The position numbers and the translations under genes are program-made. Of a stretch of DNA of 64,000 nt, positions 1 to 64,000 are shown piece by piece; the stretch's first letter is position 1, and each line of letters opens with the position of its first letter. This stretch comes from an uncultured Croceitalea sp. (GTDB lineage: Bacteria > Bacteroidota > Bacteroidia > Flavobacteriales > Flavobacteriaceae). The notes below the pieces were generated by a model. It did not search any database. It was not told where the DNA came from and worked only from the letters and a program-made list of their open reading frames with translations. The DNA is taken from positions 1,798,001 to 1,862,000 of the forward strand of contig CANLXH010000001.1 of the NCBI GenBank assembly GCA_947495075.1. The letters are read 5' to 3'.

Positions 1-213
1 TATATCATAGATGGCCATACCGCATATCTCGGCTCACTCAACTTTACCGAAAGCGGTACAAAGTATAACTACGAAACTAGAATAAGGATAACGGAATTAG
101 AAGCCGTAAAAAAAATTGATAAGGAATTCGATGAGCTATTTCATAATCCTGAAATGGCATTTTTTAGTGTTCAGAAATGGGGTAGCTATTTATATCAGGA
201 GCCGATAAACTAA
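1..213 (+). CDS. Phospholipase D-like domain protein, C-terminal fragment
   Basis: The reading frame is open from the window edge and ends at TAA 211-213, giving the last 70 residues of a longer protein. Near its start it reads IIDGHTAYLGSLNFTES followed by NYETRI. This is the pattern after the HxK of an HKD motif in the PLD superfamily (IxDG, then GSxNxT, then NxE). The HxK itself would lie to the left, outside the window. Members include phospholipases, nucleases and cardiolipin synthases, and the fragment does not distinguish them. It converges on the TonB receptor gene across a shared terminator. Confidence 0.55.
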   Translation, partial: YIIDGHTAYLGSLNFTESGTKYNYETRIRITELEAVKKIDKEFDELFHNPEMAFFSVQKWGSYLYQEPIN

Positions 214-288
214 ATGTCTAAATGTAAGTTGTTTTGGCCTAATATATACAATATTGGCGTCTTTCAATAGTATTTTGTATGATTCAAT

Positions 289-321
289 AAAAAGACCCAC
301 CGTAGCAGCGATGGGCCTTTT
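289..321. terminator. Bidirectional intrinsic terminator between convergent genes
   Basis: AAAAAGACCCACCG and CGATGGGCCTTTT form a stem with G-T wobbles around a TAGCAG loop. A-rich and T-rich flanks serve both directions. It sits between the PLD fragment and the end of the TonB receptor gene. Confidence 0.75.
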
Positions 322-344
322 CAACTTATGAAAGTCAATACAAA

Positions 345-3300
345 TTAGAACGAATAACGCACACCAAATTGCGCTTGCCATCTGGCACTATTTATACCAG
401 CATCGAAAATGTTCCAGGCCTCTCCATTGGTGGGTGCTTGAAAAGAAAAAGTTGGTGTTGTTCCATCAGCTTGAAAGCCTTGAAAACCAATCAAAGAGCT
501 ATTTCCCCTATTATTGACAATATATCGTCTGCCCCAATCTTTATTCAGAAAATTAGTGAAATTGAAAATATCCAAACTGAATTTCAAATCATGCTTCTTA
601 CCATTTTTACGTTTGATAAAAAAGCTCTGTTCTATTTTTAAATCAAGAACACTTTCAAAAGGTGTTCTGGCACCATTTCGCTCGGCGTACTGTCCTCTTC
701 GTTCAGATAAATAATCATCCCCTTCAATGAAACTATTTAAGGCAGCCCATTGTTCGGCAGCTGTTTCACCAGCACCAATTACATCATCGCCATTGAAATC
801 GGTATCCACGAGTACAATATCGCTCTGGTTAGCTGGTACGAAAATTAGATTTCTATTTTCACTATTACCAGGGTTATCATTATTCAAAGCACCTTGGTCA
901 TTATATACATAAGAATAACGCTGACCAGATTGACCATTATAAAATAAAGATATTAAGGTCTCAGTAAACTTGAACTCCTTGTTCCAAGAAAGCAGGCCAG
1001 TAAATCTTGATCCTGTGTCAAATTGAGAAATCTGAGGATCTCCAGGAAAGTTTCTACCATTAATACTATGGAATCGCTTCCAGTTATCAGAATTAATAAA
1101 CTCAGTACCGTCGATGATAGACCTAGCTCTTGTAAAGTTATAAGAAGCACTAGCGTTCAGATTTTTACCAAAACGTTTTTGTAATTGAAACGAAGTACTG
1201 AATGTACTTCCTTTACTAGTATTAGTCATCAGCGTGATAAAATTGTAGTTTGGGTCAATAAAATCACCGCTGAAAATAGGTCTGTTATCAGGTGTTCCAG
1301 TTAACGTTCCGGTAGGGTTTCGCTCCCTGTTCACATTCTGAACCAACAAATTGTTCAAAGTTTTGGTATACTGGACATCGATTAAAGCAAAAAGGCCAGA
1401 TTCGAACGTTTTCTCATAAGAAAGGTTGGTCTTGAATACTTGCGGAAACTTAAAATTCTCAGCAAAAATATCCACATCACCGGATGGGTTGGTGTCGTTA
1501 AAATTTTGATTGTTCACATCTGGATTCAAAGGAATACCACCTGCTCCAGGAGGGGCAAAACCAGAACCATTAAACTCTGCTGTAAAGCCCGAGGATAAAC
1601 CATTCCTAAGGTAAACCCCACCTGGCCATACAAAAGGCACTCTACTGGTAAAAATACCTGCACCCCCTCTTAGTTTTGATAAACCATCTCCTTTAATGTC
1701 ATATTCAAATCCAAGTCTAGGGCTAACTAAAATCTGACTTTTAGGTAATCTACTGGCTTCAGCTCCTTCCAAATCATATCCTGCGGCTTCCAAAAGGGGT
1801 ATGGTGTTCGTGTTAAAGTCATCATTGATTAGAGGTGCGTCATCACCAAAAATAGGCACGTCAAATCGAAGGCCTCCAGTTATCTTAAACTTTTCGTTCA
1901 ACTGAATTTCATCTTGAACATAAAAAGCTAATTGAGCTGCGTTGAAATTGGCAGAAGCAGAAATTGCATCATCTCCAATTTCTGTGTTTCCTACGGTATG
2001 CCCATATAAATACAGGAAGGCTTCATCAGCAAAGAACTTATCAATACTTGAATATTGATACTGGGCCGGATGTAATGGTAAGAAGACGTTCAGAATTTTA
2101 TAGAACTCATTGTGTGTACCAAATGTCAAAGTGTGTTTATTCTTGTAAATCGTAAAATTATCCGTAATCGAGAATGTTTTTTGGTCCACTATATTAGAAA
2201 AGGAAAAAGGTTCGCTACCTGCCGTAATAGTGGCATTACCATCATTGATAAGAATGCTGGGAAAAGGATCTCCGGTGATATCCCTATCATCAACAACTGA
2301 GGTATAGCCTAAAATAAGTTTGTTAGATTTATTGTCTCCGAAACGAGAGTTGAGTTCCAATGCCGTCGAGTTAGTGGTAGATGGAAAAAATACGGCTGAA
2401 TTAGAAAACTGAATTCGATTGGCTCCCTGTAAAACTTCACCAGACTGTACACCTTTTACATAGCTATGGCGAAGCGATAATTTGTGATTTTGATTAATAT
2501 TCCAGTTAAATTTGGCAATCACCTTTTCCCCCTTTAATTCAGAAAGTGTATTTCTAAAATCTCCAGTTTCGTAGCCGTAGTCATTCAATAGTCTTGCACG
2601 AACTTCATCTACTCTTTCAATCGAAGACGCTCCGTTATAATCACTTACTGGAAAAGCAAACGGGGTTTCGTCCCTTTGAAACTCAGTGTTTAAAAAGAAG
2701 AAAAGTTTATTCTTAACTATCGGTCCTCCAACTCTAAAACCAAAGGTTTTTGCTGTAAAATCAGGTAATTTAGTGCGCTCAACAGATTCATTATCCGTTG
2801 GCGTTTTACCCGCAAGATTTTGATTTCTTGTCAAATAATAGAGAGAACCTTCCAATTCATTTGTTCCCGTTCGCGTAACGGCATTTACAGATCCTCCTGC
2901 AAACCCACCTTTGGTGACATCATAAGGTGCCACAGAAATCTGTATTTCCTTAATAGCATCTACACTTATTGGTGATATGCCAGCTTGGCCCCCATTTGTT
3001 CCAGAAGTAGAAAGACCAAAAAGGTCATTGTTAACAGCACCATCAATGAAAATCGCGTTATATCTATTATTTACCCCGGTAAATGTGGTGGCATTACCAT
3101 TAGGACTATTCGTGATACTCGCGCGGGGGTCCAATCGGGTATAGTCAGTTAAATCCCTGGCAACGGTAGGTGCTTTGTCAATAGCATCCCTACCAAAGTT
3201 ACTTCCTGAGCCATTCGTACTTGAACCTGTATTGCTTCCTACGACCACTACTTCATCTAATTCTTCAGTAGCTTCTTGTAAAACCGCATTTAGGTTAGTT

Positions 3301-3614
3301 GTCTGACCTAATCGTAAAAAAATATCCGATACCTCATAAGTTTGAAAACCTACGTAAGAAACATTTAGGCTGTACGGACCTCCCGTTTCCATATTGACGA
3401 TTCTGAAGAATCCCCCTTCATTCGTTACGGTTGCGTATTCAGAACCTGTTGGAACATGAGTCGCAATGACCGTTGCTCCCAATAATGGTCCGGTAGCATC
3501 AGTAACCGAGCCCGACATTGCACTTGTGGTAGAACCTTGCGCAAAGACCCCGATCGAGCACATGAATAAGCCAAAAATTAAAATCAGCTTACCCCAATTG
3601 TTTTGTTTTTTCAT
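345..3614 (-). CDS. Oar-like TonB-dependent outer-membrane receptor
   Basis: This 1089-residue protein has a signal peptide (MKKQNNWGK, hydrophobic stretch, cut near FAQG). A carboxypeptidase-regulatory-like domain covers about residues 30-115, followed by the linker ELDEVVVVG, a plug domain (about 125-250) and a long beta-barrel ending in GVRYSF. The layout and length match Oar-type receptors of Bacteroidota that work without a SusD partner. Its substrate is not readable from sequence. It is divergent from a LacI regulator and shares with it an intergenic region carrying the same palindrome found before the purine operons. I therefore infer uptake of a purine compound or nucleoside/oligonucleotide; this is a guess from context. 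No SusD-like gene is adjacent. Confidence 0.9.
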   Translation of the reverse strand: MKKQNNWGKLILIFGLFMCSIGVFAQGSTTSAMSGSVTDATGPLLGATVIATHVPTGSEYATVTNEGGFFRIVNMETGGPYSLNVSYVGFQTYEVSDIFLRLGQTTNLNAVLQEATEELDEVVVVGSNTGSSTNGSGSNFGRDAIDKAPTVARDLTDYTRLDPRASITNSPNGNATTFTGVNNRYNAIFIDGAVNNDLFGLSTSGTNGGQAGISPISVDAIKEIQISVAPYDVTKGGFAGGSVNAVTRTGTNELEGSLYYLTRNQNLAGKTPTDNESVERTKLPDFTAKTFGFRVGGPIVKNKLFFFLNTEFQRDETPFAFPVSDYNGASSIERVDEVRARLLNDYGYETGDFRNTLSELKGEKVIAKFNWNINQNHKLSLRHSYVKGVQSGEVLQGANRIQFSNSAVFFPSTTNSTALELNSRFGDNKSNKLILGYTSVVDDRDITGDPFPSILINDGNATITAGSEPFSFSNIVDQKTFSITDNFTIYKNKHTLTFGTHNEFYKILNVFLPLHPAQYQYSSIDKFFADEAFLYLYGHTVGNTEIGDDAISASANFNAAQLAFYVQDEIQLNEKFKITGGLRFDVPIFGDDAPLINDDFNTNTIPLLEAAGYDLEGAEASRLPKSQILVSPRLGFEYDIKGDGLSKLRGGAGIFTSRVPFVWPGGVYLRNGLSSGFTAEFNGSGFAPPGAGGIPLNPDVNNQNFNDTNPSGDVDIFAENFKFPQVFKTNLSYEKTFESGLFALIDVQYTKTLNNLLVQNVNRERNPTGTLTGTPDNRPIFSGDFIDPNYNFITLMTNTSKGSTFSTSFQLQKRFGKNLNASASYNFTRARSIIDGTEFINSDNWKRFHSINGRNFPGDPQISQFDTGSRFTGLLSWNKEFKFTETLISLFYNGQSGQRYSYVYNDQGALNNDNPGNSENRNLIFVPANQSDIVLVDTDFNGDDVIGAGETAAEQWAALNSFIEGDDYLSERRGQYAERNGARTPFESVLDLKIEQSFFIKRKNGKKHDLKFSLDIFNFTNFLNKDWGRRYIVNNRGNSSLIGFQGFQADGTTPTFSFQAPTNGEAWNIFDAGINSARWQAQFGVRYSF

Positions 3615-3749
3615 AATTAAGTGTGTAAAAGGTTAAAAATTTCCTTGGTCAAAATAACGGATGTTCATTTTTTTGATTGTGAAAGACCATCTAGCTAAAA
3701 ATTAGAATAGCTTTCATCAATTTGATTCTAGTTAAATTGGTTAAATAAT

Positions 3750-3771
3750 TTTGAACAAACGATTGTTCAAA
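3750..3771. promoter_or_regulatory. Operator palindrome, site 1 (receptor/lacI)
   Basis: TTGAACAA-ACGA-TTGTTCAA is an inverted repeat with 8-base arms, extended by one T/A pair. It lies between the divergent receptor and LacI genes, 136 bases from one start and 151 from the other. Central CG with symmetric arms is typical of LacI-family operators. The position suggests autoregulation plus control of the receptor. Confidence 0.8.
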
Positions 3772-3922
3772 TATAACTATTATTTCAAAACAACCAAATT
3801 TTGAAAATATTAATAGTAGATTTCCCTTAAAATTATTACTAGAAAAGCCTTATTTTGCAGTGAAGTTCAAACGAAAAAATGCTACTATAAATCATTACGA
3901 TTTTGTACTTTCACAATACTAT

Positions 3923-4957
3923 ATGGAACTAAAAGAAGCCAAGACCCTTAAAGATTTAGCGAAGATTACCGGATTTACCGAATCAACAATTTCAAGAACG
4001 TTGAACGGAATCGGGACAAAATACCGCATCAGTAAGGACACCCAAAAAAAAATAATCGAAGCCGCTAAAGAAGCCGATTTTTCGTTTAACGAGAATGCCC
4101 GTGGCCTTAGATTAAAGAAAACCCTGACCATTGGGTTTATTGTTCCAGATATTTCGAATTCATTCTTTGCTAAAATGGCATCATTGGTCGAGCGTGAAGC
4201 AAGGTTTCATAAATATGCCATTTTTCTCTGCGATAGTGACAACAGCACAGAAGTGGAAAAGTCATCTATTACGCTATTGCAGAAAAGAAAAGTTGATGGT
4301 ATTATAGTTTGTCCTATTGGTCTGGAATCAGAGCATCTAGTCAAATTATATAAAGAGACACCTTTGGTTTTAGTTGACCGTTATTTTCCACAAATAGATA
4401 TCCCCTTTGTGACATCTAATGATGTTTTAGACTCCTATAAAGTGGTACAGCATCTCATATCAAAAGGACATAGAAATATTGCATGTATTCAGGGGGTGGA
4501 GCATACATCTCAAAATGATATGAGAATAGAGGGTTACAAAAAAGCCCTAAAGGATAATGATATAGCTTTTGACCCTAAACTACTTATCGGGAACTCCTTT
4601 AGCGAAGAGAATGGCTACAATGCTGCACAGCAGATTATAGGGATGCCCAAAACAAAAAGACCCACAGCTATTTTCTCTTTGAGTAGTATTATTACTTTGG
4701 GTGCGCTTAAATCCTTTACCGAAGCTGGTTTAAAAATTCCAGAGGACTTCTCAATCGTATCTTTTGATGAACAAGAATACTCAGCACTCCTTGCCACACC
4801 ATTAACTACAATTGGACAACCAAAAGAAGAAATGGGAACCAAAGCTTTTAAAATGCTACTGGATCAGATGGATTCCGAAAAGAAAAAGAACCTAAAACAA
4901 AAGGGAGTACTATTGCCTACACAATTAAACTTCAGGGATTCAATAAAGGCATTATAA
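3923..4957 (+). CDS. LacI-family transcriptional regulator of the purine locus (inferred)
   Basis: The protein is 344 residues from the ATG chosen here. The N-terminus reads TLKDLAKITGFTESTISRTL, a LacI helix-turn-helix, followed by a hinge (NENARGLRL) and a periplasmic-binding-like effector domain starting TIGFIVPDISNSFFAKM. A GTG 63 bases upstream would add 21 residues with no family counterpart, so the ATG directly before the HTH is preferred. It is the only full-length LacI protein in the window and lies beside one of six matching palindromes. It is therefore the best candidate to bind them all. The ligand is unknown; a purine, nucleoside or allantoin-type compound is inferred. Whether it represses or activates cannot be told. 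Confidence 0.9.
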   Translation: MELKEAKTLKDLAKITGFTESTISRTLNGIGTKYRISKDTQKKIIEAAKEADFSFNENARGLRLKKTLTIGFIVPDISNSFFAKMASLVEREARFHKYAIFLCDSDNSTEVEKSSITLLQKRKVDGIIVCPIGLESEHLVKLYKETPLVLVDRYFPQIDIPFVTSNDVLDSYKVVQHLISKGHRNIACIQGVEHTSQNDMRIEGYKKALKDNDIAFDPKLLIGNSFSEENGYNAAQQIIGMPKTKRPTAIFSLSSIITLGALKSFTEAGLKIPEDFSIVSFDEQEYSALLATPLTTIGQPKEEMGTKAFKMLLDQMDSEKKKNLKQKGVLLPTQLNFRDSIKAL

Positions 4958-5061
4958 CATTACTCTTTCTTTTTTCCTCTGACTACTTTTTAAGGAACTT
5001 CAAGAAACTCTATATATTTTAGTCCGATTTTTAGAAGACCACACTATTATATCATTATTCA

Positions 5062-5093
5062 CAATAATAGAACAATCGTTTGTTCTATTATTG
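5062..5093. promoter_or_regulatory. Operator palindrome, site 2 (allC-allE)
   Basis: This is the longest of the six sites. Fourteen-base arms, CAATAATAGAACAA and its exact complement, flank TCGT. It ends 59 bases before the allantoate amidohydrolase start. It shares the core GAACAA-TCGT-TTGTTC with the other sites. Confidence 0.8.
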
Positions 5094-5152
5094 ATTTTCG
5101 TCTATATTGCGGATAAAAGTATCACATAACATTAGTGAAGTAAATACATAGA

Positions 5153-6391
5153 ATGAAACTTAGAACCGATAGAGTTATAGACCGATTAAATGCATTGGGA
5201 GCTATTAGCGATAGCGAAAACTGCATCAATAGGGCTTATGGCACAAAGGCGCATGCGGCATCAGGAGATTTGCTCATGACTTGGATGCAAAAAGTAGGAT
5301 TACAAACCCATCGTGACACTATAGGTAATATTAAGGGGGTTCTCCCCTCCCACGCTATTGATGCGAAACATTTTATCATAGGTTCTCATTATGATACGGT
5401 TTTCGATGCGGGTAAATATGATGGCCCTCTGGGAATACTTTTAGGGTTGGAGATGGTACAATATATTATCGATAAAGATTTACAAATGCCATTTCATTTG
5501 AACATTATTGCTTTTGCCGATGAGGAAGGTTCTAGGTTTAATACTGCCTATCTGGGGAGTTCGGCAATTGCAGGGTTTTTTGAAAAATCCTGGTTGCAAA
5601 GAAAGGACGATGAAGGAATTTCATTGGAGACGGTAATTCAAAAGAATTCCGGTATTTGCAGCAACATAGACTCCGATTCCATTTCCAAAGAGAATTGCAT
5701 AGGTTATTTTGAAGCACATATCGAACAAGGTCCAGTACTCTGTAATGAGAATCTGTCCGTATGTCTTGTGAATGGTATTGCTTCACAAACTAGAGTGGAC
5801 GTGCATTGGACGGGTATTAGTGGCCATGCCGGAACCTACCCGATGAACCATAGAAACGATGCATTATGTGCCGCTGCAGAATTTGCTTTGGTAGTAGAAA
5901 GTATCGGAAAAGAATATGATGAAAAATTGGTTTCTACCATTGGTAAATTAAACGTTATACCCAATACCCCGAACGTAATTCCTGGTAAGGTCGAACATAC
6001 TCTGGATATTCGAAGTCTTGATGATAAATTTCTAACTGAGATAGGTCAAATTTTAGAACAAAGGGCTAAGGAAATTTCAAAGCAGCGAAATGTGAAGCTA
6101 GTATGGAATATTATGCAGACCAATACAAGTGTTCAATGCGACAAAAATTTAAAGAGATGTCTGAAAATCGGTATCGAGAAAGCGGGCATCCATCGTGTTT
6201 TAGAAATTCCCAGCGGAGCGGGTCATGATGCAGTAATGATTTCTAAAATAGCTCCAGTATCAATGCTTTTTATACGATGTAAAGATGGCATCAGTCACAA
6301 TCCGTTGGAATACGTTACTCCGGAGGACATTGAAAAATCGATAGAAGTATGCGATAATTTCATCATGGAACTTATAAATCAGAACAATTAA
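5153..6391 (+). CDS. allC: Allantoate amidohydrolase (M20 peptidase family)
   Basis: Predicted to hydrolyse allantoate to ureidoglycine, CO2 and ammonia in the cytosol. The 412 residues match the AllC/HyuC amidase family. Visible motifs are GSHYDT with metal ligand His79, DGPLG with Asp90, ADEEGSRF with catalytic Glu124 and ligand Glu125, HIEQGPVL with His189, and a C-terminal GISHNPLE. The family also contains N-carbamoyl-L-amino acid hydrolases. The neighbouring allE and the allantoinase in the facing operon make allantoate the likely substrate. It is the first gene of a two-gene unit with operator site 2 in front, and allE follows after 9 bases. Confidence 0.88.
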   Translation: MKLRTDRVIDRLNALGAISDSENCINRAYGTKAHAASGDLLMTWMQKVGLQTHRDTIGNIKGVLPSHAIDAKHFIIGSHYDTVFDAGKYDGPLGILLGLEMVQYIIDKDLQMPFHLNIIAFADEEGSRFNTAYLGSSAIAGFFEKSWLQRKDDEGISLETVIQKNSGICSNIDSDSISKENCIGYFEAHIEQGPVLCNENLSVCLVNGIASQTRVDVHWTGISGHAGTYPMNHRNDALCAAAEFALVVESIGKEYDEKLVSTIGKLNVIPNTPNVIPGKVEHTLDIRSLDDKFLTEIGQILEQRAKEISKQRNVKLVWNIMQTNTSVQCDKNLKRCLKIGIEKAGIHRVLEIPSGAGHDAVMISKIAPVSMLFIRCKDGISHNPLEYVTPEDIEKSIEVCDNFIMELINQNN

Positions 6392-6400
6392 ACCACAATT

Positions 6401-7165
6401 ATGAACGATATAAAACTTACCTCGATTTCCACTACGGTTTTCGAAAGAGACCATGCTTTATTAACCGGTGACGGTTTTGTTAATAGTGTCTATCCCGGCT
6501 GGACAGATTGCGAGGTCAATGTAGTTATCAACGAAGCCATGGGAGCAGGCTTTTGTCAGTTATTGGTTACCCCTGAAAAGCATGGAATTCTTAAAGGGCA
6601 AAACATAGTAACACAAATCTTCTTTTATGTTGTCAAAGGATCTTCAACCCTGCAATTAGACAATGGCCAAATAGAAACGTTGACGAAAGGGTCTTATGCT
6701 TATATTCCGATAGGTCAGTCTTACCTATTCAATGGATTTGAAGCCAACACTCAAATCTTGACTTTTCACAAGACATTTGAACCCTTGGAAGGCTATTCAG
6801 TGCCCGAGATTATTGTTTCGCACGAATCAAAAGTACCGCAGACCATCTACTGTGATGACCCTGACTTATTAATGCAGAACCTATTGCCCGACCAAGAAGA
6901 TATGGCATTCGATATGGCAATCAACATATTCACCTATAATCCCGGAGCAAATCTTCCTTTTGTTGAAACCCATATTATGGAGCACGGCCTAATGTATTTG
7001 CAAGGACAAGGTATTTATAGACTCGCTGATAAATGGTATCCAGTGAGAAAAGGGGATTGTATCTGGATGGCTCCCTACTGTCCACAATGGTTTGGAGCTT
7101 TGGGTACAGAACCCGCAGTCTATATCTATTACAAAAACGTGAATCGCTTCCCAATTAAACCCTAA
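6401..7165 (+). CDS. allE: (S)-ureidoglycine aminohydrolase (bicupin)
   Basis: Predicted to convert (S)-ureidoglycine to (S)-ureidoglycolate and ammonia. The 254 residues form two cupin halves. The C-terminal half has the family signature ETHIMEHGLMYLQGQGIYRL followed by YPVRKGDCIWMAPYCPQW, which carries the Mn-binding His/Glu residues. The first half (FFYVVKGSSTL, GSYAYIPIGQ) is the structural cupin. It follows allC closely and ends before a strong bidirectional terminator. With PucG in the facing operon, two alternative fates of ureidoglycine are encoded: hydrolysis here or transamination there. Confidence 0.92.
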   Translation: MNDIKLTSISTTVFERDHALLTGDGFVNSVYPGWTDCEVNVVINEAMGAGFCQLLVTPEKHGILKGQNIVTQIFFYVVKGSSTLQLDNGQIETLTKGSYAYIPIGQSYLFNGFEANTQILTFHKTFEPLEGYSVPEIIVSHESKVPQTIYCDDPDLLMQNLLPDQEDMAFDMAINIFTYNPGANLPFVETHIMEHGLMYLQGQGIYRLADKWYPVRKGDCIWMAPYCPQWFGALGTEPAVYIYYKNVNRFPIKP

Positions 7166-7230
7166 GCAAAGCATAGGTGTCTCAATCACTTATATGACCT
7201 GTCGGCTTGTCGAAATATTGGACAAAAAAA

Positions 7231-7264
7231 AGGAGAGACCGCTAAGCTAAAGTCTCTCCTCCAA
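7231..7264. terminator. Bidirectional terminator between allE and pucG
   Basis: AGGAGAGAC (7231-7239) pairs perfectly with GTCTCTCCT (7252-7260), with an A-run on one side and a short A/T flank on the other. It separates the two converging purine operons. Confidence 0.85.
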
Positions 7265-7295
7265 AATAAGAATGGTTAGTAGTTATTTTCTGCGA

Positions 7296-8408
7296 TTATA
7301 GTATCTCTTTCAAAGCCCCGATAAGCATGTTCACATGGTTTTTGGTGCAGCTTTCACCCATGATTCCAATTCGCCAAATCTTACCAGCAAAATCACCCAA
7401 GCCACCCCCTACTTCAATATTGAAATCGTTTAAGAGTGTGCTTCTCAATTGTGCTTCGTCTGTAACTTCGTTTGGTAAATAAACAGAATTCAAATTGGGC
7501 AACCTGTGTTCAGCCTTGACCAAATAGGTGAAACCTAAACTTTCTAATTCCCTTCGGAGATGTAAATGTACGTTTTGATGTCTTTCCCATCTGTTTTTCA
7601 ATCCTTCTTCCAAAACCAAACTTAATGCTTCGTGCATAGCGTAAACCGAAGAAACGGGAGCGGTGTGGTGGTATGCCCTTTTCGCTCCTGCCCAATAATT
7701 TTTTACTAAGTTCAAATCAAGAAACCAACTTTGCACTTGAGTTTTACGAGCTTCAAGAGCTTCGACCGCTCTAGGTGAAAAACTTACAGGTGACAAACCC
7801 GGAGGCGCACTTAGATTCTTTTGAGTGCCACTATATATGGCATCAATACCCCACTCATCTACTTTTAAAGGGACACCGCACCAAGAGGTTACCGCATCTA
7901 CCACAAGTAACGAATTTGCATTGTGAACTAGATCACTAATTTCTTCTAAAGGTTGTAAAGCTCCCGTGGAAGTCTCTGCATGCACCAGCGCTACCAATTT
8001 GGGATTTGGGCATTTTTCTAAGGTGGATTTTACTTGTTCCGCATTTGTAACCTCGCCCCATGATGTATTGATTTTATGAACCACAGCGCCACAGCGTTGG
8101 GCAATATCAACCATACGCCCACCAAAAACCCCATTTATGCATATGATGCATTCATCACCTGGCTCTAGTAAATTGACCAAACAGGTTTCCATACCGGCAC
8201 TCCCAGGGGCAGAAACGACAAAAGTCAGCTCGTTCTTTGTCAAAAGAGTCTGTTGCACCATGTCCTTTACTTCGTCCATCATTTGAACGAAATGCGGGTC
8301 TAAATGACCAATCAAAGGAGAGGACATTGCTTTCAAAACCCTTGGATGTGCATCAGATGGCCCCGGGCCCATTAAGAATCTTTTTGGTGGATTAAATGAA
8401 TAACTCAT
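7296..8408 (-). CDS. pucG: (S)-ureidoglycine-glyoxylate aminotransferase-like PLP enzyme
   Basis: A class-V aminotransferase of 370 residues. The N-terminus FLMGPGPSDAHPRVL and the PLP-lysine motif YSGTQKNLSAPPG (Lys197) are those of the alanine-glyoxylate/ureidoglycine-glyoxylate transaminase group. Known PucG enzymes move the amino group of ureidoglycine to glyoxylate, giving oxalurate and glycine. Alanine- or serine-glyoxylate aminotransferase activity cannot be excluded from sequence. It is the last gene of the eight-gene xdh-pucG operon, 13 bases after xdhC, which supports the purine role. Confidence 0.82.
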   Translation of the reverse strand: MSYSFNPPKRFLMGPGPSDAHPRVLKAMSSPLIGHLDPHFVQMMDEVKDMVQQTLLTKNELTFVVSAPGSAGMETCLVNLLEPGDECIICINGVFGGRMVDIAQRCGAVVHKINTSWGEVTNAEQVKSTLEKCPNPKLVALVHAETSTGALQPLEEISDLVHNANSLLVVDAVTSWCGVPLKVDEWGIDAIYSGTQKNLSAPPGLSPVSFSPRAVEALEARKTQVQSWFLDLNLVKNYWAGAKRAYHHTAPVSSVYAMHEALSLVLEEGLKNRWERHQNVHLHLRRELESLGFTYLVKAEHRLPNLNSVYLPNEVTDEAQLRSTLLNDFNIEVGGGLGDFAGKIWRIGIMGESCTKNHVNMLIGALKEIL

Positions 8409-8421
8409 GCTTTAACTTCCT

Positions 8422-9228
8422 TTAAACTTGTTTTAAATAATTCCTATTCTGCTTCGGTTCCAGACCATAGTGAACCTGTAAAAGCTGACCCACTACGGCA
8501 ATTGCAATTTCTTTAGGTGTTTCTCCTCCGGTATTCAGTCCAATCGGGCATACGACTTTACTCATCCCTTCAGGAATGGACATCTCTTTAATCAACATAT
8601 TATTAAACCGTACACATTTTGTTTTGCTACCGATCAACCCTAAATACTTTGTCTTTTTTGGTATTGCCGTTGCGATAATCTCAAAATCAATCGTATGGTC
8701 ATGGGTCAAAACCAGAACATAACAGTTTGAACCCCAGTTCACGGCATCAGTAAAGGTTTTAAAATCTCTGATATCAACCTGACTTAATTGGATATCGGAA
8801 TCTAGTTCTAAATCTTTAAACCAATCCTTACGGGAATCAATCAATTTGATTTTAAAAGGGGTGCCTACCAATATCTTGGCTATTTCAACACCAATATGTC
8901 CTGCTCCGAACAAAAAGAGCTCTGGTAATCCGTTCATAGGTTCTATTAGTAGTTCTACTTTCCCGCCACAGCATTGCTCAAATTCAGGACCTAATGTAAA
9001 CGTAGCTTCCGAAATACAATTCTTCTTTATCGCTTCTACCGCTTTGTCAATGACCTCAAACTCCATCTTCCCTCCACCGACCGTGCCATGGAATTCATTC
9101 TCTCCTGCTACTATCATTCTTGAGCCTAAAGCACAGGGTGCAGACCCCAGTACTTTTGTGACAGTGACTAGTGCTACGGGTTCATACTTTTGTTTGTATT
9201 CATTTAGTACTTGAATCCAATCAAACAT
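8422..9228 (-). CDS. xdhC: XdhC/CoxI-family molybdenum cofactor maturation protein
   Basis: The 268 residues contain the XdhC N-terminal pattern VTVTKVLGSAPCALGSRM, then GTVGGGKMEFEV, and a Rossmann-like half with FGAGHIGVEIAKIL. The end is CPIGLNTGGETPKEIAIAV. The family binds molybdenum cofactor, promotes its sulfuration and inserts it into xanthine dehydrogenase. It lies in the xdh operon between the DUF6986 gene (3-base gap) and pucG, as expected for an accessory factor of XdhAB. Confidence 0.92.
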   Translation of the reverse strand: MFDWIQVLNEYKQKYEPVALVTVTKVLGSAPCALGSRMIVAGENEFHGTVGGGKMEFEVIDKAVEAIKKNCISEATFTLGPEFEQCCGGKVELLIEPMNGLPELFLFGAGHIGVEIAKILVGTPFKIKLIDSRKDWFKDLELDSDIQLSQVDIRDFKTFTDAVNWGSNCYVLVLTHDHTIDFEIIATAIPKKTKYLGLIGSKTKCVRFNNMLIKEMSIPEGMSKVVCPIGLNTGGETPKEIAIAVVGQLLQVHYGLEPKQNRNYLKQV

Positions 9229-9231
9229 GTT

Positions 9232-10671
9232 TTATGCTTTCTTTTTCTTCAACTTTCGGTTCTTCAAAATAGTAACGAAAGAGCGGCTTCTTACTTCTTC
9301 CAAGGTCAAACCCGTTGCTAATACTTCTTCTTCTGATATAGCACCGCTATTCAATCCCTTCAAAAAATAATTCAGTAACCCCTGACCAGTGGCGGCATCA
9401 TCAAATGTATCGCCTATAAGGGTAGCTCTTGCAGCTGTCTCCATAAAGCTCTTTAACCGCATCACGGCATCGTCATAACTCTCTAAGAAAAAAGCAAAAA
9501 CCGCAGTATAGCGCATAGGCAATTGTGCAGGGTTTAAATCCCAACCTTGATACAGGCCTTTGTATAATGAATGTCTGATATGCCCATATCCCTTTCGCCA
9601 CGCTCGATGCACGACCATTTTATTTTCAGCTTCCTGCTCCTTGGAGAGCTCCCCACGATGCGGACCTATGGGCATGGTGTTCGTCGCGCCATCAGATAGC
9701 CAAATTCCCGTATGGGATAAAGCTACCTTGGTAGTATAGTGCGCAAAATCACACACTCCGTGGTCCATTTCTTGGTATTTCGCTGTGATATTGTTGGATG
9801 CCGTATAATCATAGGTTCCAAAATGAGTAGCAATACATCTTCCCTTACTGGCCGTAATAAATCGCAAAAGTGGATTAGTACCTTCAGCATCCATAACGGC
9901 CTGGGTGGTCTCCACCATAATTTCCATCTTTAGGGAATTTTGGGGTAGTGCAAAAGTTTTTTCCAGTACTTCCAGGAACAATACTAAGGCGGTCACTTGC
10001 TCCGGAATGGTTACTTTAGGAAGCATCACTACAAAATTATCAGGCAATTTTCCATCAGTTTTTAGAAGTAAGGTGGTCAGAAAGATATCCAATGTTCGCA
10101 ATCCTCTATTTTTAAGTTCTTCTGTAAAAGGCTTAATCCGTATGCCGATAAATGGGGAAAGCGTATTTTCTTGCATGCCCTTTGCGACTTCTTCGGCAGC
10201 GTTCATAGCAGTTTGATCTTCCTCGGCATTGGAGCGATTACCAAACCCATCTTCAAAATCTATTCTAAAGTCTTCAACTGGTTCCGCATTTAGTTTAACA
10301 ATTACCTTATTATAAATCTTGTAACAAAAACCTGCTTCATGATTTTTGAGTTCGGCATAATCGATTCCTGATAAATCTGAAATCATTTGTTGCTGGCTAT
10401 CTACATCATCTGGCAGTCTTTCATACCCTTTTAGTTGGAACGCTTTTGCAAACGCTATACAATTAGGGGCATAGTGCAATAGCGATTTAATAGCAACCTT
10501 ACCAAGATTTTGAGGCGTTTCGGAATTGAACAGATGTGCACCACCGTAAACGGTATGCACAGGTTGCCTGTCTTGTCGGTCGCCTTTGTAGAGTTTGTTG
10601 AATGCCTGATTTGCATTTTCTAAATCCTTAAAAATAATGTCTTTGGTATGGTTTTTAATGCTCTGATTCAT
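9232..10671 (-). CDS. DUF6986-type protein, HpcH/HpaI aldolase/citrate-lyase superfamily
   Basis: A 479-residue protein that I recognise as the DUF6986-type group, often annotated as an aldolase/citrate lyase or phosphoenolpyruvate kinase. Visible blocks are VHTVYGGAHLFNSETPQNLG near residue 40, DFRIDFEDGFGNR with acidic residues of the type that bind Mg in citrate lyase/malate synthase barrels, IGIRIKPF, and MEIMVETTQAVMDAEG. Biochemistry is not established to my knowledge. Its place inside the urate-allantoin operon, between the HIU/OHCU fusion and xdhC, suggests it handles a carbon end product such as glyoxylate or ureidoglycolate. That is inference. Confidence 0.75.
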   Translation of the reverse strand: MNQSIKNHTKDIIFKDLENANQAFNKLYKGDRQDRQPVHTVYGGAHLFNSETPQNLGKVAIKSLLHYAPNCIAFAKAFQLKGYERLPDDVDSQQQMISDLSGIDYAELKNHEAGFCYKIYNKVIVKLNAEPVEDFRIDFEDGFGNRSNAEEDQTAMNAAEEVAKGMQENTLSPFIGIRIKPFTEELKNRGLRTLDIFLTTLLLKTDGKLPDNFVVMLPKVTIPEQVTALVLFLEVLEKTFALPQNSLKMEIMVETTQAVMDAEGTNPLLRFITASKGRCIATHFGTYDYTASNNITAKYQEMDHGVCDFAHYTTKVALSHTGIWLSDGATNTMPIGPHRGELSKEQEAENKMVVHRAWRKGYGHIRHSLYKGLYQGWDLNPAQLPMRYTAVFAFFLESYDDAVMRLKSFMETAARATLIGDTFDDAATGQGLLNYFLKGLNSGAISEEEVLATGLTLEEVRSRSFVTILKNRKLKKKKA

Positions 10672-10688
10672 TGTTCTATTTTTATTTT

Positions 10689-11561
10689 TTAACTGCCTTT
10701 ATACGTAGAAAAACCGTAAGGGCTAATCAACAACGGAATGTGATAGTGTCCTTTATCAGTTATTGAAAAAGTGATTTGTACTTGGGGATAAAAGGACTTT
10801 AACCCATTGTTTTTTTGATAGGATGCCGTTTCGAAAACCATTTCATACTCCCCTATTTTCAAATTTCTTCCAGGAGGAAGCAAATCGGAAACCCTACCAT
10901 CTGAATTGGTAACACCTGTGCTAACAAGTTTCTTACCACTATCTGTAATTTCCTTTAAAGAAACCAGAAGCCCTACCGCAGGAATCCCTTTTGCCGTATC
11001 TAGCGCATGTGTTGTAATGTGGCTTTTCAAGTTTTTTTCAAGGGCAACTTCTTCTATTAATTTTATCAAGCGTATTACCGTGATCTTATGCTGCTCGTTC
11101 ATGGCGATGCGGAGCTCTTCTTCAGGCAGATTCAATAGCCTTTTCTGAATTATAGCTAGCATTTCTTCTGCTGATTTACCGCTAGCACTTACAATAAATA
11201 TGTAACCGAACTTTGATTCATATTCACTATTTGCCTTCTTTAAGGCAAGCAACGTATCCATATCAGCATCATCTACTTTTGCTTGTTCTTTACCGGCCCA
11301 TTCTTTGGTATGCGCGAACTTTTGTTTTAAGCTTTCAACATCCCCTATTTTCGGATGTCCTTTAAACGCCTCTAGGTAGTCTTCTTTGCCACATTTCGAA
11401 TACCAAATCGATGCTGCTTTTGCAATCAAATCACTACTTGAAGTGTATGGTCTTTGATCTGCCAATAGTTTCGCCCATTTGACGGATACGCAACACTTAT
11501 TTAGTGCTTCGGTAACTTGTTCCTCGCTCTGTGTATTCAATTCGTTTAAGGTTGTCATCAT
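10689..11561 (-). CDS. Fused OHCU decarboxylase - 5-hydroxyisourate hydrolase
   Basis: One protein carries the two steps after urate oxidation. Residues 1-170 are OHCU decarboxylase (FKGHPKIGD with catalytic His69, then KEWAGKEQA). Residues 178-290 are the transthyretin-like HIU hydrolase: HITTHALDTAKGIPA with His185, GRVSDLL, YHIPLL, and a C-terminal YKGS where the family has YRGS. Together they turn 5-hydroxyisourate into (S)-allantoin. The same domain order is known from plant allantoin synthase. Its product feeds allantoinase two genes upstream, and its substrate comes from PuuD. The gene is separated from puuD by 101 bases of hairpin-rich DNA. Confidence 0.93.
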   Translation of the reverse strand: MMTTLNELNTQSEEQVTEALNKCCVSVKWAKLLADQRPYTSSSDLIAKAASIWYSKCGKEDYLEAFKGHPKIGDVESLKQKFAHTKEWAGKEQAKVDDADMDTLLALKKANSEYESKFGYIFIVSASGKSAEEMLAIIQKRLLNLPEEELRIAMNEQHKITVIRLIKLIEEVALEKNLKSHITTHALDTAKGIPAVGLLVSLKEITDSGKKLVSTGVTNSDGRVSDLLPPGRNLKIGEYEMVFETASYQKNNGLKSFYPQVQITFSITDKGHYHIPLLISPYGFSTYKGS

Positions 11562-11570
11562 ATTCGTTTA

Positions 11571-11658
11571 CTCGATAATCGAGATTTAATATGCTCCGAC
11601 GCTTGCGCCGAAATCAATGTTAATTTTCCTTCTAATGCCTCGTAAGCTTGCCCCGAGG
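11571..11658. repeat. Three consecutive hairpins in the puuD-decarboxylase gap
   Basis: Three inverted repeats occur in under 90 bases: CTCGAT-A-ATCGAG (11571-11583), CGACGC-TT-GCGCCG with one mismatch (11597-11610), and CCTCG...CGAGG (11638-11658). This is the only sizeable non-coding gap in the xdh operon. It resembles a dispersed REP-like element. It could instead act in mRNA processing or attenuation. Confidence 0.6.
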
Positions 11659-11662
11659 TTAT

Positions 11663-13069
11663 TTACTTTGATGCACCTTGGTTCATCCAACAATTGATTA
11701 TATCACGCTCTTCTTCCAACATTCCTGTTTGGTTATTATTAAAGGGCATGTTTTTACTCAATACCGCTCTTTGATAAATCTTCTCTCTTAGATTATAGAT
11801 TTGTTCAGGTGTATCGTACATTACCCCGTTGGGAGCAACTTTCCAAACCTCATCCTCAGGGTTCTTGGAATGGCAGACCACACATCTATTTTTTACAATA
11901 CTGACCACTTCAGTAAAGGAAACCTCGGTAGTACAGTTTTCATATTTAGGTGGTTCGGGTGCCGTAGTAAAGGCTACCCCCAATAGGATTATGACGGATA
12001 TAGGCATAATCCACACTGAGAGTTGTCCTTTCTCACGAAGGTTTAAATAATGCTTTATACCAGCAGTTCCAACAGTTATTGCAATAAGTACTGCCCATTC
12101 GTAATCGTTCCCAAAGGTGCTGGGAAAGTGGTTGCTTATCATCACAAACAGCACCGGCAGTGTAAAATAGTTGTTGGTGTATGACCTCATCATCGCGGCC
12201 TTACCATCCTTGGGGTCTGGTAATTCTCCTTTTTTGGCAGCATTGACCATACGTTTTTGCCCTGGAATAATCACGAAGAATACATTGGCTGCCATCAAAG
12301 TCCCTAAGAAAGCACCGAAGTGAATATAGGCCGCACGACCACTAAATACCTGACAATAAAACCACGCAAAAAAGAAAACCAGAACGGTAATGGCAATTGT
12401 AAATGTTGTTTTGTTCTTGCTCAGATGTTTACAAATTTGGTCATATAGAATCCACCCGATGACCAAAGAAAAAACACTAATACTTATTGCGGTAAATGCT
12501 GAAATATTCAACACCTCTGGGTCGATAAGCATCGACTTCGCATTGAAATAGTATACGATTATCAAAAGCGAGAACCCAGATAGCCAAGTGAAATAAGCTT
12601 CATATTTAAACCAATGGAGATCTTTAGGAATCTTTTTAGGCGCCAACTTGTATTTCTCTAAATAATAAAACCCGCCACCGTGAACGGCCCATAAATTTCC
12701 AGCAAGTTCATCTCGCACATTTTCTGTGCGGTTGAGAGCATTCTCTAGAAAAACAAAATAAAACGAGGCGCCAATCCAAGCGATACCAAATGTGATATGA
12801 ATGACGCGTACAACAAGGTTCATCCATTCCATAAAGTGACCTTCCCATATGGTTCCCTTTAAAAAAAGATAAACGATGCCGAGTCCGCTCAAAGCAGCGA
12901 ATACAAGAAGCGCATAGAACCAATTTTGAGATGTTTGTAGCGAAGTAACTTTAGCTTCATTGCCCTGCTGCTTGAAGTGCTTAATCATCTGGCGAATTTT
13001 GTACGTTCCCAAAACGACAAATACAAAAAGGAAAAGCCAGGTAAAGAGTATCATTATTTTCATCATCAT
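11663..13069 (-). CDS. puuD: Membrane urate hydroxylase with cytochrome c domain
   Basis: Predicted to oxidise urate to 5-hydroxyisourate at the cytoplasmic membrane, passing electrons to its own cytochrome. The 468 residues have about eight or nine hydrophobic segments, including WMNLVVRVIHITFGIAWIGA and a later block of the PuuD type. A C-terminal c-type heme site follows: CVVCH at 396-400, with Met441 in SKNMPF as likely axial ligand. PuuD replaces soluble UaZ or FAD-dependent HpxO, neither of which is seen here. The start overlaps the allantoinase end by 4 bases, so the pair is probably translationally coupled. Confidence 0.92.
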   Translation of the reverse strand: MMMKIMILFTWLFLFVFVVLGTYKIRQMIKHFKQQGNEAKVTSLQTSQNWFYALLVFAALSGLGIVYLFLKGTIWEGHFMEWMNLVVRVIHITFGIAWIGASFYFVFLENALNRTENVRDELAGNLWAVHGGGFYYLEKYKLAPKKIPKDLHWFKYEAYFTWLSGFSLLIIVYYFNAKSMLIDPEVLNISAFTAISISVFSLVIGWILYDQICKHLSKNKTTFTIAITVLVFFFAWFYCQVFSGRAAYIHFGAFLGTLMAANVFFVIIPGQKRMVNAAKKGELPDPKDGKAAMMRSYTNNYFTLPVLFVMISNHFPSTFGNDYEWAVLIAITVGTAGIKHYLNLREKGQLSVWIMPISVIILLGVAFTTAPEPPKYENCTTEVSFTEVVSIVKNRCVVCHSKNPEDEVWKVAPNGVMYDTPEQIYNLREKIYQRAVLSKNMPFNNNQTGMLEEERDIINCWMNQGASK

Positions 13070-14442
13070 CCCTCTATTGAATTATTGACAGTTGCTACTT
13101 TATGCGCATTTCGCTCTAGAAGTTCACCCTTGTTTTTATTGATACATTTCGAGGCCTGAACAACATGACATCCATTTACGAATGTATCAGTAACTCTTCC
13201 TTTCAGTTTCCGTCCCAAATATGGAGTTGCTTTGTGCCTATGGTATATTATTTCTTCGGTTAGTACGTATTCTGAAGTATCATCCCAAATAACGATATCA
13301 GCATCATACCCTTTCTTTAGAAAACCCTTTTGGGATTCCAGACCTAAAAATTCCGCTGGTTTTTGGGTCAACATCGGGATTAGTTTTTCTAAGGGAATAC
13401 CCCGCGATTTGAATTCTGTATTCATTACCGAAAGGGTGAATTGTAATCCAGAAATACCTCCCCAAGCAGCAAAGAAATCACCGGAACCCAATTGTTTGAT
13501 TTCAGCAGGTGCGGGAGAATGGTCGGAGGCTATGAAATCGATAATTCCTTTTTCAATTGCATCCCACAACAGTCCATTATTTTTCTTTTCCCGTATGGGA
13601 GGGGCACATTTGAAAATCGGTGTCTCATCTGGAATTTCTTCTGAATTAAAAAAAAGGTAGTGCGGACAGGTTTCCACACTCAACTTATCCGTTTTTGATT
13701 TTCGGTAAGCCAATTTTTCAATCGATTCCGATGCGGACAAATGTACAATATGGACCTTGATATCGAATTCCCTTTGAATTTCCAATGCCAGGTCTATGGC
13801 ATTATTCTCCCATCTTTGTGGCCTAGAATTAAGGTATTCTTGATAGCTTTTCGGATTTTGTACTTCTAGCACTTCACCATCTTCTAATTCACAATGCAGC
13901 AATAAGGGAACATCATACTGCTTAAGAACGGGAGCAATGGCTTTAAGATGCTCAGCATTAACCTTGGGAAATTCATCTATACCGGAATGCGACAAAAACC
14001 CCTTAATGCCGAATGCACCGAACGTGATAAGGTGCTCTATTTCATCGGCATTGAGAGGTATAAGTCCGCCATAAAATCCGCAGTTTACATGTAATTTTTC
14101 CTTTGCAGCTTCCTTTTTTTTCCGAAACGCATCTATAGTTGTCGTTACCGGACTTGCATTTAGTGGCATTTCTATCAGCGTAGTAATTCCACCAACAGCT
14201 GCAGCCTGTGTAGCTGTGTCAAAACCTTCCCACTCTGTGCGGCCAGGTTCGTTGATGTGAACATGGGCATCAATAATACCCGGCATGATGATGAAATTAC
14301 CGTAAGAAGTAAAGGGAACATCATCAATACGTTTTTGTCCTACAAAAACGTAATGTATACTGCGGTCCTTTATATAAAGTGTAGCTTCCTGAAATTTATT
14401 TTCAATAAAACAACGCTTGCTATGAATAAGAAAAACAGCCAT
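13066..14442 (-). CDS. allB: Allantoinase
   Basis: Cyclic amidohydrolase opening allantoin to allantoate. The 458 residues show GIIDAHVHINEPGRTEWEGF (metal ligands His60 and His62), the carbamylated lysine in GAFGIKGFL (Lys147), LLLHCE, VHLSAS and IASDHSPAP with the catalytic Asp. Related dihydropyrimidinases and dihydroorotases share the fold. The EPGRTEWEGF stretch and the operon place it as allantoinase. It starts 4 bases after the xdhB stop and overlaps puuD by 4 bases. Confidence 0.92.
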   Translation of the reverse strand: MAVFLIHSKRCFIENKFQEATLYIKDRSIHYVFVGQKRIDDVPFTSYGNFIIMPGIIDAHVHINEPGRTEWEGFDTATQAAAVGGITTLIEMPLNASPVTTTIDAFRKKKEAAKEKLHVNCGFYGGLIPLNADEIEHLITFGAFGIKGFLSHSGIDEFPKVNAEHLKAIAPVLKQYDVPLLLHCELEDGEVLEVQNPKSYQEYLNSRPQRWENNAIDLALEIQREFDIKVHIVHLSASESIEKLAYRKSKTDKLSVETCPHYLFFNSEEIPDETPIFKCAPPIREKKNNGLLWDAIEKGIIDFIASDHSPAPAEIKQLGSGDFFAAWGGISGLQFTLSVMNTEFKSRGIPLEKLIPMLTQKPAEFLGLESQKGFLKKGYDADIVIWDDTSEYVLTEEIIYHRHKATPYLGRKLKGRVTDTFVNGCHVVQASKCINKNKGELLERNAHKVATVNNSIEG

Positions 14443-14446
14443 TGCC

Positions 14447-16765
14447 CTATCGGTTATATAATCCCAATAAGACTTTTTCAGGAGTCATTGGTGCATGAAA
14501 CTTCATTTCATAATTAGGGTTGAAGGCTTTCATAGCATTTTGAATAGCAAAATAAGCACCTATACCATACATCAAGGGTGGCTCCCCCACCGCTTTTGAT
14601 TTTAAAATGGCCATATCATTACCATCTGTTTCCAATGGTAAAACCTCAACTTCTTTTGGCACTGAATATATGTCCGGTACTTTGTACGTAGATAGCGCAT
14701 TCGACAACAATCTACCATTATCAGCATAGGAGATTTCTTCCAAAGTCATCCATCCAATACCCTGAATGAGCGCCCCTTCGACCTGCCCCAAATCAATACC
14801 AGGATTCATACTTTTTCCGTAATCGTGAACAATTTTTACACTATCAAATTCATAGGTGCCACGAAGGCAATCTACTGTTGCAGTAACGATTGCAGTACCG
14901 TAGACATGGTATGCGAACGGATGCCCTTTTTCCTTGCTTTTATCAAAATGGATTATGGGCGTAGCGTAATGGGCATTTTCTGTCAATGCCACACGCTGCG
15001 CCATGGCTTTGAAAATCAATTGCTCCCAAGTAATTTCTGTTTTCTCTCCTTCGACATAGACCCATTCATTTTTTAATTCTACCGTTTTTTCATCAACTTT
15101 ATATTCCTGCACAACAATATTTTTAAGTCGATTCAGAAGATTTTCGCAGGCCATGACAAGTGCCTTGCCATTGAGATCGGCCGTAGAACTCGCCGCCGAG
15201 GGCGATGTATTAGCAACTCGGGTGGTATTTGTACTTTCTATTTTGACCTTTCTACCGTTTACTGAAAAAATATCAGCGGCAATCTGGAGTAATTTGGTGT
15301 TCACTCCCTGACCCATTTCAACGGCGGCCGTACTGATACCGATACTCCCATCTTGATAAATATGTACCAAAGCACGGGCGTGGTTCATTTGGGTATTGGT
15401 AAAGGAAATACCGAAAGTTATAGGCATTACTGCGAGACCTTTTTTAGTCACGGGACTATTGCTATTGAATTCATTTATTTTTTCTCGCGCCTGTTCAAGC
15501 TGAAACTTTTCTTTGGCAGACATCCACGAATTTTTAGCCTCTACCTTGGTAGCCACTTGCCCATAAGAAAATTCCTGATTCTCTTCTAACAAATTAGCCT
15601 CCTGAATAGCACTGGGCAAAACCCCTAATTCAGATGCAGCTTGGGCGATAGCGGATTCTATTACGAACATGCCCTGAGGCCCTCCAAAACCGCGAAACGC
15701 CGTGTTCGGAGGAAGGTTTGTCTTGCAACTATACACAGTTGATTTTACGTTAGGTACGTAATAACTATTGGTCGCATGAAAAAGGGTGCGTTCTGCAATG
15801 GCCGGAGATAAATCAGCGGCGGCTCCTGCATTCTGAAGTAGTTCTACCTCATAGGCCAAAATCTTCAAATCCTTTGATAGTCCAATTTTATAGGTGCTTT
15901 CATAAGGATGTCTCTTTCCTGTCATTCGTAAATCATCATGACGGTCCAAAATCAATTTCACGGATTGGTTCAAATGCTGTGCTGCCAATGCTACCATGAC
16001 CGCCCAAGGAGTCGCTTGGTCTTCCTTACCTCCAAATCCACCTCCCAATCGGGTTACATCTATTTCTATTTTATGCATGGGTAAGCCCAAAACTTGAGCC
16101 GTAGTTTTTTGAACGGCAGTAGGGCCTTGAGTTGAAGAAACAATTCTGATGTTACCATTTTCCAATGGTTCTGCATAGGCACCTTGTGTCTCTATATAGA
16201 GATGTTCTTGCCCATTTGAGAATGATTCTCCCTCAAAAACGTAGTCACATTTAGCAAATGTGCTATCTACATCGCCTAAATTGAAAGACCTTGGCGCACT
16301 TATAAAACTACCCTTATCTTTTGCCTGCTTAGCAGTTGTTATGACGGGAAGCTCTTCATAATCCGCTACGATTAGCCTACGGGCTTTTTTTGCTATAGTT
16401 TTTGTTTCCGCTATTATCAAAGCTATTGGTTGGCCCCAAAAATGTACCTCACCTTCTGCAAATAAAGGTTCATCTGGAAAAATACCGCCTATCTGATTCT
16501 CACCGGGTACATCCTTTGCCGTTAAAATACAAATGACACCGGCCAAATCGAGAGCTTTGGAATAGTCGATATTTTTGATTTTACCGTGGGCACAATTCGA
16601 ATCGAAAACCACTGCATTTAACGTACCCTCTCGGACGTTTACATCATCTACGTATATAGATTCTCCCCTAAGGTGGGTGTAGGAGTCAATATTCCGTATT
16701 CCCCTATCAATAGGTTTTGAAATCTTTTTCACTTTTGGCGGGTGTAGGGTCTTAACTAGCTGCAT
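14447..16765 (-). CDS. xdhB: Xanthine dehydrogenase, molybdopterin-binding subunit
   Basis: The 772 residues form the large Moco subunit of the two-subunit bacterial XdhAB type. Key blocks are LGGGFGGKEDQATPWA, NTAFRGFGGPQGMFVIES with the substrate-site Arg, EMGQGVNTK, and the C-terminal KAVGEPPLMYG with the catalytic Glu. With XdhA it oxidises hypoxanthine and xanthine to urate. Its start lies 14 bases inside the xdhA end, consistent with coupled expression. XdhC in the same operon would mature the cofactor. Confidence 0.95.
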   Translation of the reverse strand: MQLVKTLHPPKVKKISKPIDRGIRNIDSYTHLRGESIYVDDVNVREGTLNAVVFDSNCAHGKIKNIDYSKALDLAGVICILTAKDVPGENQIGGIFPDEPLFAEGEVHFWGQPIALIIAETKTIAKKARRLIVADYEELPVITTAKQAKDKGSFISAPRSFNLGDVDSTFAKCDYVFEGESFSNGQEHLYIETQGAYAEPLENGNIRIVSSTQGPTAVQKTTAQVLGLPMHKIEIDVTRLGGGFGGKEDQATPWAVMVALAAQHLNQSVKLILDRHDDLRMTGKRHPYESTYKIGLSKDLKILAYEVELLQNAGAAADLSPAIAERTLFHATNSYYVPNVKSTVYSCKTNLPPNTAFRGFGGPQGMFVIESAIAQAASELGVLPSAIQEANLLEENQEFSYGQVATKVEAKNSWMSAKEKFQLEQAREKINEFNSNSPVTKKGLAVMPITFGISFTNTQMNHARALVHIYQDGSIGISTAAVEMGQGVNTKLLQIAADIFSVNGRKVKIESTNTTRVANTSPSAASSTADLNGKALVMACENLLNRLKNIVVQEYKVDEKTVELKNEWVYVEGEKTEITWEQLIFKAMAQRVALTENAHYATPIIHFDKSKEKGHPFAYHVYGTAIVTATVDCLRGTYEFDSVKIVHDYGKSMNPGIDLGQVEGALIQGIGWMTLEEISYADNGRLLSNALSTYKVPDIYSVPKEVEVLPLETDGNDMAILKSKAVGEPPLMYGIGAYFAIQNAMKAFNPNYEMKFHAPMTPEKVLLGLYNR

Positions 16766-18176
16766 GGGTCAAAAAATCTTGTAGTTTAAATTTGTTGGGA
16801 AACAATTCGGTAAAATGGGCCATAAACAATTGTCTTGCCAATAATCGTTTGTATTCCTTAGTGCCTCGCACATCAGAAATAGGGGAAATCTCTTCTTGGA
16901 GAATTTCGGCTGCCAATGCTATCGTGAGCACGTCTAAAGACTTTCCTGCTAAATACTCAGAGGTTTTCTGCAAATACTTTGGTATTGGAGAGACACCACC
17001 CATTGCAACATGCGCACTTACAATAGAACCCGTATTACTTAGCTCAACACTGATTGCGGTATTTACACTAGCAATGTCCAAATAGGTACGCTTGCATACC
17101 TTCTCAAAATTAAATGAGGTATCTGGTAAAAGCACTTCAAAACTGATTTCCGACAATACCTCTCCCTCTTGCAAATCGTATGTTTTATACCCTTGATAAA
17201 AGTCTTTGAGCAGTATCTGTCTCTTACTATTATCCTTTTTTAGAGTGACGGTACTATTGAGCGCCAAAAAGAAAATAGTCATATCGCCAATAGGCGATGC
17301 ATTAACCAAGTTGCCACCAAAGGAGGCCATATTTCGAATAGGTTCCGAAGAAACCAAGGTAAGATGACGGTCTAGCTTCGGAAACATCTTCTGGATGTGA
17401 AGGTTATTCCAGAACTCGGTAACCGTAGTGTTGGCACCAATGAAACATCTATTTTGTTTTATATGGATACCCTTGAACTTTTGTTCGGAAGCAACCAAGA
17501 AAACATCTTCTTCTATTAGGCTCTCAGGTCGCTGCACATAAAGGTCGGTTCCACCGGACACTACTAGTAAAGGCTTTCTACTATTTTTGACATTATGGCT
17601 TATTTTTTCAAGCCTATGAGGAATATCTAGGAAGTACTCTGGTATGAATCGATTCTTGACTAGCCATGAAATCTTATTATCAGATTCAATGTCACTTAGT
17701 TGCTCCGCTACTTCTTTTGCTGCTCTTTCAATGGATTTATAACCTGTACACCTGCAAATATTGCCACTTATGGCTGCTAAAACATTATCGTAGTTTTTCT
17801 CTTTTTCGGAAAAGGCAAATCCAGTAAGCGATAGTGCAAAGCCCGGAGTACAAAACCCGCATTGAGTGGCATAGTTTCGCTTCATGGCCTCTTGGGCAAC
17901 ATTTAATTCATTCGTAAGGTTTACCCCTTCTATGGTAACTATATGTTTGCCTTGGGCATTCCCCAAAGGAGAAATACAAGATGTTATACTTTGATAATCA
18001 ATACTGCCATTACTATTTAAAGTCCCTACCAGTGCAGTACAGGCGGCGCAGTCTCCCTCTCGGCAACCGATCTTTGTTCCCGTTAGGCGTTGCTGATACC
18101 GAACAAAATCGAGCAGCGTCATACCCGATTTTGTTTCAGTTCGGATGGTTTTATTATTTAAAATAAATTCAATCAT
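16752..18176 (-). CDS. xdhA: Xanthine dehydrogenase, Fe-S/FAD subunit
   Basis: First gene of the urate operon. The N-terminal plant-type [2Fe-2S] cluster has Cys38, Cys43 and Cys46 in GCREGDCAACTALVG plus Cys67. The second cluster has Cys106 and Cys109 in QCGFCTPGF and Cys141 and Cys143 in NICRCTGYKS. After a linker comes the FAD domain (about residues 175-460) with GGTDLYVQRP and PIRNMASFGGNLVNASPIGD. It passes electrons from the molybdenum site of XdhB to NAD+ or another acceptor. Operator site 3 lies 50 bases before its start. Confidence 0.95.
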   Translation of the reverse strand: MIEFILNNKTIRTETKSGMTLLDFVRYQQRLTGTKIGCREGDCAACTALVGTLNSNGSIDYQSITSCISPLGNAQGKHIVTIEGVNLTNELNVAQEAMKRNYATQCGFCTPGFALSLTGFAFSEKEKNYDNVLAAISGNICRCTGYKSIERAAKEVAEQLSDIESDNKISWLVKNRFIPEYFLDIPHRLEKISHNVKNSRKPLLVVSGGTDLYVQRPESLIEEDVFLVASEQKFKGIHIKQNRCFIGANTTVTEFWNNLHIQKMFPKLDRHLTLVSSEPIRNMASFGGNLVNASPIGDMTIFFLALNSTVTLKKDNSKRQILLKDFYQGYKTYDLQEGEVLSEISFEVLLPDTSFNFEKVCKRTYLDIASVNTAISVELSNTGSIVSAHVAMGGVSPIPKYLQKTSEYLAGKSLDVLTIALAAEILQEEISPISDVRGTKEYKRLLARQLFMAHFTELFPNKFKLQDFLTHAAS

Positions 18177-18226
18177 AAGTTTAAAATATCGAAGTAGTAC
18201 GACAAACAGTTTTCAAACAATACAGT

Positions 18227-18246
18227 TTGAACAAACGTTTGTTCAA
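18227..18246. promoter_or_regulatory. Operator palindrome, site 3 (xdh operon)
   Basis: TTGAACAAACGTTTGTTCAA is a perfect 20-base palindrome with the shared core. It ends 50 bases before the xdhA start. The flanking unit downstream of pafA has no start here, so it can only serve the xdh operon. Confidence 0.85.
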
Positions 18247-18322
18247 TTTATTAAAAAAAATCCAAACTATCTCAAAAAACTTAAAAGTTCTTTGAATTTT
18301 ACGAATTATATCAACTTCGCTA

Positions 18323-19984
18323 TTAATTATTGAATAATTCCTGCATTGTTTCTTTTTGAGCACTACTTGGAAATGGAATACTCAATAACATTGATAATGT
18401 GGACGCAATTTGGTCTGTGGTATATTTTTTTACTGACTGACCGGGTTTTATATTCCATCCATACCAAAGCATGGGTACATGCGTATCATTATTGTATGAA
18501 GTATAGTGGGTTGCGCCATGCCCCCAATCCTGCATCCAACCTGGATGGTACGTAACATAAACATCTCCTGAACGACCTCTGTTGTAACTTTTTCCGAGCA
18601 GTATATCCATTTCACCATTTGAAACCCTAGTTTTGATACCGGTAGGCAGATAAACTTCTTTCACTCCTTCATAATCGTTCATGTACTCTTGAATTTTATA
18701 CAAAACTTCTCTTCTATCCACCTCACCTGTGTCAACATAGAGCTGCGTATTATCCATAAAGGAGATTTTGATACCCTCGCCGAATGCAATTTTTAATTTA
18801 TCGTTTAAGATTTTAGTCATTGACTTTGGGTTATATGTACCGGCGGGAATATTTACATCTTTTAAAAATTTCGGATTATCACTTGCAGCATGGTCAGCCG
18901 TTAAGAATAAAAGATAATTTCCTTCACCAACTTCATCGTCCAAGAACGCCAACAGTTCTGCCAACTCTCTATCTAACCTAATATAAGTATCCTCCAATTC
19001 TTTGGAACGGATGCCGAAATCATGTCCCACTTTATCAGTGCTCGAATAACTAATAGATATAAAATCTGTAGTTTCTCCTTGCCCTAGATTTTCTTCTTTT
19101 ATTACGGTTGTTGCCAAGTCAGTAAGCAGTGTATTCCCAAATGGAGAATGCATCAAAAGACTGTATCCACCGTTTTTATGCTTTAACTTCCCTAGGTCAT
19201 ATGGAAATGTGGCCTTTGTCCTTCCCACGAAAATCTTTTCATATTCAGAATCATCGGGGTTGCTATTTCTATATTTATCATCAGATAATAAAGGTTTCCA
19301 AATCATATTTAATAACTCATCCGATCTGCGTTTGTCATTAAATGTATTTATGTATGAAGGCAAAAAATCGGTATAGTAGGAACTGGAAATAAAATTACCG
19401 CTCTTTTCATCAAACCAGAAGGCATAGTCCGCCAAGTGGCCCACCGGTAAAATTGCAGCTCTATCCTTTAAGGACAGGCCGATTACCTTTGACCTTTTAT
19501 TGGTATAGAGTTTCAGTTCATCAGAAACTGTAGTGCCAAGCAAATTTCTTGGAGATGCTGGTGATATGCTTTCATCTGCAAAAGTGTCTTTCGAACTTCT
19601 TACAAATGAAACCGTACTATCTGCTACACAATAAATCGTTTTATCAGATTTCCTATCATACCAATTGTTTGATACTATTCCATGGTTAGAAGGGGTCGTT
19701 CCTGTAAAAATTGTGGCATGCCCTGGTCCGGTTTCAGTAGGTATGTAATCGTAATGGGTATTTTTACCACTAAACCCTTTATCCATTAATCTTTTAAACC
19801 CATCGTCAGAGTAATTGTCGTAAAACCGATAGAGATATTCCGCTCTCATCTGATCTACGACAATGCCTACAACCAGTTTTGGTTTATCTATTTCTTGAGA
19901 AAAGATGTAGTTCTGAAAGTTCAGGGAAAGCACCAGAAAAATAGTGCTAATTATGCTGTTCGAAATAAAGTCAATGTTTTTCAT
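18323..19984 (-). CDS. pafA: PafA-type alkaline phosphatase
   Basis: A secreted phosphomonoesterase of 553 residues with an N-terminal hydrophobic signal segment (residues 10-30). The alkaline-phosphatase-superfamily metal ligands are visible: VVDQMR, the nucleophile Thr in PTETGPGHATIFTG, DKVGHDFG, TADHAA and HGATHYTSYNND. The motif SLKDRAAILPVGH carries the Lys-x-Arg pair that marks PafA monoesterases and not phosphodiesterases. It is the last gene of the rbsK operon, which fits release of nucleosides from external nucleotides. Other phosphate esters could also be substrates. Confidence 0.88.
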   Translation of the reverse strand: MKNIDFISNSIISTIFLVLSLNFQNYIFSQEIDKPKLVVGIVVDQMRAEYLYRFYDNYSDDGFKRLMDKGFSGKNTHYDYIPTETGPGHATIFTGTTPSNHGIVSNNWYDRKSDKTIYCVADSTVSFVRSSKDTFADESISPASPRNLLGTTVSDELKLYTNKRSKVIGLSLKDRAAILPVGHLADYAFWFDEKSGNFISSSYYTDFLPSYINTFNDKRRSDELLNMIWKPLLSDDKYRNSNPDDSEYEKIFVGRTKATFPYDLGKLKHKNGGYSLLMHSPFGNTLLTDLATTVIKEENLGQGETTDFISISYSSTDKVGHDFGIRSKELEDTYIRLDRELAELLAFLDDEVGEGNYLLFLTADHAASDNPKFLKDVNIPAGTYNPKSMTKILNDKLKIAFGEGIKISFMDNTQLYVDTGEVDRREVLYKIQEYMNDYEGVKEVYLPTGIKTRVSNGEMDILLGKSYNRGRSGDVYVTYHPGWMQDWGHGATHYTSYNNDTHVPMLWYGWNIKPGQSVKKYTTDQIASTLSMLLSIPFPSSAQKETMQELFNN

Positions 19985-19995
19985 CTAATTCTATT

Positions 19996-21588
19996 TTAAA
20001 GAAGATAATCTGTACTTAGGAAGTTTGATTTTCCAGTTTGCAACAACTCCTTCAAAATAGCATTGTTGTATCCGTTATCTTTTGAAGCTACAAAGGTTCT
20101 TATGGAAAAAGAGCGTAAGGCATCATGAACGCTGAGTGTTCCGAAAGCAGAATCTTTTCGTCCTGTAAACGGATAAGTATCAGGACCTCGTTGACATGAA
20201 CTATTTAGATTCACACGGCACACCAGATTGACCAAAGCGTCGATTAATGGAGATAGGGTTAGTGTATTTTCGCCGAAGAGGCTCACTTGTTGTCCATAAC
20301 TAGACTCCGCCATATCTTTTAAAGGTTCCTTAATGTCATGAAAAGGCACTATAGGAATCACGGGGCCAAACTGTTCCTCTTGAAAAACCCTCATGGATTT
20401 ATCAACTGGGAACAAAACGGCAGGGAATATAAAATTAGGGTAAAGCTCCCCACCTTTTTTGTTGATAATTGTCGCCCCCTTTTCAATAGCATCTTTGATT
20501 AATTCGATGATATAACTTGGTTTATCCTTCTCTGGAAGTGGAGTCAAATCTACATTTTCATCCCAAGGATTCCCGAAAATCAAACTATCAACTTTCTCCG
20601 AAAACTTTTTCTTGAATTCTTCTAAGATTTCATCGTGAACATATAAAACCTTCAAAGCGGTACAACGTTGCCCATTGAAAGACAGCGTGCCTGAAATACA
20701 TTCTTTTATAGTAAGATCTAAGTCTGCATCTGGCAAAATAATCGCCGGGTTTTTTGCCTCAAGTCCTAGAACGGTTCGCAACCTGTTCTTTTTGGGGTGA
20801 CAATTCTGTAGCGCATTGGCAGAATTACTATGACCTATTAGGGCCAGAACATCTATTTTGCCCGTTTCCATTATTGGAGTGGCCAATGCCCTACCCCTAC
20901 CATAAATAATATTAATAACCCCCTTTGGAAAACTATTCTGAAATGCCTCTAACAAAGGAGATATAAGCAAAACTCCTAATTTAGCGGGTTTAAAAATCAC
21001 TGTATTACCAGTTAGCAAAGCAGGTATTAAGAGGGTAAAAGTTTCATTCAGCGGGTAATTGTAAGGTCCGAGGCACAATACAACTCCTAACGGTCCTCTT
21101 CGTATATGAGCATAGATGCCTGACTGCTTTTCAAATTTTGCCGCATCTCTGTCCATTTGTTTATAAGCTTCTATGGTGTCATAGATATAACTCACCGTTC
21201 TATCGAACTCTTTCTGAGAATCGGCCAAATTCTTTCCTATCTCCCACATCAAAAGCTTAACAATCTCATCGCGTTTAAGAATCATTTGTTGTACAAATTT
21301 TTCTAAGCACATGATTCTATCCGCTACTTTCATTGTTGGCCACAAACCTTGACCATTATCATATGCAGCGGAAGCGGAATTTAAAGCCTCTAAAGCTTCT
21401 TCTTTCCCTAAATCGGGAATATTACCTATCAAAGTTCTATCATACTCTTTAGTTGTTGAAATCGTAGAATAGACATTTGTTGTACTTCCATTCCATATCT
21501 TCAATTTCCCATTCACTAAATATGTCCTCTGATGTAAAATTTCCTTTATCTGATATACTGAAGGAATCGGAGAGTAATTTAATTTCAT
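19996..21588 (-). CDS. gapN: NADP-type glyceraldehyde-3-phosphate dehydrogenase (GapN-like aldehyde dehydrogenase)
   Basis: An aldehyde dehydrogenase of 530 residues with the catalytic Cys in [11 protein letters not shown] and the general-base Glu in [11 protein letters not shown]. The cofactor region is [20 protein letters not shown], and the C-terminal part contains [22 protein letters not shown] (quoted in parts: [13 protein letters not shown] then TGRKDSA), as in non-phosphorylating GapN enzymes. It would oxidise glyceraldehyde-3-phosphate to 3-phosphoglycerate with NADP. The operon also encodes transketolase and transaldolase, which make glyceraldehyde-3-phosphate from ribose-5-phosphate. 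A different aldehyde substrate is possible. Confidence 0.8.
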
Positions 21589-21621
21589 ATCACATTTTTT
21601 TACAGCTATTGATGATGCTAC

Positions 21622-22056
21622 TTATTTTTCACTTTCAATAGTACTCATTCTACTTAATTTTGTACCCTTATATCCTTTTCCATCTATAACTAAATAAATA
21701 TCTACCGAATCATCTTTTAAAATTTCTTTAGGAGATGTATTGGTATCTTTAAAACCAGGAGAGGCAGAATTTTCTATCAAAGTTAATTCGGCACCGCAAA
21801 GGAATTTCTTTAAAAACCTTAAATCATTCTTATTAGATTTAGAAACACGTATTACTTTGCAATTCTTGTTTTTTAGATTCTTAGCAAAAAAATTAGGAGA
21901 GTACCCATAATTTTCAGAAATAGAATGCACTTTTTTTCTTACTGAATCACTAATTTCAGAATCATTTTTTAATGCTTTTGAAACAGTCGAAATAGAACAG
22001 TTTAGTATTTCTGCAATATCTTTCAACCGAATATTCTCTTTGTTTAATTTAATCAT
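21622..22056 (-). CDS. HTH-only LacI-like regulator lacking the effector domain
   Basis: The 144 residues begin with a LacI helix-turn-helix (IRLKDIAEILNCSISTVSKA) and a hinge (YGYSPNFFAKNL). After this there are only about 80 residues, with no recognisable periplasmic-binding fold (a normal LacI has about 270). The stop is clean, and the next gene starts 33 bases on. The open frame and operon position argue for a real short gene; a decayed regulator is the alternative. It may bind the same palindromes as the full-length LacI protein without sensing a ligand. Confidence 0.75.
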   Translation of the reverse strand: MIKLNKENIRLKDIAEILNCSISTVSKALKNDSEISDSVRKKVHSISENYGYSPNFFAKNLKNKNCKVIRVSKSNKNDLRFLKKFLCGAELTLIENSASPGFKDTNTSPKEILKDDSVDIYLVIDGKGYKGTKLSRMSTIESEK

Positions 22057-22080
22057 CGTATTAGCCTAGAGGTTACTAAC

Positions 22081-23049
22081 TTAAATAGTTTCTTCGTTTT
22101 TCCGTCGAATGACCTTTTTGACAGCTTCAACTATAGCTTCATCATTTAAATTATATTTCACCATTAATTGTTCTGGCACTCCAGATTCGCCAAAACTATC
22201 ATTTACTGCCACAAATTCTTGTGGGGTTGGGTTGTTAAGGCTTAAAAGTCCTGCAATACTTTCACCCAAACCACCTAGATAGTTGTGCTCTTCGACGGTT
22301 ACTATTGCTCCTGTTTTGTTAACGGATTTCAGGATGGATTCAGCATCTAATGGTTTAATTGTATGAATGTTGATTACCTCAGCCGAAATTCCTAACTCTT
22401 CAAGTTTTTCAGATGCCTGCAAGGCTTCCCAAACCATATGCCCTGTAGCTACTATGGTAACATCTTTGCCTTCGGTTAAATGAATTACTTTTCCAATTTC
22501 AAATTCATTTTCGGGCATGTATACTGGAACGACAGGGCGGCCAAATCGTAAATAAACGGGGCCGTCGTAATCAGCAATTGCAATTGTGGCGGATTTTGTT
22601 TGATTGTAGTCGCATGTATTGATTACCGTCATGCCGGGCAACATTTTCATTAGCCCTATATCCTCTAAAATTTGATGGGTAGCACCATCTTCACCCAGTG
22701 TCAATCCAGCATGTGAAGCACATATTTTTACATTCTTGCTGGAGTATGCAACAGACTGCCTGATTTGGTCATAAACCCTACCGGTCGAAAAATTGGCAAA
22801 AGTACCCGTAAAGGGTATTTTTCCGCCAATGGTCAATCCAGCTGCTATACCTATCATATTGGCCTCGGCAATTCCAATTTGAAAAAATCGATCGGGATGT
22901 GAACTCGCAAACTCACCCATCTTAAGTGATCCTATCAAATCTGCACATAGCGCTACAACATTAGGGTGAGTTTTTCCTAATTCGGTCAAACCCGCGCCAA
23001 AACCCGAACGCGTGTCTTTCTTTTCAGTATAGGTGTACTTCTTCTTCAT
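22081..23049 (-). CDS. Transketolase, C-terminal subunit
   Basis: Half of a split transketolase, 322 residues. It contains the pyrimidine-binding domain with FQIGIAEANMIGIAAGL (the Glu that activates thiamine diphosphate), ASHAGLTLGEDGATHQ and the C-terminal Rossmann-like domain. The N-terminal partner lies 17 bases upstream in the same operon. It acts in the cytosol on ribose-5-phosphate and xylulose-5-phosphate. In this operon it links the ribose from nucleosides to central metabolism. Confidence 0.92.
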   Translation of the reverse strand: MKKKYTYTEKKDTRSGFGAGLTELGKTHPNVVALCADLIGSLKMGEFASSHPDRFFQIGIAEANMIGIAAGLTIGGKIPFTGTFANFSTGRVYDQIRQSVAYSSKNVKICASHAGLTLGEDGATHQILEDIGLMKMLPGMTVINTCDYNQTKSATIAIADYDGPVYLRFGRPVVPVYMPENEFEIGKVIHLTEGKDVTIVATGHMVWEALQASEKLEELGISAEVINIHTIKPLDAESILKSVNKTGAIVTVEEHNYLGGLGESIAGLLSLNNPTPQEFVAVNDSFGESGVPEQLMVKYNLNDEAIVEAVKKVIRRKNEETI

Positions 23050-23066
23050 AGTTTTGGATTTTTGGT

Positions 23067-23909
23067 CTAGTAATCTCCTAAGGTTTCAGGGTTCTGTCGA
23101 AGTGCATCCGCCAATTGCTGTTTGTTAGGCGCTTTACCATGCCATTCATGACCATGCATCATGAAATCAACACCGTTGCCCATAGTGGTATACAACAAAA
23201 TACAAACAGGCTTTTTCTTTCCTATTCTATTCTTGGCTTCCGTCAAACCTACTATAATAGCATTCAGATCATTACCTTCTTTAATCTCTAAAACATCCCA
23301 GCCAAAAGCTTCAAATTTTGTTTTGAGGTTACCCATGGGTAGAACAGTATCCGTAGAACCATCTATTTGTTGCCCATTTACGTCTATTGTAGCAATTAGA
23401 TTGTCCATATGATTACCGGCGGCGTACATGATTGCCTCCCAGTTTTGACCCTCCTGTAATTCACCATCCCCATGAAGGCTATAAATCAATGTTGAATCAT
23501 CGTTCAACTTCTTCGCTTGGGCTGCCCCTATTGCCACTGACATACCTTGACCCAAAGACCCCGAAGCAACTCGCACCCCTGGTAAGCCTTCGTGGGTTGT
23601 TGGATGCCCCTGCAACCTTGAATTTATGTGACGAAATGTGCTTAACTCCTCTACGGGAAAATAGCCTTTGCGCGCAAGTACACTATAAAAAACTGGAGAA
23701 ATATGTCCATTCGATAGGAAGAACAAATCCTCATTAATTCCGTCCATCTCGAAGTTTTTATTAAGCCGCATAATCTCATGATATAATACTACCAAAAATT
23801 CAGTACAACCCAATGATCCACCAGGGTGCCCTGAACTGACCGCATGAACCATTCTTAAAATATCTCTCCTAGTCTGATATACTAGATCATCCAATTTCTT
23901 AATCTCCAT
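23067..23909 (-). CDS. Transketolase, N-terminal subunit
   Basis: The thiamine-diphosphate half of a split transketolase, 280 residues from ATG 23909. Motifs are SSGHPGGSLGCTEFLVVLYH, NGHISPVFYSVLA, LGQGMSVAIGAA and the ThDP/Mg site HGDGELQEGQNWEA. The frame stays open for 42 codons further upstream, but that stretch overlaps the transaldolase gene and has no family match. The ATG two bases after the transaldolase stop is therefore preferred. Confidence 0.92.
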   Translation of the reverse strand: MEIKKLDDLVYQTRRDILRMVHAVSSGHPGGSLGCTEFLVVLYHEIMRLNKNFEMDGINEDLFFLSNGHISPVFYSVLARKGYFPVEELSTFRHINSRLQGHPTTHEGLPGVRVASGSLGQGMSVAIGAAQAKKLNDDSTLIYSLHGDGELQEGQNWEAIMYAAGNHMDNLIATIDVNGQQIDGSTDTVLPMGNLKTKFEAFGWDVLEIKEGNDLNAIIVGLTEAKNRIGKKKPVCILLYTTMGNGVDFMMHGHEWHGKAPNKQQLADALRQNPETLGDY

Positions 23910-23911
23910 AT

Positions 23912-24565
23912 TCAATTTCCTTTTTGATAATCCTCTAAGAATTTTTTTAATCCACTTTCTGTCAGCGGATGAGACAAAAGACCCTCGATCGCAGATAACG
24001 GTCCGGTCATTACATCCGCACCAATTTTCGCACAATTAACAATATGCATAGTATGCCTTATGGATGCTGCTAAGATTTCAGTTGAAAATCCATAATTACC
24101 ATACACTTGCTTTATTTCTTCTATCAAATGCATTCCATCGGTAGAAATATCATCTAATCTTCCTAAAAATGGGGAGACATAGGTTGCCCCAACTTTGGCA
24201 GCTAATAAAGCTTGCCCCACTGAGAAGACCAAGGTTACATTTGTTTTTATCTTTTTATCGGAAAAGTATTTACAAGCTTTTACACCATCTGCAATCATGG
24301 GTAACTTTACTACTATCTGGGGATGTAAGGCTGCTAAAATCTCTCCCTCTGTGACCATTCCGGCAAACTCTGTTGAAATAACTTCTGCCGACACATCTCC
24401 ATCGACGATATTACATATATCAGTATAGTGCTTCAAAATATTTTCTTCACCAACAATACCTTCTTTAGCCATTAGCGAAGGATTCGTAGTAACACCATCC
24501 AAAACACCAAGGTTCTGTGCTTCTACAATATCCTTCAAATTCGCGGTATCAATAAAAAATTTCAT
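23912..24565 (-). CDS. tal: Transaldolase (small, Fsa/TalC type)
   Basis: The 217 residues start MKFFIDTANLKDI. DGVTTNPSLMAKEG and the Schiff-base Lys in IVVKLPM define the small transaldolase/fructose-6-phosphate aldolase group. TNVTLVFSVGQALLAAKVGA and PFLGRLDD also match. A TTG three codons earlier, right after the permease stop, is less likely than this ATG. It works with the split transketolase downstream on pentose phosphates from ribose. A true fructose-6-phosphate aldolase role cannot be excluded. Confidence 0.88.
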   Translation of the reverse strand: MKFFIDTANLKDIVEAQNLGVLDGVTTNPSLMAKEGIVGEENILKHYTDICNIVDGDVSAEVISTEFAGMVTEGEILAALHPQIVVKLPMIADGVKACKYFSDKKIKTNVTLVFSVGQALLAAKVGATYVSPFLGRLDDISTDGMHLIEEIKQVYGNYGFSTEILAASIRHTMHIVNCAKIGADVMTGPLSAIEGLLSHPLTESGLKKFLEDYQKGN

Positions 24566-24574
24566 AGGTTCCAA

Positions 24575-25807
24575 TCAGTTTAATTCGACATCGGTTTTGT
24601 GCTTGTATCTAAAGAATATTGCAAAGGCTACACCAATAATCATCGCATAGATTGCAAAAACAAACCAAATCATCGGCCAATCTTTTATGCCTTCAGTAGT
24701 ATAAAAATCTACTATGATACCACTTGCATATGCGCCAAACATAAAACCAATTCCATTCACCATCATCATAAACAAACCTTGCGCACTAGAGCGTATTTTC
24801 GGGCTGGTTTCCCGATTAATATATAGAGAACCAGACACAAAATAGAAATCGAAGGCCATACCGTACACCAACATTGATAGAATCAAGAATACCAAACCTA
24901 TGCCTTCAGGATAGCCAACTGCAAAAAGTGCGAACCTCAACATCCAAGCGAACATACTCATCAATACTACTTTTTTGATACCATAGCGTTTCAAAAAAAA
25001 TGGAATCGCCAAAATAAAAAGTACTTCGGATAGCTGGGACAGCGATATCAAGAAAACGGAATGTTTAACCGCAAAAGAGTCACTGTAGTCCATCTCAAAG
25101 TCGTTCAAAAATGGGACTCCCCAGATGTTCGTAACTTGAAGTGCAATTCCCAAAAGCATTGAAAATATAAAGAACACGGCAAGATTCCGATTTCGGAAAA
25201 GTTTAAAGGCGTCAAGACCATAGCGTTGCACAATAGTTCTAGCTTCCGTATTATCCACTGGAACCTTTGGCAAGGTAAAAGCATATAGCCCCAATACAAA
25301 TGAAGCAATTGCTCCAACATAAAATTGTGAACTACTCACTTTAAAGTCCAAAGCATCAACTGACCAGGCAGCCAAGATAAAACCAACTGTACCCCAAACC
25401 CTAATAGGTGGAAAAGTTTTTACAGCGTCAAAACCCTTATTTTCAAGATTAAAGTAGGAAATAGAGTTATTCAAGGCCAATGTAGGCATATAGCAAATTG
25501 AAATAAGAAGCATCAGCACATAAAATGTAGTATAGTTCGTAATCTCACCAAGGGTCAAAAAGAGCAACCCCAACAATAAATGACAGATACCAAATACTTT
25601 TTCAGCATTTAAAAATTTATCTGCCACAATACCCAGGAGAGGGGGCATAAAAATTGAAGCAATACCTAAAGTAGCATATACAGAACCCACCTGAAGTCCA
25701 GTGAAATTTAAAGTTTCTACCATGTACGCCCCTGCTGATAGTAGCCATGAGCCCCATGAAAAAAACTCTAAGAAGTTCAAAATAGCCAGTCGTTTCTTTA
25801 TATCCAT
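24575..25807 (-). CDS. nupG: Nucleoside permease, NHS family of MFS (NupG-like)
   Basis: The 410 residues have about twelve hydrophobic segments. The N-terminal stretch LNFLEFFSWGSWLLSAGAYM and the FPPIRVWGTVGFILAAW block are typical of nucleoside:H+ symporters (NupG/XapB). RSSAQGLFMMMVNGIGFMFG is in the second half. It would bring inosine or adenosine across the inner membrane to the nucleoside hydrolase encoded 41 bases upstream. It immediately precedes the transaldolase gene. Confidence 0.9.
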   Translation of the reverse strand: MDIKKRLAILNFLEFFSWGSWLLSAGAYMVETLNFTGLQVGSVYATLGIASIFMPPLLGIVADKFLNAEKVFGICHLLLGLLFLTLGEITNYTTFYVLMLLISICYMPTLALNNSISYFNLENKGFDAVKTFPPIRVWGTVGFILAAWSVDALDFKVSSSQFYVGAIASFVLGLYAFTLPKVPVDNTEARTIVQRYGLDAFKLFRNRNLAVFFIFSMLLGIALQVTNIWGVPFLNDFEMDYSDSFAVKHSVFLISLSQLSEVLFILAIPFFLKRYGIKKVVLMSMFAWMLRFALFAVGYPEGIGLVFLILSMLVYGMAFDFYFVSGSLYINRETSPKIRSSAQGLFMMMVNGIGFMFGAYASGIIVDFYTTEGIKDWPMIWFVFAIYAMIIGVAFAIFFRYKHKTDVELN

Positions 25808-25848
25808 TCGGATTCGTTATAAAATTATCCCTAAAAATGTTTGAGTTT

Positions 25849-26790
25849 TTATGCCGGATGTTCGGCCAATGCGCGATGTAACATCGCTATAAATTTTTGG
25901 CTGTCTGCCTTTAAGACCACCTCTGCATTGGGAGGTTTACCGGATGAGCCTATGAAATCAACTACTGTTTGCCCTCGTGACTCATCGTCGTTCAGAAGGA
26001 TAGAGACAAAAGCATTTTTGCTTTCTGTTGCTATTGTATCGTCCAGAGCAATGGCCATGGCAATCGGGTCGGGCAAATCAAATCCCTTTAAATGAGACGA
26101 TTGTTGCGCATACTCAACCAAGGTTTTTTGAACATCGACAGCAAAGTCTGCTAAAGGTGTACCTATTTCTCGCAATTTTTGTACTTCCGTGTCATCAAAA
26201 ACAGCATAGTCTCGCGAAACATCCCAACCGACCATTTTAATGGGAATACCAGATTCAAAGACAATTTTAGCGGCTTCTGGATCCGCCCAAAAATTGTATT
26301 CCGATAGCGGGGTAACATTGCCCCTACCCTGACCGATACCACCCATGATAACACAGTCCTTAACTTTTGATGCTATAGATTTATCCAAGAGCAAAGCCAT
26401 GGCGATATTCGTTAGCGGTGCTAAACAAATTAGGGAAATTTCCCCCTCGCACTCGTTTATCCTGTTTATCAATACAGTAACAGCATGTTCGGGTTTCGGT
26501 GTAAAACCTTGTAATGGTAATCCTATGTCACTCATACCATCATTACCATGTACATGTTCGGCCGTTTTAAGCGCACGAATAAGAGGTTTATCCATTCCGG
26601 GATAAACAGGTAAATCCGTCTCACAAAGTGCCAAGGTATACATTGCGTTTTGTACTGCTTGATCCAAAGGTACATTACCCGCTACCACGGTAATGGCTTC
26701 AATTGATACATCCGGCTGTTTTACCGCCATAATCAAAGCCACGGCATCATCCGAAGCGGTATCTGTATCAATTATAAGTTTTCTTGGCAT
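25849..26790 (-). CDS. Nucleoside hydrolase (inosine-uridine preferring family)
   Basis: The 313 residues begin with the Ca-binding signature LIIDTDTASDDAVALIMA (Asp8, Asp10, Asp14, Asp15). PGMDKPL, HGNDGMSDIGLP, MGGIGQGRG and EYNFWADPEAA follow. The family cleaves the N-glycosidic bond of ribonucleosides into base and free ribose. It lies directly after ribokinase and before the permease. Substrate preference (purine versus pyrimidine) cannot be read, but the locus favours purine nucleosides. Confidence 0.92.
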   Translation of the reverse strand: MPRKLIIDTDTASDDAVALIMAVKQPDVSIEAITVVAGNVPLDQAVQNAMYTLALCETDLPVYPGMDKPLIRALKTAEHVHGNDGMSDIGLPLQGFTPKPEHAVTVLINRINECEGEISLICLAPLTNIAMALLLDKSIASKVKDCVIMGGIGQGRGNVTPLSEYNFWADPEAAKIVFESGIPIKMVGWDVSRDYAVFDDTEVQKLREIGTPLADFAVDVQKTLVEYAQQSSHLKGFDLPDPIAMAIALDDTIATESKNAFVSILLNDDESRGQTVVDFIGSSGKPPNAEVVLKADSQKFIAMLHRALAEHPA

Positions 26791-26813
26791 CTCTTTATTA
26801 ATTTTATCTGATG

Positions 26814-27731
26814 TTATTGATGAACCAATTTATCTACTTCCGATCGGAAAGGAATAGATGCCTGCGCCCCCAATTTTCCCACACCGATAGAAGCGGCCTT
26901 ATTGGCAAATTCGATGGCACTTCTCCAGTCATTTCCCTCCGAAAGGGCAACAGCCAAAGCACCATTGAAAATATCTCCAGCCGCAGTCGTATCGACCGTT
27001 TCTACCAATTGCGCTGGAACTAAAAAAGATTCCTCAGAATTCTTAAAGTACGCCCCTTTATCTCCAAGTGTAATAATCACATTTTTCACGCCTCGTACTA
27101 AAAATATGTCGGCAGCTTCACTTGCCGAATCCACATCATTTACTGGTACTCCCGTTAATTCAGATGCTTCGGTTTCATTAGGTGTGATAAGGTATAAATT
27201 AGAATAAATTTCCAATTCCAAGTTCTTACTGGGCGCTGGATTCAGAATCACGTTTTTACCATACTTTGCTGCTATTTTTAGAACATAAGCTACCGTTGAT
27301 ATGGGAATTTCAAGCTGTACAAGCACAATGGATGATTGTGCAAAAGCCTCCATCGAGGAATCAATTTCTTTAACTCCCAAACATTGGTTGGCACCCGGAG
27401 AAACAACTATGGAATTCTGTCCCTTGTGGTTTATTGTGATGAAAGCCACACCCGTGGGTTTTTCTTTTGTCTCGTAAACAAACTTGGTCTCAATACCGTC
27501 AGCCTGAAACCCCTTTCGCGCAATTTGTGCAAAATCGTCTTTGCCCAACATACTCACAAAGGTAACCTTACCACCAAGTCTAGAAGCGGCTACAGCCTGA
27601 TTGGCTCCTTTACCTCCTTGTAAAACCACAAAATTCTTACCGATAACAGTTTCTCCAGGATGAGGAAATTGATGTGTCTGTATGACCATATCGGTATTAG
27701 TGCTACCTATAACGGTTATTGATTTATTCAT
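26814..27731 (-). CDS. rbsK: Ribokinase
   Basis: PfkB-family sugar kinase of 305 residues. Signature one is GGKGANQAVAASRLGG, with VIGSTNTDMV at the start. Signature two, DTTAAGDIFNGALAVAL near residue 250, holds the catalytic Asp and anion hole. It phosphorylates ribose freed by the nucleoside hydrolase. It heads a nine-gene unit (rbsK, hydrolase, nupG, tal, split transketolase, HTH protein, gapN, pafA) with operator site 4 upstream. Confidence 0.92.
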   Translation of the reverse strand: MNKSITVIGSTNTDMVIQTHQFPHPGETVIGKNFVVLQGGKGANQAVAASRLGGKVTFVSMLGKDDFAQIARKGFQADGIETKFVYETKEKPTGVAFITINHKGQNSIVVSPGANQCLGVKEIDSSMEAFAQSSIVLVQLEIPISTVAYVLKIAAKYGKNVILNPAPSKNLELEIYSNLYLITPNETEASELTGVPVNDVDSASEAADIFLVRGVKNVIITLGDKGAYFKNSEESFLVPAQLVETVDTTAAGDIFNGALAVALSEGNDWRSAIEFANKAASIGVGKLGAQASIPFRSEVDKLVHQ

Positions 27732-27821
27732 TGGCTGGGTTTTTCTCTACTTTAAATATTTCATAAAATGATTAAGACTCGAATGTAAGATATAGTAAGT
27801 AAGACAGTATTGCAATTACTT

Positions 27822-27843
27822 TTTGAACAAACGATTGTTCAAA
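27822..27843. promoter_or_regulatory. Operator palindrome, site 4 (rbsK operon)
   Basis: The same 20 bases as site 1 (TTGAACAAACGATTGTTCAA), with one more T/A pair. It lies 90 bases upstream of the ribokinase start in the 334-base divergent region. Confidence 0.82.
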
Positions 27844-27978
27844 TATATGATTTATATTTTAAAATCAAACGATTTGGCTTTTTTTGTCTTAGATTACTCC
27901 AACAGCACTATCCTTTATTTCTAATCTAAATCGAAATATCTCAACTATTTTGATAATTGAAACAAATAATTTACATTT

Positions 27979-27994
27979 GAACAATCGATTGTTC
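27979..27994. promoter_or_regulatory. Operator palindrome, site 5 (phosphoesterase-deaminase pair)
   Basis: GAACAATCGATTGTTC is a perfect 16-base palindrome, 71 bases before the phosphoesterase start. A possible Bacteroidetes -7 box, TAATTTCG, lies at 28039-28046. If that box is used, the operator is well upstream of the promoter, which would suit activation or looping with site 4, 136 bases away. Confidence 0.78.
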
Positions 27995-28065
27995 TATTTA
28001 GATTATACCTTGAGATTATCTCTTCGGGCAATTCTTTCTAATTTCGATAAATTAAAATTCATTAA

Positions 28066-28983
28066 ATGAAACGTAGACAGTTTATTAAAAAATCATCGAT
28101 TGTTACAGTTGGGGCATGCGCTATGCCTGTAACATCTTCGGTAAATGAATTGCCTACGCCCTTTAGAATAATTCATTTAACAGATTGTCACGTTGATACT
28201 AAAGGAGTAGCTGAAACTGGATTACGAAGGGCGCTAGAAAAGATAAACAACCTAGATAAAAAACCGGATTTTATCCTCAATGGAGGTGACGCTATTTTCG
28301 ATGCAATGGAAGCTACAAAAGGAGATGCCAAAGCACAGTGGAGTTTATGGCATTCCGTATTAAAAAATAATAACAGTTTACCTATTCATGCGTGTATCGG
28401 AAACCATGATATTTACGGCTGGGGTTCTCTAGACAATCCCACGAAAAGCAATATCATGTCTGGAAAACAATGGGCGATGGACGAACTGGGTATGAAAAAG
28501 CGATACTATAGTTTTGACCATAACGACTGGCATTTTGTTGTTCTTGATAGTGTACAGTTTCAAGATAAAGGGTATACAGTGGAGTTAGATGAAGAACAAT
28601 GGGAATGGTTGGAGAAGGACCTGACCGCTTCAAAAGATAAATTTACATGCATATTGTCCCATGTACCTTTATTATCATTTTGCCATCAACTCTTTAAAAT
28701 AGGGCAAGATGGAAAATTGATTACATTACCACAAGGTATACTCATGAATTCACAGCCTCTGGAAATCAAGAACCTTATTTATCAGCATCCACAAGTAAAA
28801 CTATGTATTGCTGGTCATTTGCATATGCAAGAAGAAATCGAATATTTAAATGTGAAATATTTGTGTAACGGAGCGGTCTGTGGAAACTGGTGGAAAGGTG
28901 CCTTTCAAGAATTCGAACCCGCATTCACGATTATAGACTTGTTCCCGGATGGAACTTCTAAGCATGAATGGGTCACCTATTAA
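28066..28983 (+). CDS. Exported calcineurin-type metallophosphoesterase
   Basis: The 305 residues start MKRRQFIKKSSIVTVGACA, a twin-arginine-like export signal. The metallophosphoesterase motifs follow in order: LTDCHVD (Asp40, His42), NGGDAIFD (Asp75), IGNHDIYG (Asn113, His114), LSHVPLL and AGHLHMQEE. CpdA-like cyclic-nucleotide phosphodiesterases and nucleotidases share this layout; the substrate is not readable. Operator site 5 in front and the adenosine deaminase 92 bases downstream suggest action on external nucleotides. Confidence 0.85.
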   Translation: MKRRQFIKKSSIVTVGACAMPVTSSVNELPTPFRIIHLTDCHVDTKGVAETGLRRALEKINNLDKKPDFILNGGDAIFDAMEATKGDAKAQWSLWHSVLKNNNSLPIHACIGNHDIYGWGSLDNPTKSNIMSGKQWAMDELGMKKRYYSFDHNDWHFVVLDSVQFQDKGYTVELDEEQWEWLEKDLTASKDKFTCILSHVPLLSFCHQLFKIGQDGKLITLPQGILMNSQPLEIKNLIYQHPQVKLCIAGHLHMQEEIEYLNVKYLCNGAVCGNWWKGAFQEFEPAFTIIDLFPDGTSKHEWVTY

Positions 28984-29016
28984 AAAGTTAGTTTGAGTTA
29001 GTTTATTTTAAGCATG

Positions 29017-29039
29017 GGTCGGTGGAAACACCGGCCTTT
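29017..29039 (+). terminator. GC-rich hairpin between phosphoesterase and deaminase genes
   Basis: GGTCGGTG and CACCGGCC pair around a GAAA tetraloop (29017-29036), followed by only TTTA. The stem is stable but the U-tract is short. It may be a weak terminator, an attenuator within the two-gene unit, or an mRNA-stabilising element. Confidence 0.55.
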
Positions 29040-29075
29040 AACTAACCAAATAGTTAGTAACCAATAAATAAAAGT

Positions 29076-30608
29076 ATGAAGAAAATAATACTGCTTGTTC
29101 TCAATTTATTTTTTGGAATTACCACTGTCTCAGCTCAGTCAATTGATGAATATTTTGAAAGGATTAGGCATGATGAAGCTGCTCTGATTTCCTTTATGTC
29201 CAAGATGCCTAAAGGTGGAGATTTGCATCACCACTATAGCGGCTCCGTTTACACAGAATCATTAATCCAAAAAGCAATTAAGGATGATTACTTTCTAAAC
29301 GTCCAAACCATGGTAGCCAAAAGAGCTGATAAAGAATTTGAGAATCTACCAAATCCTCAAATTTTGCATAAAGAAGACAAAGGAAAAACAATTAAAGATT
29401 ATTCCTTTCCAAACACCAAAACGATTGCGGCAAAAAGAGTTTATGATGAAAGTAAAGGTTGGAAAAAACTATCGGTTTTGCGTGAAGAGGGTAAGCTGAA
29501 TGAGTATAAATTGAAAATGCTAAAGCAATGGTCCATCCAATACTTTAATCCCGTAGTACCATCAGATAAGCACTTTTTTGATTCATTCGGCAAATTTCGA
29601 GAAGTGGTTAACGATTATACTGCGGAAGGACTATTGGAGTTCAAAGAAAGGGCTATCAAGGAAAATGTTAGTTACATTGAGACTCAATTCAAAGAAGTTC
29701 AAGTTAATCTGGACCTCTCTGATTTCAAAAATGAAAATGGCAAGCTCCTTAGCCTGGCATCCAAAAAGGACACCAGTGCAATTTTTAAAATTTTCGACAA
29801 AATTCATAATAGTATTATTAAACAAAATGCCCTAGAAAAAGTAGCCGAGTTCAATTCGAAATTTATTAAAAAGCCACATGATAGTCTCAAAATCGACTCG
29901 GACGATTTTACGATGCGGTACCAAAATTATGTACTGCGTTTCATGCCACCCGTCGATGTTTTTAAAAATCTTATTCTCGCATCTATTTCAGATGAAACAA
30001 GTGATTTGATAGTAGGGGTTAACATAGTAGCTCCAGAGCATGGTGAAATTTCAATGCGAGACTATTGGTTACATATGCTCATGTTTAATTATTGTCAAAA
30101 GAAATATGCCAAGGCCAATTACGCTTTACATGCAGGTGAGCTCACCTTAGGGTTGGTAAAACCAGAAGAACTAACATCACATATAAACGACGCAGTGTAT
30201 CTAGCCAATGCAGATCGCATTGGTCATGCCACAGGAATGCCATACGAATTCAATAGTTCCGAACTTTTACAGTATATGGCGGAAAATAAAATACCGGTAG
30301 AAGTAAACCTTACCAGTAACGCTTTTATCTTAAATGTTGAAAAAGACGAGCATCCTATTTTACTTTTTAAAGACTATGGTGTTCCCGTTGTCATTTCCAC
30401 GGATGATGCTGGTATTTTAAGAACAAACTTGACAGATCAGTTTGTGACTTTGGCCAAAAATTACCCAAGTTTTCACTATGCGGATATTAAAGAATGTGTT
30501 TATAATAGTTTAGAATTCAGCTTTATAAATGCCGACAAAAAGAAGTGTCTTCTAAAGGATTTAGATAAGAGATTCATAGAATTTGAGAAATCAGTTCTTG
30601 AAAAATAG
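29076..30608 (+). CDS. Secreted adenosine deaminase, ADGF/CECR1-like
   Basis: The 510 residues start with a Sec signal peptide (MKKIILLVLNLFFG..., cut near VSAQS). The deaminase metal site is GGDLHHHYSGS (His51, His53). Later blocks are YALHAGELTLG, ADRIGHATGM and VVISTDDAGI, giving the remaining His, Glu and Asp residues. The length and export signal match extracellular ADGF-type enzymes more than cytosolic Add. It would turn adenosine into inosine outside the cytoplasm, providing substrate for NupG and the nucleoside hydrolase. Confidence 0.87.
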   Translation: MKKIILLVLNLFFGITTVSAQSIDEYFERIRHDEAALISFMSKMPKGGDLHHHYSGSVYTESLIQKAIKDDYFLNVQTMVAKRADKEFENLPNPQILHKEDKGKTIKDYSFPNTKTIAAKRVYDESKGWKKLSVLREEGKLNEYKLKMLKQWSIQYFNPVVPSDKHFFDSFGKFREVVNDYTAEGLLEFKERAIKENVSYIETQFKEVQVNLDLSDFKNENGKLLSLASKKDTSAIFKIFDKIHNSIIKQNALEKVAEFNSKFIKKPHDSLKIDSDDFTMRYQNYVLRFMPPVDVFKNLILASISDETSDLIVGVNIVAPEHGEISMRDYWLHMLMFNYCQKKYAKANYALHAGELTLGLVKPEELTSHINDAVYLANADRIGHATGMPYEFNSSELLQYMAENKIPVEVNLTSNAFILNVEKDEHPILLFKDYGVPVVISTDDAGILRTNLTDQFVTLAKNYPSFHYADIKECVYNSLEFSFINADKKKCLLKDLDKRFIEFEKSVLEK

Positions 30609-30706
30609 GAGCTGATTAGTCAAATTAGTATATCGTAGAATATTTTATATGTAAATTTAACGTTAATTAATTGTAAATTAATAGTTAATGCCTTAAATTT
30701 AGTATT

Positions 30707-30847
30707 ATGTATTCAAAATACTTCTTTATTCATATCCTTCAAATGGCGGTTGTTAAGCTCAAAATGCGATACACTTCTATTGCAAATCGAATGAAACTGT
30801 TTGCTTTAAAATATAGACGAGGGTACGAATTGCTTTCTAGGTTATAA
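30707..30847 (+). CDS. Possible small protein (46 residues), unrecognised
   Basis: An ATG-to-TAA frame, MYSKYFFIHILQMAVVKLKM then a basic half ending in LLSRL. It sits in the 259-base gap between the deaminase gene and the first conjugation gene. It is strongly basic with a hydrophobic N-terminal half. I recognise no family, and chance cannot be excluded. The rest of this gap is AT-rich with no clear signal, and no copy of the tRNA-Pro end is seen there. Confidence 0.3.
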   Translation: MYSKYFFIHILQMAVVKLKMRYTSIANRMKLFALKYRRGYELLSRL

Positions 30848-30867
30848 TTCTCTTTTTACAATTAAAT

Positions 30868-31692
30868 CTATTTCCAAAGTAGTTTCAGTCCTCGGCTTCC
30901 ATTCTTTTCGATGGTTTCAACAACTAGTTTTTCAGAATCGCCCAATGTAAACTTTGGAAACACAAATAAAAACCTGTTCAACTTACCCGCTTTTACTTTT
31001 TTAGGAAGACCTTGAGTTAAAAGAGGAATTAATTCTAGCTTTTGATATGACGCCTTTCTTCTATTATTTCCATTTACTTTAAATAGTTTGATATAATCAA
31101 CTTCAAAATCAATTTTTGATTTATTTTCTATTTCAACTAAAGAGTACACCTCATCACCATAGTAAGCTAAATCCTTCAGGCGCAAAATCAATCCCTTCTT
31201 CCCTCTTTCATTTAAAATTCGTGTATTCGATTTTAGAATGTATTTACTAATTCCCTTAAAAACACTTAAAGAATCTCTCATAACTTTTATACCAACCTCA
31301 GATTGCCGTTTATAATTTAATTCGGCCGATGTATGCTTAGCGACCGGTACTTCTAAAGTATCTTCAATTCCTATTTTTTCACTCGGTTTTATAAAGTAGT
31401 TTATAGTATCCAGTTTTCTCCGATACTCTAAAAAGTAAGAGAATATATCCCCTTTAGTTGTTATAACTAATAAATTGCTTTTACTTCCAGCAATACCTTG
31501 CAGAAGTCCAACACTCTGAGAATTTTCTTTATTATAACTAAATGTGAAGTTTGCTGAGCCCACCACCGCCTGTCGAATAGAATTTGGAAAAAATAATGCT
31601 ACGGCATGGTCATCATTTGCATAGATTGTACTTATACCTTGAGCGTTAGTTTGAATCGTTAGTAATAAAAAAATGAGAGATATTAATTTCAT
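30868..31692 (-). CDS. traN: Conjugative transposon protein TraN (DUF4138)
   Basis: The 274 residues begin with a signal peptide (MKLISLIFLLLTIQTNAQ). The early block STIYANDDHAVALFFPNSIRQ, the later GLILRLKDLAYYGDEVYSL, and the C-terminal half match the DUF4138/TraN family of Bacteroidetes conjugative elements. It is thought to be a periplasmic or outer-membrane part of the mating channel, comparable in position to VirB9. Last gene of the tra unit; it overlaps traM by 4 bases. TraO, TraP and TraQ, which usually follow, are absent. Confidence 0.85.
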   Translation of the reverse strand: MKLISLIFLLLTIQTNAQGISTIYANDDHAVALFFPNSIRQAVVGSANFTFSYNKENSQSVGLLQGIAGSKSNLLVITTKGDIFSYFLEYRRKLDTINYFIKPSEKIGIEDTLEVPVAKHTSAELNYKRQSEVGIKVMRDSLSVFKGISKYILKSNTRILNERGKKGLILRLKDLAYYGDEVYSLVEIENKSKIDFEVDYIKLFKVNGNNRRKASYQKLELIPLLTQGLPKKVKAGKLNRFLFVFPKFTLGDSEKLVVETIEKNGSRGLKLLWK

Positions 31693-32615
31693 AAGCTAGG
31701 TTTTATAATGAGTTGGTATTGATTATAGATAGTGGCTTTGACGTTTTGGTTATTTCTTCGAAACACTTGTTTGATTCCCCCGACTTGAGGCACTCCCGGA
31801 ATATTGATATCCTCAACCACATCACCAATGACCTCTCTTGAAGCATCCGAAGTGAAACTGTTGCGCACATAGATGCCCTCGTTACCGTCCAAGAGATCGA
31901 ACGCTTTTAACTTGACTGGTTTGTGGTCGATATTGGTAATGTTGACAAACACCCGATTCGACTTAAAACTTACAAAGCCAAAGACCAAGGAATTTCGGGA
32001 AACCATAACACCATTGATTACGGCATCAACTGCCAATCTTAGTTCCAGCCTGCTATCCTTTTTTACGGTCTGTTCACCATTGACTTCCACGAGAATAAAG
32101 GCATCTGTATTGTAAGTTTGGTTATCAGGATTAGCTTTCATTTCCTGTGAAGGTTCGAAATTGAAGAATTCATCATGCGCCTTTTTAAAGTCAATAGCTA
32201 TTGGCTGGTCTTGATTTTTCTTTTCTGCACGCATCGTTCTAGATACTCTAGCGGAGGATGAATCTCTAAAATTTCCAGAATCATAATCTATCCGTCCTTC
32301 CCTATAAATACTATCCACGATTTGTTGACGTCTCTTTTCTTTTAATAAGGGGTCGAACTGTCCTGAAGAATCCAATAAGGATTCATCATAGATACTCGGG
32401 GCGTTGGATTCTCGCACTTCTTTCAAATCATTTATAGCATCCAGTTTTGAATTATATTCTTTCTGTTCTTCCTTCAGTTCGGGAACCGTAGGTTGGGTCA
32501 GCTCGATTTCTGCTTCGCCATCATCACCTAGAACAAAAACGGAGTAGCAAATAATGAATACTACCACCAACCCGATAATGCCGGCAAAAGTTATTTTTTT
32601 CTTATCTATTTTCAT
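31689..32615 (-). CDS. traM: Conjugative transposon protein TraM
   Basis: The 308 residues have a single N-terminal membrane anchor (FAGIIGLVVVFIICYSVFVL). A charged proline/glutamate-rich linker follows, then a C-terminal domain with VNGEQTVKKDSRLELRLAVD and IKQVFRRNNQNVKATIYNQY. This is the TraM layout of Bacteroidetes elements, in a role like VirB10 bridging inner and outer membrane. The start overlaps traK by 14 bases. Confidence 0.87.
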   Translation of the reverse strand: MKIDKKKITFAGIIGLVVVFIICYSVFVLGDDGEAEIELTQPTVPELKEEQKEYNSKLDAINDLKEVRESNAPSIYDESLLDSSGQFDPLLKEKRRQQIVDSIYREGRIDYDSGNFRDSSSARVSRTMRAEKKNQDQPIAIDFKKAHDEFFNFEPSQEMKANPDNQTYNTDAFILVEVNGEQTVKKDSRLELRLAVDAVINGVMVSRNSLVFGFVSFKSNRVFVNITNIDHKPVKLKAFDLLDGNEGIYVRNSFTSDASREVIGDVVEDINIPGVPQVGGIKQVFRRNNQNVKATIYNQYQLIIKPSL

Positions 32616-33228
32616 TTGTTATTTTCTTTAGAGAGTTCTCAAAAAAATTGGTAATCAGCAGACCATGTGTATTATTTGGAAAGTTTCGGTCAACAACCAA
32701 TAAATCGCCTGTGGTCAATAGACGGTAGCGATCAATAACCGATCCTCGATTGATTTCAAAAACAGTTTCTGTTCTGAAAGTGTTGCCCTTGTCAGAAAGT
32801 GTTAGTTCGGTATTGACCGAAAGGACCTTTTGTACCAACGAGTACTGTAGCAAGCGGTTATAGACCCCATCCGCTTTTTTCTGGCGATATACGTTATCCA
32901 CCGTACTATCGCCAAGCCAAAGTGCTTTCTCTAGATTGCGCTCATAATTGCTTTCATCGATGCCATAGAAATAATGATGGAACAGATCAAGATGCGAAAA
33001 TGCCTCTACTTCCATGTTTTCTTTTTGGGAAACCAACTTTAACGGAATAATAGATCCATCCGTATTTACGGCAAAAGTGCTATTCAACATCTTTGTATTG
33101 AAACGGTAGACCATAATCAGTGATATACTACTGGTCAACAAACTGATGGCGACTACGGCCAATACAATAAATCGGTTTGTGTTCAAGACGGTATAGATAT
33201 CTTTATAGGGTGTCATTCTATTTTTCAT
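32602..33228 (-). CDS. traK: Conjugative transposon protein TraK
   Basis: The 208 residues have one N-terminal transmembrane helix (FIVLAVVAISLLTSSISLIM) followed by a periplasmic domain containing FSHLDLFHHYFYGIDESNYE. This His-rich block with LFHHYFF/YGID is typical of TraK, a VirB8-like assembly factor. It lies between traJ (10-base gap) and traM. An internal ATG four codons later is a possible alternative start. Confidence 0.87.
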   Translation of the reverse strand: MKNRMTPYKDIYTVLNTNRFIVLAVVAISLLTSSISLIMVYRFNTKMLNSTFAVNTDGSIIPLKLVSQKENMEVEAFSHLDLFHHYFYGIDESNYERNLEKALWLGDSTVDNVYRQKKADGVYNRLLQYSLVQKVLSVNTELTLSDKGNTFRTETVFEINRGSVIDRYRLLTTGDLLVVDRNFPNNTHGLLITNFFENSLKKITNENR

Positions 33229-33238
33229 TTTTAAACTT

Positions 33239-34069
33239 TTAGGTTACGAACAATCGGAAGGTGAAACTGGTTGCGCGTTTGTAGAGTTTGAATTTTAATA
33301 GCAGTATAAAGCCGACTCCAGCCAATTCGATAAGTGGAGCAAAAAGCTCACTTCCAAAATCAGTCCCAAAAAGACTGGGCCAAAAATTGTCCGTAATTTC
33401 TTGATAGAGTTCATTGACAAATACATTGACCAAGAAAAACGCAGGTACTATCATGTATACAGCTGCGTATAACTTGAAGAAACGATAGCCAATTTCCCGA
33501 AATTTTTCGAATACTGCCATGCTTATCACCAAAGGAAAAAAGGCTTGCATGATACCTAAGAGAAAGTAACGCTCGGCCAAAAACAAAGGGTATATAAAAA
33601 TATCTAGTAGCCACAAGAACATGCCTATTCCATAAGCCAAGAAGCGAATTCCTAAAAAAGGTGTTGTTAGATATTCGTAGAGTAACCCCATTGCTTTTGC
33701 GGTAGCATCCAATAGCCCTAAATCCTCTTCAACTTCGATATCTTGCATTTCTAAAGGCACCAGAGTTGGTGCCGTACTTCTATATTGTCCTTCTACGGCA
33801 ACCAATATCGAATCAAAAGCTCCAAGTACCTCAGTTGAAAAAATAACGACAAGGACAACCGCAAAGTTTTTGATCAGGTCAGTAGGGGTCAACCCCCAAG
33901 TCAACCCCTGGAGTGTAGCCCCTCCCTCATAGTATTTTTTAAGAATATTTATCAGGAAGAACAGGATAGCCAGTACCTTCATCCCACCAATAGTATAACT
34001 CGCAAAGTCGCTATTCTTGATGGTCTGAAAGACAGCATCCACATATTCCAATCCGATTGATAAAAACAT
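33239..34069 (-). CDS. traJ: Conjugative transposon protein TraJ
   Basis: The 276 residues have several membrane segments (LAILFFLINILKK, FAVVLVVIFSTEVLGAF, FFPLVISMAVFEKF, MIVPAFFLVNVFVN). The layout matches TraJ, a VirB6-like inner-membrane channel component. Order and strand fit the canonical tra gene order I-J-K. Confidence 0.85.
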   Translation of the reverse strand: MFLSIGLEYVDAVFQTIKNSDFASYTIGGMKVLAILFFLINILKKYYEGGATLQGLTWGLTPTDLIKNFAVVLVVIFSTEVLGAFDSILVAVEGQYRSTAPTLVPLEMQDIEVEEDLGLLDATAKAMGLLYEYLTTPFLGIRFLAYGIGMFLWLLDIFIYPLFLAERYFLLGIMQAFFPLVISMAVFEKFREIGYRFFKLYAAVYMIVPAFFLVNVFVNELYQEITDNFWPSLFGTDFGSELFAPLIELAGVGFILLLKFKLYKRATSFTFRLFVT

Positions 34070-34080
34070 TTAGAATAGAA

Positions 34081-34662
34081 TTAGTAGTTGGTTTCCCGGT
34101 TATTGATTTTGTCCTGCATCTCTCTAAAGGAGATAATTATTTTATATCGCTTGTTCTTTAGGGTAACATCGGCCAGCATCTTTTTAGAGTCATCGCGATG
34201 CCCTTCCAAAATGGCCAACCGCTCGGCATCGTTCAGCTTTAAAAAATTGTTAGACAGTACTTGGTTCATAAATTCCAGATTGCGTAAAGAGCCATCGATT
34301 ATCGTATTAAAAGCATTGGAGACCGCATCTATTTCGTCCGGATGGATATATGGGGAATTTAGAATTCCCCTCAAATCGTTTCTGACCATGTCGACCAAGG
34401 CCTCATTGTTCGCGTTGATTTCCTTTACGGCCTCATACTGTTTCACGGCGTTGTTTACCTTTTCTATGGTTTCCTTTGCCTGTTTTAAAAACTTGACCGT
34501 CTTGATCATTTCCGAGGTCTGTTTGGCGGATTCAAAAAGTTGTTTAATCAGGGATAGAAAGTTCGTGTTGTCATATACTGGAACTCCCTGTGCTGAGCCA
34601 TTGGCTCCAATTCCTATTATGAATATGGCGGATAGGATAAATGTTCTGATCGTGATTTTCAT
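34081..34662 (-). CDS. TrbJ/VirB5-like conjugation protein (TraI position)
   Basis: The 193 residues start with a signal peptide ending near GSAQG and continue with long alpha-helical segments (FLSLIKQLFESAKQTSEMI, FLKQAKETIEKVNNAVKQYE). Secreted helical proteins of this type occupy the TraI slot in Bacteroidetes elements and resemble TrbJ/VirB5, minor pilus or tip components. It sits 11 bases from traJ and 12 from traG. Confidence 0.75.
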   Translation of the reverse strand: MKITIRTFILSAIFIIGIGANGSAQGVPVYDNTNFLSLIKQLFESAKQTSEMIKTVKFLKQAKETIEKVNNAVKQYEAVKEINANNEALVDMVRNDLRGILNSPYIHPDEIDAVSNAFNTIIDGSLRNLEFMNQVLSNNFLKLNDAERLAILEGHRDDSKKMLADVTLKNKRYKIIISFREMQDKINNRETNY

Positions 34663-34674
34663 GATGTATTATTT

Positions 34675-37101
34675 TTAAGTGAGTGAATAAGATTTTTTAA
34701 ACTTTTGTTTTACAAATTCTATGATAGCGGACTCCATATTTTGTGTCCTTTCATATAGGTTCATTATGGCTTCGTTCTCCAAGCCGTCCGTGAGATAGGC
34801 CGCATATACTTCTGCTGGCACTTCTAACCGGAAGATGTTACTCTCCTTCCCTATTTTGATAAAGATTTCGGTATACTTTCGTGCGCCCTTTAAATCGTTT
34901 TTGATAGACTTTAATTGGTTCAAATCATGACTTGAAAGGCTCAATCGTTTGACCAGCTCGTCATATCCTTTTTCGTTTCTAAGGCTATAGATGACCTGAG
35001 TATTTTCTAGAATACTTGCCGAAACTGAATTACTCGGTAATTGATTGATGGATTGCAGGATGATACCGATAGCCCCGTTCTGTTTCCGAATCGCCTGATA
35101 GTAGAATTCGACACTTTCCAGAACGTTATCGAATTTGAGTTGCTTGGCAAACTCATCGAATAAGATGATTCCTTTTTCTGCGCGATTGCGCCAGATGGTT
35201 CGCTGAATAGCGGATTTAATTAGCTTCAGCATAACGGACAGTACTTCCTTATTGTCCTTTACTTCGTCCAGTTCAAAAACAATCAGGCATTTGTCTTCGA
35301 TTTTATAGGATTGGTCCTCGCTGACCTCGAACAGAAAGCTATACAACCCATCCCCAACATACTCGGACATGATATGTAGAAAGTTCGTTGTGTTGAAGTA
35401 GGCCTTATCAATGCCCAAATCCTCCAATACGTTTTCCTTGTTATCCTGTACGAAATTGTAGAAGGCATCCAAAGAATGGGTTTGATCCGTGTTACTCTTA
35501 TAGTAATGTTGCAGGATTTTCTTCAATGCGACCTCCTGTGCTTTGGCGACCTTAAGACCCGAAGCGAAGAGCTCTAAAAGAAAGACCGTAAGGTCTTCCA
35601 AGCGCTCCGGGCTTAGGTCATGTAGGCTATTGATGTAAAAGGGATTGATGCCCAAATTCTTTCCTTGCTCATATCGTAAGGTGATATATTGGTTAGGGTA
35701 GAGTTTGGCAAACTTAGTATAGCTTCCCCCAAGATCGATGATGACCAATCGCACACCACTCTCGAAGTATTGACGTAGAATATTATTGGCAAGGAAGGAT
35801 TTACCTTCTCCCGTGGGGGCGAAAATGGCAAAGTTCCGTGCTTTAATTCGCCTCTTTTTTTCGTCCCAAACATCCTTTAGAACCGGAATGTTATGTTGCC
35901 TATCATTGAAGATGATACCGGTAGCATCCGATTTGTAATTGGTATTGTTTACCAACAGACAGAGCGCATGTTTTAAGTCGGTCACATACAGATCTGAATC
36001 AGAAAAGTTTGAGGAGAAACAGCAGTAACTATTGAGCAAATAGTTTTTGCGCTCTTCCCCTTTGGGATAGTAAGGAACAATGTCCAGTTCCTTGAACTCG
36101 GTCTTGATTTTGGAAGCGATTCTGGAAAGTGCCTCCTTTTTAGGACTCCAAAAAACTACGTTAAGATGACCGCGCACAATTCTTGCATTATCGTCTTGAT
36201 TAATCTGATCTAAAATGACATTGATTTTCTCATGTACAACCTTGTTCTGAGTTCCAAAACTGGAACTCTTGCTCAATTCTTCGATCCGCTTTTCAAGAAG
36301 CTTTCTCCATTTGTGCTTATCATCCAAATAGATAATTTGGTTGACGATGTGGTTCTCGTTGAAGTTGAGTCCCAAGCCATCGATAAAGCCTTGATGGAAT
36401 ATGAAATCGTCCGAAGTAAAAGCGTCGTTGGTCTTACTGCTACCGACACCGTCGCCAAAGCATAGTTCATTATTGACTGCCAACACATCAAAAAAATGAT
36501 CTCCGATTTGTGCATGGTTTTTCTTCAGAACAATATCCGTATCGAAACCTTGATTGAATCCGTTGAAGAAATCATCCGTAAGCTCCAGGATCTCCTTTTC
36601 GGTCAAGGGCGTAAAATCCAGCTTATAGCTATTGTTCAGGAACCCTACCGAATCGCGCACTGAAGCTGCAAAACTACTTATGGCATCGCTCATTTTTTCG
36701 GGAAGGGTCTTTGGAACGCCTTTGAACGGATTGACATATTTTGATTTGTTCAGGCCTTTGTTCTTCGGCCAGACAAAAAACAGATACGACTTATGGGATA
36801 TATGTTCCCTACCCTTAAAATGTGCATACGTTGCCTTTTCCAGAAAAGTGGAATTGGGCAATTGCTCAGCGGAATATTGAAGCTTTTGGAAAATATCCTG
36901 TTTGTGTATGACCGTGCCGGCTGGGAGTGATTTCAATGCCTGGAACCAACTACCATGAAGGTCTTCGAAATCTTTCTCCGATAACGAATAGACTTCTGGT
37001 AGATCGGCCTTGTAGCATAGCACGATATTACCGTTGTTGGCAAAGACCAAATTATCCTGTATATCCGCAATCGGATAATGTTGTGTCAAATTAATCCTCA
37101 T
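34675..37101 (-). CDS. traG: Conjugative transposon ATPase TraG (VirB4-like)
   Basis: The 808 residues are the energising ATPase of the type IV secretion machine. Walker A is FAPTGEGKSFLANNIL and Walker B is KGIILFDEFAKQL. RLVIIDLGGSYTKFAKLYP and the late block AIGIILQSINQLPSNSVSAS are characteristic. Length matches Bacteroidetes TraG. It should not be confused with the VirD4 coupling protein, which is not seen here. Its start overlaps the traF end by 11 bases. Confidence 0.92.
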   Translation of the reverse strand: MRINLTQHYPIADIQDNLVFANNGNIVLCYKADLPEVYSLSEKDFEDLHGSWFQALKSLPAGTVIHKQDIFQKLQYSAEQLPNSTFLEKATYAHFKGREHISHKSYLFFVWPKNKGLNKSKYVNPFKGVPKTLPEKMSDAISSFAASVRDSVGFLNNSYKLDFTPLTEKEILELTDDFFNGFNQGFDTDIVLKKNHAQIGDHFFDVLAVNNELCFGDGVGSSKTNDAFTSDDFIFHQGFIDGLGLNFNENHIVNQIIYLDDKHKWRKLLEKRIEELSKSSSFGTQNKVVHEKINVILDQINQDDNARIVRGHLNVVFWSPKKEALSRIASKIKTEFKELDIVPYYPKGEERKNYLLNSYCCFSSNFSDSDLYVTDLKHALCLLVNNTNYKSDATGIIFNDRQHNIPVLKDVWDEKKRRIKARNFAIFAPTGEGKSFLANNILRQYFESGVRLVIIDLGGSYTKFAKLYPNQYITLRYEQGKNLGINPFYINSLHDLSPERLEDLTVFLLELFASGLKVAKAQEVALKKILQHYYKSNTDQTHSLDAFYNFVQDNKENVLEDLGIDKAYFNTTNFLHIMSEYVGDGLYSFLFEVSEDQSYKIEDKCLIVFELDEVKDNKEVLSVMLKLIKSAIQRTIWRNRAEKGIILFDEFAKQLKFDNVLESVEFYYQAIRKQNGAIGIILQSINQLPSNSVSASILENTQVIYSLRNEKGYDELVKRLSLSSHDLNQLKSIKNDLKGARKYTEIFIKIGKESNIFRLEVPAEVYAAYLTDGLENEAIMNLYERTQNMESAIIEFVKQKFKKSYSLT

Positions 37102-37372
37102 AGTTCAGGGCCGTTGTTTTCTTGTTGGAGATTGCTTTCGGAAATACTTTGCCGATATGCAGTAAATGAGGTTGGTTCGTCAGCTTTAACAGCACCACGT
37201 AAAGTGTTGCATTAATAAGCACCGCTCCAAGAACCAATGAAAGACTGAAAGAGAAGATGACGACCAACAAAGAGCCGATTACACCCATCATCTGTAAAGC
37301 GAACAATGATATAGGAAGACCAAAAATCAATGCACGCTTGCGGATATTCCGATAAATCTGGTAGCCCTTCAT
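37091..37372 (-). CDS. traF: TraF (DUF4133), VirB3-like membrane protein
   Basis: The 93 residues open with YQIYRNIRKRALIFGLPI and carry two hydrophobic segments, as in the DUF4133 family. These small inner-membrane proteins correspond to VirB3 and partner with the TraG ATPase. Its first base overlaps the last base of traE, and it overlaps traG by 11 bases. Confidence 0.85.
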   Translation of the reverse strand: MKGYQIYRNIRKRALIFGLPISLFALQMMGVIGSLLVVIFSFSLSLVLGAVLINATLYVVLLKLTNQPHLLHIGKVFPKAISNKKTTALNYED

Positions 37373-37659
37373 TAGACGACAAGGGTTATCAGATAAGTAA
37401 AGATGCCGACTACGGCCCCGGCAATCAGTACAAAGACCAATACTCGGGTTATCCCTTTTTTAAGGTCTGCGTTCTCGCCAAAAAAGTGTCCTGCATTAAA
37501 AAGGAAACCAACAAGAAAGATAACCCCGAGAATGATCGGGAAGATGACCCGTATGGTGTCCGAAATATCGTTTACGGAATCTTCGATACCTCCAATTTGG
37601 GCGTAGGTTGGTGCTGTTGACAAAAGCAACAGCAAAAGTGGTTTTTTTAGTTTTCTCAT
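37372..37659 (-). CDS. traE: TraE (DUF4134), VirB2-like pilin subunit
   Basis: The 95 residues from ATG 37659 begin with a signal peptide (MRKLKKPLLLLLLSTAPTYAQ), followed by two hydrophobic segments (IFPIILGVIFLVGFLFNAG, VLVFVLIAGAVVGIFTYLI), as in DUF4134. The frame is open 31 codons further upstream without resemblance to a signal peptide, so the inner ATG is chosen. It heads the tra unit here; TraA-D are not found. Confidence 0.85.
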   Translation of the reverse strand: MRKLKKPLLLLLLSTAPTYAQIGGIEDSVNDISDTIRVIFPIILGVIFLVGFLFNAGHFFGENADLKKGITRVLVFVLIAGAVVGIFTYLITLVV

Positions 37660-37847
37660 AACTGTTCGTTTTTTGTGCCTGATTAGGGCGATTGATGAAT
37701 AATTCGTTATGAAATTTCTAAGGAATGGAGGCGAAAGCGGAGAATCAACCAAAAATTAACAGTTGAAATAGTTAAAATTTCGTGGATTCTAAATGAATTG
37801 TGGAAATGGATGAAAATTGCGCAACACGCAATTAAAATTATCAGTTT

Positions 37848-38480
37848 ATGAAGGGGCTCTATTTTCAACTATTTATTTGGTTTTCATTCAGTAGTTCCTA
37901 TCAAGTTTTTGAACAATACGAGTATCACAAACCGATTGTCATTCTTGATCCGGGACATGGAGGTAAGGATTCCGGTGCTATTGGAATTAATGGACTAAAA
38001 GAAAAAGAGGCAGTCTTCAATATAGCTCGAGAAGTGATTCGATTGAACAGACAGCTATTCAACGATACCTTGGAAGTCTATCTTACTAGATACTCGGATA
38101 CGCTAATTTCCTTAAGAGATAGAACCAAACTTGCCAAAGCGCTAAAAGCTGATGTGTTTGTTTCTATTCATTGTAATCAGGCCGTTCGAAAAGAAGCACA
38201 AGGGGTTGAAATCTATATCAATCCACAAGAAAAACAATCAGCAGCGTTGGCTGAACTGTTTGCGAAAGGACTGAACGAAAACCTGGGTTTTAAAAATCGT
38301 GGGGTTAAATATGAGAATTTTCAAGTACTCAGGGGTACAAATTATTGTACTAGCGTACTGTTGGAGTTGGGATTTTTGTCGAATTTGGAAGAAGCTAATC
38401 ATAATGCAAAAAAAACAAGTGAAACGGCCTACGCATTTTTAATTATAGAGACAATTTTAAAATACCACTCTAATGATTGA
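37848..38480 (+). CDS. N-acetylmuramoyl-L-alanine amidase (Amidase_3)
   Basis: The 210 residues have an N-terminal hydrophobic export segment, then the zinc amidase motifs VILDPGHGGKDSGAIG (His), GLKEKEAVFNI (Glu), VFVSIHCNQA (His) and the catalytic Glu in VLLELGFLSN. It cleaves peptide from peptidoglycan glycan strands. Divergent from traE, it probably opens the wall locally for the mating channel, a role often filled by a lytic enzyme in such elements. A housekeeping wall role is the alternative. Confidence 0.87.
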   Translation: MKGLYFQLFIWFSFSSSYQVFEQYEYHKPIVILDPGHGGKDSGAIGINGLKEKEAVFNIAREVIRLNRQLFNDTLEVYLTRYSDTLISLRDRTKLAKALKADVFVSIHCNQAVRKEAQGVEIYINPQEKQSAALAELFAKGLNENLGFKNRGVKYENFQVLRGTNYCTSVLLELGFLSNLEEANHNAKKTSETAYAFLIIETILKYHSND

Positions 38481-38571
38481 AATTTTAAAAGTTTTGACCA
38501 AACTAATAAGAACGATAATAATTGAAGTGATAAAAAATACTCTGCAATTTTTAAAACCCAAGGATACCTAA
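38473..38571 (+). CDS. Possible 32-residue hydrophobic/basic peptide
   Basis: An ATG inside the amidase end opens a frame MIEILKVLTKLIRTIIIEVI followed by KNTLQFLKPKDT and TAA. The overlap of 8 bases would allow coupled translation. The peptide looks like an amphipathic membrane helix. No family is recognised, and it may be chance. The remaining 160 bases before the next gene show no other signal. Confidence 0.22.
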   Translation: MIEILKVLTKLIRTIIIEVIKNTLQFLKPKDT

Positions 38572-38734
38572 TAATGGGTATTGATTATTATCTTTTTTTT
38601 GCCTACATTTAAGAATCCCCATTCTTACGTTTTTAGTAACCCTCCCCCTTCATTATTTTGTGAACTGCTAACTATCTCTGGCAAATTTCCTAACGCTGAC
38701 TTGGCAATTATTATATTAACTAAAACATAAAAGA

Positions 38735-39529
38735 ATGAGTGAATTCGGACACACTACTGCAAAAATTGCCGTATGGAATTTAGCAGGTTTTAATCCAATT
38801 TCCGACGAAAAGTTTGAAAATCAAGTTGAGGGTCTCTCCATTATAGATGCAGAAATCATAACCCTTGTTGAAGTGAAGTCCATTAACTATATAGACCGAT
38901 TAATAGGTGGTTTAATGGCTAAAGGCTGTGAATACGAGAAAAGAATTCTACAACAAAATGGAGATTTAAATATAGGGGTAATTTTCAAAAAAGGAGTGGA
39001 AGCTGGTCAACCAAAATTTATTGTAGGGTCGGATGGTGGAGATAACAGGCGAAGAAAGGCCTTCAGTTTGGAAATGAAAGTAGGAAAGTTTGATTTCTTA
39101 TTGATTGCGGTGCATTTAAAATCGGGACGCAAAAAGCCTGAACAGGTTGAGAGAGATGTACAATGCAAGGTTATTGGGGATTTTATCACGCAATATAGAG
39201 TACAGAATCCACGAAAACCTGTTTTATTAATGGGTGACTTTAATATGATTCCTGGTCAGGATGTAAGTAACTTCCACCATCTTGGTGGAGATGATGTTAT
39301 GGACTTTTTATCCTCATGGGATTTGCAGGCAAGGTTTTCTCATATCTTGAAGGCAGGTAGGGCGAACTTATTGGATGGGTTTGCCATTACTCGAACCTAT
39401 ACAACAGAATATATTAGAGGTAGTTTAAGGCTTTTTCCTATGCATTGGACTATGGAAATGGGTAGAGAAAAGTTCAGGAAAAACGTATCAGATCATTTAC
39501 CTTTTGTTGCTTCATTTAAAATTGATTAA
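38735..39529 (+). CDS. Endonuclease/exonuclease/phosphatase-family protein (intact active site)
   Basis: The 264 residues show the EEP order: IAVWNLAGF (Asn), the metal Glu in ITLVEVKS, LIAVHLKSG (His), LMGDFNMIP (Asp, Asn) and the terminal VSDHLPF (Asp-His). The family includes DNase I-like nucleases and phospholipid or nucleotide phosphatases. There is no signal peptide, so action is cytosolic. It lies 20 bases ahead of the patatin gene on the same strand, suggesting joint expression. Substrate unknown. Confidence 0.82.
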   Translation: MSEFGHTTAKIAVWNLAGFNPISDEKFENQVEGLSIIDAEIITLVEVKSINYIDRLIGGLMAKGCEYEKRILQQNGDLNIGVIFKKGVEAGQPKFIVGSDGGDNRRRKAFSLEMKVGKFDFLLIAVHLKSGRKKPEQVERDVQCKVIGDFITQYRVQNPRKPVLLMGDFNMIPGQDVSNFHHLGGDDVMDFLSSWDLQARFSHILKAGRANLLDGFAITRTYTTEYIRGSLRLFPMHWTMEMGREKFRKNVSDHLPFVASFKID

Positions 39530-39549
39530 TGATTTAGGGCTAAATAAAC

Positions 39550-41919
39550 ATGAATATGAAATACATTTCTGAACCGACCAACAAATTTTCTTCTTGGTTG
39601 AAGTCAATTATTCTTCAAATACCAATCCATCTTTTATCAGTCATAATTCTATTTGTGATTTATATACTTTTTTGGAATTTTCCCCAAACTAATGATTTAC
39701 TTCTTATCCTCAACCAAAGTACTTCTCCGTGGATTGAAGTATCATTATTTTTCTCAAGTCTCACCGTAATGGCATTTTTGATAGGCAATGTCAACGATAT
39801 CGACCTTAGCTTAACACGGTTGAAGTCTTCTATTAAAACAATGGATGAAAAAGAAAAAAACATAGAGCTTGCTGAACAGGCTGATACAAAAGAAAGAAAA
39901 AAAGAAATCAAGGAGAATTTTATAAAAAATGAAAGTACAGACGATTACGTGAAACGAATCTTTCCTAAAGTCCTAGGCACGTTATTAATCTTAATTGTTG
40001 CATTTGCAGTTGAAAGTTCATTTAAAGAAATCACAGGGAATGACATTTTCATTTCTGCTGAAACCGGATTAACAATTTCCCTAGTCCTACTGCTAGCAGC
40101 ACTCAACAAAAAACTAGTCGATTTTATCAATCGGTTTCTATTAAAAGTAAATGCTGAAAATTGGATTCCTACACTATTAGCTGGATTATCGCTGCTAGCT
40201 ATTCTATTTTTAGGCTTACTAAGCCAAGGAGGTTCGGAAGGAGATATTAAAAGATTATTTCTTTCACTTCTTTTACTTGCATTGTTTTACTTCATTGTTA
40301 CTACCTCTTATTCAAAACTAATTCTAGATTTTAAATATCGTTTTGGGGTTTATATAATCTTGGGCATGACTGGTTTAACATTCTTATTCTATATTTTTTT
40401 ACTCATAAACCCAACAAATACAGCTACTTTAACTTTAAACCCTCTTACCGTCATCAATGTTTGTCTCATAAGCCTCTTTACGTTGATGAGTCTGATTAAA
40501 ATACTAGGTCACAAGTGGGAACTTCCATTGCTCCCCATGACCATTCTAGTGTTGGTCCTCCTAGGAATATGGACAGCAAATAGAAAAACCTTTGACCATT
40601 ATAATGTCAGTTTCGTTGAAAAAAAAACTGCTGTTGATCAGCGATTGGAGATTGAAGATTATATAGAGTATTGGCTTGAGGATCGAAAAGAATACATAGA
40701 AACTTTTAGTACGGAAAACAAGTTCAAAGTAATTTTCGTGTCATCGGAGGGAGGTGGTTCCCGTGCTGGATTATGGTCATTTTTGGTAAATAGCTACCTA
40801 TACAACGAAAATAATAAGTACTTTGATAAACATCTGTTTTCAATGACAGGTGCTTCCGGCGGGTCGGTTGGCAATTCCATGTTTTATTCCATTGCCAATC
40901 ACAATCTACATGGCAATGATAAAATCAACCTTAAAGACACCACGGACAATCCTTCCTATAAATATATGGCTAGTTATGTCTATCAAAATGATTTCTTGTC
41001 TACATCAATCGCAGCTCTAATGGGCAGAGACTTATTCAAAAGTATCACTGGTTGGCCAAATTTTATTGATAGAGGTAAACTACTGGAAAAAGAATGGGAA
41101 AGTAGTTACTCAAATACCTTTAACAACAAAGTCAATCTTAAAGAGGAATTTTTATCGCAACCCATTATATCTCAAACAAGCACCTCTCCCCTTTTAATCA
41201 TTAATACAGTCAACGTACAGAGGGGGGAATATTCATTGATAAGCCCAGTAAAGTTTTCCAAAAATGGAAATTACATGGGCGTTTTTGAAGATTTTCTAGC
41301 TGACTACGACAGAGTTGACACCAAAAGTAGCGCAATCAAAATGTCTACCGCAATGTCATTAGCTGCCAGATTTCCATATATAAGTCCCGTTGGAAGGGTA
41401 CAGGGAGTGGGCCAATTCATGGACGCGGGGTACTACGATAATATGGGCGGGACCGTCACTAGAAGATTATACGATACTTTCAATCAAGTTTTATCCAAAT
41501 GTTACGATTCCAATTTTGTGGCTAAAATAGAACCTGCCTTCTTAATTATTGCGAACAATGAAGATAAAAGAGATTCAACAAATTGTCAGAAGATTGTGGA
41601 TGAAAAGATTAAATATAGCACTCAACTAACGGCCCCATTAACCGGAGTACTAAACGCCACTTTTGCTCAAGTTGAAGAAATGAAGAAAACGTTTGGTGAC
41701 ACCTATCTTGTAGAATCTTCACGACAAGAGATAAAACTTGATTCTCTCCAACAAGAATCTATTGGCCCTTTCGCAGATGAAAAACTGCCTATTAATCCTA
41801 TTCTACCATTGGGTAGATATCTATCACGACCCGTCATCATATCATTAGAAGCAAATTTAGAAGACCCTTGTGTAGTTGAAAAATTACAAAGATTATTAAG
41901 CTCAAAAGAGAGGGGATAA
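39550..41919 (+). CDS. Membrane-anchored patatin-like phospholipase
   Basis: The 789 residues fall in two parts. Residues 1 to about 370 hold roughly eight hydrophobic segments, interrupted by a charged loop near 100-130 rich in Lys/Glu. Residues about 385-789 are a patatin domain: SSEGGGSRAG with the oxyanion Gly401-403, the nucleophile Ser436 in TGASGGSVG, and the catalytic Asp625 in MDAGYYDNMGG. The dyad is intact. Patatins hydrolyse membrane lipids; several are effectors in phage-defence systems, but the function here is unknown. Neighbours are an EEP protein and a pentapeptide-like membrane protein, all cargo beside conjugation genes. Confidence 0.82.
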   Translation: MNMKYISEPTNKFSSWLKSIILQIPIHLLSVIILFVIYILFWNFPQTNDLLLILNQSTSPWIEVSLFFSSLTVMAFLIGNVNDIDLSLTRLKSSIKTMDEKEKNIELAEQADTKERKKEIKENFIKNESTDDYVKRIFPKVLGTLLILIVAFAVESSFKEITGNDIFISAETGLTISLVLLLAALNKKLVDFINRFLLKVNAENWIPTLLAGLSLLAILFLGLLSQGGSEGDIKRLFLSLLLLALFYFIVTTSYSKLILDFKYRFGVYIILGMTGLTFLFYIFLLINPTNTATLTLNPLTVINVCLISLFTLMSLIKILGHKWELPLLPMTILVLVLLGIWTANRKTFDHYNVSFVEKKTAVDQRLEIEDYIEYWLEDRKEYIETFSTENKFKVIFVSSEGGGSRAGLWSFLVNSYLYNENNKYFDKHLFSMTGASGGSVGNSMFYSIANHNLHGNDKINLKDTTDNPSYKYMASYVYQNDFLSTSIAALMGRDLFKSITGWPNFIDRGKLLEKEWESSYSNTFNNKVNLKEEFLSQPIISQTSTSPLLIINTVNVQRGEYSLISPVKFSKNGNYMGVFEDFLADYDRVDTKSSAIKMSTAMSLAARFPYISPVGRVQGVGQFMDAGYYDNMGGTVTRRLYDTFNQVLSKCYDSNFVAKIEPAFLIIANNEDKRDSTNCQKIVDEKIKYSTQLTAPLTGVLNATFAQVEEMKKTFGDTYLVESSRQEIKLDSLQQESIGPFADEKLPINPILPLGRYLSRPVIISLEANLEDPCVVEKLQRLLSSKERG

Positions 41920-42018
41920 ACTAAAATTATGTTTAATCTGATAGTAATCGGGTTCATCTTTATCATTAAATTATTGGAAAAACATTAGCCCTTCAATACT
42001 TTGTTAAAAACAACCCTT

Positions 42019-43323
42019 ATGTCAACTGCGGAAAATAATATTGCACTATTTAAAAGTAAAAAAAACAACGAAAATGGGTGGTACAAAATAAATTCTGAAG
42101 GAAGAAAAGAGTGGGATAAAGCTAAAGTTTCCAATTTCTGGAAATTGATAAGGAAAAATAAAATAGATAGAAACGATTACGACTTCAGTTATTTTGTATT
42201 TCCTGAATATGAATTTAAGTATATTTCCGAAGAGGATGATATTTATGATGATTGGACTACACATTTATTCTCCAATACTGAAACACTTTTTCAAACAGAA
42301 GGGTTTTGGAGAAATGGCACAATGAAAGAATTTCCTGAACCTGTTAATTTCAAGTTCGCAGAATTCATTGGTTCTTTTGAATTTAGTTATGTTACGTTCC
42401 ATGCCATCGTGGATTTCACAAAAGCTATATTTCATCATGAAGTAAAATTTAATGACTCTACATTTTTAGGAGGCGTAAAATTTTTTAATGTGCAATTCAA
42501 AGGCATGGTTTATTTTTGGCACACTAATTTTTTAAAAAGTAGCCTTTTTCAGTTAGGTAGCTTTGAGCAAAAGGTCTTCTTTAGCCGAACTATTTTCAGT
42601 GATTGTACCGAATTTAGAGATGTAAACCCTAGATACATGGAATTTCTTGAAATTAAAGGTAAAGACTTCAATAATAGTGCTCACATTAAGTTTACAAATA
42701 TTGATTTTTCGGAAAAAATTAGATTTCTCTACAGCAACTTGTCAAAACTTATTCTTGTTAACTCTGATATTAGTGAAGCCTATATAAAAAGATGTACTTG
42801 GAATATAACAAATAGGTTATACCTCAAAGACGAATATCTAAATTTGGAAGATTCCGAGGAACACTATCGTCAATTAAAAAAGAAATATGACAGTATTAAA
42901 AATTGGGAGTTATCGGGGCTAGCTTATGTTAGTGAAATGGAAATGCGTAAAAAAAGATTGTTACATGAGAAAAAGTATTTCACTTGGATAATTTTCTTAA
43001 TTTATGACAAATTAGGGGGCTATACGCACGACTTTATCAAACCTATGAGAATATTCTTTTTTAGCACATTCATAATTTTTCCAGTAACATACTTTACCAT
43101 AACAACCAAGTTCTATGGCTCTAATTGGAATTGTACTTTTTATGAAGCTGCCAAATTCAATAATTTGTTGCCAGCTTATCAAAAAAGCTTAGCTGCATCG
43201 TTGCCAGTTCTCAAAACAGATTTAACGTATGAAAATTGGTGGGTCAAGTCAATCCAAATTTTTATTTCAACTATATTGATTGCTTTTTTCTTACTAGCAG
43301 TGAGGAAGCGATTCAAACAATAA
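42019..43323 (+). CDS. Pentapeptide-repeat-like membrane protein
   Basis: The 434 residues from ATG 42019 contain a central region of F-centred degenerate five-residue repeats (NFKFAEFIGSFEFSYVTF, then VDFTKAIFHHEVKFNDSTF, and on to about 270). This implies a right-handed beta-helix. Two hydrophobic segments near the end (IFFFSTFIIFPVTYFTI, IFISTILIAFFLLAV) anchor it, with a basic tail. A TTG 18 bases upstream is an inferior start. Pentapeptide proteins with terminal membrane helices occur in mobile-element cargo; no biochemical role is assignable. Confidence 0.75.
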   Translation: MSTAENNIALFKSKKNNENGWYKINSEGRKEWDKAKVSNFWKLIRKNKIDRNDYDFSYFVFPEYEFKYISEEDDIYDDWTTHLFSNTETLFQTEGFWRNGTMKEFPEPVNFKFAEFIGSFEFSYVTFHAIVDFTKAIFHHEVKFNDSTFLGGVKFFNVQFKGMVYFWHTNFLKSSLFQLGSFEQKVFFSRTIFSDCTEFRDVNPRYMEFLEIKGKDFNNSAHIKFTNIDFSEKIRFLYSNLSKLILVNSDISEAYIKRCTWNITNRLYLKDEYLNLEDSEEHYRQLKKKYDSIKNWELSGLAYVSEMEMRKKRLLHEKKYFTWIIFLIYDKLGGYTHDFIKPMRIFFFSTFIIFPVTYFTITTKFYGSNWNCTFYEAAKFNNLLPAYQKSLAASLPVLKTDLTYENWWVKSIQIFISTILIAFFLLAVRKRFKQ

Positions 43324-43435
43324 AATAGAAAGAATTAATTAGCGCTAAGCTAAAATAGAGATTTGCCAATTTTGAAATAAATTGATTTAATAACTAAAAG
43401 GTGTAATGATTTATGTTGTTAATTTTGATTTCTAT

Positions 43436-44542
43436 TCATAGGTCCATTTTCGCCCATACCAAGGGATGCTCACTAGCTGCATGGCTCCTGCTCACAATTG
43501 ACGGGTATAATTTCCAATTAGGTCTACGTTTAGGCCAGGTTCCTTTCCTATTCATTCCTGCTTTCCGGATTTTTTGAAATAACGATGGTGATAACATCAG
43601 ATAATCTTTCTGTTTGATATTGACTCCTAAATGATAGGCTCCTAGTCTAAAATAACTGGCATCTTTGCCCCTATCAGTATCTGTTTGAAAACATTTGTGT
43701 TTGCTAATATCTTTCAAATCAGTTTCTCTGATTAATGGCAATAAGCAATCGCTATAAGATACATCGTTTAAAGTACCACAAACTATAATTGCTTCCTTCC
43801 CTACAGATTGCATACGTTGATATATTTCGGCGACTTTCTTTGCCTGTTTTCTGCGTTGTAAATCTTCCACAGAAAATTGGTTGGAGATTACCCATATGGT
43901 ATCTCCTTCGGGAGTACGAATGTTATATTCTTGACAATCTATATTGAATAAGCTAAAACCCTCATCGTCCAAATCATGAAGGTGATTCTTAAAGCTATCA
44001 AGTGTATAGCCGTTTTTAAGTAGTACCCCCATGCCTAGACCTCTTGAATCATTGGTCTCCAAAACCATCACTTCCTGATATGGAGAAACCTTGAGCAAGG
44101 GAAGAAACTCAGTATTGAACTCCATCAGAGATGCTCTATCTTCTACTTCCTGAAGAACTAATATATCAGGGTCGGTCTCTGCTATCATGTATGCCTTGCT
44201 GAAAATAGCTTTTTCGTGTATGGGTTGATTAGCCAGTCTTACCCAACCCTCCCAATCGGTCAAAAAAGATGCCCTGGTGATGTTTTGTACTCCCTCTTTT
44301 TTGAAACATAATTCACCTCCTTTATTCTTTAAAACGGCATATGGCATATCGGCTGTTTTTTCAAAACCCAAAAGAAAGGACAGATCTTTAATACGTTCAT
44401 TATCGCAGGTATCTTTCGAGCATTTTCGCAAGAGTAAATCAAGTTCATCGATCCATTCAGAGGCGTTTTTAGAATGGCTATTTTTAATAAGTTCTCGGTT
44501 TCTATAAAATAGGTTTTGAATATTAAAATTTGCTATTTTCAT
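43436..44542 (-). CDS. EEP-family protein with degenerate active site
   Basis: The 368 residues begin MKIANFNIQNLF, with ILVLQEVEDR as the metal-Glu block, so the fold is EEP. Later motifs are altered: VISNQFS where NxHLxS is expected, VCGTLNDVSYS where GDFND is expected (Asp to Thr), and SEHPLV where SDHxP is expected (Asp to Glu). Catalysis may be lost or changed. It is 13 bases downstream of the ATPase gene on the same strand, suggesting a role tied to the element's replication or transfer module. Confidence 0.75.
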   Translation of the reverse strand: MKIANFNIQNLFYRNRELIKNSHSKNASEWIDELDLLLRKCSKDTCDNERIKDLSFLLGFEKTADMPYAVLKNKGGELCFKKEGVQNITRASFLTDWEGWVRLANQPIHEKAIFSKAYMIAETDPDILVLQEVEDRASLMEFNTEFLPLLKVSPYQEVMVLETNDSRGLGMGVLLKNGYTLDSFKNHLHDLDDEGFSLFNIDCQEYNIRTPEGDTIWVISNQFSVEDLQRRKQAKKVAEIYQRMQSVGKEAIIVCGTLNDVSYSDCLLPLIRETDLKDISKHKCFQTDTDRGKDASYFRLGAYHLGVNIKQKDYLMLSPSLFQKIRKAGMNRKGTWPKRRPNWKLYPSIVSRSHAASEHPLVWAKMDL

Positions 44543-44555
44543 AAGTTTTCAAGTA

Positions 44556-45212
44556 TTAATTCCTTTTATCTTTCGCGTCTTTTTTGAATGCAATCAGGTT
44601 GAACATTTCACGCATTCGGCTGCGTACCCTTTTACCATATCTTTCTTCAATTTCATCTGCATTGAGGTTGGTTGTCCCATGTGTTTTCGTCCCATCTTTT
44701 AAAAACAGGTCGTGCCTAGAAAGCAATATTTCTCCCATTACATTGCAGTCCTTTCCAAAGTGCCTTCCAATAGGTTCTACCCCTATATCATCAAAACAAT
44801 AAAAACCATTGTTCCCATAGTCCTCTATAATTTTATACCCAATGTTGTTGAAACCAAAAGTTACGTTTCGAGCGGGAATGATTTCATAGGGTCTGAAATG
44901 TGGTACGACATACCGTATCAGTTTCATAATTGTTGTTTTACCACAACCTACCGGACCAGTGAGCAAGATGCCCTTACCGCAATCAATTTTAAATTTTTCG
45001 CATGCCTCTACATCTTTAATCATGTAAAGGCATAAACGATAGACGATATCGATATTTTCCTCCCAAATATGGAATTTCTTACCGAATAAAAGTTTACCCT
45101 TCGCATTTAGGTATATGAGCATTTTTGAAAAATCATAGTTCATTTTTTTACCGTCGAACTCCCCAAGGGAATAAACGACACCACCTTCTGTTATTTTAGA
45201 GGGGTTCGCCAT
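44556..45212 (-). CDS. P-loop ATPase, DnaC/IstB helicase-loader-like
   Basis: The 218 residues carry Walker A in GILLTGPVGCGKTTIMKLI and Walker B in FYCFDDIGVEP. A Thr-Thr-Asn sensor region reads THGTTNLNADEIEERYG, followed by an Arg finger-like RVRSRMREMF. This is the DnaC/IstB type of AAA+ loader. In mobile elements such proteins load replicative helicase at the element origin. It overlaps the winged-helix-like gene upstream by 17 bases. Confidence 0.82.
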   Translation of the reverse strand: MANPSKITEGGVVYSLGEFDGKKMNYDFSKMLIYLNAKGKLLFGKKFHIWEENIDIVYRLCLYMIKDVEACEKFKIDCGKGILLTGPVGCGKTTIMKLIRYVVPHFRPYEIIPARNVTFGFNNIGYKIIEDYGNNGFYCFDDIGVEPIGRHFGKDCNVMGEILLSRHDLFLKDGTKTHGTTNLNADEIEERYGKRVRSRMREMFNLIAFKKDAKDKRN

Positions 45213-45867
45213 AGTTCTTCTGGTTGTTTGTGATTAAATAATCCTCGTTTTGTGGGACGAATTTTAGCGTTGGGTTCTTACGTATTTCGTTGGCCTTTAA
45301 CATCCAGTTTTCAGCTATAGCCATCCAATCCTCTATTTGAACTTTACCGCCTATTTTCCAACCGACTCCCTGATAGTGATTATAGAACTTTAAGGCGTCC
45401 ATGGACTGCCAATTTTTACTTTTAAAAAAATTAATTACCGCCAATTCATTTTTAGGCTTTCTCTTTTGAGAGAGTTTGGATTGTTTCTGTTGTTTATTAT
45501 ATAAGGAAAGTGGTACATTTTTAGGACAGTAGCGCTCCATAAGTGTACCAGTAAGTCCTGTTTCTGCACTACTACTGGTACAGAATTGAGACAATCTTAC
45601 CATAGTTTTTTGCGTAGGGTTTTGCGTAGGCTGGTATTCTATATATTCCCAATCTGAAAGGTCTTTGATCAATCGATGATATGTAGATCGAGAACCGATT
45701 TTTGACATTTTCATAATTTCGATGCGGTTTGCGTAGAACTCATCTGGGAAGTGATGCAGGTTCCAATAGAAGAAGAGTGCCATATATAGGCTGATATGAC
45801 CATTATGTAAACGAGAATCATCATAGAAGATGTGAAATGTGGCATTGAGGTGTTTTATATAATTCAT
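45196..45867 (-). CDS. Probable DNA-binding replication protein of the element
   Basis: The 223 residues have an N-terminal block typical of winged-helix initiators (SLYMALFFYWNLHHFPDEF, then MKMSKIGSRSTYHRLIKDLSDWEYIEY). A polar linker follows, then a C-terminal KVQIEDWMAIAENWM segment. I do not recognise a named family. The layout of an N-terminal helix-turn-helix plus a short C-terminal helical domain beside a helicase loader suggests a DnaD- or RepO-like initiator role. It is coupled to the ATPase gene by overlap. Confidence 0.65.
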   Translation of the reverse strand: MNYIKHLNATFHIFYDDSRLHNGHISLYMALFFYWNLHHFPDEFYANRIEIMKMSKIGSRSTYHRLIKDLSDWEYIEYQPTQNPTQKTMVRLSQFCTSSSAETGLTGTLMERYCPKNVPLSLYNKQQKQSKLSQKRKPKNELAVINFFKSKNWQSMDALKFYNHYQGVGWKIGGKVQIEDWMAIAENWMLKANEIRKNPTLKFVPQNEDYLITNNQKNYGEPL

Positions 45868-45872
45868 TGGTC

Positions 45873-46154
45873 CTAATCACCATTTTGAATTTCATTTTCT
45901 ATCAAAAGCTTATCGATTTCAGCAGCATCGTAAAAAAGGATGCCTTCAATTTTGTGGCCTTTGATTATTTGTTTGTTTCGAAGATTTTGCAAAGTGCTTG
46001 TACTTATCTTTAGTTTTTTCTTGACATCTGCCGATCGAAGCCAAGTTATAGGAGCTGCATTGCCAATATGCTTATTCAACAACTGTTCGAATTCTTCTAG
46101 CAGCTCAATTTTAAAATCCCGTAAATCATCTGTGGTAATTATACTTGTTGGCAT
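45873..46154 (-). CDS. Small helix-turn-helix (HTH_17/excisionase-like) protein
   Basis: From ATG 46154 it has 93 residues. It contains ITWLRSADVKKKLKISTSTL followed by QNLRNKQIIKGHKIEGILFYD, the MerR/excisionase-type HTH with wing. The frame opens 27 codons earlier, but that stretch does not resemble family N-termini. Such proteins are common beside Bacteroidetes element replication genes and control excision or expression. It precedes the initiator-like gene by 5 bases. Confidence 0.78.
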   Translation of the reverse strand: MPTSIITTDDLRDFKIELLEEFEQLLNKHIGNAAPITWLRSADVKKKLKISTSTLQNLRNKQIIKGHKIEGILFYDAAEIDKLLIENEIQNGD

Positions 46155-46272
46155 TTGTTCTTTTTTAAAAATCCCACCGCAGATTATATTTTTTAGTTGC
46201 GGCGGGATTACAGCAATTTGACTTTTCAAGAACAAATTTGATTAGGTTTAGTTGATCTTGTTCACCAGTTCA

Positions 46273-46424
46273 ACCAGAGTCGGGTCGAAATTTAACATTT
46301 CATAGTTTTGATATAATTTGGTTCGTTTAAAAATGAAAAATGGCTAGTAAATCTTAAAAATGAATCAACAAACTTTACGGAATGGTGATTTTTATCCAGG
46401 ACAGGAGTAAGACCAGAGTCGGGT
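46273..46424. repeat. 13-base direct repeat upstream of the element replication genes
   Basis: ACCAGAGTCGGGT occurs at 46273-46285 and again at 46412-46424, 139 bases apart. Both are in the 300-base non-coding stretch between RteC and the HTH gene. It may be a binding site for the HTH protein or part of an origin. The remainder of the stretch is AT-rich without other clear signals. Confidence 0.6.
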
Positions 46425-46457
46425 ATATAAGGAGTTGTAATTTGAGGTAAAAAGAAA

Positions 46458-47294
46458 TCATTCTTCAGTACTATCCATGTGGGATTGTAAGCCTGAAGCT
46501 AAATCGTCTAAAAATTTGGTTCGACTAATTTTCCGAGATTTAATTTCAAAAAATATTTTGTAGAAGTCTCCCAAGTCAAAATGAAAAATCTGTTGCATCG
46601 CCATAGCTATTTCCTTAATATCAGCATTACCGTTATTTAATACTTTATTGTAGTGTAATGCGTAAATTAACTCGGTTAATGCCACTTTTGTTGAACTCCA
46701 TTGCAGCTTGATATGATTGCTACTATCAGACTGATTTTCGTCAAATGATTTTGATTTGTCTATCAACCGATTTTGCAGATAGTTAACGAATAAATTAAAC
46801 CCTTTAAATTCAGCTAATAGTAGATCTTTGGGCGTGCTAAATTCCGGGTCATGAAAGTATATACTTGCAGAAACAATAGGTAAACTTTCAAGGTATTTCC
46901 TCGTAAAATATTGCTCATCAAAATGTGTGTGTCCTAATTCAATATACTCTCCAAAGTCAATATGTTGAATGTAAAAACCATTAATTCTATTTAACCTTTT
47001 TTTTATAAATTTTCTTTGTGCTTCAACATTCCCTTTAGGAAACTGTAGTTCAAAAGATCGTATGTGATTATAATAAATTAACTGTGAAGAAGGGATGGTC
47101 TTTACATTCTTAAAAAAGTCGATTTCATTTTCGACCGACTCAAAACCATCTACAGAAATTTTTTTCTTATATAAAGTCAATAGTGTATGACATAACCGAA
47201 TCGCACGATTAGCCCGCTTTATCTTGTTCGAATTATTCAAATGTATTTCTTTCAAGTCTCTTTGGAGACTCTCAGTAAAGAGTTTAAAATCCAT
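46458..47294 (-). CDS. rteC: RteC-family regulator of a conjugative element
   Basis: The 278 residues match the RteC domain: an N-terminal helical region (RAIRLCHTLLTLYKK), IDFFKNVKTIPSSQLIYYNH, GFYIQHIDFGEYIELGHTHFD, and a C-terminal LQWSSTKVALTELIYALHYN. In CTnDOT-like elements RteC activates excision genes. Here it stands alone without RteA/RteB. Tandem palindromes lie about 185-225 bases upstream of its start. Confidence 0.83.
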   Translation of the reverse strand: MDFKLFTESLQRDLKEIHLNNSNKIKRANRAIRLCHTLLTLYKKKISVDGFESVENEIDFFKNVKTIPSSQLIYYNHIRSFELQFPKGNVEAQRKFIKKRLNRINGFYIQHIDFGEYIELGHTHFDEQYFTRKYLESLPIVSASIYFHDPEFSTPKDLLLAEFKGFNLFVNYLQNRLIDKSKSFDENQSDSSNHIKLQWSSTKVALTELIYALHYNKVLNNGNADIKEIAMAMQQIFHFDLGDFYKIFFEIKSRKISRTKFLDDLASGLQSHMDSTEE

Positions 47295-47479
47295 AGGACT
47301 TCATTTCACAGGTTCTCAACCTGTATAGAAGTCAAAGTAGGCTAGTTATAATGCAGCAGGGCTCTTGACTATCTACACATGTTAATTTGGAGCACGATTG
47401 GCAGTCATCTCTGCTACAAAAATAATCGCCAATTGCCATGCAATTTAGAAGACTAATATCCATTAATCAATGAATTGTC

Positions 47480-47517
47480 CCGTATTTGAATACGGACTCA
47501 TACGTATTTTTATACGG
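47480..47517. promoter_or_regulatory. Tandem CCGTAT...ATACGG palindromes upstream of rteC
   Basis: CCGTATTTGAATACGG (47480-47495) is a perfect palindrome, and CGTATTTTTATACG is a near copy ending at 47517, spaced by one to two helical turns. The pair suggests cooperative operator sites. The 264-base gap also holds ACAGGTT-CTC-AACCTGT at 47310-47325, another inverted repeat. Confidence 0.5.
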
Positions 47518-47558
47518 AAAAGAAAAAGCTCCAAATAGGAACAATTGAAGGATGAATT

Positions 47559-48467
47559 TTATCTTTTAAAACGATTTAGAAATTGAGTTCGATTTTTTAC
47601 ATCTGTCTTTTTAAAAATATTCGAAGCGTGTTTGGAAACAGTGTTCTCCGCAATGAATAGCTCTTCCCCAATTTCCTTATAAGTCATACTATCTAAAATT
47701 GATAAGGCAATTTCAATCTCCCTGCGGGTAAGTCCTTGGTTGAGAATTTTTGGTAATAACATTTTTTCCTTCTTATCCCTATAAAAATCCAATACCTCAT
47801 TTAATTTACTCTTGTTTCTTAACAGATATAAGTACCTATCGATTTCCATTGCAGTTATTGCAAAAAATGAAATATTAATAACGCTAAAAGTTAGCCATTG
47901 ATAATCGCCAATTATTGTCAGAACAGGAAGAAGGCCAATACAAGTGATACTTATAAATGAAAGCCTAGTGCGCCTAACAAAGAAACTGTTGGAGTTCTGT
48001 TGTTGAGAAATTTTCTTAAAAAAGGCCCAACATATGTAAAGACAAATCACGGCAACAGGAACGGAAAAATAAAGTCTTGCTAAATCAATAGAATCAGTCA
48101 AAAAGTAAGTCAATAAAAACAGAATCAAAAAACATCCTAAAACATAATAGGCAATATTTGAAACGGTCAGATGAAACTTTAGAAAAACGATATCATATTC
48201 GTTGTACATATAATGTACGACATACACACACATTGCAATGGCGACCCCATATGTAATTATGTACTGTACAATAAATGGACCTGGAAAGTTTTCAATGGGC
48301 AAGAGACCCCCTGTCAAATTATACAACACGAACAGAAATCCTAATATCAAGAATCTATTTATGTTATTATGCTTCAACCAACGTGACTGGAAAAACGCGA
48401 ATAATACAATGAACATGTCCAAGAGGAGATAGAAAAAAGTAGTCCAATGCATTGGGGTTCCAAACAT
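47559..48467 (-). CDS. Membrane LuxR-family transcriptional regulator
   Basis: The 302 residues have about seven hydrophobic segments (residues 5-220). A C-terminal LuxR/GerE helix-turn-helix follows: GLTRREIEIALSILDSMTYK then EIGEELFIAENTVSKHASNI. No kinase or receiver domain is present, so it is probably a one-component membrane sensor acting directly on DNA. It follows the asparaginase-like gene by 12 bases on the same strand, so both should share operator site 6. Confidence 0.85.
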   Translation of the reverse strand: MFGTPMHWTTFFYLLLDMFIVLFAFFQSRWLKHNNINRFLILGFLFVLYNLTGGLLPIENFPGPFIVQYIITYGVAIAMCVYVVHYMYNEYDIVFLKFHLTVSNIAYYVLGCFLILFLLTYFLTDSIDLARLYFSVPVAVICLYICWAFFKKISQQQNSNSFFVRRTRLSFISITCIGLLPVLTIIGDYQWLTFSVINISFFAITAMEIDRYLYLLRNKSKLNEVLDFYRDKKEKMLLPKILNQGLTRREIEIALSILDSMTYKEIGEELFIAENTVSKHASNIFKKTDVKNRTQFLNRFKR

Positions 48468-48479
48468 ATCAAGAGTTTC

Positions 48480-48968
48480 TTAACGTTCTTTTTCAAATCG
48501 ATTTGTAAGCTTATTTTTAACAACATTGTTCCAAGAAAATGTATTACCATGCATTGCTATATACACACCATTATTGAGCCTCTGTGCTGCATTAAAAGCA
48601 TAGCCTAGATTGAAATGTGCATCTGTATTTGGTTCGTGACCGGGTATAAATGCCCCAACAAGTACAATGGTCTTATCCAAACCAAGATTACCTAAATACT
48701 TAGCCGTCTTAATCATGGTTATTGTGCCATGTGTAATTAGTATATTCTTGGTCAAGGAGAGTTCTATCGATTTTTTCAAAATTTTCCTATCGCCATTTGT
48801 TATAAGCCGGCTATCCTTTGAAAACACTTTCTTGATTGAGAATTGAAACGTTAAATCCAAGTTCTCAAAAAATTTGTTGATTTGAATAGGAGGATTTTTA
48901 GACTCCTCATCTATGTCTTCATAATTCAATCCCTCAATGGTACCACCAGTTGTTAAAATGTCAATCAT
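48480..48968 (-). CDS. Short asparaginase-domain protein
   Basis: From ATG 48968 it has 162 residues, about half an asparaginase. The N-terminal nucleophile loop is MIDILTTGGTIEG. The second catalytic block reads ILITHGTITM; in full asparaginases this is THGTDTM, so the Asp of the catalytic Thr-Asp pair is replaced by Ile. Short proteins of this kind are common in flavobacteria and of unproven activity. An ATG six codons earlier would leave only three bases to the operator and is less likely. Operator control hints at a link to purine or nitrogen metabolism. Confidence 0.75.
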   Translation of the reverse strand: MIDILTTGGTIEGLNYEDIDEESKNPPIQINKFFENLDLTFQFSIKKVFSKDSRLITNGDRKILKKSIELSLTKNILITHGTITMIKTAKYLGNLGLDKTIVLVGAFIPGHEPNTDAHFNLGYAFNAAQRLNNGVYIAMHGNTFSWNNVVKNKLTNRFEKER

Positions 48969-48989
48969 AAAAATTAGTTTTGCCATATC

Positions 48990-49017
48990 TAATTAGAACA
49001 AACGTTTGTTCTAATTA
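48990..49017. promoter_or_regulatory. Operator palindrome, site 6 (asparaginase-like/LuxR pair)
   Basis: A perfect 28-base palindrome: TAATTAGAACAAAC and its exact complement. The core GAACAAACGTTTGTTC is identical to site 3. It lies directly before the asparaginase-like gene, about 21 kb from the nearest other site (site 5), on the far side of the conjugation genes. Confidence 0.82.
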
Positions 49018-49164
49018 ATTAAAAAAAAGCATCGTATCTACTATCGAATGCTAATTTAAACCACAATACCTATGTTGTATTCCTTAAAACTATAAAAATA
49101 TGATATAATTTCCTACATATTCTTAGTTTATGACTAATAAGGGCATCTCAAATATTCTATTCAA

Positions 49165-50418
49165 TTAGACCGCCTTCATAAGTTCTTTTTGTTTACTAGA
49201 TAGTTTATCCTTCAATAGAGCCATGTCGTCACTGATTTTTTGCTCCATGACCCTCGCATAAATCTGAGTTGTAGAAAGTCTTTTATGACCTAATAATTTA
49301 GATACAGTTTCGATTGGTACTCCATGGGCCATAGTAATGGTTGTAGCGAATGTATGTCTGGCAACATGAAAAGTAATATTCTTTTTAATGTTACATTGAG
49401 AAGCGATTATCTTTAAATATTCGTTACATTTTTGATTAGAATAAACCGGTAAGAGTAAATCTTCATCTTTACCATATAAACTACCTGAATATTTATCTAG
49501 CACCCTTTTAGCCTTGTCTAATAAAGGGATTTTAACAGGTGTCTTGCTTTTTTCGCGTCTTGTAAATATCCACTCATCACCATCAATACCAAAAACAACT
49601 TGTTCTGGCTTTAAGTTTCTTGTATCAATGTATGCCAGTCCCGTATAACAGGCGAAAACAAAAATATCCCGAACCCTTCCAACTCCTGGGTCTTTGAAGA
49701 ATTGATTCTCGATTGCCAACAATTCCTCCATATTCAAAAATTCCCTATCAAAAGGAATGAAGTTTGCATTGAAGAAGGCAAATGGGTCTTTTTTGATAGC
49801 ATCGAGTTTGCAAGCAATAGTTGTCATTTTTTTTAATCGTTCCATATGCTTCATAATACCATTATTTGTTAATGGTTGAGAAGCCATCAACGGTTTACAT
49901 GTTCGTAGATAATTCTCGAAACTAAGAACAAACGCATAATCGATTTGAGACAGCCGAATATCATTAGTTCTATATTTTTCCAAAATAAAGGAAAGTAGAT
50001 ACTTTTGAGTTGAACCGTAATTTTTAGCAGTACCCTGTTCAAGTTTCTTAATTTCATACTGTTGATGGTATTTTAAAAGGTCGCTTAGGGTGCGCATTGG
50101 AGTGTCTTCACCGGAATACCTTAGTTTTATAGCTTGGGCAGTAATAAAAATACCTTCATCTCTAAGTTCTCGATAAGCTCTCCTAATTTTCGAGTATACA
50201 ATATCTATTTCATCGTTAATAAATTTGGCGTCCTTTACTTTCGGATTGAGCCGTCCAGCTTTACCGCACCAATGTTCCTCTAAGGTTGATTGCTTTGTAC
50301 TGACATCGACAGGAGTACTGTCTAGTCGAATTCGGGCATAGATAGGAATAGTCTTATCTCTTCTGATTGATTTTTTCTTCAACCAAAAATGAACGTTAAA
50401 TGTGTGTGTAGTTTTCAT
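49165..50418 (-). CDS. Tyrosine recombinase / integrase of the element
   Basis: The 417 residues have an Arm-type N-terminal domain (HFWLKKKSIRRDKTIPIYARI), a SAM-like core-binding domain (about 110-210) and a catalytic domain. Catalytic residues visible are the Arg-region FACYTGLAYIDTRNL, Lys in TRREKSKTPVKIPLL, HVARHTFATT (His-Arg), LLGHKRLSTTQIYARV (His and nucleophile Tyr). The layout matches integrases of Bacteroidetes conjugative elements. It lies 235 bases from tRNA-Pro, a common placement. GTG 50421 directly before the ATG is not preferred. Confidence 0.92.
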   Translation of the reverse strand: MKTTHTFNVHFWLKKKSIRRDKTIPIYARIRLDSTPVDVSTKQSTLEEHWCGKAGRLNPKVKDAKFINDEIDIVYSKIRRAYRELRDEGIFITAQAIKLRYSGEDTPMRTLSDLLKYHQQYEIKKLEQGTAKNYGSTQKYLLSFILEKYRTNDIRLSQIDYAFVLSFENYLRTCKPLMASQPLTNNGIMKHMERLKKMTTIACKLDAIKKDPFAFFNANFIPFDREFLNMEELLAIENQFFKDPGVGRVRDIFVFACYTGLAYIDTRNLKPEQVVFGIDGDEWIFTRREKSKTPVKIPLLDKAKRVLDKYSGSLYGKDEDLLLPVYSNQKCNEYLKIIASQCNIKKNITFHVARHTFATTITMAHGVPIETVSKLLGHKRLSTTQIYARVMEQKISDDMALLKDKLSSKQKELMKAV

Positions 50419-50528
50419 CACTTCCGTTTTTAAAGATTATAAAATCAGTTAAACGAAAGCCAAATCGCTCTGAAAAGTCTATTGCGATTTTTGAACTTGT
50501 ATAAGATACTAATCACGTTCCCATAAAA

Positions 50529-50551
50529 ATAGGACACGTGATAGGACACGT
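50529..50551. repeat. Tandem 11-base repeat between integrase and tRNA-Pro
   Basis: ATAGGACACGT occurs at 50529-50539 and 50541-50551, spaced one base apart. Its place between the recombinase and its presumed tRNA target suggests recombinase arm-binding sites. No further copies were seen in this gap. Confidence 0.6.
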
Positions 50552-50653
50552 TCGAATATGATATCAAAACTATTTAAATGAAACCAAGGAAAATATAATT
50601 CCTTGATTCTCATTTGTTTAGTTATAAAAAAGTATTAAAAAATACTCTTTTTG

Positions 50654-50728
50654 TCGGGGTGGCAGGATTCGAACCTGCGACCTCCGCGTCCCAAACGCGG
50701 CGCGATAACCGGGCTACGCTACACCCCG
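50654..50728 (-). tRNA. tRNA-Pro (anticodon TGG)
   Basis: Seventy-five bases fold as a cloverleaf: acceptor CGGGGTG/CACCCCG, D arm AGCGTAGCCCGGTTATCGCG, anticodon loop TTTGGGA with TGG, and T arm GCAGGTTCGAATCCTGC. Discriminator A. CCA is not encoded. The 3' end faces the recombinase gene, the orientation expected for an integration target whose gene stays intact. Confidence 0.95.
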
Positions 50729-50768
50729 AAAATGGTTATCTAACTTATCTGTCTCTCACAGACTCTTG

Positions 50769-50856
50769 CGGAGAGACAGGGATTCGAACCCTGGGTACAC
50801 TTTTGGTGTACGACGATTTAGCAAACCGTTCCTTTCGGCCACTCAGGCACCTCTCC
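50769..50856 (-). tRNA. tRNA-Ser (anticodon GCT)
   Basis: Eighty-eight bases with acceptor GGAGAGG/TCTCTCC, an anticodon loop reading TTTGCTAAA (GCT), a long variable arm (GTACACC/AAAAG/TGTAC type hairpin) and T arm CAGGGTTCGAATCCCTG. Discriminator G. It lies 40 bases upstream of tRNA-Pro on the same strand, so the two are probably co-transcribed. Confidence 0.95.
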
Positions 50857-50989
50857 TTTTGTTTTTATGAACTTCGCCCGAAAGCGGTTGCAAATGTACA
50901 TTTTTACAATACTATAAAGCAACTATTTTTTTGATTTTTTTGGTCTTATTAACTAATTCTAAAAAGAAATTTAATTGATAATTACTGTC

Positions 50990-53032
50990 CTATTCAGGAT
51001 ACTCCACCCTTAGATGATAAATATTGGTCAGTTTTTGTTTAAGAACTTTCTTTACAGCCTCAATTTCTTTAAAGGTAATATTAGCATTCAAATATTGATT
51101 TGCTTGCATCTGCCCTTTTACAATTTTTTCTACAAACTCATCAATCATAGAATACGTAGGTGACTTTAAGCTTTTTGAAGCTGCCTCAACAGAATCTGCC
51201 ATCATTAAAATTGCGGTTTCTTTAGAGAAAGGTATAGGACCAGGATATCTAAAATTTGCTTCATCAACATTCTCATCTATTTCTTGTTGTTTTCTAAAGA
51301 AATAGTATACCAAGTTGGTCCCATGATGCGTTCTTAAAAAATCAATAACTCTATCAGGTAAATTATTTTTTCTTGCTATCTCTATCCCTTCAATTACATG
51401 GTCTATTATAATTTTAGCACTTTCTTTTGGTGGTAAATCGTTATGTGGATTAGCATTAGTAATTTGATTTTCAGTAAAAAAAGTAGGCCTATTCATTTTA
51501 CCTATATCATGATACAATGCTCCTACTCTAACTAACATGGCATTTGCTCCAATTTCATTAGCAGCTGCTTCTGCTAAATTCGCAACTTGTAGGGAATGAT
51601 GAAAAGTCCCTGGTGCTTTATTTGCTAGTTCTTTTAATAATTTTGAATTGGTGTCAGACAACTCCAATAATGATACATCTGAGACTAATCCAAATATCTT
51701 TTCATATAAATAGATTAAAGGCTGAGCAAATAACGTTATCATTCCGTTTAATAGAAAAATACCAAAAGTTATCAACTCTATATTATCAAGATTTCCTTCG
51801 TGAATAGTATGGAAAGCAAAATAGCCGACTATATAAATGAAGGTAATTTGCCCGACCGAAATAAATAAATTGGCTCTCTTATAAAGTTCCGATACAGATA
51901 GAATTGTCACAATACCTGCTATTATTTGTAGAAAGATGTATTCAAAACTATTGGGGACAACAAAACCTAAAATCAATATAGTTAGAACATGGACAAAAAG
52001 TCCTAGTCTAGCATCAAAAAAGTTCTTTAAAATTAGTGGAAGAATACATAATGGAACTACATAAACATAACTCTCATTATTTTTAACCACCATTGTGGTT
52101 ATAAAAACCATTAGAAGAATGTTTACAAAAATAAAAGTGACTTTGTTATTATTGATAAATATTTCTGGGCGATACTTCTTTAAGAATAAAAATAGCATCA
52201 TAAGTACCAAAGCCACTAAAACAGTGTATCCAAAAAATATAAAATAATAATTACTCCCTTTCCATAATTCAGATTCAAACTCCTGCTTTAAAGAATTTAG
52301 GATATTATAATTTTCAGACTCTACCACTTCACCTTTGGCGATGATTAGTTTACCTTCTAAAATATTACCTCTTGTTGTTGAAATCTTAGAAAGTTCCTCT
52401 TCCAAAGCTTTATCTGATAGGCTTCTATTGTAAGTTACATTAGTTTTTAAAACAGAGCTTATAAGGTTTTCTAACTCCTCCTTATAGTTTCCAATTCTAT
52501 AGTTGTTAATATAATTTATGATTGAAGCTTTGGCCTCCTGTAAATCGATAATCTCTTTTTGAAAAATCCTATCAGCTGTGTTATTTCTGATTAAAAATAC
52601 AGTCTCATTTAAATTTTTCTCTTCAAAAACACCGTTTTCATAAATAGAATCTAATATTTCTATTCCAATGTTTTGGAGTTTTCGCTTATCCCCATTTGAT
52701 AAAGAATTATTTGATAAAAATTTATTTTTAAAACTATTAGAATAGTTTTCCAAAACTTCCTGAAAGATTTGTTCATTAAAAGTATAATAATCAACCTTAT
52801 TTGTTTCTAAAGATTCTCGTTCATTAGCTAAATCTTCATTAGTTTTTTTAATGGAAAAATCAAATGGTGCATAAAGGTTTTCATACTGCCATGGCTTACC
52901 TTTTTGGAATTCGTACTTGAATTTACCTCCTCTTGGGAAGAAAAACACAATTAATGCTATCGATATAAAATAAAGAACATACTTATAAATTAAAGATTGT
53001 TTCTTGTAAAAATTGTCCAGGGTATCACTCAT
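50990..53032 (-). CDS. HD-domain membrane phosphohydrolase (7TMR-HD, PgpH-like)
   Basis: The 680 residues start with one membrane helix (YVLYFISIALIVFFF), then an extracytoplasmic 7TMR-HDED region (about 50-270), seven membrane helices (about 275-460) and a C-terminal HD domain. The metal site reads GALYHDIGKMNRPTFF, with a preceding H in GTFHHSLQVA and a later LRTHHGTNLVYYF. PgpH of this family degrades c-di-AMP to pApA; I infer the same role. It is the first gene beyond the tRNAs and looks like core chromosome. Confidence 0.88.
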   Translation of the reverse strand: MSDTLDNFYKKQSLIYKYVLYFISIALIVFFFPRGGKFKYEFQKGKPWQYENLYAPFDFSIKKTNEDLANERESLETNKVDYYTFNEQIFQEVLENYSNSFKNKFLSNNSLSNGDKRKLQNIGIEILDSIYENGVFEEKNLNETVFLIRNNTADRIFQKEIIDLQEAKASIINYINNYRIGNYKEELENLISSVLKTNVTYNRSLSDKALEEELSKISTTRGNILEGKLIIAKGEVVESENYNILNSLKQEFESELWKGSNYYFIFFGYTVLVALVLMMLFLFLKKYRPEIFINNNKVTFIFVNILLMVFITTMVVKNNESYVYVVPLCILPLILKNFFDARLGLFVHVLTILILGFVVPNSFEYIFLQIIAGIVTILSVSELYKRANLFISVGQITFIYIVGYFAFHTIHEGNLDNIELITFGIFLLNGMITLFAQPLIYLYEKIFGLVSDVSLLELSDTNSKLLKELANKAPGTFHHSLQVANLAEAAANEIGANAMLVRVGALYHDIGKMNRPTFFTENQITNANPHNDLPPKESAKIIIDHVIEGIEIARKNNLPDRVIDFLRTHHGTNLVYYFFRKQQEIDENVDEANFRYPGPIPFSKETAILMMADSVEAASKSLKSPTYSMIDEFVEKIVKGQMQANQYLNANITFKEIEAVKKVLKQKLTNIYHLRVEYPE

Positions 53033-53098
53033 TTGTATGTCCTATAGTCTCAAAAATAAAGAAATCTAATTTCATCCATGGTATAAATATTCAAACTG

Positions 53099-53127
53099 TT
53101 GTCATGCTTTTAATTTTAGTATTTTCG
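53099..53127 (+). promoter_or_regulatory. Possible Bacteroidetes-type promoter of the thiolase gene
   Basis: TTG at 53099-53101 and TATTTTCG at 53120-53127 match the -33/-7 pattern (TTTG, TAnnTTTG) with an 18-base spacer. The -7 box has one mismatch. Predicted transcription would start about 10-15 bases before the thiolase ATG. Confidence 0.45.
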
Positions 53128-53147
53128 CATGGATAAATTTAAATGAA

Positions 53148-54323
53148 ATGAAGGAAGTAGTTATTGTCTCTGCGGTTAGAACACCTATTGGAAGTTTTAT
53201 GGGTGCATTATCAAGTATACCAGCCCCTAAATTGGGAGCTATAGCCATTGAAGGTGCTCTTAAGAAAGCAAGTATAAAACCAGAGATGGTAGATGAAGTT
53301 TTAATGGGTAATGTAGTACAAGCAGGAACCGGGCAAGCACCGGCAAGACAGGCTGCAATTTATGCTGGGATTCCAAATTCTGTTCCTTGTACCACAATAA
53401 ATAAAGTTTGTGCTTCTGGTATGAAAACGGTTATGCAAGCAGCGCAATCAATTGCTTTAGGTGATACGGAAATCGTAGTAGCCGGAGGTATGGAAAATAT
53501 GAGTCTTATTCCTCACTACGTTCATATGAGAAATGGTAACAAGTTTGGATCTGCGACATTGATTGATGGAATGCAAAAAGATGGTTTAGTTGATGTTTAT
53601 GACCAAAATGCAATGGGTGTATGTGCAGATGCTTGTGCTACTGAACACAACTTTAGTCGTGAAGACCAAGATAATTTTGCAATGCAATCCTATAACCGTT
53701 CTGCTCAAGCTTGGAAAGACGGAAAGTTTAAGAATGAAATAGTACCTGTCGAGGTGCCTCAACGAAGAGGTGAACCTGTAGTGATATCTGAGGATGAAGA
53801 GTACAAGAATGTTAGAATGGAAAAGATTCCTGCTTTACGTCCAGCATTTACCAAAGATGGAACTGTAACTGCAGCAAATGCTTCCACTATTAATGACGGA
53901 GCAGCTGCACTTGTATTAATGAGTAAAGAAAAAGCTTCAGAATTGGGGGTTAAACCAATAGCGACAATAAAAAGTTATGCAGATGCAGCCCAAGAACCAA
54001 AATGGTTTACTACTGCACCAGCAAAAGCACTGCCAAAAGCTCTAGATAAAGCTGGCATCACTATTAAAGATGTTGATTATTTTGAATTTAATGAAGCTTT
54101 TTCGGTAGTGGGCTTAGCTAACATGAAACTTTTAAATCTAGATGATATAAATGTTAATGTAAATGGCGGAGCTGTTTCTTTGGGGCATCCTCTAGGTTGT
54201 TCTGGGGCCAGAATAATAGTCACATTGTTGAACGTTCTTCAACAAAATAATGCTAAAATTGGAGCAGCGGCCATTTGTAATGGAGGCGGTGGGGCTTCTG
54301 CAATTGTATTAGAGCGCAATTAA
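53148..54323 (+). CDS. Acetyl-CoA C-acetyltransferase (thiolase)
   Basis: The 391 residues match biosynthetic/degradative thiolase II. The acyl-enzyme Cys is in NKVCASGMKTVM, the His in NGGAVSLGHPLGCSGARI and the second Cys in AAICNGGGGASAIVL. VVAGGMENMS is the family signature. It condenses two acetyl-CoA or cleaves acetoacetyl-CoA. Fifteen bases separate it from the NlpC/P60-like gene, so the two may be one transcript. Confidence 0.94.
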   Translation: MKEVVIVSAVRTPIGSFMGALSSIPAPKLGAIAIEGALKKASIKPEMVDEVLMGNVVQAGTGQAPARQAAIYAGIPNSVPCTTINKVCASGMKTVMQAAQSIALGDTEIVVAGGMENMSLIPHYVHMRNGNKFGSATLIDGMQKDGLVDVYDQNAMGVCADACATEHNFSREDQDNFAMQSYNRSAQAWKDGKFKNEIVPVEVPQRRGEPVVISEDEEYKNVRMEKIPALRPAFTKDGTVTAANASTINDGAAALVLMSKEKASELGVKPIATIKSYADAAQEPKWFTTAPAKALPKALDKAGITIKDVDYFEFNEAFSVVGLANMKLLNLDDINVNVNGGAVSLGHPLGCSGARIIVTLLNVLQQNNAKIGAAAICNGGGGASAIVLERN

Positions 54324-54338
54324 TTTTAGCCTTTTAGT

Positions 54339-55091
54339 ATGCAATATGGAATTTGCCATTTAAGCATTGTTCCCGTAAGGATAAGCCCTGATGATACCAC
54401 GGAGATGGTTACCCAGCTATTATATGGAGGTCTTTTTAAAATTAAAGAGCTACGTAAATTTTGGGTCCGTATTGAAATAGCTTTTGACGGTCAAGAAGGT
54501 TGGATTAACAAAAAACAGTTTAAATTAATTTCTGAAGAAGATTATATCCAACTAAATTCTGAGGAGGATACTATAATTTCTACTGATTTTATCTCTCATA
54601 TTATTACCAAGGATAATATCTTTCAACCTATAACATTAGGCGCCAGAATTGATTTAGTAAAATTCTTAAACCATTTACATGAAGGAAGCGCTACAAAACC
54701 AACAAAAGAAAAATCTAAGTTGGTTGAAACCGCTTTACTTTTTTTAAATGCACCTTATTTATGGGGTGGAAAAACTCCTTTTGGAATCGATTCTTCTGGC
54801 TTAACACAAATGACTTACAAGATAAATGGTCTTAAATTATTTAGAAGTACAGAAAAACAAGCTACCCAAGGCGAAGCTTTAAGTTTTATAGAGGAGAGTG
54901 AACCAGGAGATTTAGCATTTTTTGATAACAGAGAAGGAATAATAAATCATGTTGGTATTATTTTAAAAGATAATTATATTATTCACTCTCACGGGCATGT
55001 TAGAATTGATAGAATAGATCACACTGGAATATTCAATACAAGCGAAAAAATATATTCTCACAAACTACGAGTAATTAAAAAAATAGTATAA
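54339..55091 (+). CDS. NlpC/P60-like protein with Ser at the catalytic Cys position
   Basis: The 250 residues have an N-terminal SH3-like domain (ICHLSIVPVRISPDDTTEMV, GQEGWINKKQF) and a C-terminal NlpC/P60 fold: APYLWGGKTPFGID, then SSGLTQMTYK, EPGDLAFFDN, NHVGIILKDNYIIHSHG. The family has GxDCSG; here it is GIDSSG, so residue 152 is Ser (TCT) and not Cys. His204 and His216 are kept. This predicts loss or strong reduction of peptidase activity, unless it is a sequencing error or an unusual Ser variant. Length and remaining motifs are normal. No signal peptide is visible. Confidence 0.85.
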   Translation: MQYGICHLSIVPVRISPDDTTEMVTQLLYGGLFKIKELRKFWVRIEIAFDGQEGWINKKQFKLISEEDYIQLNSEEDTIISTDFISHIITKDNIFQPITLGARIDLVKFLNHLHEGSATKPTKEKSKLVETALLFLNAPYLWGGKTPFGIDSSGLTQMTYKINGLKLFRSTEKQATQGEALSFIEESEPGDLAFFDNREGIINHVGIILKDNYIIHSHGHVRIDRIDHTGIFNTSEKIYSHKLRVIKKIV

Positions 55092-55122
55092 AAAAAGCCC
55101 CGAGGTCATCAGGGCTTTTTTT
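55091..55122. terminator. Bidirectional terminator between convergent genes
   Basis: AAAAAAGCCC and GGGCTTTTTT pair around CGAGGTCATCA, with A-run and T-run on both sides. It serves the NlpC/P60-like gene and the converging TPR gene. Confidence 0.88.
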
Positions 55123-55137
55123 ATAATGGAAGAATAT

Positions 55138-56382
55138 TTATTCTCCTAGTAACTTTTTAATTCTCATGAAGTTTTCGTTATCTCCTAAAGCTCCATAAAT
55201 ATTTTTTAACTGTGCAAGAACACCCTCATTATCAGGATTCATTTTTAAAGCTTCTTCTAAAATTTTAGAACCTTCAATAAATAAATCATCTTTCTTTTTC
55301 TTCAGTTCTTCGTAACGTGCAGTATCAGCTCTAGAAGTTCCTAAGGTATTCATCTCATCGATTAGACCATTTCCTTCGTTAACATATGATGTAGAAAGGT
55401 TTAATTGTGCATTTACATAACTTGGGTCTATTTCTAAAACCTTGAGATAAGCAGCGCGAGCTTCTTCTAAATTTCCTTGCTCCATACTAATAACCCCAAT
55501 ATTGTATAATAAATCTGGGTTATCTGGTGCCATTTCTGATGCTTTGGCCATTAGCTCTTTAAACTTATCCTTATCACCCATCGTGTAGTATAAGTTAGCT
55601 TTATTCAAAATCAAGTTTACATCATCAGGGTTACTAGATATAGCATCTTCATAAGCAGCCAATGCCTCTTCATTCTTACCTTGTTGTTGATATATAAGTG
55701 CTAAATTCTTAACAATCTCAGCTCTTTTAGACGGAGTCCTCTCTTCTTTTGGGTCTTTGTGGGTTCCCGCTTTCACATAAAGATCGCGAGTAGTTTTATC
55801 CATTTCTTCTACTTCGCCAGATTCTATGTTCACAGCAGAATACTTTACGCCACTACCGTCATAACCTACGGCTTTTAGCTCATTGTAATATTTTAACGCT
55901 GTATCATAATCAGCGGCATTTACTGCACTACTAGCTGCATAGTATAAGTAAATAGTATCTTTTGGGCTTAACTTATAACCCATATAGAGTTTTGCTGCAC
56001 CAGCTTTAAAGTCTTTATTATTGTTGTCTTCAACGGCGGCATTAATAATATCTGCTGTCATTTGACTCAACTTTTGCTGTGCATCTGCAGTAAACTTCTT
56101 TTTACCTGAAGCCTCTTCTACCGAAATAACCTTTTTTAAAGCATTTATTGCTGGCTCAAATTCAGAAAGATTAGCATATGAGCTACCTAAAATGGAATAA
56201 GCTTGAGCTTGGTATTTAGCATCAGCACCGTCAATAAGGGACTTTGCCCCCTCCAATATAGTTTTTGCCTCTGCTGCATCGCCACTTTTAAGAGCTTTAT
56301 CCGCTGCTTTTATCTCATTTTTCTGTGAGAACCCTACCATAGATATCATAAGGGTAAGGAGTATTAAAATCTTAGTTTTCAT
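55138..56382 (-). CDS. Exported tetratricopeptide-repeat protein
   Basis: The 414 residues begin with a signal peptide (MKTKILILLTLMISMVGFSQ). Repeats of the TPR type follow: YSILGSSYANLSEFEPAINA, LIYQQQGKNEEALAAYEDAI, NKANLYYTMGDKDKFKELM, YNIGVISMEQGNLEEARAAY. It is probably periplasmic and mediates protein contacts; the partner is unknown. It follows gyrA by 31 bases on the same strand and may share its transcript. Confidence 0.85.
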   Translation of the reverse strand: MKTKILILLTLMISMVGFSQKNEIKAADKALKSGDAAEAKTILEGAKSLIDGADAKYQAQAYSILGSSYANLSEFEPAINALKKVISVEEASGKKKFTADAQQKLSQMTADIINAAVEDNNNKDFKAGAAKLYMGYKLSPKDTIYLYYAASSAVNAADYDTALKYYNELKAVGYDGSGVKYSAVNIESGEVEEMDKTTRDLYVKAGTHKDPKEERTPSKRAEIVKNLALIYQQQGKNEEALAAYEDAISSNPDDVNLILNKANLYYTMGDKDKFKELMAKASEMAPDNPDLLYNIGVISMEQGNLEEARAAYLKVLEIDPSYVNAQLNLSTSYVNEGNGLIDEMNTLGTSRADTARYEELKKKKDDLFIEGSKILEEALKMNPDNEGVLAQLKNIYGALGDNENFMRIKKLLGE

Positions 56383-56413
56383 TTTTAAAGTAATTAATAT
56401 TTAGTGTTTATTT

Positions 56414-58945
56414 TTATTCTTTTGTTTCGCTATCAGTATTATCAAGAGCCGTGCCATCTTCTGTATTAACCTCAATATCAAGAACATCAGTCCCTTCAAC
56501 GGCATCTTCATCCTTCATCACCTTAGCTACAGCTGCAATACTATCGTTACCTTTTAAGTTAATAAGCTTAACACCTTGCGTTGCTCTTCCCATTACTCGT
56601 AAATCTTCAACACCTAAACGTATTGCTATTCCAGATTTATTAATAATCATTAAATCATCTGAATCTGTTACATTCTTAATAGCTACTAATCCTCCTGTCT
56701 TATCGGTTATGGAAATAGTTTTAACACCTTTCCCACCCCTATTAGTTACGCGATAATCATCGATGTTGGATCTTTTTCCATAACCATTTTCTGAAACAAC
56801 TAGTATATTGTCCTCAAAATTGTGGACAGATACCATTCCAATAACCTCATCATTATCATTGGCTAAAGTAATACCTCTTACTCCAGAGGCATTTCTACCC
56901 ATAGGTCTTGTCTTACTTTCTTCAAACCTAATTGCTTTACCAGATTTAAGTCCCAGAAATATTTCGCTGGTTCCTGTTGTAAGTTTGGCTTCTAACAATT
57001 CGTCATTTTCACGAATAGTAATCGCATTGATTCCATTCTGTCTTGGTCTAGAATATTGTTCTAAAGAAGTCTTCTTAACAGTACCCATTTTGGTAGCCAT
57101 AATTACATAATGACTATTTACGTAATCCTCATCTTTTAAGTCTTGAGTACAAATAAATGCTTTTACTTTATCCTCGTTTTCTATATTAATAAGGTTTTGT
57201 ATAGCTCTTCCTTTTGAGGTTCTACTTCCTTCTGGAATTTCGTAAACCCTCATCCAAAAGCATTTTCCTTTTTGAGTGAAAAATAACATGTATTGATGAT
57301 TGGTACCAACAAATAGATGTTCTAAAAAGTCTTCATTACGAGTAGATGATGCTTTTTGTCCAACACCTCCTCTATTTTGTGTCTTATATTCTGTAATAGA
57401 CGTACGTTTAATGTATCCAGCATGAGAGATGGTAATTACCACTTGTTCATCTGGAATCATGTCTTCGATACTTAAATCACCACCGGCAAAATTGATTTCG
57501 GAACGACGTTCATCACCATACTTATTCTTTACCTCTTGCAGTTCATCTTTAATAATCTGCATTCTTCTTTCTTTCTTATCCAAGATATCTTTCAAATCTT
57601 CGATAGTCAGCAATAGAGCGTCATACTCTTCACGTAGTTTATCTTGCTCAAGACCAGTAAGTTGTCTCAATCGCATTTCTACAATTGCTTTGGCTTGTAA
57701 TTCGCTTAACTTAAAGCGTTCCATTAGACTATTTCTAGCCTCATCAACATTTGATGAACCTCGAATAATGGCGATTACTTCGTCTATATTGTCTGAAGCA
57801 ATTATTAAACCTTCTAGAATGTGAGCTCTATCTTCTGCTTTCTTTAGTTCAAATTTTGTTCTTCTTACAACAACTTCATGGCGATGTTCTACGAAATAGT
57901 GAATCATCTCTTTTAAATTGAGAAGTTGGGGACGACCATTCACTAAAGCAATGTTATTTACGCTAAAAGAAGACTGTAACGCTGTGTATTTGTATAGCGT
58001 ATTAAGGACAATATTAGGAATCGCATCTCTTTTGAGTATGTAAACAATTCGCATTCCTTTTCTGTCAGATTCATCACGAATAGCAGAAATACCTTCTATT
58101 TTTTTATCATTAATTAAATCAGCCGTCTTCTTTATCATATCGGCCTTATTAACTTGATAAGGTATTTCTGTTACTATAATGCATTCTTTTCCTTGCACTT
58201 CTTCAAAAGTGGCTTTTGCGCGCATGACTACTCTTCCACGTCCTGTATGAAAAGCTTCCTTAACGCCATCATAACCATAAATGATTCCTCCAGTAGGGAA
58301 ATCAGGTGCTTTAATATGAGTAATTAACTCATCAATCTCTATATCACTATTATCAATGTAAGCAATGGTACCATCAACAACTTCAGATAAGTTATGTGGT
58401 GGCATATTTGTAGCCATACCAACAGCAATACCTGAAGCGCCATTAACTAAAAGTTGTGGAACTCTGGTAGGTAAAACTGTGGGCTCTTTTAAAGAATCAT
58501 CAAAGTTTAACTGATGATCTACAGTATCTTTATCGATATCTGCTAACATATCATCTGCGATTTTTCGCATACGAGCTTCCGTGTATCGCATCGCAGCAGG
58601 ACTATCACCATCTACAGAACCAAAGTTACCTTGCCCATCTACTAACATATATCTTAGACTCCATTCTTGAGCCATACGAACCATGCTATCATAAACAGAG
58701 GTATCACCATGCGGGTGGTATTTACCTAAAACTTCCCCCACAATACGAGCAGACTTCTTATGAGCACTGCTGGACCTAACTCCCAGTTCATGCATACCAT
58801 AAAGTACTCGTCTATGCACTGGTTTTAAACCATCCCTGACATCAGGTAATGCACGTGACACAATGACCGACATTGAATAGTCAATGTAGGCAGATTTCAT
58901 TTCATCCTCAATGTTGATAGGTATCAGTTTTTCTCCTTCAGCCAT
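56414..58945 (-). CDS. gyrA: DNA gyrase subunit A
   Basis: The 843 residues carry the catalytic Tyr121 in [10 protein letters not shown] and the quinolone region [18 protein letters not shown], with Thr82 at the Escherichia coli Ser83 position and Asp86 at Asp87. The C-terminal pinwheel has six-fold repeats; the GyrA-box equivalent is [11 protein letters not shown]. With GyrB it introduces negative supercoils. The C-terminus is an acidic tail. It is divergent from clpC across a 259-base region containing both promoters. Confidence 0.96.
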
Positions 58946-59204
58946 ATTAAAATCTTATTGCTTTTTGTAATTAAAATATCATGGCAATATACGTAAAAAC
59001 GCATGTTTCAAAACGATTAGGAATTAGTTTATTAAAAAAATTATCAACATTTAAAATACCTTTTATTAAACTTGTAAAAGTTGTTAAACATTTGAAAAAA
59101 GATCCTTTTTTTCGTGATTTACGTCTTCTTTAACGAATATGGGTACAGTATTTGACCATTGTTGGATTAGTTTTATTAATTTTAATTGCTGAATAAGGAA
59201 ATTT
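58946..59204. promoter_or_regulatory. Divergent promoter region gyrA/clpC
   Basis: An AT-rich non-coding stretch between two divergent genes. A possible clpC promoter pairs TTTG near 59151 with an AT-rich -7 region near 59176. No palindrome, riboswitch or operator was recognised here. Confidence 0.4.
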
Positions 59205-61754
59205 ATGGATGATAATTTTTCGCCAAGGGTTAAAGATGTAATTGCTTTTAGCAAGGAAGAAGCACTTAGACTTGGTCATGATTTTATTGGTACCGAGCAC
59301 TTAATGCTAGGCTTGTTGCGTGATGGAAATGGAAAAGCTATTAATATTTTAGATGCTTTGGATGTCGACTTAGACCATCTAAGAAGAAAGGTAGAGATAC
59401 TTAGCCCTGCGAATCCTAATACTGGAAGCGTCCAAAAGGATAAAAAGAATCTTCATTTAACAAGACAAGCTGAGCGAGCCTTGAAAACTACTTTTTTAGA
59501 AGCTAAACTTTTTCAAAGCTCCTCAATAAATACAGCTCATCTTTTATTATGCATACTGCGTAACGAAAATGACCCTACAACAAAACTACTTCACAAACTA
59601 AAGGTCGATTATGACAATGTGAAAGAACAGTTTAAATCTATGATAACTAGTGATGATGATTATCTAGATGTCACTAGAGCAGAGTCTTTCCCCGGAGATG
59701 CTGAAGAAACTGGAGATAATAAGGATAACACATTTGGATCTTCTAGTTCTCAAAAAGGTGCAAAGAAATCAAAAACACCGGTTCTTGATAATTTTGGAAG
59801 AGATTTAACAAGGTTAGCGGAAGAAAATAAATTAGATCCTGTTGTTGGTAGAGAAAAGGAAATAGAACGTGTTTCTCAGATTTTAAGCCGAAGAAAAAAG
59901 AATAATCCACTGTTAATTGGAGAGCCTGGCGTTGGTAAAAGTGCTATCGCAGAAGGCTTGGCTTTGCGCATTATTAATAAGAAGGTTTCAAGAATTTTAT
60001 ATGGCAAACGTGTTGTGACTCTAGATTTAGCATCATTAGTTGCTGGCACAAAATATAGAGGTCAGTTTGAAGAGCGCATGAAAGCTGTTATGAATGAGCT
60101 CGAAAAAAATGATGATATTATTTTATTTATTGATGAAATACATACTATTGTTGGTGCTGGCGGTGCTACAGGGAGTTTAGATGCTTCTAATATGTTTAAG
60201 CCTGCTTTAGCTAGAGGTGAAATTCAATGTATAGGTGCGACTACATTAGATGAGTATAGACAATACATTGAAAAGGACGGTGCATTAGAGCGTCGTTTTC
60301 AAAAAGTAATAGTAGAACCTACAACAGTTGAAGAAACTGTTGAAATTCTTATGAATATCAAAGGTAAATACGAAGATCACCATAATGTAACTTATACAGA
60401 TGAAGCAATTAAGGCATGTGTTACATTGACAAATCGCTACATGACTGATCGTTTTTTACCAGATAAGGCGATAGATGCTTTGGATGAAGCAGGTTCTCGC
60501 GTACATATTGTTAATATGGACGTTCCCAAACAAATTCTAGAATTAGAAAATCAACTAGATGAGGTAAGAGTACTAAAAAACAGTGTTGTTAAAAAGCAGA
60601 AATATGAGGAGGCTGCTAAGCTTAGAGATGATGAAAAAAGAATAGAGAAAGACTTGGCAATGGCCCAGGAAAGTTGGGAAGAAGAAAGTAAGCTTAACAG
60701 AGAGGTTGTTTCCGAAGATAATGTTGCAGATGTGGTTTCCATGATGAGCGGTATTCCTGTTAATAGAATCGCACAGACTGAAAGTAATAAACTTGCTGAA
60801 TTACCTGAGTTAATTAAAAGCAATGTAATTGGTCAAGACGAAGCTGTACTAAAAGTTGCCAAAGCAATTCAACGTAATAGAGCTGGTCTTAAAGATCCTA
60901 ATAAACCTATTGGTTCTTTTATTTTCCTAGGGCAGACAGGCGTAGGTAAGACTCAGTTAGCAAAGGTTCTTGCAAAAGAATTATTTGATTCTGAAGATGC
61001 ACTCATTAGAATAGACATGAGTGAGTACATGGAAAAATTTGCAATATCTAGATTAGTAGGAGCACCTCCTGGTTATGTTGGATATGAAGAAGGCGGCCAA
61101 CTTACTGAAAAAGTAAGAAGAAAACCATACTCTGTTATTTTGCTTGATGAGGTTGAAAAAGCACATCCAGACGTATTTAATATGCTTTTACAAGTTTTGG
61201 ATGATGGCTATCTAACTGATAGTTTGGGTAGAAAGATTGATTTTAGAAATTCTATTATCATAATGACATCCAATATAGGGGCTAGACAATTAAAAGACTT
61301 TGGACAAGGTGTCGGTTTTGGTACCGCTTCTAAAAAAGCACAGGCAGATAGTCACCAAAAAAGTGTTATTGAAAATGCCCTAAAGAAAGCCTTTGCTCCA
61401 GAGTTTTTAAATAGGATTGATGATGTTATTGTATTTAATTCTCTTGAACGTGAGGATATTCATAAGATAATCGATATTGAACTGGACAAATTATTTAAGC
61501 GCATCAAGGATATTGGCTATGATTTAACGCTTTCAGAAAAGGCAAAAGATTATATAGCTGACAAAGGTTTCGACAAACAATATGGTGCCAGGCCTTTAAA
61601 AAGAGCAATCCAAAAGTATATTGAAGATTCTCTTGCTGAAGAGATTGTAAACTCCAACCTAAGTGAAGGTGATAGCATCTTTATGGATTTAGATGAGAAA
61701 AAAGAAGAGCTTACCATAAAAATTGAAAAGCAAGAAAAATCCCCAAAAGCCTAA
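59205..61754 (+). CDS. clpC: ClpC-type AAA+ unfoldase
   Basis: The 849 residues show a Clp N domain (ALRLGHDFIGTEHLMLGLLR and a second repeat), AAA module one with Walker A GEPGVGKSAIAEGLA and Walker B IILFIDEIHT, and a UVR-type middle region (KYEEAAKLRDDEKRIEKDLA). AAA module two follows with GQTGVGKTQLAKVLAKELF and VILLDEVEKAHPDVF. It unfolds substrates for ClpP. The short middle domain marks ClpC and not ClpB. Stand-alone gene with its own upstream region. Confidence 0.95.
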   Translation: MDDNFSPRVKDVIAFSKEEALRLGHDFIGTEHLMLGLLRDGNGKAINILDALDVDLDHLRRKVEILSPANPNTGSVQKDKKNLHLTRQAERALKTTFLEAKLFQSSSINTAHLLLCILRNENDPTTKLLHKLKVDYDNVKEQFKSMITSDDDYLDVTRAESFPGDAEETGDNKDNTFGSSSSQKGAKKSKTPVLDNFGRDLTRLAEENKLDPVVGREKEIERVSQILSRRKKNNPLLIGEPGVGKSAIAEGLALRIINKKVSRILYGKRVVTLDLASLVAGTKYRGQFEERMKAVMNELEKNDDIILFIDEIHTIVGAGGATGSLDASNMFKPALARGEIQCIGATTLDEYRQYIEKDGALERRFQKVIVEPTTVEETVEILMNIKGKYEDHHNVTYTDEAIKACVTLTNRYMTDRFLPDKAIDALDEAGSRVHIVNMDVPKQILELENQLDEVRVLKNSVVKKQKYEEAAKLRDDEKRIEKDLAMAQESWEEESKLNREVVSEDNVADVVSMMSGIPVNRIAQTESNKLAELPELIKSNVIGQDEAVLKVAKAIQRNRAGLKDPNKPIGSFIFLGQTGVGKTQLAKVLAKELFDSEDALIRIDMSEYMEKFAISRLVGAPPGYVGYEEGGQLTEKVRRKPYSVILLDEVEKAHPDVFNMLLQVLDDGYLTDSLGRKIDFRNSIIIMTSNIGARQLKDFGQGVGFGTASKKAQADSHQKSVIENALKKAFAPEFLNRIDDVIVFNSLEREDIHKIIDIELDKLFKRIKDIGYDLTLSEKAKDYIADKGFDKQYGARPLKRAIQKYIEDSLAEEIVNSNLSEGDSIFMDLDEKKEELTIKIEKQEKSPKA

Positions 61755-61961
61755 AAGGAATACATTCCAGTTATGATTTGACTATTAAACATGTATTAAT
61801 TACCATATGTGTTCTTCCTATTAGTTCTAGAAATAGAACAAAAATTAATCAGGGTATAAATACGTTGGCATGTTCGGTATGCCGTATAGAAAATATAGTT
61901 TATCATTGTAAGAAGCTATATAATAGTCAAAGGGGAATATTATTCTTTTTAAAATAATGTT

Positions 61962-62657
61962 ATGAAAAAAATACTATTACTACTTTCTTTATTTTCCATA
62001 ATAAGTTGTTCCAATGATGACGAGCAAGAAGCTACCTTCCAAGGCACCGAACAAGAGATAACTCAAATTTTTAATGAAGAAGTTTTTGAAACGTTGCGAA
62101 TGCTCCAATTTACAATCAACCAAGGCGCAGAACCACCTAATTTAGAAGGAATGTTCTTTGCCAGTCCTTTTATACTTACAGATACCAATATTCCTGAAGA
62201 TCAAGTAGGTACCCGTACCTCTGATTTTAGATTCGAGTTTTCAAATCAAGATAACGCAACCAATACCATAGACTTTAGTGGTGCATCCATAAACTTTATA
62301 CTTAATGAGGTTAGAGAAACTTTCTCTGGAGCGGGATCGTCGTTTATTTCAGGCAATAATAATGATTTTAGTGTCTTCTCTATTATTGAAGGGCAAAATG
62401 AAGCTACAGGAAGTATATTAGATTTAGCTTATGTATTATCAGGTATTATTTCTGACGAAGGTATTCTAAGTTTAGAGCTTGCTATTATTATTTTAGATGA
62501 CAGAGGAGATTCATTCGATATTTTTATCGAGAATGGTCAAGGTAGAAAATTTATAGATGAAGATGGTTTATCCGAAGCTATCGACGCAAACGATGATATT
62601 CCTTCAAAAGGAACTGTCACCGCTGAAACAATACCAAATCTGTTATCTGGTTACTAA
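61962..62657 (+). CDS. Putative lipoprotein, unrecognised
   Basis: The 231 residues begin MKKILLLLSLFSIISCSNDD, a lipoprotein signal with the lipidated Cys at 17 and an acidic SNDDE start, common for surface-exposed flavobacterial lipoproteins. The rest is acidic and beta-rich with no recognised domain. It stands alone, 207 bases after clpC; that gap shows only a GGCAT...ATGCC inverted repeat near 61868. About 350 bases after it carry no gene or clear signal. Confidence 0.75.
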   Translation: MKKILLLLSLFSIISCSNDDEQEATFQGTEQEITQIFNEEVFETLRMLQFTINQGAEPPNLEGMFFASPFILTDTNIPEDQVGTRTSDFRFEFSNQDNATNTIDFSGASINFILNEVRETFSGAGSSFISGNNNDFSVFSIIEGQNEATGSILDLAYVLSGIISDEGILSLELAIIILDDRGDSFDIFIENGQGRKFIDEDGLSEAIDANDDIPSKGTVTAETIPNLLSGY

Positions 62658-63008
62658 CAAAACAAAAAACATAGCTTTTATAAGTATCGATAGTCCTATT
62701 ACTCCACAATGTCTAAAATTGGGGTTCTGGATATTAAATCATTTTATATTACAATTTGCCAAAGTTTAAAAGCATTCAAGAATACATTTTCCTAAACTAA
62801 AATTTTAAGTTAAAAATAAACGGCAGGTCATAATTATTAATATAGCAATACAATCCTTAAAAATATGTATCGTACAACTGAGGAAAAAGATAAATTCGTA
62901 AAAGTCTTTAGCCTTTAAAACGATATTTAAGCTTTTAATCTATTATTTTTCTAAATAACTTATACTAAATCTACATTCGTCCACGAGACACTATAATACA
63001 TTTGGGGA

Positions 63009-63431
63009 ATGAACATGGGGTTTAGCAAAAAAACCGTTATTGTCAAAGAATATCATCTAGATATTGGAATAATACAAGTATTTGACGATTATATGGTATC
63101 TATTTTTGAAGAAGGTTCTACACTTACACTAGAAAGAGCATATCAAATTATTGGTATTTCAGAAATACATTTTAGAGGTAAAAATTTTGGTTACATAAGT
63201 CTTAGAAAAAATTCTTATGCAATTGATCCAGTCATATATACGTATTTGAGAGGTTTAGAGAATTTAAAAGCTTTTGCTATTGTCTCTAAAAAAGAAATTG
63301 ATATGCATAACTTTAAGATTGAAAAGATGTTCTATAAAAAGAATATGGAATTCTTTATTGAATACGAAAATGCAGTTGCTTGGATTAAAAAGCGTGTTGC
63401 AAAAAAGAATAAAGGCAAAAGAAGTGCTTAA
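63009..63431 (+). CDS. Small protein, possibly STAS/SpoIIAA-like fold
   Basis: The 140 residues show a pattern of short strands and helices (YHLDIGIIQVFDDYMVSIF, KNFGYISLRKNSYAIDP, LKAFAIVSKKE, EFFIEYENAVAWIKK) like the STAS/SpoIIAA group seen in other flavobacterial hypothetical proteins. No phosphorylatable site can be assigned. The C-terminus is strongly basic. It converges on the hydrate dehydratase gene with a 2-base gap. Confidence 0.6.
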   Translation: MNMGFSKKTVIVKEYHLDIGIIQVFDDYMVSIFEEGSTLTLERAYQIIGISEIHFRGKNFGYISLRKNSYAIDPVIYTYLRGLENLKAFAIVSKKEIDMHNFKIEKMFYKKNMEFFIEYENAVAWIKKRVAKKNKGKRSA

Positions 63432-63433
63432 TT

Positions 63434-64000
63434 TCACACTTCTTCTTTCTCTGCAGAAGGTCTCTTAAATAGTTCCATAAATGCCCTTCCAATATTATTT
63501 ATAATAGTAGTTGCTGTTAGTGATTCATAACCAGTTTCTGAAACGGCAATATCACCAGCAAGTCCATGCAAATAAACTCCAAAAATAGATGCATACAATG
63601 GTGAATAGCTTTGAGAAACTAAGCCCGTTATAATTCCAGTTAACGTATCTCCACTTCCTGCCGTAGCCATTCCAGGGTTGCCCGTAGAATTTACATAGCC
63701 CTTATCTTGATATATTGTAATAGTATGAGCTCCTTTAATGACCAAAATGCAATCATACTTTTTAGAAAAAGCTTTTGCCTTATCTAATTTATCAAAATCG
63801 TTTTCCCATTTACCAAGAAGCCTTTCCAACTCTTTTGGGTGAGGTGTAAAAATAGATTGTTGTGGTATTTTTTTAAGTAATTCAGGAGTTTCTGCTATTA
63901 TATTTATAGCATCGGCATCAATCACCAGACTAGACTTATTGTCATTTAAAAAGGTAGAAAATGCTTTAACCGTTTTTTTATCTCTACCTAAACCAACTCC
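63434..64000 (-). CDS. nnrD: NAD(P)H-hydrate dehydratase, partial (C-terminal part)
   Basis: The frame is open to the window edge, giving at least 188 residues of the C-terminal half. At the edge it reads GVGLGRDKKTVKAF then LVIDADAINII, followed by FTPHPKELERLLG, VIKGAHTITI and the catalytic block GNPGMATAGSGDTLTGIITG. These define the YjeF C-terminal ribokinase-like domain that dehydrates hydrated NAD(P)H using ADP or ATP. A GTG at 63925 is internal, not the start. The full bifunctional Nnr may extend beyond the window. Confidence 0.9.
   Translation of the reverse strand, partial: GVGLGRDKKTVKAFSTFLNDNKSSLVIDADAINIIAETPELLKKIPQQSIFTPHPKELERLLGKWENDFDKLDKAKAFSKKYDCILVIKGAHTITIYQDKGYVNSTGNPGMATAGSGDTLTGIITGLVSQSYSPLYASIFGVYLHGLAGDIAVSETGYESLTATTIINNIGRAFMELFKRPSAEKEEV

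Follow-up and report, generated by a model that had tools for sequence, protein, structure and literature searches.

Among the described systems, the local regulons of LacI-family transcription factors are the natural reference for the locus studied here. In the sections of the survey of Ravcheev et al. (2014, PMC4052901) used for comparison, the canonical operator of LacI-type regulators is an even 16-base palindrome centred on CG, and in the local regulons the operators are even, 16-22 bases long, with the sites mostly 30-140 bases upstream. The Bacteroides phylum is represented in those sections by a single taxonomic group, AdeR, HpxR and UriR appear there by name as the nucleoside examples, and E. 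coli PurR serves purine/pyrimidine synthesis with purine co-repressors, whereas the genes of the present locus serve degradation. In the present study, the window (the whole stretch of DNA analysed, 64,000 nucleotides from an uncultured Croceitalea sp.) was examined. Its regulon resembles those of PMC4052901, as far as these sections describe them, in the LacI helix-turn-helix (HTH) with a sugar-binding-type domain, the 16-base CG palindrome, the self-site and similar site distances, and it also covers an outer-membrane receptor and the route from xanthine to ureidoglycolate. No prior description of such a regulon was found among the titles and abstract openings listed in searches of the open-licence PMC literature. 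From the sequence evidence, we hold it to be quite probable that sites 1-5 form a local LacI repressor regulon, released by ribose and reaching into purine-ring degradation.

The 16-mer GAACAAWCGWTTGTTC occurs in six exact copies in the window, starting at 3753, 5070, 18229, 27825, 27979 and 48996. The positions given in the initial annotation differ from these starts by no more than 8 bases, and its statement that all six are non-coding was borne out, none lying inside any gene; site 1 lies in the stop-to-stop frame that stays open ahead of the start codon of LacI, outside the 344-residue gene. With up to 3 mismatches, 7 matches were observed in the window, the seventh being a place at 2697 with 3 mismatches, against a mean of 1.27 and a maximum of 4 in 100 dinucleotide shuffles. 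The number of exact matches expected by chance is 1e-4 per window and about 0.006 per genome. In the whole genome (3,726,017 bases, 3.73 Mb) the six are the only matches at 0 or 1 mismatch, and there are eight further matches at 2 mismatches (the reversed control pattern gave 4 at up to 2 mismatches). Since no remote site was found at 0-1 mismatch and seven of the eight at 2 mismatches lie within stop-to-stop frames of at least 100 codons, no remote members were added to the regulon. The related flavobacteria were likewise scanned: among 397 family genomes, the own genome included, the exact motif has its 6 copies here and one copy in each of four others, and the reversed control gave three single matches.

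The predicted operator sites 1-5 and the genes around them are as follows.

345..3614, minus strand: outer-membrane TonB-type receptor, 1089 aa (Pfam OMP_b-brl_4, CarboxypepD_reg, TonB barrel)
3753..3768, no strand: operator site 1, GAACAAACGATTGTTC, between receptor (minus) and lacI (plus)
3923..4957, plus strand: LacI-family regulator, 344 aa (Pfam LacI HTH and periplasmic-binding-protein domain)
5070..5085, no strand: operator site 2, GAACAATCGTTTGTTC, before the allantoate amidohydrolase/ureidoglycine aminohydrolase genes
5153..6391, plus strand: allantoate amidohydrolase, M20 family (TIGR01879 subfamily, over cut-off)
6401..7165, plus strand: (S)-ureidoglycine aminohydrolase (TIGR03214, 288 bits, cut-off 200)
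7296..8408, minus strand: class-V aminotransferase, last gene of the xanthine dehydrogenase operon (Pfam Aminotran_5)
8422..9228, minus strand: XdhC, xanthine dehydrogenase accessory protein (TIGR02964, over cut-off)
9232..10671, minus strand: DUF6986 protein, HpcH/HpaI-like (Pfam)
10689..11561, minus strand: OHCU decarboxylase-hydroxyisourate hydrolase fusion (Pfam, NCBIfam)
11663..13069, minus strand: urate oxidase, Urate_ox_N type (Pfam, E 2.4e-123; no NCBIfam match)
13066..14442, minus strand: allantoinase (TIGR03178, 498 bits, cut-off 358)
14447..16765, minus strand: xanthine dehydrogenase, molybdopterin subunit (Pfam)
16752..18176, minus strand: xanthine dehydrogenase, FAD/2Fe-2S subunit (Pfam)
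18229..18244, no strand: operator site 3, GAACAAACGTTTGTTC, before the xanthine dehydrogenase operon
18323..19984, minus strand: alkaline phosphatase PafA (NF042991, 659 bits, cut-off 650)
19996..21588, minus strand: aldehyde dehydrogenase family protein (Pfam)
21622..22056, minus strand: 144-aa protein with a LacI-type HTH only (profile matches)
22081..24035, minus strand: split transketolase, two genes for the C- and N-terminal halves (profile matches)
23912..24574, minus strand: fructose-6-phosphate aldolase/transaldolase (TIGR00875, over cut-off)
24575..25807, minus strand: nucleoside permease (TIGR00889, over cut-off)
25849..26790, minus strand: nucleoside hydrolase (Pfam IU_nuc_hydro)
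26814..27731, minus strand: ribokinase (TIGR02152, 369 bits, cut-off 300)
27825..27840, no strand: operator site 4, GAACAAACGATTGTTC, before the ribokinase operon
27979..27994, no strand: operator site 5, GAACAATCGATTGTTC, before the phosphoesterase and adenosine-deaminase-like genes
28066..28983, plus strand: calcineurin-like phosphoesterase (Pfam)
29076..30608, plus strand: adenosine-deaminase-like protein (Pfam A_deaminase; NCBIfam deaminase models all below cut-off)

Sites 1-5 thus front the units of one pathway, with the receptor, LacI, phosphatases, the deaminase, the nucleoside permease and hydrolase, ribokinase and the purine-ring enzymes. The initial annotation had each site precede one distinct unit; all six do front units, but the gene directions served are seven, as the receptor and LacI genes diverge from either side of site 1. 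Its urate-to-ureidoglycolate breakdown is present but was understated, as the ring route begins at xanthine dehydrogenase and proceeds by urate oxidase, allantoinase, allantoate amidohydrolase (for which the allantoate models NF006775 and NF006771 fall just below their cut-offs) and ureidoglycine aminohydrolase to ureidoglycolate. The ring units also hold the class-V aminotransferase and the DUF6986 protein.

The gaps from site to start codon are 138, 154, 67, 52, 93, 71 and 9 bases, five of the seven within 30-140, and site 1, at 154 bases before lacI, is the predicted self-site of a regulator that has both the LacI HTH and the periplasmic-binding-protein-like domain, with an even palindrome in the 16-22 base range and a central CG. 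When the flavobacterial -7 box (TAnnTTTG) was searched from -50 to +60 of each site, perfect boxes were found in four of the seven gene-facing directions, all at one common offset, ending on operator base 1. At site 1 this holds both ways, with an upstream TTG at 19 and 21, and sites 4 and 5 have the same edge with a TTG at 18 and 19, respectively. The relatives' sites (17 sites, 34 orientations) have seven perfect boxes, six of them at the window's offset. A box ending on the operator at four of seven promoters fits repression. The geometry is not uniform, since sites 2, 3 and 6 have no edge-aligned TAnnTTTG box; site 2, whose symmetry extends to 16 bases on either side with a single mismatch, has a TAnnTTGY-type box, TATATTGC, 33 bases from the site start.

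The own genome has six LacI-type HTH matches, the 344-residue protein included, and one of them, the 144-aa protein at 21622, is encoded within the ribokinase operon itself. Either this protein or another LacI paralogue might in principle bind the sites, which we regard as very improbable: the cluster loci of G441 and G442 keep the sites, yet hold no frame of at least 100 residues that matches the 144-aa protein best, one paralogue has a different palindrome of its own, ATGTAAACGTTTACAT, twice in its 3.1-kb locus, and the motif goes with relatives of the 344-residue protein. In the tree, the LacI proteins of the window, G441, G442 and G413 group together with support, and three own LacI paralogues fall outside this group; the tree left out paralogue C1_629138 (read without its HTH), the 144-aa protein and RbsB. 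A clean one-to-one match between recognition helix and operator was rejected, as it is broken by G352 (GCAC type) and G140 (exact GAAC type).

The assignment of the sites to the 344-residue protein gains from the relatives. The palindrome GNNCAAWCGWTTGNNC lies beside the LacI gene in 9 of 10 genomes (eight in which a LacI relative reached E<=1e-70, the window's included, and the two closest of a second search). Five distant LacI loci (28-35% identity), left out of the ten-genome count, gave no match to the GAAC pattern at up to 2 mismatches, and next to the LacI gene of G270 (LacI relative, 39%) there is no strict site. In G442, an Aquimarina MAG with a 60% identical LacI, five strict sites front the receptor, the allantoate pair, a deaminase, a deaminase-xanthine dehydrogenase operon and the ribokinase/lacI gap; one further strict match exists, and the sites stand before equivalent units although the cluster is rearranged. 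G441 (LacI 84%), likewise a MAG, has three strict sites, fronting the xanthine dehydrogenase, ribokinase and allantoate units, and one match elsewhere; directly upstream of its LacI gene there is no strict site but a 2-mismatch copy instead. Site 3 has its counterpart at the matching place in both genomes. This retention of sites with units supports the joint regulon proposed initially for the receptor, nucleotide/nucleoside, ribose and purine-ring units.

Ribokinase is found in the retrieved part of the LacI neighbourhood in 8 of 9 genomes (absent from that of G262; G270 is outside this count) and nucleoside hydrolase in 7 of 9 (G000, G441, G442, G413, G148, G262, G352). In five genomes whose LacI relatives are 40-46% identical, a single PurR-like GCRCAAWCGWTTGYGC site adjoins ribokinase and/or nucleoside-hydrolase genes, and on this ground the regulator looks recruited from ribose/nucleoside control. 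Its ancestor was probably a repressor of ribose/nucleoside genes, with an operator of PurR type, and in the present lineage its control would have come to include the purine-ring genes. The degenerate pattern alone is unspecific, with matches away from the LacI gene amounting to 5 of 9 in G413 and 4 of 5 in both G132 and G262. An exact motif copy in G107 stands before an SDR gene adjoining UxuA, and other LacI-linked operons can thus share the motif.

For the ligand, the window LacI was aligned at the positions that we take to be the ribose contacts of RbsB and the R190/T192 purine contacts of PurR. It is identical to RbsB at 9 of 11 of these ribose contacts, whereas the three own full-length paralogues keep 6 or 7 and PurR 6, and at the R190 and T192 positions it has T and Q. 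As the pocket residues resemble RbsB more than PurR, ribose would be likelier as the inducer than purines or urate, and the purine, urate or allantoin ligand of the initial annotation is not favoured. Own paralogues and a Parabacteroides LacI share the D-R pair (RbsB D89, R90), too.

A purine base, nucleoside or urate as the ligand in place of ribose, even with a purine as co-repressor in a PurR-like manner, seems unlikely to us. The relatives' GCRCAAWCGWTTGYGC operators do resemble that of E. coli PurR, a purine-linked LacI protein whose purR-locus copy, AGGCAAACGTTTACCT, shares the core CAAACG/CGTTTG; however, R190 and T192 are replaced, the identified LacI neighbours in the five single-site genomes code for ribokinase, nucleoside hydrolase and permease, and a catabolic pathway turned off by its own substrate would make little sense. 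The best NCBIfam matches of the 344-aa LacI are RbsR, CytR and PurR, each below the equivalog cut-off (RbsR, 218 bits vs 382 for NF047341 and 192 vs 531 for NF007743; PurR, 204.5 vs 501). The RbsR model is the best of these, and E. coli RbsR shares the ribokinase linkage and the ribose-type pocket (8 of 11), but it is only 29% identical and the outer operator bases differ (AGCGAAACGTTTCGCT before rbsD). E. coli CytR is the LacI protein of nucleoside uptake; it is similar in type and role and 31% identical to the window LacI, but its pocket agrees at 6 of 11 positions.

Site 6 requires separate consideration, with the following features.

48480..48986, minus strand: short asparaginase-like protein, probably a gene of the element (Pfam Asparaginase N-terminal)
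48996..49011, no strand: site 6, GAACAAACGTTTGTTC, between integrase and asparaginase-like gene; doubtful member
49165..50421, minus strand: tyrosine integrase, adjoining tRNA-Pro (50653-50728)

The asparaginase-like unit of the initial annotation is indeed fronted by a site, but its membership is doubtful. Homologues were found in 44 of 397 genomes, and among the 30 loci scanned, window included, none of the 29 others has the site; a related integrase lies beside the gene in 4 of the 30 (the window and three other genomes), and no homologue was found at E<=1e-5 in G441, G442 and G413, the three nearest regulon-bearing genomes (two of them MAGs). We give an even chance to site 6 being a feature of an integrative element, unrelated to the purine regulon. 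Its place between the integrase and the asparaginase-like gene speaks for this, as do the asparaginase-integrase pairs of the three other genomes and an exact copy in G180, 410 bases past a 42-43% identical integrase at the same tRNA-Ser/tRNA-Pro locus, in a genome outside the set in which a LacI relative reached E<=1e-70. However, the three other pairs have no site, and the 16 bases of site 6, set in a perfect 28-base palindrome, are identical to site 3. Of the 29 integrase loci scanned besides the window (integrase matches occur in 122 of 397 genomes), none has a copy at 0-1 mismatch and one has a copy at 2, and an integrase-linked palindrome as a general rule was rejected. A CTnDOT-like element has an integrase, RteC and a full Tra/Mob set between attachment repeats; in the part of the region's frames that was scanned, an integrase, RteC, TraG, TraM and a DUF4138 protein were found. 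No attachment repeat of at least 14 bases was present in the window and 40 kb to its left, and the sole match in a mismatch-tolerant search was the tRNA itself. The regulator would probably bind site 6 too.

The sites, their uniqueness, their conservation with the units, their co-occurrence with the LacI gene and the promoter overlap in four of the seven directions are observed; binding, dimer formation, repression, the ligand and the direction of evolution are inferred. The LacI protein (3923-4957), as a dimer, would bind the CG-centred 16-base palindromes of sites 1-5 and block six transcription units that serve to scavenge nucleotides and nucleosides. Two of these are the receptor gene and lacI itself, two are the operons of xanthine dehydrogenase, with eight genes, and of ribokinase, with nine, and two are the allantoate/ureidoglycine and phosphoesterase/deaminase gene pairs. 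Imported nucleosides would yield free ribose through nucleoside hydrolase; ribose, or a close ribosyl sugar, would then bind LacI, which would leave the operators, and the cell would jointly switch on uptake, the use of ribose and the degradation of the purine ring as far as ureidoglycolate. It is suggested, tentatively and at slightly less than an even chance, that a pentose sensor here gates nitrogen release, in that nucleoside-derived ribose, and not any purine, induces the ring-degradation pathway and the receptor. If so, a cell given urate or xanthine alone would stay uninduced.

A switch of this type is ordinary; what is unusual is that it appears to extend from the use of ribose to the complete degradation of the purine ring. 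For the use of nucleotides and purines in this group, the present analysis yields a regulator, a precise predicted operator and a list of 23 genes as predicted targets. Since the relatives form a series, with one ribose/nucleoside operator at one end and a purine regulon of several operons at the other, the growth of the regulon is traceable. The question of ribose versus purine as the ligand is made directly testable, and it bears on the release of ammonia from nucleic-acid debris by such bacteria.

The palindrome GAACAAWCGWTTGTTC was found in six exact copies by motif search of the window, starting at 3753, 5070, 18229, 27825, 27979 and 48996 (sites 1 to 6); the initial annotation had also listed six, at positions within 8 bases of these. 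The whole genome (3,726,017 bases) was then scanned, and these six were the sole matches at zero or one mismatch, against about 0.006 exact copies expected per genome from base or dinucleotide composition. Copies with two mismatches lie at eight more places, seven of them inside frames of at least 100 codons, and a reversed control pattern gave four matches. Among the 397 family genomes, the window genome included, exact GAACAAWCGWTTGTTC was present in four others (G-numbers denote compared genomes, L-numbers loci fetched from genomes), with one copy each:

G140 (L122:4858-9466), between a LacI gene (35% identical) and nucleoside hydrolase, ribokinase and permease genes
G107, 56 bases ahead of an SDR gene that adjoins a UxuA gene
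G180, past an integrase
G103, within an open frame

By family assignment (Pfam and NCBIfam), the cluster genes form a coherent predicted pathway. Nucleotides and adenosine would be the substrates of three proteins: a PafA phosphatase, a calcineurin-like phosphoesterase and an adenosine-deaminase-like protein. The sugar branch comprises a nucleoside permease, nucleoside hydrolase, ribokinase, aldolase and split transketolase; the base branch begins with xanthine dehydrogenase with XdhC, urate oxidase and a hydroxyisourate hydrolase fused to OHCU decarboxylase, and continues with allantoinase, allantoate amidohydrolase and ureidoglycine aminohydrolase. Judging from gene spacing, sites 1-5 would govern 23 genes in six units, a count that takes in a 144-residue protein and both transketolase halves:

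27731 to 18323, ribokinase operon, nine genes (site 4)
18176 to 7296, xanthine dehydrogenase operon, eight genes (site 3)
two two-gene units, the allantoate pair (site 2) and the phosphoesterase/deaminase pair (site 5)
the divergent receptor and lacI genes, each a single unit (site 1)

The 144-residue protein (21622-22056, within the ribokinase operon) has a LacI-type HTH with no sugar-binding domain match, and could be either a vestige or an additional small regulator. Operons of relatives also carry a 157-residue cytidine/deoxycytidylate-deaminase-type gene (L047:9848-10321, L024:3967-4440), for which no matching frame was found in the window cluster.

Relatives of the 344-residue LacI protein are rare. 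In a set of 98 relatives, of which eight, including the window genome, belong to the same genus, only the window genome and G004 (46% identical) had one at E<=1e-60; at E<=1e-70 they occurred in 8 of the 397 family genomes, window included. A scan of named genomes gave seven loci, the closest in G441 (uncultured Flavobacteriaceae, 84% identical) and G442 (uncultured Aquimarina, 60%); the other five (28-35% identity) were set aside and ten genomes were kept. The strict pattern GNNCAAWCGWTTGNNC adjoins the LacI gene in nine of these ten, the exception being G270, with a 3-mismatch copy only. The G442 cluster is split over two contigs, and its sites are still kept before its units:

66 bases before the receptor
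100 bases before the allantoate/ureidoglycine pair
233 bases before the deaminase
29 bases before the deaminase-xanthine dehydrogenase operon
in the ribokinase/lacI gap

These account for five of its six genome-wide strict matches, and three of the four in G441 precede the xanthine dehydrogenase, ribokinase and allantoate units. In G413 (LacI 49%), four sites surround a SusC/SusD pair and nucleoside and ribokinase genes, and five strict matches lie elsewhere. The proposal of one LacI regulon across receptor, purine and ribose units thus gains from site conservation before the same units in G441 and G442; its asparaginase-like unit is doubtful. The predicted regulon of sites 1-5 is, at the level of sequence, real, local and LacI-type.

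A perfect 28-base palindrome contains site 6, which is flanked by an integrase beside tRNA-Pro and by the short asparaginase-like gene in question. None of G441, G442 and G413 yielded a homologue of this gene, and a site at up to two mismatches was absent from all 29 other homologue loci fetched. The gene adjoins a related integrase in 4 of 30 loci, window included, and the exact copy in G180 follows an integrase of that genome at the corresponding tRNA pair. Because of these locus comparisons, site 6 is retained as a likely predicted binding site whose pathway meaning is doubtful. A second copy of the gene (51% identical) lies elsewhere in the window genome, and integrase-linked short asparaginase-like genes recur as a pair in G426, G270 and G440 (L085, L087, L061).

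The tRNA-Ser/tRNA-Pro pair (50653-50856) adjoins a 7TMR-HD gene. It is an integration hotspot, since differing integrases occupy it in the window genome (49165-50421), G001 (46% identical) and G180 (42-43%), as seen with loci L097 and L121. Left of the window, four neighbouring proteins (L088:15533-19328), by eye sugar-kinase-like, aldolase-like and SDR, are 99% (three) and 92% identical to those of G001 versus 85% for the 7TMR-HD protein, which suggests recent exchange. A run of proteins of about 280 residues (L088:84-7049, L089:19143-19994) is universal-stress (UspA)-like by eye only. Between Tra genes and RteC (39550-43323), a weak patatin match, under the curated cut-off, and a pentapeptide-repeat protein are possible element cargo.

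In PMC9723704, TAnnTTTG at -12 to -5 is given as the flavobacterial sigma-A promoter element. From -50 to +60 of the sites, four perfect boxes were found in the seven gene-facing directions, all with their last base on operator base 1 (both directions at site 1, plus sites 4 and 5) and accompanied by an upstream TTG at 18-21. By composition, at least four of the seven directions would have a box at one fixed offset with a probability of about 3e-8, an optimistic figure as the offset was noticed post hoc. Across 34 orientations of 17 sites in relatives, seven perfect boxes were found, and six share this offset. An operator so placed would overlie the start point, as expected for a repressor. 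At site 2 the box is of TAnnTTGY type and lies 33 bases from the site start, so this operator would cover the -33 region; no clear box was found at sites 3 and 6.

The recognition helix is TESTISR in the three closest proteins, all with GAAC operators. The helices of G004, G262 and G132 (STTTVSR, GCRC operators) and of G148 (SPTTVSR) resemble STTTVSH of PurR. A clean helix-operator correspondence is broken by G352 (GCAC operator, SISIVSR) and G140 (exact GAAC operator, SISTVSR). The hinge reads ARGLRL. Four other LacI-type proteins of the window genome differ in the recognition helix (the sequence read for a fifth did not include the HTH), and the locus of one paralogue holds two copies of a palindrome of its own.

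At the 11 positions which we take to be the ribose contacts of RbsB, the window LacI matches at 9 and its relatives at 7 to 10, E. coli RbsR at 8, PurR and CytR at 6, three full-length own paralogues at 6 or 7, a Parabacteroides LacI at 5 and the paralogue read without its HTH at 4. PurR R190 and T192 are replaced by T and Q. Pocket positions and ribokinase linkage together would favour ribose as the ligand, with about an even chance.

A single GCRCAAWCGWTTGYGC-type site lies beside lacI in G004, G148, G132, G262 and G352; ribokinase is present in four of these five and, where scanned, permease in G004, G148 and G352 and nucleoside hydrolases in G148, G262 and G352. The pattern suggests that a ribose/nucleoside regulator came first and was later extended to purine-ring genes, a direction that we only infer since the LacI tree is rooted at midpoint. 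LacI-type regulons are of a kind already known; what is unusual is that a ribose-type regulator would reach from the outer membrane to the purine ring.
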